A stretch of 38,425 nucleotides of DNA. Origin: a virus. The translations under genes and the position numbers were made by a program. This document shows positions 1 through 38,425 of the stretch, piece after piece; the stretch's first letter is position 1, and every line of letters begins with the position of its first letter. The notes beneath the pieces are model-generated. The model saw only the letters and a list, made by a program, of their open reading frames with translations, was not told where the DNA came from and searched no databases. Location: positions 1 through 38,425 of IMG/VR virus record IMGVR_UViG_3300037189_022878; one strand, 5' to 3'.

Positions 1-339
1 AAAAAACAAATTAACGAAATTAAAAGAATGCAGCTTATCGCTGGATTAATCACTGAAAGTGAATATCAAGAATCATTAATGAATGAAGATAAAAATATTG
101 CTTCATTTTTGAACGCTAATATGGATGAATTTATTCAAAAAATAGGTGATCCTGGTTCTGAATTTGAAATTATGGGTGATCCATTAGTAGCTACAGCAGG
201 TACTGATGATAACTCAGGAATAGATGTTTCTTTTAGTAAAGAACATATGTTAGAACTTTTTCCTGAAAATGATCCATATAATAAAGTAAAATCAGCAAAT
301 ATAGCAGGTAAAGTTATATATTATAATAATTATTTATAA
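1..339 (+). CDS. Partial small protein with capsid-targeting-like leader
   Basis: The reading frame is open from base 1, so the start codon probably lies just outside the window; the first internal ATG is at 28. The visible N-terminus reads KKQINEIKRMQLIAGLITE, nearly the same as the leaders of the genes at 3507 and 17428 (MKKQLNEI-x-RMQQLAGILKE). LITE followed by S matches the gp21-type cleavage rule (I/L-x-E) and resembles the LITE/A site in the major capsid protein of this window. The rest (about 90 residues) is acidic and of no recognised family. A strong terminator follows at 402-442, so the gene ends a transcription unit. Inference: a prohead-targeted internal protein. Function of the mature part is unknown. 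Confidence 0.75.
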   Translation, partial: KKQINEIKRMQLIAGLITESEYQESLMNEDKNIASFLNANMDEFIQKIGDPGSEFEIMGDPLVATAGTDDNSGIDVSFSKEHMLELFPENDPYNKVKSANIAGKVIYYNNYL

Positions 340-387
340 TAATATAAATATATAAAACAGATTCATTGCCTGTTCGCCTCATTAGAG

Positions 388-401
388 GATTTATATAAAT
401 C
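388..401. repeat. 14-nt perfect palindrome before a terminator
   Basis: GATTTATATAAATC is its own reverse complement. It lies directly before the terminator at 402 and after a small CCTC-atta-GAGG hairpin (377-388). Together they form a short structured stretch after the first gene. Its role is unknown; it may only stabilise the 3' end of the transcript. Confidence 0.5.
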
Positions 402-442
402 GGAGTAGTGGCCCTAAAACAGCCACTACTCCATTTTTTTTT
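402..442 (+). terminator. Rho-independent terminator
   Basis: A perfect 11-bp stem (GGAGTAGTGGC at 402-412 with GCCACTACTCC at 422-432) and a 9-nt loop are followed by nine T's. It ends the unit containing the first, partial gene and insulates the endonuclease gene downstream. Confidence 0.92.
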
Positions 443-445
443 GTA

Positions 446-454
446 ATATTTATT
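446..454 (+). promoter_or_regulatory. Candidate phage promoter (ATATTTATT)
   Basis: One copy of the window-wide ATATTTAT(A/T/G) motif, just after a terminator and 12 nt before the ATG at 467. It starts a 17-nt stretch (446-462) that is identical to 13389-13405 in front of the HNH gene; this stretch also contains a T4-late-like TATAAATA at 454-461. Confidence 0.5.
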
Positions 455-466
455 ATAAATAATATT

Positions 467-1012
467 ATGATAGGTATTTATAAAATAACTAACCCTGAAA
501 AAGAAATATATATTGGTCAATCAACTAATATAGAAAAAAGATTTGAAACATATAAAAAGCATTATTGTAAAGAACAAACTAAATTATATGAATCTTTAAA
601 AAAATATGGATGGTTTTATCATTCTTTTGAAATAATAGAAGAATGTAAAGAAGAAGAACTAAATAAAAAAGAACAATACTGGATAAAACAGTATAACTGT
701 GTTTTAAATGGTATGAATTGCATAGGAGGAGGTTATCATAAACCTTATATATATCCTGAAGAAGCTAAACGTATTAAAAGTGAAAAAATGAAAAAACTTT
801 GGATGGAAAATAAATTTAAAAGAAAACTAGGAAAACGAATACAAAATATAAAAACCGGAGAGATATATGAATCTTGTTCTGAAGCAGCTAATAAATTAAA
901 TATAAGTCTTTCTACTATAGCGATATGGTGTAAAAAAGAAAAAAATATAAGATATATTGATAATTGGAATATTAGACCTTCAAAATTTGAAATGGCAAAA
1001 ATAAATTATTAA
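467..1012 (+). CDS. GIY-YIG homing endonuclease, free-standing
   Basis: A 181-residue protein opening with a canonical GIY-YIG core (GIYKI at residues 3-7, IYIG at 14-17, then an Arg in the EKRF segment and a Glu in the KKEQYW segment that fit the catalytic positions). The C-terminal part (about 125-170; KTGEIYESCSEAANKLNIS followed by an IxxWCK motif) resembles a NUMOD1-type DNA-binding module. It would cut a specific site in related phage genomes and spread by repair. The gene has its own promoter-like motif, sits directly after a terminator, and shows no intron core around it, so it is a free-standing mobile gene. The target site is not visible here. Confidence 0.9.
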   Translation: MIGIYKITNPEKEIYIGQSTNIEKRFETYKKHYCKEQTKLYESLKKYGWFYHSFEIIEECKEEELNKKEQYWIKQYNCVLNGMNCIGGGYHKPYIYPEEAKRIKSEKMKKLWMENKFKRKLGKRIQNIKTGEIYESCSEAANKLNISLSTIAIWCKKEKNIRYIDNWNIRPSKFEMAKINY

Positions 1013-1032
1013 TTTTATAAAAATAATAAAAC

Positions 1033-1299
1033 ATGAGTTATCAAAGATCAATTAGAGGATGGTTTAACATGGTTAACAATGCTATCTCTGCAGAAAATCA
1101 AGTTAAAACCCCAACAACACCTCCTCCACCCACAGAACCAGAAACTCCTACAGTTATTGAAAAACTAGATTCAATAATTGAAAATTTAGAAGAAATTACT
1201 GAAATGGTAAAAGCAGATAAAGAAGTAAAAACAGAAGAACCTCAAGAAACAATTAAAGAATATAAAAGAAAAAATAAAGAAAATCAAAATGAAGAATAA
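1033..1299 (+). CDS. Small proline-rich acidic protein, unknown
   Basis: An 88-residue protein with a short N-terminal SYQRSIRGWFNMV segment, a Pro/Thr-rich linker (about residues 28-41) and an acidic helical segment (about 42-70) that ends in a lysine-rich tail. No known family was recognised. It overlaps the start of the FAD oxidoreductase gene by 11 nt, so the two are probably translated from one message and may be coupled. No Shine-Dalgarno is seen before its ATG. It could be a virion or accessory protein; nothing in the sequence decides this. Confidence 0.65.
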   Translation: MSYQRSIRGWFNMVNNAISAENQVKTPTTPPPPTEPETPTVIEKLDSIIENLEEITEMVKADKEVKTEEPQETIKEYKRKNKENQNEE

Positions 1300-1810
1300 A
1301 ATTGTAATTGTTGGAAGTGGTGTAGCTGGTATTAGTGCTGCATTAAAATTAATAGATAATAATTATCCTGGAGAATTAATTACTATTATTGATAAAGGGA
1401 ATGATCCTTATGTTCGCAAACCAGAAGAAGTAATGTGTGGTTTTGCAGGAGCAGGAGGATTTTCAGATGGTAAACTTACTTATCATACTTCAATTGGAGG
1501 TCAGTTAAGTAAGTATTGTGGTGAAAAAAAAGCATATAATTTAATGAATCAATCAATTGAGATGTGGAAACGCTTCCATCCTGATCCTTCTAAAATAATG
1601 TACTCTAACCCACAAGCAGAACCAGATTTTATTAAGCCGTATTTTGGACTTCGCTTATTCCCCGTATACCACATAGGTACAGACTACTTGCATGAAATAG
1701 GAAAACGTTGGTATCAATATTTAGTTGATAAAGGTGTTAGATTCATGTGGAATACTGAAGTTGAAGATATTGATTTTGAAACTAAAGAAATAATATTAAA
1801 GAATAATTGA
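1289..1810 (+). CDS. FAD-dependent oxidoreductase, N-terminal half (split gene)
   Basis: The 173 residues start with a dinucleotide-binding fold (IVIVGSGVAGISAA, G9-x-G11-x-x-G14) followed by an acidic strand end (ITIIDKG). The GAGGFSDGKLTY segment near residue 50 is typical of COG2509, the uncharacterised FAD-dependent dehydrogenases. It stops at a TGA right after the strand pair EVEDIDFETKEIILKNN. The family normally continues here with a strand and an (A/G)-x-G-x-(A/S)-G loop. That continuation is found 875 bp downstream as a separate open frame (2686-3459). The intervening DNA carries a GIY-YIG gene. Together the halves make about 430 residues, close to a full enzyme. Substrate is unknown. 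Confidence 0.85.
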   Translation: MKNKIVIVGSGVAGISAALKLIDNNYPGELITIIDKGNDPYVRKPEEVMCGFAGAGGFSDGKLTYHTSIGGQLSKYCGEKKAYNLMNQSIEMWKRFHPDPSKIMYSNPQAEPDFIKPYFGLRLFPVYHIGTDYLHEIGKRWYQYLVDKGVRFMWNTEVEDIDFETKEIILKNN

Positions 1811-1834
1811 TTTTTCTTAGATTTTTTCTTAGAT
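1811..1834 (+). repeat. Tandem 12-bp direct repeat at the split-gene junction
   Basis: TTTTTCTTAGAT occurs twice head to tail (1811-1822 and 1823-1834), directly after the stop codon of the oxidoreductase N-half and before the promoter-like motif of the inserted endonuclease gene. It lies at the left edge of the insertion and may be a scar of insertion or repair. Confidence 0.7.
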
Positions 1835-1839
1835 CTATA

Positions 1840-1848
1840 ATATTTATA
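1840..1848 (+). promoter_or_regulatory. Candidate phage promoter (ATATTTATA)
   Basis: A full match to the window-wide motif, 4 nt before the ATG at 1853. It would give the inserted endonuclease gene its own transcription. Confidence 0.5.
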
Positions 1849-1852
1849 ATAG

Positions 1853-1996
1853 ATGGGACGTATTAAAAAATATCAAACAGAAGATGAACGTATTCTCAAA
1901 CAACGAGAATATAGTAAGAAATATTATTGGTCTAATAAAGAAAAAATCGATGAAAAACTCAAACAAAAATATCACGAAAAAAAACCAAAACAATAA
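1853..1996 (+). CDS. Short ORF, probable N-terminus of the inserted endonuclease, frameshifted
   Basis: A 47-residue basic peptide (MGRIKKYQTEDERILKQREY, then SKKYYWSNKEKI) of the Tyr/Asn/Lys-rich type common at the N-termini of phage HNH and GIY-YIG endonucleases. A similar KEYWLSEN/KEWRSNN pattern occurs in the HNH gene at 13411. It sits directly behind a promoter-like motif. It ends in the +0 frame just as the GIY-YIG domain begins in the +1 frame. Removing one A from the A8 run at 1977-1984 would join the two into one protein of about 276 residues. It is either a broken gene, a sequencing error in the homopolymer, or a slippage-dependent fusion. Confidence 0.55.
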   Translation: MGRIKKYQTEDERILKQREYSKKYYWSNKEKIDEKLKQKYHEKKPKQ

Positions 1997-2684
1997 CTTT
2001 ATAGTTTATATTCATATACGACCTGATATGAATAAACCGTTTTATGTTGGAAAAGGAATATCTAAACGAGATAGATCAAAATATGGTAGAAATCAATACT
2101 GGCATAATATTGTAAATAAAAATAATGGTGTATTTGAATCTAAAATATTATTTGAAGGATTAAGTGAAAATGAAGCATTATTAAAAGAAAGAGAAATAGA
2201 ATTAGATTTGCGAAATAAAGGTTATATATTAGCTAATATAGCTGAATGTGGTGTTAAAGCTGGTACTACTGGAATGAAACATTCTGAAGAATCTAAAAGA
2301 AAAATATCTGAAGGATTAAAAGGTCATATATCACCTAATAAAGGCAAAAAGATGAGTAAGGAAAGCAGTGAGAAGAAAAGTAAGTCTATGATAGGTAAAA
2401 AAGTTAGATTAGGTATAAAAGATTCTGAAGAGACTAGAAAGAAGAAAAGTGATACTTTTAAAAAACGAGATATAGATTGGACATATAGAAATCAAATGGT
2501 TTCTCAAAAAAGAAGAAAACCTGTCCTTCAATATGATTTAGAAGATAATTTTATTAAAGAGTGGGATTCTGTTCAAGAATTTGAGGATACAACAGGATTA
2601 AAAAGCAATGGAGGAATATGTTTATGTTGTCAAGGAAAAAGAAAATCTGTATTAGGTTATAAATGGAAATATAAAAACAATTAA
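1884..2684 (+). CDS. GIY-YIG homing endonuclease inserted in the FAD oxidoreductase gene
   Basis: A recognisable GIY-YIG core lies at residues 39-62 (FIVYIHIRPDMNKPFYVGKG), followed by a Glu-rich helix (KEREIEL). Two NUMOD3-like segments follow at about 130-165 (GMKHSEESKRKISEGLKG; SPNKGKKMS). The C-terminus (about 205-265; VLQYDLEDNFIKEWDSVQEF) is a NUMOD1-like DNA-binding module. The first 36 residues of this open frame are probably not native, because the better N-terminus is in another frame (1853-1996). The stop codon lies 1 nt before the ATG of the oxidoreductase C-half, which leaves no room for an intron core. The gene is therefore a free-standing mobile gene that has split its host gene. 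Confidence 0.85.
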   Translation: MNVFSNNENIVRNIIGLIKKKSMKNSNKNITKKNQNNNFIVYIHIRPDMNKPFYVGKGISKRDRSKYGRNQYWHNIVNKNNGVFESKILFEGLSENEALLKEREIELDLRNKGYILANIAECGVKAGTTGMKHSEESKRKISEGLKGHISPNKGKKMSKESSEKKSKSMIGKKVRLGIKDSEETRKKKSDTFKKRDIDWTYRNQMVSQKRRKPVLQYDLEDNFIKEWDSVQEFEDTTGLKSNGGICLCCQGKRKSVLGYKWKYKNN

Positions 2685-2685
2685 T

Positions 2686-3459
2686 ATGAAAAAAATAAAA
2701 TTTGATACTTTAATTTATGGTACTGGTAAAGCTGGTATGGATTTAACTCAAAAAATAGTGAGAGAAAAACAATTACCAACTGAAGCTCGCGCTGTGCAGA
2801 TTGGAGTGAGATTTGAAAGCCCACAAAAGTATTTTCAAAAACTAATTGATATATCATATGATTTTAAACTATATCAAAAATTCGATAAGGTATCTCTCCG
2901 TAGCTTTTGTACTAACAACAATGCAGCTTACGTTGCAGTGGAAGAAACTTATGGAGACGTTAGCTACAACGGACACGCCAAAAAAGGTAAAGAATTCGAA
3001 AACCAAATGACTAATTTTGGTATATTAATGGAAATCAAAGGTATTGAAGATCCATTTGCTTGGAGTAGAGATATTGTTCAAAAACTACAAATTAATGGAA
3101 CTGGTACTTATTATTCACCAAACAAAACTCGTCAACCTGGATTAACATCCGAGGGAACAACTGTATCTGCTTATCCTGTAGATAATTTGGTTAGGTTTTA
3201 TGAAGTATTAGGTGAATATGCTACTTATATTCATGATTTTATATTATCAATGAATAAAGTATTTGAATTTGGTGATGATTGGGGTATGTACATTCCTGAA
3301 GTAAAATACTTATCACCGGAACCGTTAGTTAATTATGATGATTTATCATTAACTGAATATCCATATGTACACTTTGTAGGTGATGCACTTTCAGCTCGTG
3401 GTATTACCGTTAGCGGTGCGCATGGTATTTATGTTGCTGAAAGCATTTTGGCAAAATAA
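2686..3459 (+). CDS. FAD-dependent oxidoreductase, C-terminal half (split gene)
   Basis: The 257 residues continue exactly where the N-half (1289-1810) stops. They open with a strand and glycine loop (FDTLIYGTGKAG), then QIGVRFESPQKY, then a SLRSFCTNNNAAYVAVEE segment and a YNGHA motif. This series matches the order in COG2509 flavoproteins. The C-terminus (YVHFVGDALSARGITVSGAHG) is the usual FAD-binding GD motif and helix. Its own ATG directly follows the endonuclease stop codon, so it is probably translated separately or by re-initiation. If both halves fold together the enzyme may still work. The final codons belong to a 36-bp repeat that recurs at 4080-4115. Confidence 0.85.
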   Translation: MKKIKFDTLIYGTGKAGMDLTQKIVREKQLPTEARAVQIGVRFESPQKYFQKLIDISYDFKLYQKFDKVSLRSFCTNNNAAYVAVEETYGDVSYNGHAKKGKEFENQMTNFGILMEIKGIEDPFAWSRDIVQKLQINGTGTYYSPNKTRQPGLTSEGTTVSAYPVDNLVRFYEVLGEYATYIHDFILSMNKVFEFGDDWGMYIPEVKYLSPEPLVNYDDLSLTEYPYVHFVGDALSARGITVSGAHGIYVAESILAK

Positions 3460-3485
3460 TTTTATTACTTTTAAAATAAAAATAT
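3450..3485 (+). repeat. 36-bp direct repeat, left copy
   Basis: Matches 4080-4115 with one mismatch (C at 3468, A at 4098). It covers the last codons of the FAD gene and the AT-rich spacer after it (begins GGCAAAATAATTTTATTA). The two copies bound a 594-bp unit holding one gene, a promoter-like motif and a terminator. Confidence 0.9.
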
Positions 3486-3490
3486 TTATT
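3482..3490 (+). promoter_or_regulatory. Candidate phage promoter (ATATTTATT)
   Basis: The motif lies 16 nt before the ATG at 3507 and straddles the right edge of the left direct repeat. It gives the cassette gene its own promoter-like signal. The other copy of the repeat lacks the full motif. Confidence 0.5.
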
Positions 3491-3506
3491 ATTATAATAA
3501 AAAAAA

Positions 3507-3989
3507 ATGAAAAAGCAACTTAACGAAATTCATAGAATGCAGCAGTTAGCTGGTATTTTAAAAGAATCACAATTAGATGAAGTTTCTATTAATGATAAAG
3601 GAGAAATTGAAGATTTTAATTTTGAAGATGATTTAGTAGTTAAATATACTCCTAATTATTATCAAAATGAAAAAGATTATAAATTCTTTTATTGTGAAAA
3701 AGGACTAGCAGATGATTTTATATTAATAAATGGAAAAAAAGTAAAAGAAATTATAGGGTATTCCAATTTTATTGATCTTCCAGATGATAAAAAATGGATT
3801 TTAAGTATGCCTGACCCTAAATTAGAATTAGAAAAAAATATTCCAGGTTTAATTCTTGATCCAGAAGGATGCAGTGATGCTGAATTTGAAGTAATAGGAT
3901 ATGTATATTCTAAAAGTGGAAAAGATATTGAAATAGAATATGAAGAAGAGGAATTATGGGATGCTTTTTATGATTCATTAGGAGCTTAA
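3507..3989 (+). CDS. Leader-bearing accessory protein in a repeat-bounded cassette
   Basis: A 160-residue acidic protein. The first 20 residues (MKKQLNEIHRMQQLAGILKE) differ at a single position from the leader of the gene at 17428 and resemble that of the partial gene at base 1. The remainder is unrelated to either and matches no family I know; it is rich in Asp, Glu and Tyr. LKE before S at residue 20 fits the I/L-x-E rule for T4 prohead protease cleavage. The gene has its own upstream motif and its own terminator (4043-4078), and is bounded by 36-bp direct repeats. It therefore looks like a moron-type cassette that delivers a packaged protein. Function of the mature part is unknown. Confidence 0.8.
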   Translation: MKKQLNEIHRMQQLAGILKESQLDEVSINDKGEIEDFNFEDDLVVKYTPNYYQNEKDYKFFYCEKGLADDFILINGKKVKEIIGYSNFIDLPDDKKWILSMPDPKLELEKNIPGLILDPEGCSDAEFEVIGYVYSKSGKDIEIEYEEEELWDAFYDSLGA

Positions 3990-4042
3990 AATTTAATTGA
4001 ATAAAAATTAGTAAAAACATACATACTAGATTTATAGTCATG

Positions 4043-4078
4043 ATGATGACGTACTTGAATAAAGTACATCATTTTTTT
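4043..4078 (+). terminator. Rho-independent terminator
   Basis: GTACTT (4051-4056) pairs with AAGTAC (4062-4067). The stem is extended by ATGA with TCAT beyond a small internal mismatch, and seven T's follow. It closes the cassette gene. Confidence 0.8.
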
Positions 4079-4079
4079 A

Positions 4080-4115
4080 GGCAAAATAATTTTATTAATT
4101 TTAAAATAAAAATAT
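4080..4115 (+). repeat. 36-bp direct repeat, right copy
   Basis: Second copy of the repeat at 3450-3485. Its last two bases are the first two of the ATG at 4114, so it supplies the spacer upstream of the next gene. The arrangement suggests that this gene originally followed the FAD gene directly. Confidence 0.9.
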
Positions 4116-4356
4116 GGTAAAAAAACTAGTAAAAGCAGATGGAACTATAGCATATGTTAATGAAGCTAATGGAGTATATAAACTTCATAATTTTGATGGA
4201 CCTGCTCTTATCCCACAAGGTAACAAACGCTTAGCAGAGTATTATTTATTTGGTACTAAATACACTAAAGAAGCGTGGGAAATGGCTAAAAAAGAAGAAA
4301 ATGGAGTTCCTTTTCATAAAACAGCTGCTTCTAAAAAAATGGGAAATAGATCATGA
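4114..4356 (+). CDS. Small protein, unknown
   Basis: An 80-residue protein with a beta-rich start (MVKKLVKADGTIAYVNEANG, then VYKLHNFDGPALI) and a short helical end. The YKLHNFDGPA stretch with EYYLFGTKYTKEAWE resembles phage and bacterial proteins built on the 'H-(R/N)-x-DGPA' repeat, as in MORN-like antitoxin-associated repeats. I cannot assign a function. It is the first of three tiny genes linked by ATGA overlaps (4114, 4353, 4553), so they are probably one operon. Confidence 0.65.
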   Translation: MVKKLVKADGTIAYVNEANGVYKLHNFDGPALIPQGNKRLAEYYLFGTKYTKEAWEMAKKEENGVPFHKTAASKKMGNRS

Positions 4357-4556
4357 TATTTACTAGAGTTTATGAGGATGATGAAACTATAGAAACTTGG
4401 ACTTTTGATTTAGATAAATTTGATAAAGGTCCTATTTCTGTAGACATTAAATATAAAGCAGGAGCTGAAAAACAAATAAAAAGTCGTGCTAAAGAAGAAA
4501 AACAAATTAAAAAAACAGCACGACAAATGAAAAAAATAAATAATAAAGGTAAATGA
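4353..4556 (+). CDS. Small lysine-rich protein, unknown
   Basis: A 67-residue protein. The N-terminal half is acidic and beta-like (MIFTRVYEDDETIETWTFD) and the C-terminal half is a highly charged lysine-rich helix. Its ATG overlaps the stop of the previous gene and its stop overlaps the next ATG (ATGA at both ends), so translation is likely coupled. No family was recognised. Confidence 0.6.
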   Translation: MIFTRVYEDDETIETWTFDLDKFDKGPISVDIKYKAGAEKQIKSRAKEEKQIKKTARQMKKINNKGK

Positions 4557-4693
4557 AAATATACGCAGTAACAGGAACTTTTCATGGCTCGATTATTTAT
4601 AGTAATTCTGAAGGGGAAGCAAGAAAAATATTCCATAAATTTTATAATGGAGAATCTATTATTCATATTAAAAAATTAGATTATTACTATTAG
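4553..4693 (+). CDS. 46-residue protein, unknown
   Basis: A short open frame that starts at an ATGA overlap with the previous gene and reads MKIYAVTGTFHGSIIYSNSE, followed by an amphipathic helix (GEARKIFHKFYNG) and a tail of tyrosines. The coupling and a plausible beta-alpha composition support it as real. The function is unknown. Its stop codon runs into an inverted repeat (4693-4731). Confidence 0.55.
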   Translation: MKIYAVTGTFHGSIIYSNSEGEARKIFHKFYNGESIIHIKKLDYYY

Positions 4694-4731
4694 TTTTATC
4701 TACCTTTCATATATTTATACGTAGATAAAAC
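4693..4731. repeat. 11-bp perfect inverted repeat enclosing a promoter-like motif
   Basis: GTTTTATCTAC (4693-4703) is repeated inverted as GTAGATAAAAC (4721-4731). The 17-nt loop holds ATATTTATA. It lies between two transcription units. It could act as a weak terminator for the upstream operon, as an operator for the motif in its loop, or both. Confidence 0.65.
4711..4719 (+). promoter_or_regulatory. Candidate phage promoter (ATATTTATA)
   Basis: The motif lies in the loop of the inverted repeat 4693-4731, 20 nt before the ATG at 4740. Confidence 0.5.
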
Positions 4732-4739
4732 AACAAATA

Positions 4740-5477
4740 ATGCCTGCTAAATTAATACAAGAACAATTTATAAATAAAGCTAAAGATAAACATAATAATT
4801 ATTATGATTATTCTTTAGTAAAATATATTAATGCTACCACTAAAGTTCAAATAATATGCCCTAAACACGGTGTATTTGAACAACAACCAAATAACCACCT
4901 ATTTGGTCAGCGTTGTATAAAGTGTATGGGTGATAGTGTTAGAAAAGCTAGAATTAGCAATACAGAAGATTTTATAGAAAAATCTAAAAAAATACATGGA
5001 AACAAATATGATTATTCTTTAGTAAAATATAAAACAGGAAAAGATAAAGTTATTATTATTTGTCCTTTTCATGGTGAGTTTTTACAAACACCATTTGCTC
5101 ATAGCAGTCCTTCAATGAAACAAGGATGTCCTTATTGTAATGTGTCTAAGGGTGAAGATGAAATTGAAAAATATCTTATTAAGAACAATATTGAATATAA
5201 AAATCAATATACATTTGTAGATTGTATTAATCCAAAAACCTCTAAAAAGTTACCATTTGATTTTTATCTACCCAAACATAACATATTAATAGAATATCAA
5301 GGAGAACAACATTATAAAAAAACAGGATATTTTGAAAAAAAATGTGGGGGGTTAGAAGGATTACAATATAGAGATAATATTAAAAAAGAGTATTGTCAAA
5401 AAAACAGTATTAAATTTATAGAAATATCTTATAAAGATTTTAACAATATTAAAAAAATTTTAAAAGAAATATTATGA
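4740..5477 (+). CDS. Vsr/PD-(D/E)XK-like endonuclease with DUF723-type zinc repeats
   Basis: A 245-residue protein. Two copies of a repeat (about residues 8-63 and 77-135) read F-x-x-KA/KSKK-x-x-H-G/N-N-K/Y-YDYSLVKY, then a V-x-I-I-CP-x-HG-x-F core and a C-x-x-C pair. This is the DUF723 pattern seen in phage endonucleases. The C-terminal domain has PFDFYLPKHNILIEYQGEQHY (about 176-196). That Asp...Glu-x-Gln core is typical of Vsr-like PD-(D/E)XK nucleases. It is probably a mobile, site-specific endonuclease. It has its own promoter-like motif inside an inverted repeat, and its stop overlaps the ATG of the next gene by 4 nt. The target is unknown. Confidence 0.75.
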   Translation: MPAKLIQEQFINKAKDKHNNYYDYSLVKYINATTKVQIICPKHGVFEQQPNNHLFGQRCIKCMGDSVRKARISNTEDFIEKSKKIHGNKYDYSLVKYKTGKDKVIIICPFHGEFLQTPFAHSSPSMKQGCPYCNVSKGEDEIEKYLIKNNIEYKNQYTFVDCINPKTSKKLPFDFYLPKHNILIEYQGEQHYKKTGYFEKKCGGLEGLQYRDNIKKEYCQKNSIKFIEISYKDFNNIKKILKEIL

Positions 5478-5992
5478 GGATTGGACTAACAGGAGCACAA
5501 TCAGTTGGCAAAACAACATTAGCAAGAGCATTAGGAGAAATTGATTATTTAAAAGATCATTCTATTCAAACAGAACGTAGTAAATATCTTAGTAGCCTAG
5601 GTATTCCACTTAATACAGATTCTACATTACCAGGTCAATTTGTATTTTTAGCAGAACGAGCTAGTGAATTATTACATCCAAATATTATTACTGATAGAAC
5701 AATATGGGATGTATGTGCTTTTACATTATCTGCTAAATCAATAAGTGATTGGGAAAAACGTACATTTGTTGACGCAGCAATGTGTCTCAAAGATTATTAT
5801 GATATAGTAATTTATGTTTCACCGCGTGGAGTAGAAATGGAAAATAATGGAATACGTGAAACAGATTTAGCATATCGTGTTAAAATAGATGCTGCTATTA
5901 AAATGGCGTTACTAGAATATAAACCTAAACGTTTAATTGAAGTTGAAGGTACAACTAAAGAACGTATTTCTACAATTTTATCAAATATTTAA
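5474..5992 (+). CDS. P-loop kinase/ATPase, NadR/AAA_28-like
   Basis: A 172-residue protein with a Walker A at residues 7-14 (GAQSVGKT), a probable acidic partner in the ITDRTIWD segment (about 72-79), and a IVIYVSPRG strand. The size and the DR motif fit the small nucleoside or NMP-kinase-like group that includes the kinase domain of NadR. In T4-like phages such proteins are annotated as AAA family ATPases, and the substrate is unproven. Nicotinamide riboside or a deoxynucleotide are possibilities. It is translationally coupled to the endonuclease upstream and lies 6 nt before the VWA gene, so it probably belongs to the same transcript as the MoxR/VWA block. Confidence 0.7.
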   Translation: MRIGLTGAQSVGKTTLARALGEIDYLKDHSIQTERSKYLSSLGIPLNTDSTLPGQFVFLAERASELLHPNIITDRTIWDVCAFTLSAKSISDWEKRTFVDAAMCLKDYYDIVIYVSPRGVEMENNGIRETDLAYRVKIDAAIKMALLEYKPKRLIEVEGTTKERISTILSNI

Positions 5993-5998
5993 AAAGTT

Positions 5999-7168
5999 AT
6001 GAATGTACTAAATGATGTAAGCAAAGTTGCAAAACAACTTATGCTAAAGGAACCGTTTTATGGAGTTTTTCTTTCAACATTAAATAAAAGAATAGGTACA
6101 GATACTCCAACTGCTGGTGTTTGTTTAAATAATATTAATTATGAGTTAATTATTAATGAAGAATTTTGGAATTCATTAGATAATGACAATAAAAAAATAG
6201 GATTACTTAAGCATGAATTACTTCATATATGTTTTAATCACTTAATTGATCGAGAAAATTATTTTGATCATATTCTACATAATATAGCAGCTGATATTGA
6301 AATAAATCAATATATAGATCCACAATATTATCCATCAGACCAACTTCTTCTTCCATCATCTTTCCCAGAACTAACATTACCGGCAAAAGCAGGTACAAAA
6401 TATTATTATGATGCTTTACTTAAAGCTAAACAAAATAATACTAGTCCTACACTAAATAGTATGTTAGATAATGATTTTCATTTAACTTGGGGAGAATTTG
6501 AATCATTATCTGAAACTGACAAAAAATTAATTAAAGCTCAAATCGATCATCAAATAAAAAGTATAATAGAATCTCAAGCAGATAAAGGTAGAGGTTTTGT
6601 ACCAAACGAATTAAAAGATTATATTGATAGTTTATTTGCAATTACTCCTCCATCATATGATTGGAAATCATATTTTAGAAGATTCTTTAGTTCATCATCC
6701 AAAATATACACTAAAAAAACACGCCGCAAACTAAATAAACGTTTTATAGAAAACCCAGCATTAAAAATTAAACCTAAAAAGAATATATTAGTTGGAATTG
6801 ATACTTCAGGTTCTGTTGGAAAAGAAGATACAATAGAATTTTTTAATGAATTACACCATATGCATAAAACAGGAATATCAATTACTATAGCTGAAGGTGA
6901 CGCTAAAGTGCATAAAGTATATGAATACAAAGGTAAACCACCTGAAACTATTACTGGTAGAGGTGGTACTGAAATGAATGTTTTTATAGATTATTTTAAT
7001 AAAAATCCTCAATATAATAGTTTAATTATTTTCACTGATGGTTATATAGGTGAACGAATATTAAGTTCTTTTAAACCTATATTAACTGTTTTAACTTCAA
7101 ATGGTGAAAAATTAGAAACAGTTATAGAAAATAAATGGGGAAATGTTATAAAAATGAATAAAAGATAA
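5999..7168 (+). CDS. VWA-domain protein with metallopeptidase-like N-terminus (DUF2201 type)
   Basis: A 389-residue protein. The N-terminal domain has HELLH at residues 72-76 and a third His at 81 (HELLHICFNH), then an HNIAADIEIN segment, which is the layout of DUF2201-type putative metallopeptidases. The C-terminal domain is a von Willebrand A fold with a complete MIDAS: DTSGS at 268-272, Thr324 in GRGGTEM, and Asp347 in FTDGY. Proteins of this build are coded next to MoxR AAA+ ATPases, and such an ATPase follows 48 bp downstream. By family analogy, the ATPase uses the VWA protein as an adaptor to remodel or load metal into a target. Whether the HExxH site is active is not known. Confidence 0.85.
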   Translation: MNVLNDVSKVAKQLMLKEPFYGVFLSTLNKRIGTDTPTAGVCLNNINYELIINEEFWNSLDNDNKKIGLLKHELLHICFNHLIDRENYFDHILHNIAADIEINQYIDPQYYPSDQLLLPSSFPELTLPAKAGTKYYYDALLKAKQNNTSPTLNSMLDNDFHLTWGEFESLSETDKKLIKAQIDHQIKSIIESQADKGRGFVPNELKDYIDSLFAITPPSYDWKSYFRRFFSSSSKIYTKKTRRKLNKRFIENPALKIKPKKNILVGIDTSGSVGKEDTIEFFNELHHMHKTGISITIAEGDAKVHKVYEYKGKPPETITGRGGTEMNVFIDYFNKNPQYNSLIIFTDGYIGERILSSFKPILTVLTSNGEKLETVIENKWGNVIKMNKR

Positions 7169-7216
7169 GATGGTCGAGACTCTTATTATAAATTTATTTT
7201 GTAAAAAAATTAAAAT

Positions 7217-8401
7217 ATGTCAAGTAAAACTAAACAGGTTTCGCTTAATGTTAATGAAGCAAAAACATTTCTTAAACACATCATTAACAACAATCGCTTT
7301 CTTCAATCTAATAACAAACCACCAGTAGCGGTTGAAGTAGTAGGAGATTCAGGTATCGGTAAAACATCAACTATTATTCAATTAGCAAACGAATTAGATC
7401 TTAATTTTGTTAAATTAAATCTTGCTCAAATTGAAGAACTAGGTGATTTAGTTGGTTTTCCAATTCGCCAATTTGAAGTATGTAAAGATACAAATAATTG
7501 TACTTGGATTGATGAACATGCTGTAGATGAATATACAAAACAAGGATATAAATTTACAGGTCAAAATAGAATGAGTTATTGCCCACCTGAATGGATTAGT
7601 GGTAAAACAAATGGCGGTATATTATTATTGGATGACTGGAATCGCGCTGATGTTAGATTTATTCAAGCTGTAATGGAGCTAATAGATAGACAGCAGTATA
7701 TTAGTTGGTCTTTACCTAAAGATTGGCATATTATTCTCACAAGTAATCCTGATAATGGTGAATATCTAGTTAATAGTATAGATAACGCTCAAAAAACACG
7801 ATTTATATCTATTAATCTTAAATTTGATATCAATTGTTGGGGTGAATGGGCTGAAAATAATCAAATAGATAATAGATGTATTAATTTTCTTCTTAGGCAT
7901 TCTGAATTAGTTAATACAAATACTAACTCTAGAAGTATTACAACGTTTTTTAATTCAATATCTTCATTATCTTCATTTGATGCTGAACTAGGTCTTATCC
8001 AAATGATTGGAGAAGGTAGTGTTGGTCCTGAATTTACCACTATGTTTACAATGTTTATTAATAATAAACTTGATAAAATTATATCTCCAGAAACTATTAT
8101 GACGCATGAAAGCTTTGATTATGTGCTTAATACTTTAAAAGGAATTATAGGGAAAGATAAAGATTATCGTGCAGATTTAGCATCTATTATTTCAACTCGT
8201 ATTATTAACTTTAGCTTGTTTTTCGCTAAAAATAATAAAGTTGAAAAAAGTTTTATAGATAGATTAGCATCACTTATAAACGAAGAATTATTTGCGGTTG
8301 ATTTGAAATATAATATTGTTAAATCGATTTATAACGGTAATCAATCTTCATTCAAAAGTTTGACTTTGAATAAAACACTTCTTAATTTTATAATCAAATA
8401 A
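7217..8401 (+). CDS. MoxR-type AAA+ ATPase
   Basis: A 394-residue protein with Walker A at 43-50 (GDSGIGKT), Walker B ILLLDD at 135-140 in the sequence GGILLLDDWNRA, and a sensor-1 Asn in ILTSNPD (about 174-180). The pattern, including the D-W-N-R-A continuation and the PPEW segment just before, is that of MoxR/YifB-like phage ATPases. It lies directly after its presumed VWA partner (5999) and 9 nt before an unknown gene that may be the third member. No Shine-Dalgarno is visible; the spacer is A-rich. The likely role is ATP-driven remodelling of a phage or host protein complex. Confidence 0.85.
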   Translation: MSSKTKQVSLNVNEAKTFLKHIINNNRFLQSNNKPPVAVEVVGDSGIGKTSTIIQLANELDLNFVKLNLAQIEELGDLVGFPIRQFEVCKDTNNCTWIDEHAVDEYTKQGYKFTGQNRMSYCPPEWISGKTNGGILLLDDWNRADVRFIQAVMELIDRQQYISWSLPKDWHIILTSNPDNGEYLVNSIDNAQKTRFISINLKFDINCWGEWAENNQIDNRCINFLLRHSELVNTNTNSRSITTFFNSISSLSSFDAELGLIQMIGEGSVGPEFTTMFTMFINNKLDKIISPETIMTHESFDYVLNTLKGIIGKDKDYRADLASIISTRIINFSLFFAKNNKVEKSFIDRLASLINEELFAVDLKYNIVKSIYNGNQSSFKSLTLNKTLLNFIIK

Positions 8402-8410
8402 TAAAAAGTT

Positions 8411-9403
8411 ATGTATAAGGAAATAGGAAGAATAGTTGATAATACTAAAAGAATATCACCATTTATCATGTGGGGAGCAGAATCAGATACTTTAAATTAT
8501 GTTAGTAAAAGTACAATGCAAAAGTATCAAAAAATATATGAAGAAAATAAAAATAATAAACTACAAAATAATTCTACAGTCCATTTTAGTTCATTATCTT
8601 CTTTACCTAGATACAAATATAATAATTACATTACTGAGAATAAATTAAATATTAAAAAAGTAAGAAGTAAAGATGAAATAAATTCATTAATAATTAGTAA
8701 CTCATTGATTAATGAATATTATATAAAAACTAATAATATAAGTAAATATTATATAGTTCCAACATCAATGCTTAAACTTTCTAATCCAACTACTCAAGAA
8801 ATTACAGCATTTCTTGTCAGAGAAGAGCTAATAGAAGAAGTAAAACCTGTTTCACCATCATTATATGCTGATCTTATTGCTTGTGATAATTTTGAAGGAT
8901 ATTTTATACGAGGAATATGGGGTCAAACATCAGCTATAAATAATCTTACTTTTTTTAATGAAATGGTTAATAAGTATGATTCCGCTTCTTATAATATAGT
9001 TTTTGATGAATCTATTAATAGTGATATTAATCAAGGTTTAGTTTTAGATGATGATACTTTTCAAACATTATATAATATGTTGGATAGTACTAATAAAGAA
9101 AATTGGTCTTTAGCTCAAGAAATGATAGCTAATTGTGATGTAGAGATTTCAAAACCATATATATTATTTTTAGTATGGAGATTTAACTATTTGAAAAAAA
9201 TCAATAATAATTTAAATTATAAATTCTGTCTAAAACTTCTAGATAAGTATAAAAATATATACTATTCAGGAAAAATTGAGCATTTTATATCAGGTATAAT
9301 TAAAGCTAACCCAGAATTTAAACAAGATATATTTAATTGTTTTAAAATATATTTAAATATAATAAATAAAAATAATATTATACAAGAAATTAATATTGTT
9401 TAA
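8411..9403 (+). CDS. Unknown protein, probable third member of the MoxR/VWA block
   Basis: A 330-residue protein with no recognised domain. Residues 1-50 are helical. A middle region (about 130-175) contains SPSLYADLIACDNFEGYFIRG and a WG-x-T-S motif. The C-terminal half is alpha-helical and rich in Asn, Lys and Ile (KPYILFLVWRFNYLKKI). It begins 9 nt after the MoxR gene and ends where a promoter-like motif starts the next unit, so it is the last gene of that transcript. Position suggests a substrate or regulator of the MoxR/VWA pair; the sequence itself does not show it. Confidence 0.7.
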   Translation: MYKEIGRIVDNTKRISPFIMWGAESDTLNYVSKSTMQKYQKIYEENKNNKLQNNSTVHFSSLSSLPRYKYNNYITENKLNIKKVRSKDEINSLIISNSLINEYYIKTNNISKYYIVPTSMLKLSNPTTQEITAFLVREELIEEVKPVSPSLYADLIACDNFEGYFIRGIWGQTSAINNLTFFNEMVNKYDSASYNIVFDESINSDINQGLVLDDDTFQTLYNMLDSTNKENWSLAQEMIANCDVEISKPYILFLVWRFNYLKKINNNLNYKFCLKLLDKYKNIYYSGKIEHFISGIIKANPEFKQDIFNCFKIYLNIINKNNIIQEINIV

Positions 9404-9411
9404 TATTTATT
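9403..9411 (+). promoter_or_regulatory. Candidate phage promoter (ATATTTATT)
   Basis: Begins at the last A of the stop codon of the gene before and lies only 3 nt before the ATG at 9415. If it is a -10-type element, the transcript would be nearly leaderless. Confidence 0.45.
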
Positions 9412-9414
9412 AAT

Positions 9415-9882
9415 ATGAGTAAATCAAAAACTATAGTCTTACTAAGCTGTGTAGCAACTAAATTACCTAAACCGGCTCCTGCTCAAAAGCTATATAACTC
9501 ACCTTTATTTAAACGTTCTTTAGAATATGCTTTATCATTAGATCCAAATGATATAGTAATTTTATCAGCTGAACATTATGTTTTACCTTTAGATAAAGTA
9601 ATTGCTCCTTATGATAAGACATTATTGAATATGCCTGATAAGGAGGTTAGAGAATGGGCAGTACGAGTATTAAAAATATTAGCTGATAAATATGATTTAG
9701 ATAATGATAAATTTATTATATTAGCTGGTGAAAAGTATAGAAAATATTTGGTGCCTCAAATAAAACATTGGAATGCGCCGCTAAAAGGATTAAGAATAGG
9801 ACAACAATTAGCATGGTATATTAAAAAATTAGCTAAAAAAGTTAAAGAGAGCTTTATTAAGTTATTAAATTTATTAAGATGA
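9415..9882 (+). CDS. DUF6884 family protein
   Basis: A 155-residue protein. It begins TIVLLSCVATKLPKPAPAQKLYNSPLFKRS and continues VILSAEHYVLPLDKVIAPYD. The SC-x-x-x-K, PAPA-x-x-LY-x-S-x-x-F, ILSA-x-(H/Y) and PYD-x-x-L motifs are those of DUF6884, a family distantly related to YaaA-like and TGT-associated domains. Some members occur near base- or DNA-modification genes, but none of those is visible here. The C-terminal lysine-rich helix (about 135-155) is extra. Overlap by ATGA with the next gene indicates coupling. The biochemical role is unknown. Confidence 0.75.
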   Translation: MSKSKTIVLLSCVATKLPKPAPAQKLYNSPLFKRSLEYALSLDPNDIVILSAEHYVLPLDKVIAPYDKTLLNMPDKEVREWAVRVLKILADKYDLDNDKFIILAGEKYRKYLVPQIKHWNAPLKGLRIGQQLAWYIKKLAKKVKESFIKLLNLLR

Positions 9883-10118
9883 AAAAGATTTTCACGTTAA
9901 TAGAAATGTATAAGGGTGATGCTTATCATTTTGATGATTTTGATGATAATATTATTGCTGAAACTCTAGATAAATTGAAAGAATTATTATCAAACTTAAA
10001 AGAAAATGATAATGAAAGTTATGCTCGTACTATAAAAGAATATAAAAATTCACTTGAAGGTGAGCGCAAAGATGTTATAGAAGATTTTATTGAATATTCT
10101 AAATACCATAATAAATGA
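9879..10118 (+). CDS. Small acidic helical protein, unknown
   Basis: A 79-residue protein with an N-terminal strand-helix (MKKIFTLIEMYKGDAYHFDD) and two acidic helices. It overlaps both neighbours by ATGA, so it belongs to an operon from 9415 to 11737. No family was recognised. Confidence 0.6.
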   Translation: MKKIFTLIEMYKGDAYHFDDFDDNIIAETLDKLKELLSNLKENDNESYARTIKEYKNSLEGERKDVIEDFIEYSKYHNK

Positions 10119-11065
10119 AAAAATCAGAATTACAAGAACTCATACGTGAAGTTATTGATGAAGTAATGAATGAAGCTACTCAATCAACTACTATCGATTT
10201 TAAAGATAAAAATAGAGGAGATAAAATTCTAGATATTGACCCCTCAGATGCTCCTACAATTAATAAATTGAAAATAGATCCTAATGTAGCTAGTGTTACA
10301 ATGGGAACTAAAAAACTAAAAGAAATGGCTCGTCAACCTATTATCTATAAAGTAAGTGACGACTATGCTGATAAACTTTCTGAATTACCTTATGTTGGCT
10401 CATCTAAACGAATGGTGTGGGTTAATGGTATCATAGATTATATAAAAGATAATGGTCCTGCCGATATTACTAAAATAGCTAGAGAAAAATTTAATGTTCC
10501 TCAACCACGCATATCTGACTATGCTCGTGATATGATTAGACTTGGTATTCTAGCACCAACAACCGCTGGTGTTGTCCCTCAATTTATGAAACCTAAAGCA
10601 GAACCTGGTGAAGAAGTAGAACCAGAAGAAGAAACAGGTATTGTTTCTGGTGATTTAAGTGATGAAGAAATTGAAGCATCATTTGCTCAAGCTAAAGCAG
10701 CAGGCGACGAAGAAGAATCTACTCCTGAATTAGGAAAAGTACCTACCCCTTCATCCGCTTCTGGACTATCAGATGAAGATTATAACACTTTTATGAAATA
10801 TACTGATCTTGCAGATCGTTTAAATAAAGTAAAAAGTGATCTAAATAGAATGAAGCGTGCTAAATTTATGGCTGGTACTGGTGATATTAAAGACAAATCA
10901 TCTACAGAGGAAAAACGTTTAATGGATTTAAAAGCAAGTTTGGAACAACGTGTAAATAATTTAGTAGCTAGTTCTGAATATTTACAGAAGCGTCAATCTA
11001 AAAAGGATGAATTAGACGAATGGAATAAAAATAAAATGCAATACTACGCAGGCATTATAAAATAA
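10115..11065 (+). CDS. Leader-bearing protein with winged-helix-like domain
   Basis: A 316-residue protein. The first 20 residues (MKKSELQELIREVIDEVMNE) form an amphipathic helix almost the same as the start of the gene at 18140 (MKKSELRELIKEVILQE), and the next residue is Ala, as in the capsid site LITE/A. Residues about 100-155 (VNGIIDYIKDNGPADITKI, then RISDYARDMIRLGILAP) read like a winged helix-turn-helix that could bind DNA. A long acidic, Pro-rich linker (about 165-225) is followed by a coiled-coil-like end. Inference: a prohead-packaged DNA-binding protein. It could instead be a scaffold-associated structural protein. Confidence 0.7.
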   Translation: MKKSELQELIREVIDEVMNEATQSTTIDFKDKNRGDKILDIDPSDAPTINKLKIDPNVASVTMGTKKLKEMARQPIIYKVSDDYADKLSELPYVGSSKRMVWVNGIIDYIKDNGPADITKIAREKFNVPQPRISDYARDMIRLGILAPTTAGVVPQFMKPKAEPGEEVEPEEETGIVSGDLSDEEIEASFAQAKAAGDEEESTPELGKVPTPSSASGLSDEDYNTFMKYTDLADRLNKVKSDLNRMKRAKFMAGTGDIKDKSSTEEKRLMDLKASLEQRVNNLVASSEYLQKRQSKKDELDEWNKNKMQYYAGIIK

Positions 11066-11737
11066 ATGAATAAGTTTTTTAATACATTATTGTTTTTAAC
11101 AGTTATTGGTTTAGCTGTTTGGATTATTCTTGATCGAATAAGAGATAAAGAAAAAGATGAATTATTCCTTCAAAAACAAATCCAATTTACTCGTATCATT
11201 GATTCTTTAAAAGGAGAAATACCCAAAAAAGACTCAGTAGTACTTGTTTTATTTGAAATAAACGATTCACTACAACATAAGATAGATACATTAAAAAGTA
11301 ATGTTAAAGTTGTAGTTAAATATGTTGATTCATCTAAATTAGCTATTGATAATTTCACCGAAAGAGAATTAATTGCATTCTATAATGAACGCTATCCAAA
11401 AGATACTACAAGTAATAAATTACCAGTAGCGCAACCTGTACTCACAAATGCTGCTAAAGAATTAGCTGAATTAGATGGTACTAAAAAAATGTTAATGTTA
11501 AAAGATAGTATATTAGCCACTATAGGTGAACAATTAGAAGTAAAAGATAGTATAATTAATGTATATGTAAGTAAAGAAGGTGATTATAAAACTATTATAG
11601 TTAATCAAGATTCACTTATAAAAAATTGGGATAATAGATACAAAGAATTAGATAAAAAATACCAAAAAGCAAAAATAGCAAATAAAATAATAAAAACAGC
11701 TAGTGGTGTTATAATAGCTGCTATTTTAATTTTATAA
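11066..11737 (+). CDS. Membrane-anchored coiled-coil protein (spanin-like candidate)
   Basis: A 223-residue protein that starts directly after the stop of the gene before. It has an N-terminal membrane segment (about 4-22, FFNTLLFLTVIGLAVWIIL), a long charged coiled-coil-like middle with repeated D-S-(L/I) units, and a hydrophobic C-terminal segment (about 206-223, IIKTASGVIIAAILIL). Asp/Ser/Lys-rich middle segments with two terminal membrane segments occur in phage lysis accessory proteins such as inner-membrane spanins. A second, lipoprotein spanin gene is not visible. A terminator follows at 11757. It could also be a host-envelope accessory protein. Confidence 0.55.
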   Translation: MNKFFNTLLFLTVIGLAVWIILDRIRDKEKDELFLQKQIQFTRIIDSLKGEIPKKDSVVLVLFEINDSLQHKIDTLKSNVKVVVKYVDSSKLAIDNFTERELIAFYNERYPKDTTSNKLPVAQPVLTNAAKELAELDGTKKMLMLKDSILATIGEQLEVKDSIINVYVSKEGDYKTIIVNQDSLIKNWDNRYKELDKKYQKAKIANKIIKTASGVIIAAILIL

Positions 11738-11756
11738 TTCTTCCTACTCTGTCAAA

Positions 11757-11790
11757 TACAAAGCTCCGCCAAAAGCGGAGCTTTTTGTAT
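11757..11790 (+). terminator. Rho-independent terminator
   Basis: AAGCTCCGC (11761-11769) pairs with GCGGAGCTT (11775-11783) across a 5-nt loop and is followed by five T's. The outer ATACAA/TTTGTAT sequence extends the stem. It separates the accessory operon from the terminase. Confidence 0.92.
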
Positions 11791-11797
11791 ATTTATA
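11789..11797 (+). promoter_or_regulatory. Candidate phage promoter (ATATTTATA)
   Basis: Placed directly after the terminator and 3 nt before the ATG of the terminase gene. The terminator-then-motif arrangement is one of the best arguments that the motif starts transcription. Confidence 0.55.
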
Positions 11798-11800
11798 TAT

Positions 11801-13381
11801 ATGAGTCAAGCACAAATTAAAGAAATAATTAAACAGGAGTATATTAAATGTGCTTTAGATCCTGTACATTTCTTTCGTAAGTACTGTTATATTACTCACC
11901 CTGTTAAAGGACGAGTATTATTTCATCTATATCCATTCCAAGAAGAGGTATTAAACGACTTTAGAAATAATCGTTTCTGTATTATTAATAAGTCAAGACA
12001 GTTAGGTATATCTACATTAGTTGCTGGTTTTTCATTATGGACAATGCTATTTAATAAAGATAAAACTGTATTATGTATAGCAACTAAACAAGAAACAGCA
12101 AAAGGTATGGTAGATAAAGTACAATTTATGTACAATAACTTACCTAACTGGTTAAAAGGTAATCAAAAACCAATATCCGATAATAAATTATCACTTAAAC
12201 TAGCAAATAACTCCCAAATAATAGCTACCTCAGCAGCATCTGATGCTGGTCGATCATACGCTGTATCGTTATTATTAGTAGATGAGGCTGCGTTTATTGA
12301 AGGTATTGATCGTATTTACACATCAATTAAACCAACAATTGCAACTGGTGGTGGTATTATTGCTTTATCTTCACCAAACGGTGTTGGTAACTGGTTTCAT
12401 AAAATGTACACTGAAGCTGAAATAGGTAAAAATGACTTTAAAGCAATTAAATTACCTTGGAATTTACATCCTGATCGAGATGAAAAATGGGAATCTACGG
12501 AACGAACTAATATGTCTATTCGTGAATTTGCTCAAGAATATGACTGTGATTTCTTAGGCTCTGGCAACTCAGTAATTGAACCTGATTTATTAACATTCTA
12601 TGAAGAAACTTATATACAAGACCCTGTTGAACGTCGCTTTATGGGTGGCGACTTTTGGGTTTGGAACTATCCTGATTATAATAAGCAGTATATTGTATGT
12701 GCTGATGTGGCTAGGGGTGACGGTAGTGATTATTCTGCGTTCCACGTCATCGATGCTACAACATGTGAACAAGTTGCTGAATATAAATCACAAATAGATA
12801 CTAGAACATATGGTAATATGCTAGTATCTGTTGCTACTGAATATAATAATGCGTTATTAGTAGTAGAAAACGCAAATATTGGTTGGGATGTAGTTAATAC
12901 TGTAATTGAAAAAGGATATCAAAAACTATATTATTCACCTCGTGCTTATGGTGAAATGCATATTGATAAATGGTTATCTAAAATGGAATCTGAGCAGACC
13001 GTTCCTGGATTCACTACATCAGTTAAAACAAGACCACTTGTTATCTCCAAAATGGAGTCGTATATTAGAGAGAAAGCATTTATTTTTAGATCAAAACGCT
13101 TATTAGAAGAATTACGTGTGTTTATTTGGCAACATGGTAAAGCACAAGCACAAAATGGTTATAATGATGATTTGGTTATGTCATTAGGAATTGGTTTATT
13201 TACTAGAGACACCGCGATGAAATTCTATGAGCAAGGATTAGATTTAAATAAAGCAATGATTTCAAGTATAGGACGAACAAGTTATAACAACCAACCCATG
13301 TTACCTAATATTAACCAACCAAACCCATTTATGATGAATGATGGAAGAGGTGGATTTGAAGATATAACATGGATTTTTTAA
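11801..13381 (+). CDS. terL: Terminase large subunit (T4 gp17-like)
   Basis: A 526-residue DNA-packaging motor and headful nuclease. Residues 64-72 (KSRQLGIST) form the Walker A variant, 157-164 (LLLVDEAA) the Walker B with its catalytic Glu, and 187-193 (IALSSPN) the coupling motif. The nuclease domain has D302 in ADVARGDGSD, an acidic E356 in VVENANIG, and D456/D457 in NGYNDDLVMS. All three acidic positions of the RNase-H-like nuclease are present, so it should be active. It is somewhat shorter than T4 gp17 (610). No small terminase gene is seen upstream; the preceding genes are accessory. It starts directly behind a terminator and a promoter-like motif. Confidence 0.95.
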   Translation: MSQAQIKEIIKQEYIKCALDPVHFFRKYCYITHPVKGRVLFHLYPFQEEVLNDFRNNRFCIINKSRQLGISTLVAGFSLWTMLFNKDKTVLCIATKQETAKGMVDKVQFMYNNLPNWLKGNQKPISDNKLSLKLANNSQIIATSAASDAGRSYAVSLLLVDEAAFIEGIDRIYTSIKPTIATGGGIIALSSPNGVGNWFHKMYTEAEIGKNDFKAIKLPWNLHPDRDEKWESTERTNMSIREFAQEYDCDFLGSGNSVIEPDLLTFYEETYIQDPVERRFMGGDFWVWNYPDYNKQYIVCADVARGDGSDYSAFHVIDATTCEQVAEYKSQIDTRTYGNMLVSVATEYNNALLVVENANIGWDVVNTVIEKGYQKLYYSPRAYGEMHIDKWLSKMESEQTVPGFTTSVKTRPLVISKMESYIREKAFIFRSKRLLEELRVFIWQHGKAQAQNGYNDDLVMSLGIGLFTRDTAMKFYEQGLDLNKAMISSIGRTSYNNQPMLPNINQPNPFMMNDGRGGFEDITWIF

Positions 13382-13388
13382 TTCTGTT

Positions 13389-13397
13389 ATATTTATT
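13389..13397 (+). promoter_or_regulatory. Candidate phage promoter (ATATTTATT)
   Basis: Starts the 17-nt stretch 13389-13405 that is identical to 446-462. It contains TATTTATT and a T4-late-like TATAAATA (13397-13404), and lies 13 nt before the ATG of the HNH gene. Confidence 0.5.
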
Positions 13398-13410
13398 ATA
13401 AATAACTAGT

Positions 13411-14088
13411 ATGAAAATTTGTATTAAATGTAACCAAGAAAAAGAATTAAATAATTTTTATAAAAATAATAGAAATAAATCAGGATATGAAGGTATTTGT
13501 AAATCTTGTAAAAATGAATATACTATTTTAAATAATAAAAAATTAGGAAATAAATACTTTCAATTAACTTCTAAAAAATGGTCAAATAAAAATAAAAATA
13601 AAATATCACAATATAATAAAGAAAAATATAATAATAATAAAGAATACTGGTTAAGTGAAAATAGAAAATTATATAGTAAAGAATGGAGAAGTAATAATAA
13701 AGATAAATTAGTAAAATATTGGAAAATTAAATATGATACTGATATTAATTTTAAACTATCTTGTTTGTTAAGACTTAGGTTATATAATGCTTTAAAACTA
13801 AATTTAAAAACTAAAAGTGCTATAAAATTAATAGGTTGTACAATAGATACTTTTAAACAATATCTTGAATCTAAATTTAAACCAGAAATGAATTGGAATA
13901 ATCATGGTGATATTTGGGAAATTGATCATATCAAGCCATGTGATTCCTTTAATCTAACAGATATAGAACAACAAAAACAATGCTTTCATTATACTAATAC
14001 GCAGCCATTATTTAAAACAACAAAAATTGCTGAGTCGTTTGGATATAATGAATTAGGCAATAGAAATAAGACTAATAAATATTTATAG
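13411..14088 (+). CDS. HNH homing endonuclease, free-standing
   Basis: A 225-residue protein. An N-terminal zinc ribbon (CIKCNQEKELNNFYKN ... CKSCK) is followed by a Lys/Asn/Tyr-rich region of DNA-binding type. The HNH core follows at about 170-205 (WEIDHIKPCDSFNL, QQKQCFHYTNTQPLF), with the DH pair and the Asn of the HNH fold. It lies between the terminase and the portal gene, with no intron features, and has its own promoter-like element shared with the GIY-YIG gene at 467. The last codons overlap another promoter-like motif (14079-14087) that serves the portal. It is a mobile gene; its target is presumably a site near the terminase/portal junction in related phages. Confidence 0.88.
   Translation: MKICIKCNQEKELNNFYKNNRNKSGYEGICKSCKNEYTILNNKKLGNKYFQLTSKKWSNKNKNKISQYNKEKYNNNKEYWLSENRKLYSKEWRSNNKDKLVKYWKIKYDTDINFKLSCLLRLRLYNALKLNLKTKSAIKLIGCTIDTFKQYLESKFKPEMNWNNHGDIWEIDHIKPCDSFNLTDIEQQKQCFHYTNTQPLFKTTKIAESFGYNELGNRNKTNKYL
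14079..14087 (+). promoter_or_regulatory. Candidate phage promoter (ATATTTATA)
   Basis: Lies inside the last codons of the HNH gene, 19 nt before the ATG of the portal gene. Confidence 0.45.
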
Positions 14089-14106
14089 ACATAATAAAAC
14101 AATACA

Positions 14107-15996
14107 ATGGCCGAAAAAAACCAACAACAGCCTGGTTTATTTAATAGACTTACAAGACTATTTAGCACAGACGTTATTATTAGAAATGTTGGTGGAAATC
14201 AACTTAAAGTAGTAGATGTTGATAAGATCCAAGCTTACGGCAACGTAAAAACAAACGCTTTAATAGATAGATATACAAAACTTCATCGTTATGGAGCTAA
14301 TATGCCCTATAACCCAACAATGAACTACCAAACACTTCGTATTCAGTTATATACTGACTATGAAGCTATGGATACTGAATCTATTATAGCATCCGCTCTT
14401 GATATTGTAGCTGATGAAGCTACATTAAAAAATGAAGCGGGTGAAGTATTACAGATTAGAAGCGCTGATGAAAATATTCAACGTATATTATATAATTTAT
14501 TCTACGATATTTTAAATATTGAATTTAACTTATGGTTATGGATTAGAAATATGTGTAAGTATGGTGACTTTTATTTACACATGGAAGTCGCTGAAAAATT
14601 TGGTGTATATAATGTTACTCCACTTTCAGTATACGATATGATTCGTGAAGAAGGACAAGATCCTGAAAATCCATCTTATGTTTGCTTTAGAATAGATCCA
14701 ATGGTTATTGCGGCTGGTGGTATAAGTAATCGTGTTAAAGATAGAGATGGTAAGATTAAATTTGAAAACTACGAAATAGCTCACTTTAGGCTATTAACTG
14801 ATGCAAACTATCTTCCATATGGAAGATCATATATTGAACCTGCTCGCAAAACATATAAGCAGTATGTGTTAATGAAAGATGCGATGTTATTACATCGTAT
14901 CACTCGTGCTCCAGAAAAACGTGTATTTACTATTAATGTTGGTAATATTCCTCCTCATGAAGTAGACGCTTACATGCAGAAGGTAATGCAAAAGATGAAA
15001 AAAACACCTTATATTGATCAACAGACAGGTGAATATAATTTAAGATATAACTTAATGAATTTGATGGAAGACTTTTATCTTCCAGTTCGTGGTAATGATA
15101 CAGCAACTAAAATAGATACAGTAAAAGGTCTTGAATATAATGCTATTGACGACGTAGCTTTCTTACGTGATGAAATGTTAGCTGCACTTAAGATACCTAA
15201 AGCATTTTTTGGATTTGAGAAAGATCTTGAAGGTAAAGCTACATTAGCTGCTGAAGATATTAGATTTGCTCGTACAGTAGAACGAGTACAACGCATTATT
15301 CTTTCTGAATTATATAAAATGGCTTTAGTGCATTTATACGTTCAAGGATATGATGGTGAATCATTAACTAATTTTGAATTATCATTAACTACTCCATCTA
15401 TTATTTATGAACAAGAGAAAGTAGCATTATGGAAAGAAAAAGTTGACTTAGCTAAATCAATTCAAGACACTAATCTATTACCATCAGATTGGATATATGA
15501 TAATGTATTCCAATTCAGTGAAGATCAATATGATGAATATCGTGATCTAATGCTTGAAGATAAGAAACGTGTGTTTAGATTAGCTCAAATCGAAAATGAA
15601 GGTAACGACCCAGCTAAATCAGGTAAATCATATGGTACACCACATGATTTAGCTTCATTGTATGGTAAAGGTAGAACAGGAATGGATACTGATGGACCTA
15701 TACCTCCAGGATATGATGAAAAACGTCCTGTTGGTCGCCCTAAAGAAAGAGCCTCTATCATTGGTACTCAACAAGACCCATTAGGTAAAGATAGACTTGG
15801 TAGAAAAGCAAATAGTACTCTTTATACTGCTAATATTCCTTCTGAAGATGGTACTCCAAAAGGAGGTTCACCTGTTGCTTTATCCGAATTAAAGAAAAAT
15901 AAAAGTCTATTAGAGAGTATCAACATAGAACGCAAAAAGCTAGTATACGATGAAGAAAATGATATGCTAAATGAAAAAAATATTAAGGATATTTAA
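14107..15996 (+). CDS. gp20: Portal protein (T4 gp20-like)
   Basis: A 629-residue protein that forms the dodecameric portal through which DNA is packaged and to which the tail attaches. Typical gp20 features include YTDYEAMDTESIIASALDIVADEAT near residue 80, the LRYNLMNLMEDFYLPVRG segment (about 316-333), and FLRDEMLAALKIPKAFFG (about 352-369) with the acidic, hydrophobic clip and stem that follow. It is longer than T4 gp20 (524). The extra C-terminal 100 residues are polar (GRTGMDTDGPIPPGYDEKRP). Position between terminase and prohead protease agrees. Confidence 0.92.
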   Translation: MAEKNQQQPGLFNRLTRLFSTDVIIRNVGGNQLKVVDVDKIQAYGNVKTNALIDRYTKLHRYGANMPYNPTMNYQTLRIQLYTDYEAMDTESIIASALDIVADEATLKNEAGEVLQIRSADENIQRILYNLFYDILNIEFNLWLWIRNMCKYGDFYLHMEVAEKFGVYNVTPLSVYDMIREEGQDPENPSYVCFRIDPMVIAAGGISNRVKDRDGKIKFENYEIAHFRLLTDANYLPYGRSYIEPARKTYKQYVLMKDAMLLHRITRAPEKRVFTINVGNIPPHEVDAYMQKVMQKMKKTPYIDQQTGEYNLRYNLMNLMEDFYLPVRGNDTATKIDTVKGLEYNAIDDVAFLRDEMLAALKIPKAFFGFEKDLEGKATLAAEDIRFARTVERVQRIILSELYKMALVHLYVQGYDGESLTNFELSLTTPSIIYEQEKVALWKEKVDLAKSIQDTNLLPSDWIYDNVFQFSEDQYDEYRDLMLEDKKRVFRLAQIENEGNDPAKSGKSYGTPHDLASLYGKGRTGMDTDGPIPPGYDEKRPVGRPKERASIIGTQQDPLGKDRLGRKANSTLYTANIPSEDGTPKGGSPVALSELKKNKSLLESINIERKKLVYDEENDMLNEKNIKDI

Positions 15997-16003
15997 TAAA
16001 TAC

Positions 16004-16012
16004 ATATTTATA
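16004..16012 (+). promoter_or_regulatory. Candidate phage promoter (ATATTTATA)
   Basis: Lies 16 nt before the ATG at 16029, between the portal gene and the block of small head genes. Confidence 0.5.
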
Positions 16013-16028
16013 AGCAGTAATTTCTATT

Positions 16029-16886
16029 ATGTCAAAAATTAAACACAGTAAATTTCGCAATACTGGTATATTATTTGAATTATTAGTGCGCCAGATAGCA
16101 TCTGATACTTTATCTAATAAAGATTCTGCAGCTGTTAATTTAGTTAAAAAATATTTTAACAAAACAGAATTAACTAAAGAATATAAAATATACCAGACTT
16201 TAATCAATTCAAAACTTTTAAGTGAAGCTAAAGCTGAGACATTCATAAATACAGCATTAGATGCTTCTTTGCGTTTAAATAAAACAATTTTACGTAAAGA
16301 AAAATATAATTTAATTAAAGAAATTAAAGAAAACTACGACTTAGAAGAATTCTTTAAAGCAAAAATTAATCACTATACGCAATACGCTGCTTTATTTAAC
16401 TTAATTGAATCTCATAGCTCAACAGAATTTATTGACCCTAAACTTATTATTGATAATAAAATTACTTTATTAGAGCATATTACACGTAAAGAAGTTAATA
16501 AAGAAGACGTTAAAGATCGTGTAATAGAAGAATATATAAAACTAGATAAAGGTTCTCGTATACTTGCTTATCGTATGTTGTTAGAAAAATTTAACACAAA
16601 ATACGCTGAGTTAAATGATAAGCAAAAAAATGTATTGAAAGAATATATTAATAATGTAACTAATACAGTTAAATTAAGAGAATTTGTTAATAATAATTTT
16701 AATGTTATTGTTAGTGAATTAAAATCAATTATTCCAACAATAGAAGATAAAACAACTCAAATTAAATTAACAGAAATAACTAATTTTCTTCAACCATTAG
16801 ATAAAAATCAAAATATAAAAGATGAAAATATAATTTCACTTTTACAGTTTTATCAGCTATTAAATGAGTTAAAAACCATTAAATAA
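16029..16886 (+). CDS. Conserved head-module protein, unknown
   Basis: A 285-residue, all-helical, lysine-rich protein. It starts MSKIKHSKFRNTGILFELLVR and holds an EKYNLIKEIKENYDLEEFF segment near residue 100. It sits between portal and protease, as unnamed genes do in many marine T4-like phages. Its position suggests a role in prohead assembly or as an internal protein. No domain was recognised. Its stop TAA shares its last A with the ATG of the next gene. Confidence 0.7.
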   Translation: MSKIKHSKFRNTGILFELLVRQIASDTLSNKDSAAVNLVKKYFNKTELTKEYKIYQTLINSKLLSEAKAETFINTALDASLRLNKTILRKEKYNLIKEIKENYDLEEFFKAKINHYTQYAALFNLIESHSSTEFIDPKLIIDNKITLLEHITRKEVNKEDVKDRVIEEYIKLDKGSRILAYRMLLEKFNTKYAELNDKQKNVLKEYINNVTNTVKLREFVNNNFNVIVSELKSIIPTIEDKTTQIKLTEITNFLQPLDKNQNIKDENIISLLQFYQLLNELKTIK

Positions 16887-17431
16887 TGGATCAATTAAGA
16901 GAAAAATTAAAGCAATTAATACGTAAAGAACTAGAAGAAATGTCTGGTACTAGTGGAGGAGAAGCATATTCTACTCCTTTTGCTTTTGCTAAAAAAGGAC
17001 AAAAAACAAACGCCGCTACCCAAACAGCTAAATCTCAAGGAATGAAATTAGCTCCTACAGGAATACCTAGTGACTCTAAAGTAAGAGATTATAAAGCAAT
17101 TTGGAAATCAGCTGAAAAACCTAAATATAAAATGTATAAAGAATCTTTACATCAAATTATAAAACAAGAATTACTCAACGAAGTAACCTATTCTAAATTC
17201 AAAAACGAAGTTAAATTTAGAACTAAATCAGAACAACTTCATAAAGCGATTCGTGAAGTAAAACGCAAACTGCAAGAAATTGATCGTATTGTTGAATATA
17301 CATCACGCATGAAACAAGAATTAAGTGAAGATGGTGGCATTAATTATTGGAAAGCCACTCAAAAAAATATAGGTACTATATCTGAAATGGTTAATCAATT
17401 AAACAATAAAATTAAAAATTTACATCAATGA
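16886..17431 (+). CDS. Head-module protein with amphipathic leader
   Basis: A 181-residue protein. The first 20 residues (MDQLREKLKQLIRKELEEMS) form an amphipathic helix like the other leaders in this window. A GGEAYSTPFAFAKKGQ segment follows at about 24-39. A second leader-like helix in the middle (ESLHQIIKQELLNE before V, about 85-98) ends in L-x-E. The rest is a basic coiled coil. Two I/L-x-E-like sites suggest processing by the prohead protease. It begins on the last base of the previous gene and overlaps the next by 4 nt. Function is unknown. Confidence 0.7.
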   Translation: MDQLREKLKQLIRKELEEMSGTSGGEAYSTPFAFAKKGQKTNAATQTAKSQGMKLAPTGIPSDSKVRDYKAIWKSAEKPKYKMYKESLHQIIKQELLNEVTYSKFKNEVKFRTKSEQLHKAIREVKRKLQEIDRIVEYTSRMKQELSEDGGINYWKATQKNIGTISEMVNQLNNKIKNLHQ

Positions 17432-17961
17432 AAAAACAACTTAATGAAATTTATAGAATGCAGCAATTAGCTGGTATTTTGAAGGAGAATAATATGAATG
17501 AAAATGAAAGTATATATAATAGTATTGTAGATCAAGTAAAAAAATTATATTTAAAAGAAATCGGGCAAGAAATAAGTACTAGTCAAGAAGATGATATAAT
17601 GAAAATAATAGAGGCTACATACAGGTTTTCTTTTAGAAAAGATAATAATGTGAAACTTAGTAATGGAACAACTACTAGAATCAGCAGTTATATGAAAGAT
17701 AGCTTAGATAAAGGTAATTACGGTAAATTAGCTCAAGCTATATTTGAAATACTCGTTGATAAACCAATTAACGAAGCTGATACTTCTATGGATATTGAAA
17801 GAGAAGAATATATAAATAAAGAAATTAATACAACCATAAAAGCTATTGAAAATTTACAAGAATTAGGATTAGGATCTGTTGATTATATTTTAAATATGAT
17901 TAAAAAAGAAATGAAAATAAAATCAACTTCTATTCCGGCTTCTGAATTACCTTTTTCGTGA
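17428..17961 (+). CDS. Leader-bearing head-module protein
   Basis: A 177-residue protein starting MKKQLNEIYRMQQLAGILKE, which differs from the leader at 3507 by one residue. The body (about 25-177) is acidic and helical and is unrelated to the body at 3507. PINE before Ala (about 112-116) is a second possible I/L-x-E cleavage site. The near-identity of leaders on different bodies points to a modular targeting signal. It overlaps the previous gene by 4 nt. Inference: an internal (packaged) protein. Function is unknown. Confidence 0.7.
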   Translation: MKKQLNEIYRMQQLAGILKENNMNENESIYNSIVDQVKKLYLKEIGQEISTSQEDDIMKIIEATYRFSFRKDNNVKLSNGTTTRISSYMKDSLDKGNYGKLAQAIFEILVDKPINEADTSMDIEREEYINKEINTTIKAIENLQELGLGSVDYILNMIKKEMKIKSTSIPASELPFS

Positions 17962-17976
17962 TAAAAATATAAATAG

Positions 17977-18105
17977 ATGGCTAAAAATTTACGCGGTGGT
18001 GAAAGTCGCAAAATAACATTCGGTAAACGCAAATTAAAAAAAGCAAAAAAATCCTACAATAGACACGATAGAACAGAAAAAAACTACCGTAGACAAGGAA
18101 GATAA
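17977..18105 (+). CDS. 42-residue very basic protein
   Basis: An open frame that reads MAKNLRGGESRKITFGKRKL and then a run rich in Lys, Arg and Tyr; about 17 of 42 residues are Lys or Arg. It starts 15 nt after the previous stop and ends inside a promoter-like motif. Tiny basic proteins of this kind occur next to head genes in marine T4-like phages. It could bind packaged DNA. The family name is unknown to me. Confidence 0.65.
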   Translation: MAKNLRGGESRKITFGKRKLKKAKKSYNRHDRTEKNYRRQGR

Positions 18106-18113
18106 TATTTATA
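18105..18113 (+). promoter_or_regulatory. Candidate phage promoter (ATATTTATA)
   Basis: Begins on the last base of the stop codon of the small basic gene, 26 nt before the ATG at 18140. Confidence 0.5.
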
Positions 18114-18139
18114 CATAACAAATTATAAATTATAAAACA

Positions 18140-18415
18140 ATGAAAAAAAGTGAATTGCGTGAATTAATAAAAGAAGTAATACTTCAAGAAATAACAATTA
18201 AAAAAAGAACTCCTGAGCAAATCAAAGCTGAGGAAGATTTATTGCAACAAATAGCAGATTTTGAAAAAAAGTATCCTGATTTTAAATATGCTAGTAAAGA
18301 AGCTGTAAAAAATGATATTAGAAAGAATGGAGCTTTAAGAGCAGGTATTGATTTTGATAAAGCTAGAGCAGCATATGCCAAAGATAAAAAAGATAAAAAA
18401 GAAAAAGGCAGCTAA
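18140..18415 (+). CDS. Small leader-bearing basic protein
   Basis: A 91-residue protein starting MKKSELRELIKEVILQE, nearly identical to the leader of 10115, with LQE at 15-17 as an I/L-x-E-like site. The remainder is a lysine-rich helical protein (KYPDFKYASKEAVKNDIRKN) with a KDKKDKKEK tail that would suit DNA binding. It lies among head genes, 14 nt before the next start. Inference: packaged into the prohead and trimmed. Confidence 0.7.
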   Translation: MKKSELRELIKEVILQEITIKKRTPEQIKAEEDLLQQIADFEKKYPDFKYASKEAVKNDIRKNGALRAGIDFDKARAAYAKDKKDKKEKGS

Positions 18416-18428
18416 AAATAACATAATA

Positions 18429-19322
18429 ATGAAAAGTATACAAAATCAATATCGCGACCTTAAAGAAGGAAAAATGTCACAAGCTAACTTTATGCGTAAT
18501 GTGCGTATGACTTTTCCCCATTTAGTTACTAATGTAACATCGTTTGATGATACTGTTAGAATACTCAAAAATAAACAAATATTAAGCGAAGCTAAAACTA
18601 AACTACACCCAAATCAAATTCACCCACAAGAATTAAGAATGGGTATCAGAGTAGAAATGGAACACACAGATGATCCTAAAAAAGCAGAAAAAATTGCTTT
18701 AGATCATCTAGCAGAAAATCCATTTTACTATACAGCATTAAAACTATCAGGTGTTGAATCACCTTCAGCTCCTAAAGCTAAAGCACCTGCTAAAGCTAAA
18801 GTTAAAAAAGAATCAGTTGAATTAGTTGATAAAGAAAATCAAATGAAAACACCAAAAGGTGTTGAAAAAGCAAAAGCATCAGCTAATAAAGCATATAAAG
18901 AAACAAATAAAGGCGTTAAAGGAGTAGAAGAACTTACCCACGCCGCTAAAAAAGCTAAAGGCATTAAACAAGTAATGTCTCCTACTGGTGGTAAAATGAA
19001 AACTATTAGAGAACAATTAGAAAAACTTGTGCGTGAAATGTTAGCTGAAACGTTTGATGGTCGTGATAATTTAGATGAAGATAGAGAATTTGATCCATAT
19101 GATTCTGATTCAATGGCTAATTTTATAGCTCAAACATATGGAAAAGAATTAAAACAATTAACAGGAAAAGAAAAGGAAAACCAAGCTTTTCGATATGCCT
19201 ACACGCATATGATTAAATCAGGAATACCAAATGCTAAAATTGTAGCTAGAAATTTAATGAATGATGACGATTGGGCCGCAGATTATATAACTTCTCTATT
19301 TAACATGATAGGTAGAGGATAA
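18429..19322 (+). CDS. Head-module protein with internal leader-like helices
   Basis: I place the start at 18429 because an upstream ATG at 18348 would overlap the previous gene by 68 nt and add only a lysine-rich tail. The protein then begins MKSIQNQYRDLKEGKMSQAN, followed by FMRNVRMTFPHLVTNV and ILSE before A (an I/L-x-E site). A basic Ala/Lys-rich linker follows, and a second segment, MKTIREQLEKLVREMLAE before T, starts an acidic C-terminal part. Length is about 297 residues. The same FMRNVRMTFPHLV pattern occurs in many marine T4-like head modules. It may be processed at two sites; its function is unknown. Confidence 0.7.
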   Translation: MKSIQNQYRDLKEGKMSQANFMRNVRMTFPHLVTNVTSFDDTVRILKNKQILSEAKTKLHPNQIHPQELRMGIRVEMEHTDDPKKAEKIALDHLAENPFYYTALKLSGVESPSAPKAKAPAKAKVKKESVELVDKENQMKTPKGVEKAKASANKAYKETNKGVKGVEELTHAAKKAKGIKQVMSPTGGKMKTIREQLEKLVREMLAETFDGRDNLDEDREFDPYDSDSMANFIAQTYGKELKQLTGKEKENQAFRYAYTHMIKSGIPNAKIVARNLMNDDDWAADYITSLFNMIGRG

Positions 19323-19353
19323 TATATCTTTTTAATTAATAAGAATATTATAA

Positions 19354-19959
19354 ATGAAATCATTACTTATAGACCATACTCCTTTCCAACACGCTAAACT
19401 TACTTTAGTTGAAGGTAAAGCAAATAATGGTACTGTCACTTTAGTTGGTAAATTACAAGAAGCTGAGCAAAAAAATGGCAATGGTCGTGTATATCCTCGC
19501 GAAATACTTGAAAGAGAAGTAAAAAAATACGCTGAAGGACCAATAAAAACACGCACTGCTTTAGGAGAACTCGATCATCCTGAAGCCTCTGTTGTAAACT
19601 TAGCCAATACTTCTCATCTTATTACAGAAGTATGGTGGAAAGGAAATGACTTAATGGGTAAATTACAATTATTACCTACACCTGCTGGCAATATTGCTAA
19701 AGCACTTGTACTATCAGGTATTCCACTTGGAATTTCATCACGTGGTATGGGTAGTGTTAAACAACTTGGTGAAACAGTTGAAGTACAAGATGATTTTGAA
19801 TTATTATGTTGGGATTTAGTATCAGTACCTAGTACTCCGCAGGCTTATATGAAATTAGCTGAATCAAAGCAATATGCTTCTATTAAAGATTATAGTAAAG
19901 TAAATAGTTTAATAACAGAAATTATTTGTCAACATACTGGAGTTTGTCCTTTATGTTAA
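19354..19959 (+). CDS. gp21: Prohead core protease (T4 gp21-like)
   Basis: A 201-residue serine protease of the herpesvirus-protease-like fold. Residues 70-77 (LGELDHPE) carry His75, and 126-131 (GISSRG) carry the Ser nucleophile (Ser128 or Ser129), which is the standard gp21 arrangement. In T4 this enzyme removes scaffold and internal-protein leaders after (I/L)-x-E. It sits between the leader-bearing genes and the scaffold gene, exactly where its substrates are coded. The C-terminus (CQHTGVCPLC) has Cys pairs not expected from T4. Confidence 0.92.
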   Translation: MKSLLIDHTPFQHAKLTLVEGKANNGTVTLVGKLQEAEQKNGNGRVYPREILEREVKKYAEGPIKTRTALGELDHPEASVVNLANTSHLITEVWWKGNDLMGKLQLLPTPAGNIAKALVLSGIPLGISSRGMGSVKQLGETVEVQDDFELLCWDLVSVPSTPQAYMKLAESKQYASIKDYSKVNSLITEIICQHTGVCPLC

Positions 19960-19986
19960 AGTATTTGCGGTTTTTCATATCTACAT

Positions 19987-19995
19987 ATATTTATG
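19987..19995 (+). promoter_or_regulatory. Candidate phage promoter (ATATTTATG)
   Basis: The motif precedes and slightly overlaps the hairpin 19993-20019. It lies 111 nt before the scaffold ATG, the longest leader in this window. Confidence 0.45.
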
Positions 19996-20019
19996 GGCAT
20001 CCTACAATAGGTTGCCCAT
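19993..20019 (+). promoter_or_regulatory. Hairpin in the leader of the scaffold/capsid operon
   Basis: ATGGGCA (19993-19999) pairs with TGCCCAT (20013-20019) and CCTA with TAGG inside, around a CAA loop, with one T/T mismatch. No T-run follows, so it is not a classical terminator. It may protect or regulate the very abundant capsid mRNA. Confidence 0.6.
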
Positions 20020-20054
20020 TCTTATGCAGCCTCGGGTATATTACAAACCCCTAT

Positions 20055-20075
20055 TAAGATTTTCTAATAATCTTA
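20055..20075 (+). promoter_or_regulatory. Second hairpin in the same leader
   Basis: TAAGATT (20055-20061) pairs with AATCTTA (20069-20075) across a 7-nt loop, just before the A-rich stretch and the Shine-Dalgarno of the scaffold gene. Confidence 0.5.
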
Positions 20076-20091
20076 TTTCCGAAAAAAATTT

Positions 20092-20097
20092 AAGGAG
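20092..20097 (+). promoter_or_regulatory. Shine-Dalgarno of the scaffold gene
   Basis: AAGGAG lies 9 nt before the ATG at 20107. It is one of the few clear ribosome binding sites in the window; most genes have only A-rich leaders. It fits the high demand for scaffold protein. Confidence 0.7.
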
Positions 20098-20106
20098 AAA
20101 AATTTT

Positions 20107-21183
20107 ATGACAAACCAAGATTTGTTCAAAGAAGCAATTGCTGACGCTAAAGCTATTCGTGAAACTGCTTTAGCCAACGCAAAAGTCGCTCTTGAAGAAG
20201 CTCTTGCCCCTAGACTTCAATCTATGCTTGCTGCTAAATTGCAAGAAATGGAAGGTGAAGATTTAGAAGAAGCAAAAGACAAGGACGACGAAAAAATGAA
20301 AGAAGGCTTCTATCCTTCTGAAACTAGTGATAAAATTCAAGACAGATATCGTGCAACTGGTGCTGCTCTTGAAGAAGGTGGTGATGAGTTAGAAGAAGAC
20401 TTCGATTTATCTGAAATTTTAGCTGAACTTGAAGAAGCTAAAAAAGAAGAAGAAAAAGAAAAAATGGAAGAAGCTAAAGAAGAAGAAGAAGAAGGTAAAG
20501 AAGAAGAATCTGAATCTACCGAATCTGAAACTGTAGCTGATCTTTCAGTAGAAGAATTAAAAATGATTATCAAAGACATTATTTCTAGCGAAATGGAAGA
20601 CGGCGGCATGGAAGACATGGGCGGCGGTGAAATGGAAGCTGGTGATGAAATGTCTGTTGATGTATCTGATGAAGGAGAAGAAATGGAAGAAGATCTTGAT
20701 TTAGAAGAATTATTAGCTGAACTTGACGCTTTAGGCGAAGACTATTCTGAAGAAACAGAATACGAAGAAGGCGGAATGTACGAAGCTAAGAAAAAAATGA
20801 AAAAAGCTAAAGAAGAAGATGATAAAATGAAAAAAGAGTTAGATGAAGCTATTGCTACTATCCACACTCTTCGCTCAGAACTTAACGAAGTTAATCTTCT
20901 TAACGCTAAATTACTCTATGTAAATAAGATTTTCAAAGCCAAAAACTTAACCGAATCACAAAAACTTAAAGTAATTGCTCAATTCGACAAAGCAGCTACT
21001 ATTAAAGAAGCTAAGATGATTTATGAAACTATGGACGTTGCTATTGTAAAATCCGCTAAGTCTTCAATTAAAGAATCTATGGGCTTTGCTTCTAAAGCAG
21101 CAGGTATTGCTAAAAAACCAATCGTCGAAGTAGACGAAACAATGTCAAGATGGCAAATGCTTGCTGGTATTAAAAAACACTAA
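20107..21183 (+). CDS. gp22: Prohead core scaffold protein (T4 gp22-like)
   Basis: A 358-residue protein, extremely acidic in its middle (about residues 50-235, Glu/Asp runs). The conserved C-terminal module (about 255-315) contains LRSELNEVNLLNAKLLYVNK and FKAKNLTESQKLKVIAQFD, typical of phage scaffold proteins of this group. The tail ends MSRWQMLAGIKKH (346-358). Its MLAGI resembles the MQQLAGI in the leaders of 3507 and 17428. The scaffold assembles the prohead and is digested by the gp21-like protease coded just upstream. A clear Shine-Dalgarno and a structured leader precede it. Confidence 0.88.
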   Translation: MTNQDLFKEAIADAKAIRETALANAKVALEEALAPRLQSMLAAKLQEMEGEDLEEAKDKDDEKMKEGFYPSETSDKIQDRYRATGAALEEGGDELEEDFDLSEILAELEEAKKEEEKEKMEEAKEEEEEGKEEESESTESETVADLSVEELKMIIKDIISSEMEDGGMEDMGGGEMEAGDEMSVDVSDEGEEMEEDLDLEELLAELDALGEDYSEETEYEEGGMYEAKKKMKKAKEEDDKMKKELDEAIATIHTLRSELNEVNLLNAKLLYVNKIFKAKNLTESQKLKVIAQFDKAATIKEAKMIYETMDVAIVKSAKSSIKESMGFASKAAGIAKKPIVEVDETMSRWQMLAGIKKH

Positions 21184-21214
21184 AAAATTAATTAACAAAA
21201 AAACCCTTTAAAAA

Positions 21215-22855
21215 ATGAACGTACAACAATTACTCGAGTCATCTAACCAATATAAAGTTATAATGGAAGATGCACAACGTTTGTCTGGTAAGTGGGCTAA
21301 ATCCGGTCTTTTAGAAGGTATCGGTAACACTCAAGACAAAAACACAATGGCTATTCTCCTCGAGAACCAAGCCAAGCAATTAATCACCGAAGCTTCAGCT
21401 ACTGGCGGTACTACCTCAATGTCTGGTGGTGGTTACAACTCAGAAAACTGGGCTGGTGTAGCTTTACCATTAGTTCGCCGCGTATTCGGTGAAATCGCTG
21501 CTAAAGAATTCGTTAGCGTACAGCCAATGAACTTACCTTCAGGTCTCGTATTCTATCTTGATTTCAAATACGGCACTGGTGTTAAGCCATTCACTAACGG
21601 TGGTTCACTTTATGGTGCTAACGCAACCACAAATGTAACCGATATTGCTTCTCAGTCACTCTATGGTGCTGGTAAGTTTGGTTACTCAATCAACCAGTTC
21701 TCAGCTTCTGTTGCTGCTTTAACCGGTTCAACCACATGGGCTGACTTTAACTTGGATTCTAACTATTCAGCTTCTGCTGCTACTGGTTGGAAAAAAGTAT
21801 TAGTTCCCCTTCCAACTCCTGCTGATCAGAATGCTGTTAGATCATTTGTATTTACTTCTGGTTCTATTACTGCTACTGATATTTTACAGCAATTTACTAC
21901 TGTATCTAACAACACAGCTTCCTTCATTGTGACTGGTTCTGTTGTTCCTGCTGTGACCGGTGGTGCTATGCCTAGTACTACATTATTCTTCTCTGTAGCT
22001 CCAGATCCTGCTGATCGCGGTGATTTTGAAGACCAATCAGTTGGTGGTGGTGCGGGTACTGCTAATGGTAATGGTGGTTATCCCAATGCTTTAAGCAATA
22101 CTACAATTTCTATCCCAGAGATTAACGTTCAGTTGAAATCTGAAGCTATTGTTGCTAAAACTCGTAAGTTAAAAGCACAATGGACTCCAGAATTCGCTCA
22201 GGATCTTAACGCTTACCATAGCGTAGATGCTGAAGCTGAATTAACTGGCATTTTATCACAGTACATTTCAATGGAAATCGACCTCGAAATCCTTGATATG
22301 TTAATTCAAAACGCTTTCACAACTGAATATTGGTCAGCAGTTAACAACCAAGCTGTAGGTACATCTGGTGTTACTAATAGCAACTTAGGTTTCTACAATA
22401 CCCAAGGTGGTTGGTTCCAAACCCTCGGTACTAAACTCCAGAAAGTTTCTAACACAATCCATCAGTTAACTCTCCGCGGTGGCGCTAACTTCCTCGTAAC
22501 TTCACCAACCGTAGCTACAATCCTCGAATCTATTCCTGGATTTGCTTCTGACGGTGATGGCGAAAAGATGGAATTCAACTTCGGTATTCAGAAAGTTGGT
22601 TCACTTAATAGCCGTTACAAGGTTTACAAGAACCCATACATGACTGAGAATGTAATCCTCATGGGTTACAAAGGTGCTCAGTTCCTTGAGTGCGGTGCTG
22701 TATTCGCTCCATATGTGCCTTTAATCATGACTCCACTTCTTTACGATCCTAATACCTTCACTCCACGTAAAGGTTTGATGACTCGTTACGCTAAGAAGAT
22801 GATTAGACCTGATTATTATGGTAAGGTGTATGTTGCTGGTTTAAATACTCTTTAA
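21215..22855 (+). CDS. gp23: Major capsid protein (T4 gp23-like)
   Basis: A 546-residue capsid protein (T4 gp23 is 521). It contains NWAGVALPLVRRVFGEIAAKE, then a YLDFKYGTG segment and, near the C-terminus, FLECGAVFAPYVPLIMTPLLYDP. These are hallmarks of the gp23 family. The residues around 55-60 read QLITEA; cleavage after E59 would mirror T4 gp23, cut after E65. The codon usage is unlike its neighbours: many C-ending codons (TTC, ATC, AAC, CTC), as expected for the most expressed gene. A terminator follows at 22894. It probably shares a transcript with the scaffold gene. Confidence 0.95.
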   Translation: MNVQQLLESSNQYKVIMEDAQRLSGKWAKSGLLEGIGNTQDKNTMAILLENQAKQLITEASATGGTTSMSGGGYNSENWAGVALPLVRRVFGEIAAKEFVSVQPMNLPSGLVFYLDFKYGTGVKPFTNGGSLYGANATTNVTDIASQSLYGAGKFGYSINQFSASVAALTGSTTWADFNLDSNYSASAATGWKKVLVPLPTPADQNAVRSFVFTSGSITATDILQQFTTVSNNTASFIVTGSVVPAVTGGAMPSTTLFFSVAPDPADRGDFEDQSVGGGAGTANGNGGYPNALSNTTISIPEINVQLKSEAIVAKTRKLKAQWTPEFAQDLNAYHSVDAEAELTGILSQYISMEIDLEILDMLIQNAFTTEYWSAVNNQAVGTSGVTNSNLGFYNTQGGWFQTLGTKLQKVSNTIHQLTLRGGANFLVTSPTVATILESIPGFASDGDGEKMEFNFGIQKVGSLNSRYKVYKNPYMTENVILMGYKGAQFLECGAVFAPYVPLIMTPLLYDPNTFTPRKGLMTRYAKKMIRPDYYGKVYVAGLNTL

Positions 22856-22893
22856 TCCAACACGCCCCGCTATAGTCTCAGTATTATAGTTCT

Positions 22894-22924
22894 AAGCTCG
22901 ACCCTGTAAGGTCGAGCTTTTTTT
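22894..22924 (+). terminator. Rho-independent terminator
   Basis: AAGCTCGACC (22894-22903) pairs with GGTCGAGCTT (22910-22919) around a 6-nt loop, followed by seven T's. It ends the scaffold/capsid operon, and a promoter-like motif follows 2 nt later. Confidence 0.93.
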
Positions 22925-22926
22925 AT

Positions 22927-22935
22927 ATATTTATA
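22927..22935 (+). promoter_or_regulatory. Candidate phage promoter (ATATTTATA)
   Basis: Lies directly after the terminator of the capsid operon and 14 nt before the ATG of the PhoH gene. Confidence 0.55.
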
Positions 22936-22949
22936 TCAAATAATGTTAT

Positions 22950-23618
22950 ATGCGTGAACCTAATCGTGAAAGAAAAAGTGATATTAAATCCATTAGTGCA
23001 GTACAGTTAAATGAAGAACAAAAAGAAGCAAAACGATTAATAGTAGAAAACCAAATAGTAGTTATAACAGGCAGAGCTGGCTCAGGTAAATCATTAGTAT
23101 GTGCTCAAGCAGCATTAGATTTTCTTAAGAAAAAACAAATCAATTGTATTTACAACACACGTGCTGCAATTGAAGTAGGAAAAAGTTTAGGATTTTTACC
23201 TGGAGATATTAATGGTAAGTTTGATCCTTATATGGAAGCACTTGTTGAAAATCTTAATAAATGCTGTTCCAATAAAAACGAAGTACCTAATCTTGTATCT
23301 GAAGAAAAAATAAAAGCATTACCAGTACAATTTATACGTGGTAAAACAATCGATGATATACTGATTGTAGAAGAGGCACAAAACTTAACTAAAGGTGAAA
23401 TGCTAGCTATATTAACACGTTTAGGTAAAACAGGTAAAATAGTAATTAACGGTGACAATGAACAAACCGATATAAAAACGCATACAGGCGAAATAAACGG
23501 ATTAAGTTACGTAATCGAACTATCTAAAAAAATAGAAGAAATTAAGTGGATTAAATTGAAAGAAAATCATCGTTCTGATCTAGTAGGAAAAATACTTGAA
23601 TACGAATATGGGAAGTAA
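22950..23618 (+). CDS. phoH: PhoH-like ATPase
   Basis: A 222-residue P-loop protein. Walker A is GRAGSGKS at 41-48, Walker B is DDILIVEEAQN at about 135-145, and the family motif is AIEVGKSLGFLPGD (73-86) with KFDPYMEAL. PhoH proteins are common in marine and other phages; their role is debated (RNA processing, phosphate-stress context, or helicase-like). It lies between the capsid and neck genes, an unusual but not unique place for it. Confidence 0.85.
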   Translation: MREPNRERKSDIKSISAVQLNEEQKEAKRLIVENQIVVITGRAGSGKSLVCAQAALDFLKKKQINCIYNTRAAIEVGKSLGFLPGDINGKFDPYMEALVENLNKCCSNKNEVPNLVSEEKIKALPVQFIRGKTIDDILIVEEAQNLTKGEMLAILTRLGKTGKIVINGDNEQTDIKTHTGEINGLSYVIELSKKIEEIKWIKLKENHRSDLVGKILEYEYGK

Positions 23619-23620
23619 CC

Positions 23621-23629
23621 ATATTTATA
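23621..23629 (+). promoter_or_regulatory. Candidate phage promoter (ATATTTATA)
   Basis: Lies 21 nt before the ATG at 23651, in the short gap after the PhoH gene. Confidence 0.5.
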
Positions 23630-23650
23630 CGTGTTAAATACTACTTATAA

Positions 23651-25222
23651 ATGGCTATAAATCTTAAAGATCTTTACGATAAATACTATGGAGACACATC
23701 ATACTTAACACCCGTTAAATGTAATACTCCATTTGAATATTATGATAACGATCCTGAATTTGTAAGAGATGCTAAAAGTGTTGCACGATTTGTAGCTCAA
23801 CGCTTAGGTACTGGTTTAGGTCTTACTCAACTTAACATTAGTGATTTAACCGTATATGCTGCTTTTGAAGAAGCAGTTACTACATATGGTAATTTAGTTT
23901 ATCAATATAAGATTAGAGACCAATATTTAAGTATGGAAGGAGCAGAATCATCTCCTTTCAATAATGCTACTGTTACTTATGTAAATAGTATAGATGTAAG
24001 TTCACCTGTTACTTGGTCTGGTGCTAGATTAGCTACTTTAACTGATATAGATAATAACCCAACATATACTCAAGCAATAAATGCTGGAAGTGTATATGTT
24101 ATATCTGCTTCATTATCTGATTTTATATTACCTAATTTAGATTATGTTAAATCATTTACTTTAGCTACAGAATATGTAAGTGGATCTGTTACTTATGATT
24201 TAAGTCAGTATGTTTACAATAAATTAAATAAAGTAAGTGGCAGTTATCTTTATTTCTTCACTACTAGTCCTCAAATATCAAGCGGATCTGCTTTATTTAG
24301 AACCGGATCTATACCTACAGTTTATATTCAAGACGTATTAGATCCTGAATTTAATAATAAATTAATAAGTACTAATTTAGCTACTTTAACTACTACTATA
24401 GCTGAAAACTATGCAGGTGAAGCTGGAGTAGGGGGAAATTACAATGTAATTTCTGGAACTCTCCACATGAAAAGAGGAGTTCAAGATTATGATTTAAATG
24501 TATGGGCTGCAGACTCAGCATCATTAGATCCAGGCGATAAAATAGAAATTAGAAGAGTATTCTATGAAGAACCACCAGCAATTGTTCGTTATTTTGATCC
24601 ATATGCTGGCACAGGTACAGGTATTCAATCATTACTTGAAACTTTTGGGTTTGGTCAATTCTCACCAGGTATTAACTTCTTATTAATGCCTATTTATTTT
24701 GATATACAAAAAATACAAGCGATTGAGTTTAATGATCAAATCAGAAAAGCAGCTTATTCATTTAATTTAGTAAATAATAAATTAAAAATATTTCCTATAC
24801 CTACTGAAAATAAAAAATTATTTTTTGAGTATGTTAAATTTAGTGATAAATTTAATCCTATAAAGGATAATAGAAATAATGTTGTTACTGATGTAATGAA
24901 TGTTCCTTATAGAAACCCAATATACTCTAGAATAAACACTGTGGGTAGAACTTGGATATTTAAATATACATTAGCACTATGCCGTGAAATTGAAGCTCAT
25001 ATTCGTTTAGAATATTCTACAGTTAACGTTCAAGGTGTAGGTGCATTACAAGGCTCCGATTTAATTCAAGACGCTAGAACAGAAAAAGAACAACTGTTAA
25101 CTGAATTAAAAGAAATGTTAAATGAAGTATCGCGTAAATCACAATTAGAGCGTCAACAACAAGAAGCTCAATTTGCTCGTGACACTTTAACTCAAATACC
25201 ATTACCAATTTATATATTCTAA
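23651..25222 (+). CDS. Neck protein, gp13-like (tentative)
   Basis: A 523-residue structural protein. The N-terminus (FVRDAKSVARFVAQRLGTG) and an Asn/Ser/Thr-rich beta middle are followed by a C-terminal stretch with WIFKYTLALCREIEAHI, LQGSDLIQDARTEKEQLL and an acidic-helical end. That layout (a W-x-x-(K/R)-YT-x-AL motif, then a helical acidic tail) resembles the T4 gp13 neck family, which lines the head-to-tail joint. It is much longer than T4 gp13 (309). The position after gp23/PhoH and before gp14- and gp15-like genes agrees. The assignment rests on partial motifs, so it is tentative. Confidence 0.6.
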   Translation: MAINLKDLYDKYYGDTSYLTPVKCNTPFEYYDNDPEFVRDAKSVARFVAQRLGTGLGLTQLNISDLTVYAAFEEAVTTYGNLVYQYKIRDQYLSMEGAESSPFNNATVTYVNSIDVSSPVTWSGARLATLTDIDNNPTYTQAINAGSVYVISASLSDFILPNLDYVKSFTLATEYVSGSVTYDLSQYVYNKLNKVSGSYLYFFTTSPQISSGSALFRTGSIPTVYIQDVLDPEFNNKLISTNLATLTTTIAENYAGEAGVGGNYNVISGTLHMKRGVQDYDLNVWAADSASLDPGDKIEIRRVFYEEPPAIVRYFDPYAGTGTGIQSLLETFGFGQFSPGINFLLMPIYFDIQKIQAIEFNDQIRKAAYSFNLVNNKLKIFPIPTENKKLFFEYVKFSDKFNPIKDNRNNVVTDVMNVPYRNPIYSRINTVGRTWIFKYTLALCREIEAHIRLEYSTVNVQGVGALQGSDLIQDARTEKEQLLTELKEMLNEVSRKSQLERQQQEAQFARDTLTQIPLPIYIF

Positions 25223-25815
25223 TGCCAAGAGGAATAACAAAATATATACCTGTAGATAACTGCCCCGATCCGAATTATCCAACTGTAGTTCCTTCTGCTC
25301 CGGTAACTAAAGAAGGAGTTCCTACTGCTCCTGAATTACCTCCAACTGGTGCTGATTTTATAAATACATTTATAGATCAAGCTGCTAAATCATCTATTCG
25401 TTTTAGTAATATGACTGTAGGCTATTTTAAAATAGACCTAATTAATACTAAATCAAATATGTATGGTGAATCAATAGAAAAATGGTATTATCCCCCAGTA
25501 GAGGTAAGATGTTTAATTGAAAGAGGTGATTTTGTTTATACTGACACTGAATACGGACCTGATGTTAATCAAACACTAACATTAACAATACCAAAAATAA
25601 CTTTAGCTGAGCTTGATTTTTTACCTGAAGTAGGAGATATAGTTACTGATCAAGAAAGATATTATGAAGTGCATGATTCAAATAGATCATTTATAACTAT
25701 ACCTGGTACTGGTAGATCTGAATCAACTGTTGGTACTCCTGGTCAAATAGTAGTATATAAAGTAGTAGCTCATTTAACAAGAACAACAAAACTTAACTTA
25801 ATACAGTATAGCTAA
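25222..25815 (+). CDS. Neck/head-completion protein, gp14-like (tentative)
   Basis: A 197-residue protein. It shares 1 base with the previous stop and with the next start. A Pro-rich N-terminus (PSAPVTKEGVPTAPELPP) is followed by a beta-rich domain with IDLINTKSNMYGESIEKWYY, and FLPEVGDIVTDQERYYEVHD. The last segment matches the 'PxxGDhh...YEh' element in T4 gp14-type neck proteins. Gene order (13-14-15) supports it. Sequence evidence alone is weak. Confidence 0.5.
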   Translation: MPRGITKYIPVDNCPDPNYPTVVPSAPVTKEGVPTAPELPPTGADFINTFIDQAAKSSIRFSNMTVGYFKIDLINTKSNMYGESIEKWYYPPVEVRCLIERGDFVYTDTEYGPDVNQTLTLTIPKITLAELDFLPEVGDIVTDQERYYEVHDSNRSFITIPGTGRSESTVGTPGQIVVYKVVAHLTRTTKLNLIQYS

Positions 25816-26156
25816 TGGGAATTTTAGAAAAAATATTATTAAATGAAGGTATTACTATTTTTAGATGTGATATTCTAATTAAAACAGAAGCTGAACAAAA
25901 TAAGGTAGAAATATATAATGAAATTAGAGCATTAGAAGATGTAGTTGTTGTGACTGTAGTACAAAGTGATTTTTTAAATAGAAAAAAAACACCTCAATAT
26001 GAATATTCTTTGATTAAAATAAAGTATATTGGAAGAGGTGATGCTAAAACATCAATTAAACAAATTGGTATAAATGCTGTAACTAAAAATAGAGTACCTG
26101 GATTATTACAGTTTATTCCAAGATACGATACAATTACTAAAGTAGGATCATACTAA
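25815..26156 (+). CDS. Small structural-region protein, unknown
   Basis: A 113-residue protein with an alpha/beta layout (GITIFRCDILIKTEAEQNKV; ALEDVVVVTVVQSDF; EYSLIKIKYIGRGD). The pattern of strand-helix-strand-strand-helix suggests a ferredoxin-like fold. It lies in a tightly packed structural operon. No family was recognised. Confidence 0.6.
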   Translation: MGILEKILLNEGITIFRCDILIKTEAEQNKVEIYNEIRALEDVVVVTVVQSDFLNRKKTPQYEYSLIKIKYIGRGDAKTSIKQIGINAVTKNRVPGLLQFIPRYDTITKVGSY

Positions 26157-26166
26157 AATATATATA

Positions 26167-26517
26167 ATGAAATTATTAAATATTATAAAGGAACTAGAAA
26201 AGCCAGGTCAAATATATTCTCCGGGTCAAGAACCAGAAGAAATTACTAATGATATTACTAAATTAACCCCACAACAGCAAAAAGAATTATTTGATAAAGG
26301 AAGTATAATCATAGGAAGTCAAGTAATTTATCTTCCTAAGATGGATAAAATGAGAAAAAATATATTTAATAGTAAAAAAGAATTTGAAGCCTTTTTATAT
26401 TATCCTGATAAAGACATTAAAGAAGTTGCTAAAGAAATAAATAAACTTCATAATCAATTATACAAGTATACAAAAGCTCTAGATAAGATGTTAGAATTAA
26501 GAAAATCAGGCAAATAA
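26167..26517 (+). CDS. Small structural-region protein, unknown
   Basis: A 116-residue charged helical protein. The first residues (MKLLNIIKELEKPGQIYSPG) form an amphipathic helix somewhat like the leaders elsewhere in the window, but without a clear I/L-x-E site. It ends in a lysine-rich coiled coil. It shares a base with the next gene's ATG. Function is unknown. Confidence 0.6.
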   Translation: MKLLNIIKELEKPGQIYSPGQEPEEITNDITKLTPQQQKELFDKGSIIIGSQVIYLPKMDKMRKNIFNSKKEFEAFLYYPDKDIKEVAKEINKLHNQLYKYTKALDKMLELRKSGK

Positions 26518-27761
26518 TGCAAAATCGCAAACCTATACCAAAAAATCAAGCAGAAATAGTACAAGATACTATTAATCCTTACTATCAGGACAAACCAGTT
26601 AGTCAAAATGTATTCACTCATCGTGATAATAGAGCATTAAACACTACTCGTAAAACTGATAATATAAAGGATATTACTATTGGTTTAGAAGATATTGATT
26701 ATGCTATTAAATACTATTTTGAAACTGCTATTTTACCTACTGTAGTACAAGATGGTAATGTAATTAATGTTCCAGTAATGTATGGTTCTCCTGAGCGCTG
26801 GAAATCAGTACAACAAGATGGTTATTATAGAGATACTAATGGTAAATTAGTAATTCCTCTTATAATGTTTAAAAGAAATGGAATTGAAAAAAATAGAAAT
26901 TTAGGTAATAAAATAGATGGTAACTTAGCATCTTTATTTCAAGTATTTGAAAGTAGATATAATCAAAGAAATCAATATGATAAATTTTCTATATTAACAA
27001 ATAGAATACCATCAAAACAATATTATGTTTCTGTAGTACCTGATTATGTTACTCTAACATATGAGGTTGTTATTTTAACTAATTATGTAGAACAAAATAA
27101 CAAATTAATTGAAGCAATTGAATATGCTGCTGATTCATATTGGGGTGATAAAAATAGATGGCAATTTAGAACTATGATTGATAGTTTTGCTACAACAAAT
27201 ATTATTAATACTGGTGAAGATAGAGTAGCAACTACTAATATTACTTTAAAAGTAAATGGATACTTAATTGCTAATAGTATTAACCAACATCTATCAGATA
27301 CTAATATGCATTATTCTCCATCTAGAATAACATTTACGCTCGAAACGTCAGAAACTGCTGAAACATTTTCACCCACTGGTAAAGCTACTCCAGCACCTAA
27401 AACAGCAATGGGAGCTACATCGGCTGTTGATTCTTATAATGTGAACATAACAAGTACAACTGTAGCTTTAAATACTGAATTAGCTTCATACTTAGGAACA
27501 AGTATAACAAGGTATGCTGCTACTATTACATCAAATACAGCTATATTTAATGGATCTTTCTTAGCAGCTCCATCACCATTACCAGCAACATCCGCTACTA
27601 ACTTTAATTTCTTTGTTAATGGTCAATACGTAGATGCAAATGCTATTACATCATTTACTGATAATGGAAATGGAACTTGTACTTTAACAGTAAACACTAC
27701 TAATTTAGAGTACTCGTTTGAATCAACAGACCAAATAATAGCTGTAGGTAAATTCATTTAA
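26517..27761 (+). CDS. Tail completion/sheath-stabiliser protein, gp15-like
   Basis: A 414-residue protein. Its N-terminal part (about 50-240) follows the T4 gp15 pattern. A VINVPVMYGSPERWKSVQ strand is followed by a KLVIPLIMFKRNGIEKN segment. Next comes SVVPDYVTLTYEVVILTNYV, an amphipathic helix with EAIEYAADSYWG, and the strand NITLKVNGYLI. gp15 caps the tail tube and joins tail to neck. The extra C-terminal 150 residues (Ala/Thr/Ser-rich, beta-like, with SFTDNGNGTCTLTVNTT) are not in T4 gp15 and may be an added Ig-like or adhesion domain. The place after gp13/gp14-like genes agrees. Confidence 0.6.
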   Translation: MQNRKPIPKNQAEIVQDTINPYYQDKPVSQNVFTHRDNRALNTTRKTDNIKDITIGLEDIDYAIKYYFETAILPTVVQDGNVINVPVMYGSPERWKSVQQDGYYRDTNGKLVIPLIMFKRNGIEKNRNLGNKIDGNLASLFQVFESRYNQRNQYDKFSILTNRIPSKQYYVSVVPDYVTLTYEVVILTNYVEQNNKLIEAIEYAADSYWGDKNRWQFRTMIDSFATTNIINTGEDRVATTNITLKVNGYLIANSINQHLSDTNMHYSPSRITFTLETSETAETFSPTGKATPAPKTAMGATSAVDSYNVNITSTTVALNTELASYLGTSITRYAATITSNTAIFNGSFLAAPSPLPATSATNFNFFVNGQYVDANAITSFTDNGNGTCTLTVNTTNLEYSFESTDQIIAVGKFI

Positions 27762-27762
27762 A

Positions 27763-27987
27763 ATGGCACGATTAAAATTAAAACAAGTATTATCTAATTT
27801 ATCATATAATGCCACTACTAACCAATTAATTCTTAGTGGCAGCTCAGACCCATCATTTATAGTCTCAGGCTCAGTTTATGTAGCATCAACACCAACAATA
27901 ACTGGTTCTATTACAATTCAAAACGTAGATACATTCGGCGATAGTGGCAGTTTCTACACGTTAGACTTAGGAAATAATTCATTTTAA
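27763..27987 (+). CDS. Small tail-fibre-region protein
   Basis: A 74-residue protein (MARLKLKQVLSNLSYNATTN and then NQLILSGSSDPSFIVSGSV). The Gly/Ser/Thr-rich beta-strand pattern (GSITIQN) is like short units in the fibre that follows. It may be an N-terminal anchoring module of the fibre complex or a truncated paralogue. It begins 1 nt after the gp15-like gene and ends where the fibre's promoter-like motif begins. Confidence 0.6.
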   Translation: MARLKLKQVLSNLSYNATTNQLILSGSSDPSFIVSGSVYVASTPTITGSITIQNVDTFGDSGSFYTLDLGNNSF

Positions 27988-27995
27988 TATTTATA
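27987..27995 (+). promoter_or_regulatory. Candidate phage promoter (ATATTTATA)
   Basis: Starts on the last base of the stop codon before it and lies 30 nt before the ATG of the long fibre gene. Confidence 0.5.
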
Positions 27996-28025
27996 TTCAA
28001 CACTGTTGACGTTGTAATATAAAAT

Positions 28026-31000
28026 ATGCCAAAGATTATTCCAAATTATACAACAATCCCTGGTCAGGGATTTACTATTTTAGATTTAGATTTAGGAGAA
28101 ATAGCGCTTAACGTTAATGATGGTACTTTATATCTTAAAAAAGAAACAGCAGGAGTACCAAGCGTTGTTATATTAGCAGGATCGGGAAGTAGTGTTGTTA
28201 GTTCATCATATGCTTTAACATCATCATATGCTAATTATGCTGCTGTAGCATTAAATGCTACTAATTCTCTTAATACTTTATTTGGTATATTTTCACTTCA
28301 TTCGTATTATTCTCAACTAGCAAGAACAGCATCGTTTGCTTATAAAGCAGATTATTCTGAATTTGCATTAAATTCTTTAACAGCAACTAATGCTTCAACT
28401 GCATCTTTACCTATACGAGGCATAATTACAGCATCAGCAGCCGGCTCTACAATTACATTTACTAAAGGCGATAGCAGTACTTTTAACGTTAGTGTAACAA
28501 CAGCAACATCTGAAACGGCATCATATGTGTCTTCTTCTAATGTTGATGGTCCTTATGGTAAAAATAGTATATTAACAGCATCATACGCTTTAACAGCATC
28601 ATTACCACTTCAAGGATTAATAACAGCGTCTGCTGTTGGCTCTACAATTACATTCACTAAAGGTAATAGCAGTACTTTTAATGTCACCGTAACAACAGCA
28701 ACAGCAGAAACAGCATCATATGTTAGTTCTTCTAACGTTGATGGTCCCTACGGAAAAAACAGTATACTAAGTGCATCATACGCTGTAACAGCATCTTATG
28801 TTTTAAATGCAATAAGTGCCTCGTATGCTCTTAGTGCATCACAAGCATTTAGTTCATCATACGCGCTTAGTGCATCACAAGCATTTAGTTCATCGTATGC
28901 TTTAAGTGCATCGTTTGCTTCAACAGCAAGTTATTCTCCATCATCGTTATCAGCATCATACGCTAGTACTGCTTCTAATGTGGAAGGAGGTACTACAAAC
29001 TATATTACACTATGGAGAACAAATACTGCTTTAACAAGCAGTGTAATGTATCAAAGTGGTAGTAATATTACTATAGGTGGTGGAACTGTTTTACCTTCAG
29101 CTAGACTAGAAGTAAAAGGAGCAGGCTCTACATCGGCTACTGTTGCTTTAAATGTTATAAATGCTTCATCAACTGAATTATTATACTTAAGAAATGATGG
29201 TTTTGTAGGTATAGGAACAGCATCTGCTGCTAGTACAGAAAATATGTTTGTAAAAAAACAATGGACTGTATTTAATCAAGGAAATGATCTTACAAACTAT
29301 ACTATAGTTGATGTATCAAATACAACTAGTGTTTTAAGATTAGGAGTTGAAACTAACTCTGGAGGAGGCATATTAACAGGTACTACTGCTTATGCTGGTA
29401 TAGTTGGAACTATAAATAATTTTCCATTACAATTTATTACAAACAATACAGTAAAAGCTACTTTATTAAATACAGGTAATTTTGGAATAGGTATTACTTC
29501 ACCAGCATATACTTTAGATGTATCAGGCAGTGCTCGTATAACCAGCTCAGTATTTTTACCAGGATTAACTAATGTTAGTCAACCTCATTTTGTAGCTTAT
29601 AATTCAAGTTCAGGACAATTATATTATTTAGGAACCGGTTCATTTACAGCAGCAACAGCATCATATGTTACTTCATCTAATGTGTATGGTCCTTATGGAA
29701 GTAATAGTATATTAAGCGCATCATACGCATTAAGTGCATCTCAAGCACAAAATGCAGTAAGTGCATCTTATGTACTAAATGCAATAAGTGCATCTTATGC
29801 AGCAACTGCTTCATCAGCAGATAATTTCTTGGTAAGAGGTACATTAACTGCTCAAACTATTATAGCACAGGTAATTACTTCATCAACTGACTTTGTTACT
29901 GGATCAACTCGTTTCGGTACTCAGCTCACTAATACACATCAATTTACAGGCTCAGTAAGTATAACTGGTAGTTTGACTGTTGTAGGAGCTGGAATTACAG
30001 GGTCGTTGTTTGGAACTGCAAGTTGGGCAGTAAGTGCATCCCAAGCACTAACAGCTTCGTACGTTTTAAACGCTATATCATCATCTTATGCATTAAGCGC
30101 ATCACAAGCTCAAAACGCAGTAACAGCATCATACGTGCTAAACGCAGTTTCAGCATCGTTTGCCAGTACAGCATCGTTTGTTCAGAATGCTGTATCTGCT
30201 TCGTTTGCTTCCACAGCTTCATATGTGTTAAATGCAGTTAGTGCTTCATTCGCATCTACTGCTTCATTCGTTCAAAACGCAGTTTCAGCATCGTTTGCTA
30301 GTACAGCATCATTCGCTCAAAATGCAGTTAGTGCATCCTTTGCTTCAACGGCATCATTAGCTCAAAATGCATTAACAGCATCCTTTGTAACAGCATCTAA
30401 TGTTTGGGGTCCATTTGGATCAAACAGTATTATTAGTTCATCGTTTGCTAGCACAGCATCATTCGTTCAAAACGCAGTTAGTGCATCGTTCGCTGCAACA
30501 GCATCATCTGCAGATAATTTCACAGTACGTGGTACACTTACTGCTCAAACAATAGTAACTCAAGTTATAACTTCAAGTACTGATTTTGTAACTGGCTCAT
30601 CTCGATTCGGTACATTACTTAGTAATACACATCAATTTACAGGTAGTGTAAGTATAACTGGTAGTTTAACTGTTGTAGGAGCTGGAATAACAGGCTCTTT
30701 ATTCGGAACAGCATCATGGGCTAATAATACAATAAGTTCATCATATGCATTATCGGCGTCACAAGCACAAAATGCTGTTAGTGCATCTTATGTATTAAAC
30801 GCTGTAAGTGCTTCATATGCTTTATCAGCATCCAATGCTCAAACGGCAAGTTATGTACTAAACGCAGTTAGTGCTTCATTCGCTACAACAGCATCATACG
30901 CATTAAGTGCATCTCAAGCTCAAAACGCAGTAACAGCATCTTATGTACTCAATGCTGTTTCATCTTCATTTGCTAGTACAGCATCCTTCGTTCAAAACGC

Positions 31001-33395
31001 AGTTTCAGCATCATTTGCTTCTACAGCTTCCTTAGCCAGAAATGCTCTAACAGCATCTTTTGTTACTGCTTCTAATGTGTTTGGTCCCTTTGGTTCAAAT
31101 AGTGTTATTAGTGCATCATTTGCTTCAACTGCTTCATTCGTCCAAAATGCCGTTTCAGCATCGTTTGCAGCAACAGCCTCCTCAGCTGATAATTTTACAG
31201 TACGTGGTACTCTTACTGCACAAACTATTGTAACACAAGTAATAACATCCTCAACGGATTTTGTAACAGGCTCATCACGTTTTGGGACATTACTTAGTAA
31301 TACACACCAATTCACGGGTAGTGTTACAATTACAGGTTCGCTAAATGTTACAGGAGCTGGAATTACAGGATCATTATTTGGTACATCATCATGGGCTGTT
31401 AGTGCATCGCAAGCATTAACAGCTAGTTATGTGCTTAATGCCGTTTCATCTTCATTTGCTAGCACAGCATCGTTCGTCCAAAACGCAGTCTCAGCATCAT
31501 TCGCTAGTACTGCATCGTTCGTTCAGAATGCAGTTAGTGCTTCATTCGCATCTACTGCTTCATTCGTTCAAAATGCAGTTAGTGCATCATTTGCTGCTAC
31601 AGCATCGTATATAACAGCATCCGGTGTATTCGGTCCATTCGGATCAAACAGCGTAATAAGCGCCTCACATGCTGTAACATCAGCGTTTGCTGCTAATTCT
31701 AGTGGCGTGAGCGGCGGTGCTGCAAACTATATCACAATGTGGACTAGTGCTACAGCATTAAGCAGTAGTGTAATGTATCAAAGTACTGGTAATATTGGTA
31801 TTGGTACTATAACACCTAATGCTAAACTTGACGTTAATGGTAATACAATCATTACCGGTTCATTAACAGTAGCACCAAGTAACAATATAGAACTTCAAGT
31901 TCAAACTACAGGTGTTAAAATAGGTAATGTAATTACTGATACTCATACAATAACAGGCAGTGTAAATGTAAGTGGCAGTGTGACTGCAACTAATTTTACT
32001 GGTTCTTTATTCGGAACAGCATCGTGGGCAGTAAGTGCATCACAAGCATTAACATCCAGTTATGTACTTAATGCAGTTAGCGCTTCGTTTGCGTCTACTG
32101 CTTCATTTGTTCAAAACGCAGTTAGTGCTTCGTTCGCTGCTACAGCATCATCTGCAGACAATTTTACTGTAAGAAATACATTAACTGCTCAAACAATAGT
32201 AGTACAAACTATAACATCATCAATTGATTTTGTAACAGGTTCTAGTCGCTTTGGAACACTACTTAGTAATACACATCAATTTACTGGTTCAGTAGGTATG
32301 ACTGGTAGTTTAATTGTTGTGGGGGCTGGAATAACTGGTTCATTGTTTGGTACATCGTCGTGGGCTGTTAGTGCATCACAAGCAGTAACAGCTAGTTATA
32401 TACTTAATGCTGTTAGTTCATCGTTTGCAAGCACAGCATCGTATGTGTTAAATGCAGTTTCAGCATCATTTGCAAGTACTGCTTCATATGTGTTAAATGC
32501 AGTAAGTGCTTCATTTGCTCTTAGTTCATCAAGAGCAGTATCTGCTTCGTTTGCGTTAACAGCATCGTACATAACAGCATCCGGTGTATTCGGTCCATTT
32601 GGTTCAAATAGTGTTATTAGTGCTTCACATGCTGTAAGTGCATCAAGGGCAATAACTGCATCTTATGCTTCAAATGCAAATTTAAGTGGAGGAACTACTG
32701 ATTATATTCCTATATGGACTAGTAATACTACTTTAGGAATATCTCAAATATATCAAACTCAAAGTGCTTTTACTAATACAGCAGGAAATTATGATATTTC
32801 TCATTATATAGCTTCTAGTGCTGATGGATCTGCAGCTATTGTATTTAGAGGAACAGACTATGTTGTTGGTGGTAATACTCAAATTAACCATACATCATTA
32901 GGTATTTCTTCTTTTGTAAATTATGGATTTGCAAGTTATACAGGTTCTGGATTTTATGGTAGTGGATCATTAGATTTAGATAGTGTTAAATTATCCTTTT
33001 TAGATACAGATAAATTTGAGTTCTCTTCAAGTGGTATGTTTAGAGCAGCCGATGATGTAGTTGGTTTCTATTCATTCTCAGATCGTAATCTAAAATACGA
33101 TATAAGACAAGTATGTGGTAGTGTAGCTCTTGATCAGGTGCAACAATTGCAAGGTGTATATTATAAATGGATAGGAAATCAAGGCAGCAGAGCAAATAGA
33201 GAAGAAATAGGTTTAATAGCACAAGACGTAGAAAAAGTAATACCTCAACTTGTACGTGAACAAGAACGTTTAGGTCAAGGTACATTTAAAACAGTTGACT
33301 ACAATCACTTAACTGCTTTATTAATTGAAGCAATTAAAGAACAACAAAAGCAAATCGACGAATTAAAATCTAGACTAGATGCCTTTACCAAGTAG
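28026..33395 (+). CDS. Giant repeat-rich tail fibre with self-cleaving S74 chaperone
   Basis: A 1789-residue fibre. The N-terminal segment (LDLGEIALNVNDGTLYLKK) is the common fibre start 'GEIA-x-N-x-x-DG-x-(L/I)Y-x-K'. The main body is Ala/Ser/Thr-rich with many copies of a 15-residue unit (NAVSASFASTASFVQ). A larger block (SSADNF-x-V-R-x-TLTAQTIV, then HQFTGSV-x-x-TGSL) recurs four times (about 29817, 30510, 31185, 32155). The last 107 residues are an S74 intramolecular chaperone: Ser1685 and Lys1690 (SDRNLK) form the autocleavage dyad, followed by EEIGLIAQDVEKVIPQLV and a coiled-coil end. The fibre should trimerise and then cut off this domain. The gene overlaps the next by 17 nt. Confidence 0.9.
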   Translation: MPKIIPNYTTIPGQGFTILDLDLGEIALNVNDGTLYLKKETAGVPSVVILAGSGSSVVSSSYALTSSYANYAAVALNATNSLNTLFGIFSLHSYYSQLARTASFAYKADYSEFALNSLTATNASTASLPIRGIITASAAGSTITFTKGDSSTFNVSVTTATSETASYVSSSNVDGPYGKNSILTASYALTASLPLQGLITASAVGSTITFTKGNSSTFNVTVTTATAETASYVSSSNVDGPYGKNSILSASYAVTASYVLNAISASYALSASQAFSSSYALSASQAFSSSYALSASFASTASYSPSSLSASYASTASNVEGGTTNYITLWRTNTALTSSVMYQSGSNITIGGGTVLPSARLEVKGAGSTSATVALNVINASSTELLYLRNDGFVGIGTASAASTENMFVKKQWTVFNQGNDLTNYTIVDVSNTTSVLRLGVETNSGGGILTGTTAYAGIVGTINNFPLQFITNNTVKATLLNTGNFGIGITSPAYTLDVSGSARITSSVFLPGLTNVSQPHFVAYNSSSGQLYYLGTGSFTAATASYVTSSNVYGPYGSNSILSASYALSASQAQNAVSASYVLNAISASYAATASSADNFLVRGTLTAQTIIAQVITSSTDFVTGSTRFGTQLTNTHQFTGSVSITGSLTVVGAGITGSLFGTASWAVSASQALTASYVLNAISSSYALSASQAQNAVTASYVLNAVSASFASTASFVQNAVSASFASTASYVLNAVSASFASTASFVQNAVSASFASTASFAQNAVSASFASTASLAQNALTASFVTASNVWGPFGSNSIISSSFASTASFVQNAVSASFAATASSADNFTVRGTLTAQTIVTQVITSSTDFVTGSSRFGTLLSNTHQFTGSVSITGSLTVVGAGITGSLFGTASWANNTISSSYALSASQAQNAVSASYVLNAVSASYALSASNAQTASYVLNAVSASFATTASYALSASQAQNAVTASYVLNAVSSSFASTASFVQNAVSASFASTASLARNALTASFVTASNVFGPFGSNSVISASFASTASFVQNAVSASFAATASSADNFTVRGTLTAQTIVTQVITSSTDFVTGSSRFGTLLSNTHQFTGSVTITGSLNVTGAGITGSLFGTSSWAVSASQALTASYVLNAVSSSFASTASFVQNAVSASFASTASFVQNAVSASFASTASFVQNAVSASFAATASYITASGVFGPFGSNSVISASHAVTSAFAANSSGVSGGAANYITMWTSATALSSSVMYQSTGNIGIGTITPNAKLDVNGNTIITGSLTVAPSNNIELQVQTTGVKIGNVITDTHTITGSVNVSGSVTATNFTGSLFGTASWAVSASQALTSSYVLNAVSASFASTASFVQNAVSASFAATASSADNFTVRNTLTAQTIVVQTITSSIDFVTGSSRFGTLLSNTHQFTGSVGMTGSLIVVGAGITGSLFGTSSWAVSASQAVTASYILNAVSSSFASTASYVLNAVSASFASTASYVLNAVSASFALSSSRAVSASFALTASYITASGVFGPFGSNSVISASHAVSASRAITASYASNANLSGGTTDYIPIWTSNTTLGISQIYQTQSAFTNTAGNYDISHYIASSADGSAAIVFRGTDYVVGGNTQINHTSLGISSFVNYGFASYTGSGFYGSGSLDLDSVKLSFLDTDKFEFSSSGMFRAADDVVGFYSFSDRNLKYDIRQVCGSVALDQVQQLQGVYYKWIGNQGSRANREEIGLIAQDVEKVIPQLVREQERLGQGTFKTVDYNHLTALLIEAIKEQQKQIDELKSRLDAFTK
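28800..32670 (+). repeat. Ala/Ser/Thr repeat array in the first fibre gene
   Basis: Tandem 45-bp units encode a 15-residue consensus (NA-V/I-SASFASTASFVQ; variants with SYALSASQAQ or SYVLNA). The densest stretch is about 30020-30430. Four longer blocks with the SADNF/TLTAQTIV sequence are interleaved with it. The repeats lie inside an open frame and vary mostly at third codon positions, so they are maintained as protein repeats. Confidence 0.85.
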
Positions 33396-33942
33396 TGGAC
33401 CAATATCGTTTGGAGATATAAATGAAGAAGCTCATCTAACAAGAAATACAGCTAATACTAAATTAGCAGGTGGAAGTACTCCTCAACCATCTTCATTAGT
33501 AAAAACATATGAAGCTACTGTTGATCAAAATGCACCCCACTCATTATCTGAGTTTAGAGGAGTGTATTATGATGCTGTTAGTACTACTTTAGAAGTTAAG
33601 TACGAAACAAACTATTTTTATGCTAATATATATGATTATATAAATTCAACAGCAATAACAATATCTGCAGCTTCGTTAAGTGTAATTGGTTATGATGATG
33701 TTTCTTGCCTATCACCTTCTGGAGAATCAGACACAAGTCCAAATGCTTTAATAATAAACGGCGGTTCATTAAATGTTAGTCAACAGGGCAATAGTGGAAT
33801 GACTTGTAATACAATTAGATATGTTTTTTCTGGTAATCTAGTAATAAATGGAACTAGTAGGTATCATGGAGAACAATTCTATATAGGATCAACCTATGTT
33901 ACTCTATCATTTCCACAATTTTGTGATCCCTATGTATGTTAA
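33379..33942 (+). CDS. Small tail-fibre-associated protein
   Basis: A 187-residue protein that starts MPLPSSGPISFGDINEEAHL, the opening often seen in short fibre-associated or receptor-binding tip proteins of Bacteroidota and marine phages. A beta-rich C-terminal domain with several Cys (SCLSPSGESDTSP; SGMTCNTIRYVFSG; FCDPYVC) follows. It overlaps the S74 gene by 17 nt, so it is probably co-translated. It may cap or decorate the fibre. A 12-nt palindrome (33935-33946) covers its stop. Confidence 0.7.
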   Translation: MPLPSSGPISFGDINEEAHLTRNTANTKLAGGSTPQPSSLVKTYEATVDQNAPHSLSEFRGVYYDAVSTTLEVKYETNYFYANIYDYINSTAITISAASLSVIGYDDVSCLSPSGESDTSPNALIINGGSLNVSQQGNSGMTCNTIRYVFSGNLVINGTSRYHGEQFYIGSTYVTLSFPQFCDPYVC

Positions 33943-33943
33943 C

Positions 33944-33952
33944 ATATTTATT
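33944..33952 (+). promoter_or_regulatory. Candidate phage promoter (ATATTTATT)
   Basis: Lies 2 nt after the stop of the gene before and 32 nt before the ATG of the second fibre. A small GCCTA-ca-TAGGC hairpin (33956-33967) separates the two. Confidence 0.5.
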
Positions 33953-33984
33953 GTTGCCTACATAGGCTTTAGAATACCATAGAT

Positions 33985-36900
33985 ATGGCTCAACAAATAC
34001 TTAAGCTACGTCGCAGTAGCATACCCGGAAAAGTTCCTAGTACTTCCTCTTTAGATTATGGAGAAATAGCGCTTAACACGTATGACGGTATCGCATACAT
34101 GAAGCGATCTGGCTCTAATGGAGATGAAATAATCGCTATAGGTGTTGGAACATCAGGTAGCTTTACTGGTTCGTTTTTTGGTACTTCAAGTTGGGCCAAT
34201 AATGCAATCTCATCATCTTATGCTGCTACAGCATCTTATGTCTTAAATGCAATTAGTGCGTCATATGCGTTAAGTGCATCACAAGCTCAAAACGCCACTA
34301 CAGCATCCTATGTTTTAAATGCTATATCCGCTTCATATGCAGTAACCGCATCATCAGCTGATAATTTTACTGTTAGAGGCACACTTACTGCACAAACAAT
34401 AGTAGTACAAGTTATTACTTCATCACAAGAAGTAGTAACAGGTTCTCTTACTGTCAATGGTCCTTTAATAGCTACAGGCGGTATAACTGGTTCATTATTT
34501 GGGACTGCTAGTTTTAGTATTAGTTCATCTTATTCTCTCAATTCAGATTTATTAGATGGTAAAGATAGCTCTACCTTTGCTACTACGGGTTCAAATCAAT
34601 TCAATGGTAATCAAACCATAACAGGCTCTCTTATTCAAGGATTAGAGGGGAATATAGCAACAGGAGAATACTCACACGCTGAAGGAAGTGTTACTAGAGC
34701 AACAGGAGACTACTCACATGCTGAAGGGGATAACACACAAGCAGTAGGAAATTATTCACATACTGAAGGTCAAGAAACAATAACATCAGGATCTTATTCA
34801 CATGCCGAAGGCTATGGATCAATAGCTAGGGGTCAGAGCTCACACGCAGAAGGTAGTTCTACCTTAGCATCAGGATCCTACTCGCATGCCGAAGGAGATA
34901 ATACACAGGCAATAGGAATTGCTTCACACGCAGAGGGAGAAAGTACTAAAGCTTTTGGAAACGCTTCACACGCAGAAGGATTAGGAACAATAGCAAAAGG
35001 AAACTATCAACACGTACAAGGCCAATACAATATATCGTCTTCAGTACAAAGCGCATTCATAATAGGTAATGGTACTGATGATAATAATAGGAGTAATCTT
35101 ATATACGCCGCAGGAAATGAAGTACAAATATCAGGAAATCAAAGAATATCTGGTAGTATATATTTTGCAAATAGTAGTTCTCTTTATACGGTTAATAACT
35201 ACGATTTATTTCTTAAACCAAATGTTAGTGGAGCTGTTGTATTACTTAGTCAAGATGAAAGTCACTATATATTAGTAAATTATAATGGTACGACTATTAA
35301 TGATTTAACAGTAAATGGATTTTTAAAAACTACTGATTTTAGAGGTACAGGTTCATTACAAGGTACAGCAAGTTGGGCTTTATCTGCTTCAAATGCAATA
35401 AATGCTGCTACTGCCTCTAACATATTAGGCGGCAGTGCCACATACATACCTTTCTTTAAAACAAATACTACACTAGGTAATAGTACCATGTTTCAAGTTA
35501 GCAATAGTTTTAGTACAACTAGTATTGCTATTAATGAAACTAATATTACCTCAGCTAATCCTGAAGCACTTTATGTGTTTCAAACGCATCCAACATCAAT
35601 AAACGTATTAACAGGTAAAGGTAATTTAAATAACTACCTACAAAATAATATACAAAATACCAATCAAGGAGTTAGTGCTTCCTCCGATGTAGTTGCTACT
35701 GCAAATAACGGCAATGAGTCTAGTAACTATGTTGATATGGGTATTAATAGTGAAAACTATAGTGCTGGTTTTATTGGTGAAGCTAATGATGCTTATCTAT
35801 ATTCAATAGCAAATAATTTACATATTGGTAATGCTAATGATAATAATACTCATGTTGGTTTCTTTGTTGGGGGAAGTGATGTAGAAGCATATAATAAATT
35901 ACAACTGAATCCTAACAATCAGCATAAAATGTCTGGTTCATTAGATATAAGTGGTAGTTTAACTGTTAATAATGGTATTACTGGATCTTTATTTGGAACT
36001 GCGAGTTGGGCTATAAATGCTTTAACAGCATCTTTTGCTGCTAATGTACCCGCCACAGCATCATATGCTTTACAAGCGCTAAGCGCGTCTTATGCATTAA
36101 CTGCTTCTTATGCTTTAAATGCTCAAGGATCAGGATTTCCATATACTGGATCTGCAATAATAACTGGGAGTTTAATAGTAACTGGTTCTGTAAATGCAAG
36201 TTTAGGCTTTACAGGATCATTGTTTGGGACTGCATCATGGGCTGTTAGTGCATCACAAGCATTAACTGCTAGTTATATATTAAATGCAGTATCTGCTTCG
36301 TTTGCTACATCTGCTTCTAGAGCAGTAACAGCATCACTCGCTACAACAGCATCATATGTACTTAACGCTGTTAGTGCATCGTTTGCTACCACTGCTAGCT
36401 ATGTACTTAACGCTGTTAGTGCATCGTTCGCTACTACATCTTCATATGTACTAAATGCTATTAGTGCATCATTCGCTTCTACTGCTTCATCTGTTAATCA
36501 GCTTAATCAAGCCGTAGTAATATCAGGATCATTAACAGTAACTGGAAGTTCAGGTGCAACACTACTTGTTTCAAACGCTGGTACTTTAACATTTACTGGC
36601 TCTATATTCACAAGCGGTTCTATTATATCAACAGGTAGTTTAAGTATAACTAACATAACTAGTTCGTTATTTGGAACAGCATCATGGGCAAATAATGCTA
36701 CATCAGCATCATACGCTTTATCCGCTTCACAAGCACAAAATGCAGTAACTGCCTCTTATGTACTCAATGCTGTTAGTGCTTCATTCGCTGCTACAGCATC
36801 ATCAGCCGATAACTTTACAGTTAGAAATATATTAACTGCCCAAACTATAGTAGTACAAACTATTACTTCATCTGTTGATTTTGTTACTGGTTCTACTCGT

Positions 36901-38425
36901 TTTGGTACTTTATTATCAAATACACATCAATTTACTGGATCAGTAAGTATAACAGGCAGTTTAAATATAGTTGGAGCTGGAATAACAAGTTCATTATTTG
37001 GAACTGCTAGTTGGGCTAACAATGCTATAAGTTCATCATACGCTATAAGTGCATCTCAAGCACAAGATGCTGTAACAGCTAGTTATGTATTGAATGCTGT
37101 TAGTGCATCATACGCAATAAGTGCTTCACAAGCTCAAAATGCAGTAACAGCATCATATGTGTTAAATGCAGTTAGTTCATCATTTGCTACTACATCATCC
37201 TATTCTTTAAGTGCTTCACAAGCTCAAAATGCAGTAACAGCATCATATGTGTTAAATGCAATTAGTGCATCTTACGCATTAAGCGCGTCACAAGCAGACA
37301 ATGCAGTTACAGCATCATATATATTAAATGCTGTTAGTGCATCATATGCTTCAACTTCATCTTTACCTTTAGAAGGTGTAGTAACAGCTTCAGTTGTAGG
37401 TTCAACAATAACATTTACAAAAGGTAATAGCAGTACTTTTAATGTTACTATAGCAACAGCCACTGCTGAAACAGCATCATATGTTACTTCATCTAATGTT
37501 GATGGTCCTTATGGGAAAAACAGTATACTAAGTTCATCATACGCATTAAGTGCATCTCAAGCACAAAATGCTATAACAGCATCATATGTGCTAAATGCAA
37601 TAAGTGCATCTTATGTTATTAGTGCTTCTTACGCTGTATCTGCATCACAAGCTCAAAATGCTGTAACTGCAAGCTATGTATTAAATGCTATTAGCTCATC
37701 GTATGCATTAAGTGCATCTCAAGCTCAAAATGCTCAAACAGCATCTTATGTATTAAATGCTGTTAGCGCATCATATGCTTCAAATGCTGGTTTATTAAAT
37801 GGAACTTCATCTGGTATTTTTGCTACTACAGGTTCAAATAAGTTTATAGGAAATCAAACCGTAACGGGCAGTTTATTTACTACTGGATCAAATACACTTA
37901 TTGGTTCTACTACTTTAACTGGTAGTTTAAGTATAACAGGATCTACAACTCAAACAGGCAATAATACCTTAATTGGCAATACTATATTATCTGGTAGTAT
38001 TATAATTTCAGGATCTCAAGGACCTGGTAATTTAACAGCATCAGTACAAATATATGGTGACATTAGACAAACTGGATACCACAGATTTGATCCTGTAACT
38101 ACAAATATAGATACATCTATATCTGCCTCTTACATTTATGTTTCTGGTTCTACACAAGACTTATATTTCTCTCAAAACAGTAAAGGATATTCTAATACAA
38201 CTCGTTTACGTTGGTTAGAAGGTAACTTATATACTGGTTTATTAAACGGTGGTTTAATTACAACTCAATCATCTACTGTTTATCAAATTGGTAGTGGTAG
38301 TGGTATTATAGTAAACTTAAATGCTAGTTTAAATGATAATCCATATCCAACAATACAGTATTTAAATTGGGGTAATTTATCGGCTAGTATTGCACCACTT
38401 ACCGCATCATATCAACAAGCGTTTG
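33985..38425 (+). CDS. Second giant tail fibre, partial, with YadA-like SHAEG repeats
   Basis: Open from ATG 33985 to the end of the window (1480 codons and 1 base), with no stop, so it is truncated at its 3' side. The N-terminus (MAQQILKLRRSSIPGKVPST, then LDYGEIALNTYDGIAYMKRS) matches the first fibre's start. Residues 229-340 hold eight 14-residue YadA-head-like repeats (consensus YSHAEG-x-x-T-x-A-x-G-x) and a degenerate ninth. The Ala/Ser/Thr repeats (SASYVLNA, SASQAQNA) fill most of the rest. Blocks near 34355, 36805 and 37380-37540 are close relatives of blocks in the first fibre (SADNF; GSTITFTKGNSSTFNV; NVDGPYGKNSIL). It is a paralogous fibre or adhesin. Its C-terminal domain is outside the window. 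Confidence 0.88.
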   Translation, partial: MAQQILKLRRSSIPGKVPSTSSLDYGEIALNTYDGIAYMKRSGSNGDEIIAIGVGTSGSFTGSFFGTSSWANNAISSSYAATASYVLNAISASYALSASQAQNATTASYVLNAISASYAVTASSADNFTVRGTLTAQTIVVQVITSSQEVVTGSLTVNGPLIATGGITGSLFGTASFSISSSYSLNSDLLDGKDSSTFATTGSNQFNGNQTITGSLIQGLEGNIATGEYSHAEGSVTRATGDYSHAEGDNTQAVGNYSHTEGQETITSGSYSHAEGYGSIARGQSSHAEGSSTLASGSYSHAEGDNTQAIGIASHAEGESTKAFGNASHAEGLGTIAKGNYQHVQGQYNISSSVQSAFIIGNGTDDNNRSNLIYAAGNEVQISGNQRISGSIYFANSSSLYTVNNYDLFLKPNVSGAVVLLSQDESHYILVNYNGTTINDLTVNGFLKTTDFRGTGSLQGTASWALSASNAINAATASNILGGSATYIPFFKTNTTLGNSTMFQVSNSFSTTSIAINETNITSANPEALYVFQTHPTSINVLTGKGNLNNYLQNNIQNTNQGVSASSDVVATANNGNESSNYVDMGINSENYSAGFIGEANDAYLYSIANNLHIGNANDNNTHVGFFVGGSDVEAYNKLQLNPNNQHKMSGSLDISGSLTVNNGITGSLFGTASWAINALTASFAANVPATASYALQALSASYALTASYALNAQGSGFPYTGSAIITGSLIVTGSVNASLGFTGSLFGTASWAVSASQALTASYILNAVSASFATSASRAVTASLATTASYVLNAVSASFATTASYVLNAVSASFATTSSYVLNAISASFASTASSVNQLNQAVVISGSLTVTGSSGATLLVSNAGTLTFTGSIFTSGSIISTGSLSITNITSSLFGTASWANNATSASYALSASQAQNAVTASYVLNAVSASFAATASSADNFTVRNILTAQTIVVQTITSSVDFVTGSTRFGTLLSNTHQFTGSVSITGSLNIVGAGITSSLFGTASWANNAISSSYAISASQAQDAVTASYVLNAVSASYAISASQAQNAVTASYVLNAVSSSFATTSSYSLSASQAQNAVTASYVLNAISASYALSASQADNAVTASYILNAVSASYASTSSLPLEGVVTASVVGSTITFTKGNSSTFNVTIATATAETASYVTSSNVDGPYGKNSILSSSYALSASQAQNAITASYVLNAISASYVISASYAVSASQAQNAVTASYVLNAISSSYALSASQAQNAQTASYVLNAVSASYASNAGLLNGTSSGIFATTGSNKFIGNQTVTGSLFTTGSNTLIGSTTLTGSLSITGSTTQTGNNTLIGNTILSGSIIISGSQGPGNLTASVQIYGDIRQTGYHRFDPVTTNIDTSISASYIYVSGSTQDLYFSQNSKGYSNTTRLRWLEGNLYTGLLNGGLITTQSSTVYQIGSGSGIIVNLNASLNDNPYPTIQYLNWGNLSASIAPLTASYQQAF
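34669..35022 (+). repeat. SHAEG (YadA-head-like) repeat block
   Basis: Eight 42-bp units (34669-35004) encode 14-residue repeats, followed by a degenerate ninth (YQHVQG). The motif is that of the left-handed parallel beta-roll heads of trimeric adhesins (YadA/Hia type), here built into a phage fibre. Confidence 0.85.

Follow-up and report, generated by a model that had tools for sequence, protein, structure and literature searches.

Shared N-terminal leaders of unrelated phage proteins as probable prohead-core targeting tags, one of them resembling the scaffold tail

The stretch of viral DNA analysed here (hereafter the window, 38,425 nucleotides) and related genomes contain unrelated genes that begin with the same few short leaders. 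In these T4-like, immuto/RM378-like phages of aquatic bacteria, a group that is probably 'Far-T4', the leaders are very probably prohead-core targeting tags that would be cut off by the encoded gp21-like protease. The shared tags, their terminal placement and that of the adjacent sites, their modular swapping and the co-occurrence of gp21 and gp23 genes are directly visible in the sequence, from which we infer the docking partner, packaging, cleavage and ejection or injection. They are best read as a variant form of the T4 capsid targeting sequence (CTS) system, one of whose tags, type A, resembles the scaffold tail. The features concerned are the following.

1..339 (+), type A leader gene; leader 1-57, with the ATG just beyond the window edge and supplied by contig G023
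3507..3989 (+), type A leader gene; leader 3507-3566, followed by 140 aa of body with no relation to the other window carriers
10115..11065 (+), type B leader gene; leader 10115-10174, and at the C-terminus KMQYYAGIIK (11033-11062), a relative of the scaffold tail
16886..17431 (+), protein gene between portal and protease; B-like helices at 16886-16939 and 17132-17182 (..LLNE/V)
17428..17961 (+), type A leader gene; leader 17428-17487
18140..18415 (+), type B leader gene; leader 18140-18190
18429..19322 (+), gene of a DUF5661-match protein; internal B-like helix MKTIREQLEKLVREMLAE at 18996-19049
19354..19959 (+), gp21-like prohead protease (Peptidase_S77); GELDHP and GISSRG blocks align with T4 gp21, profile match to PF03420 at 2.8e-33
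20107..21183 (+), scaffold-position gene; C-terminal tail PIVE-VDETMS-RWQMLAGI-KKH at 21118-21180, a protease-type site followed by the type A core (21148-21171)
21215..22855 (+), gp23-like major capsid protein; QLITE/A site at 21377-21394 (residues 55-60)
25815..26156 (+), gene with a CTS-like N-terminus, MGILEKILLNE at 25815-25847
26167..26517 (+), gene with a CTS-like N-terminus, MKLLNIIKE at 26167-26193

Type A (MKKQ[IL]NEIxRMQxLAG[IL][IL]xE) and type B (MKKSELxELIxEV) stand at the start of unrelated genes, both of the window and of its relatives; the two patterns are regular expressions composed after inspection of the data, and open reading frames were called by a simple longest-frame method. 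Shared leaders had been reported in an earlier note made from the letters of the window, and they are real: the three type A and two type B leaders, the similar helices at the start of 16886 and inside 18429 and the capsid site all lie where it placed them, and a further helix similar to those of the leaders is present within 16886 at 17132. The N-terminal helix of 16886 ends without a clean copy of the (I/L)-x-E motif, except LEE. The note did not list the type A core that ends the scaffold, the scaffold-related tail of the 10115 protein or the CTS-like N-termini at 25815 and 26167. Relatives of the 25815 protein (51-52% identical) start with MIKLTDLLLE or MKLSNLILE, and those of the 26167 protein (32-50% identical) with MKLIDILKE, MIKLTDLIQE or MIKLSDLLKE. 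Searches against Pfam returned no family for carriers 1, 3507, 10115, 18140 and 25815 and sub-cut-off matches for 16886, 17428 and 26167; the leader genes compared with PHROGs had just two weak matches of unknown function, both of them to 3507, and an Rfam search of the window gave no match.

The leaders are alike and the DNA beyond them is unlike, so that their sharing reflects neither chance nor gene homology. Genes 3507 and 17428 agree over 53/60 leader bases and over 33/90 bases after the leader. The first 30 codons of gene 1 (window 1-87) recur without a single base change in a neighbour outside the window, with 90/90 leader bases in agreement, then 33/90 and 29/90. With the 3507 protein as tblastn query, 12 loci were obtained, nine of which match the N-terminus only (query residues 1-21 to 1-43), one of these being window gene 17428 itself in a longer contig. 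Upstream DNA is also similar for some type A genes, so that a promoter-start cassette is part of the copied unit. The same similarity would suit conserved N-termini maintained for translation, stability or by common gene ancestry, with no targeting signal, an explanation that is very improbable in view of four observations: the bodies are unrelated (347 collected proteins fall into 192 body clusters, 75 of them with type A leaders); homologous proteins sometimes carry different leader classes, A and B being exchanged on bodies 66% identical and A and D on bodies 72% identical over 103 residues; codons vary synonymously across class D leaders, which points to the peptide as what matters; and an identical core stands at the opposite end of another protein, the scaffold.

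This scaffold C-terminus, R[MWLF][QKR]x[LI]A[GN][ILM], is found in 75/75 scaffolds upstream of the capsid gene among the matches listed in the scan of capsid relatives, some contigs being near-identical (58 strict, 14 LANI and 3 RFQ tails); a 76th gene in that place is a second capsid gene rather than a scaffold. A type A-like tail also ends the matching genes of the distant phage RM378 and of the isolate Mel-JY01, and ten tails of the 10115 family were found, that of 10115 included. The order protease - scaffold - capsid gene holds for 20107 as for the T4 gp22-type scaffold, to which the sequence link is weak: hhalign aligned a single LTESQK block (E 0.0056, probability 6.5). T4 gp22 ends in YAKVASRF, without the type A core. 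A protease-type [ILMV]xE site usually separates the tag from the body, whichever side the body stands on. In 48/50 distinct type A leaders such a site follows LAG by at most 8 aa (background 143/1376), and in 57/68 distinct scaffold tails one precedes the core by at most 14 aa (background 288/1376).

The tags might instead direct proteins to another assembly such as the tail, the baseplate or a membrane site of head initiation, with the [IL]xE sites incidental, and some D-type carriers are indeed encoded past the capsid gene, in its downstream structural region (25815 and 26167 in the window, others in relatives). Such a destination is unlikely, because the gene adjoining the capsid gene ends in the type A core throughout the scaffolds described above, because 42/50 leaders and 46/68 tails have their sites at fixed offsets, and because class D fits the four mapped positions of the T4 CTS (PMC9026906). 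A strict mimicry, in which the leader residue would track the LAGI or LANI of its own scaffold, was considered and is unsupported: N-type leaders number 2/14 in LANI-scaffold contigs, one of the two without an ATG start, and none in LAGI-scaffold contigs, numbers too few to decide. With N in just two of these 14, the leader is no strict copy of the scaffold tail.

The dominant leader among relatives is class D, MIKLxD[LI]LxE, which has the length and spacing of the T4 CTS (10 residues, hydrophobic at 4, 7 and 8, E at 10), T4 ipII and ipIII starting with MKTYQEFIAE. In T4, hydrophobic residues 4 and 7 serve targeting and residues 8 and E10 serve processing (PMC9026906). Among 36 MIKL starts, D6 occurs in 21, L/I7 in 33, L8 in 30 and E10 in 27; the unforced feature, E at residue 10 within [ILM]xE, is found in 27/36 of these starts versus 2.0% of 1994 other genes. 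Among the matches listed for MIKLxDxLxE in IMG/VR, 145/146 lie within 60 aa of the preceding stop. Type B fits the T4 CTS positions only after a two-residue shift, and type A, with about 20 residues, departs from the 10-residue layout. The earlier note likened all leaders to those of T4 IPI-III; type A is closest instead to the scaffold tail of the phage itself. In Flavobacterium phage immuto, immuto26A_40 bears a D leader, _41 and _188 bear A leaders and _176, _177 and _191 bear B leaders, and the capsid protein has a QIVSE site. Six CTS-like N-termini were counted in Mel-JY01 against 0.9 expected by shuffling, and none in RM378 against 0.77 expected, though the latter has the scaffold-type tail.

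An unconstrained scan of IMG/VR DNA for RMQxLAG gave 126 listed matches, of which 71 are C-terminal, 49 N-terminal and 6 other; those listed in bacterial genomes are mostly internal or in short frames, and terminal placement differs between viral and bacterial matches (p=1e-17, among the matches listed). A capsid gene is present in all four contigs fetched solely for an N-terminal type A match (L094, L143, L181, L193). Four of 12 D-leader contigs above 50 kb, chosen by eye, are without a capsid or protease match and are perhaps fragments. Strict patterns give about six carriers per genome (59/2140 ORFs, counted over nine genomes plus the partial G023), many carriers in relatives being encoded far from the head cluster.

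Among proteins of relatives picked by eye and sent to Pfam, the cargo domains include the ADP-ribosyltransferase ART-PolyVal, Nudix, the zeta-like kinase zeta/AAA_33 and the exonuclease RNase_T, with one significant ART-PolyVal match and another below the cut-off; in three proteins the domain begins at residues 13-21, directly after the leader. The suggestion of injected effectors fits these predicted domains of relatives, and the window's own carriers would be putative effectors. The idea that cargo consists mostly of ADP-ribosyltransferases was dropped, since a regular expression for ART starts showed no enrichment (1/192 leader clusters, 6/2030 genes). A weak structure model of one protein (pLDDT 55) retrieved Tpt1/KptA and DarT folds first (best E 0.0096, none below 0.001), and a Mel-JY01 protein between protease and scaffold, ART-like by eye, matched nothing in Pfam and had no useful counterpart in the PDB.

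Most carriers could also be further scaffold or core components, like T4 gp67/gp68, that are shredded and lost rather than delivered. Window genes 16886-18429 lie between portal and protease, the place of T4 67/68, so that core components may be among them; B-like helices with candidate cut sites occur inside the 16886 and 18429 proteins, and the 10115 family bears a scaffold-like tail as well. For most carriers this remains a doubtful though serious alternative, as several carriers of relatives contain enzyme domains by Pfam and many are encoded remote from the head genes.

Prohead loading followed by gp21-like trimming, as the earlier note proposed, is the best reading that the sequence allows, backed by the T4-CTS-like class, the fixed-offset protease-motif sites, the scaffold tail and the leader swaps. 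A late-infection protein would carry a short amphipathic N-terminal tag; a type A tag would dock inside the head during its growth, the most likely place being that of the scaffold C-terminal tail, with which it has the R[MW]QxLAGI core in common, and types B and D would dock at a T4-CTS-type site. The encoded gp21-like serine protease would then cut after [IL]-x-E between tag and body, which would release the cargo into the head interior and detach the scaffold from its tail, and the cargo would exit together with the DNA when the next cell is infected. The literature searches made yielded neither virion proteomics nor N-terminal data for leader carriers. To our knowledge, only a handful of internal proteins are known in T4, and we know of no settled binding partner for the CTS in its prohead core; the type A comparison points to a testable answer for this one tag class, the scaffold tail's docking site.

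Like the T4 CTS (IPI-III and Alt, cut by gp21), the window-group tags are short N-terminal leaders on unrelated proteins, accompanied by [IL]xE sites and an S77 protease gene, and one relative's cargo has an ADP-ribosyltransferase domain, T4 Alt being such an enzyme (PMC9026906). They differ from it by another peptide, at least three leader classes, some interchanging on homologous bodies, the number of strict-pattern carriers per genome and the match of type A to a scaffold tail of a kind that T4 gp22 lacks. Giant phages of the SPN3US type also trim several head proteins with a prohead protease and eject proteins, but most of their propeptides are long (111-254 residues, with two of 20 and 24), and the accessible part of PMC10052503 describes neither a shared short leader nor a scaffold-tail copy. 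In P1, the N-terminal 30 residues of DarB suffice for packaging of a reporter (PMC9024508); its authors report that the Dar N-termini lack a consensus and that there is no separate scaffold, in contrast with the plainly shared tags of the window group. Encapsulin cargo-loading peptides and P22 scaffold-fusion cargo are a further parallel, in which cargo enters an HK97-fold shell by means of a short peptide at one terminus or of the shell-binding end of the scaffold; those tags are uncut and mostly C-terminal or engineered. The window-group tag, for which shell binding would be putative, is natural, mostly N-terminal on its cargo and flanked by protease-type sites.

It is somewhat favoured that these phages possess a natural scaffold-mimic packaging code, in which the docking tail of the scaffold was copied onto the fronts of dozens of unrelated genes as a copy-and-paste cassette, protease sites and sometimes the promoter region included, in parallel to and exchangeable with the T4-CTS-type tag. 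Any such phage genome could then be scanned for virion-delivered effectors. The leaders provide a simple rule to predict head-packaged, probably delivered proteins among the unknown genes of this aquatic phage group, the predicted set including ADP-ribosyltransferase-, kinase- and nuclease-like enzymes, and suggest that laboratory work could draw on a second set of tags to load phage heads with proteins.

A candidate late-promoter word, TATTTAT, precedes leader genes in 11/42 cases versus 227/1786 unlabelled genes (p=0.018), a comparison that is biased because the word was chosen from leader-gene upstreams and whose unlabelled set includes leader genes; this mild excess is weak evidence. The word is absent before some late families (capsid 0/11, protease 0/9) and, overall, precedes 61/146 late genes versus 1/95 early genes.

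The earlier note had described the same leaders on otherwise unrelated proteins; all the positions it named were confirmed, and the genes starting at 3507 and 17428 bear it out, with 53/60 bases of their type A leaders (core RMQxLAG) and 33/90 of the following bases in agreement. The window virus continues in the 97-kb contig G023, where the gene adjoining the window's first gene has the same first 30 codons (90/90 bases), followed by agreement of 33/90 and 29/90. Because the leader bases agree while the DNA behind them does not, the leaders are not a matter of gene homology. The DNA upstream of these two neighbours is likewise similar by eye, with a small shift. The type A core stands at the N-terminus of six G023 genes, three within the window and three consecutive beyond its edge. 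A tblastn search with protein 3507 gave 12 loci, and the match was confined to its N-terminus in 9. Looser forms resembling the capsid targeting sequence (CTS) of T4 internal proteins begin the proteins at 25815 and 26167, and the MIKL form is found on some of their relatives.

A T4-like head cluster is present in the 38,425-base window:
14107, portal-like gene (by position and an annotated gene of Flavobacterium phage immuto)
19354, gp21-like protease (Peptidase_S77, 2.8e-33)
20107, gene in scaffold position
21215, gp23-like capsid protein (7.6e-79)

The protease previously proposed at 19354 is supported by its Pfam match and by GELDHP and GISSRG blocks that align with T4 gp21; these blocks hold the catalytic His and Ser. 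The capsid protein is 58% identical to that of immuto, 49% to that of Microcystis phage Mel-JY01 and 38.5% to that of Rhodothermus phage RM378, the nearest isolates. From RM378 we take the virus to belong to the 'Far-T4' area. This name is used in PMC4360716, in the available part of which scaffold, prohead, protease and capsid targeting all went unmentioned in a term search. Some relatives have a tandem pair of major capsid genes (contigs G002, 60985-64430, and G006, 97902-101301, and L014).

The type A core also ends the scaffold. At 76 loci, namely those of 74/79 listed capsid relatives, immuto and the window, the gene whose end lies directly upstream of the capsid gene was collected; some of the contigs hardly differ from one another, and five relatives whose capsid gene starts at or near a contig edge were left out. 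The tail R[MWL][QKR]x[LI]AG[ILM] ends 58/76 of these genes, 14 have LANI instead of LAGI, three end in RFQKLAGI and one is a second capsid gene, in a contig whose scaffold also has the tail. With 58, 14 and 3 tailed genes and a capsid gene remaining, the tail is therefore present on 75/75 scaffolds. The Mel-JY01 scaffold ends in ERMKKLAGIVK and the RM378 gene upstream of the capsid gene in ERIKRLAGL; RM378 was not recovered by tblastn with the last third of the window scaffold. Unlike these scaffolds, T4 gp22 has no such tail. A second tailed family of ten proteins, including window 10115, shows seven YYAGI-type and three LANI-type ends, and related tails occur on a few further proteins.

Terminal placement was examined by scanning IMG/VR and a collection of bacterial and archaeal genomes with a DNA pattern for RMQxLAG, its position unconstrained. 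Among the 126 IMG/VR matches listed, 71 lie ≤16 residues from the stop, 49 near the start and 6 elsewhere. Among the 120 bacterial and archaeal stretches listed, 59 fall in frames <60 aa, 38 are internal, 19 lie at an N-terminus, many of these in short frames, and 4 at a C-terminus. Three of the terminal matches (one N-terminal, two C-terminal) look like phage contigs within metagenome bins. Under a single 60-aa rule the listed viral matches comprise 66 C-terminal, 48 N-terminal, 5 internal and 7 in short frames, and terminal placement is commoner than in the bacterial set (p=1e-17, among the matches listed). Judged from sequence, the core is a terminal signal. Contigs L094, L143, L181 and L193, fetched for an N-terminal match alone, carry an immuto-like capsid gene in 4/4 cases.

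Protease-type sites separate tag from body. T4 gp21 cleaves after L/I-x-E, according to the accessible part of PMC9026906. In type A, [ILMV]xE follows LAG within 8 residues in 48/50 distinct N-terminal leaders (background 143/1376), in the exact form LAGx[ILMV]xE in 42/50; 33/50 have an additional [ILMV]xE before the core. In the C-terminal tails it precedes the core within 14 residues in 57/68 distinct cases (background 288/1376), with E at -7 in 46/68.

In relatives, the dominant leader is type D, MIKLxD[LI]LxE. It gave the top patterns when the 2030 ORFs (957 body families) of immuto and eight large contigs were searched for gapped 4-residue patterns: at N-termini as many as 30 families had a pattern in common, vs 8 internally and 11 after shuffling. 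When MIKL starts were taken with their end unforced, 27/36 (25 families) had an [ILM]xE whose E is residue 10, vs 2.0% of 1994 other genes. T4 ipII and ipIII start with MKTYQEFIAE. The CTS positions 4 and 7 (targeting) and 8 and 10 (processing), as described in the part of PMC9026906 available, are conserved in MIKL-type leaders. Among 146 IMG/VR matches listed for type D, 145 lie ≤60 residues from the preceding stop, and their leader codons vary synonymously. Twelve contigs >50 kb were chosen among type D carriers; an immuto-like capsid protein is encoded by 7 of them, and the protease by 1 further contig. In Mel-JY01, 6 N-termini are CTS-like vs 0.9 expected, and none was found in RM378. Between its protease and scaffold genes, Mel-JY01 (L516 12430-13596) encodes a 388-aa protein that starts with MYEYVEYILE, fits the CTS spacing and looks ART-like by eye alone.

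Across ten genomes, of which one is partial, strict patterns identify 59 of the 2140 ORFs as carriers (A 20, D 28, B 11). Collection by pattern gave 347 proteins with leaders (D 228, A 86, B 33), whose bodies fall into 192 clusters; these counts are not frequencies because many proteins were fetched on account of their leaders. Six of the 192 clusters contain more than one leader class. A type A protein of contig L008 and immuto26A_176 (type B) have bodies 66% identical over 176 positions (E 2e-82), homology beginning at residues 21 and 16, respectively; in another cluster, the identity between type A and type D proteins is 72% across 103 residues. Pfam was run on 20 carriers selected by eye, of which one is left out of the count because its coordinates were wrong: eight gave no match, six weak matches only and five the following clear ones.

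Domains of putative cargo with clear Pfam matches
ART-PolyVal, from residue 21, 2.1e-10
NUDIX, from residue 16, 4.3e-14
zeta/AAA_33, from residue 13, 9e-9
RNase_T, best stretch from residue 109, 7e-11
DUF5824, from residue 97, 2e-18

For one weak-Pfam carrier, a low-confidence structure model had Tpt1/KptA and DarT folds as its top matches. By eye, small kinase-like proteins (GQGxExxxYP..KVIK) with type D leaders are found in L469, L444, L434 404 and immuto26A_178; the three examined had no clear Pfam name.

The tags are probably peptides by which proteins dock in the prohead core. Type A would dock at the scaffold-tail site and types B and D at the CTS site; the two could be one and the same, since one leader class can stand in for another. 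After docking, the gp21-like protease would split tag from body. Against this, where the scaffold has LANI the leader mostly does not follow (2/14), RM378 has the scaffold tail yet no leaders, and no virion proteomics bearing on the leaders was found in the literature searched. The general kind is already known from the T4 CTS; the available parts of the phage 'capsid targeting sequence' literature concern T4, P1, SPN3US, P22 and T4-based tools (PMC10052503, PMC9026906, PMC9024508, PMC3012670). Neither a tag matching the scaffold tail nor leaders in this phage group were found to be reported in the literature searched, and this variant appears to be new.

The word TATTTAT, probably a late-promoter word, lies ≤50 bases upstream of 61/146 late and 1/95 early genes in nine genomes. 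It precedes 11/42 leader genes and 227/1786 unlabelled genes (leader vs early p=8e-6; leader vs unlabelled p=0.018); only the late-early contrast is independent, because the word was chosen from leader-gene upstreams.

Elsewhere in the window, a GIY-YIG-like endonuclease ORF lies between apparent halves of one FAD-dependent oxidoreductase gene (1289-1810, 1884-2684, 2686-3459; by eye), and no Rfam match to an intron was found at this split gene (1289-3459). More homing-endonuclease-like ORFs were seen by eye at 467-1012, 4740-5477 and 13411-14088, one of them between the terminase and portal genes. A VWA/metallopeptidase-like gene adjoins a MoxR-like AAA ATPase gene (5999-7168 and 7217-8401; by eye). 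A giant gene pair (28026-33395 and 33985-38424) is built of ASYVLNAVSASFA-type repeats and probably encodes fibres.
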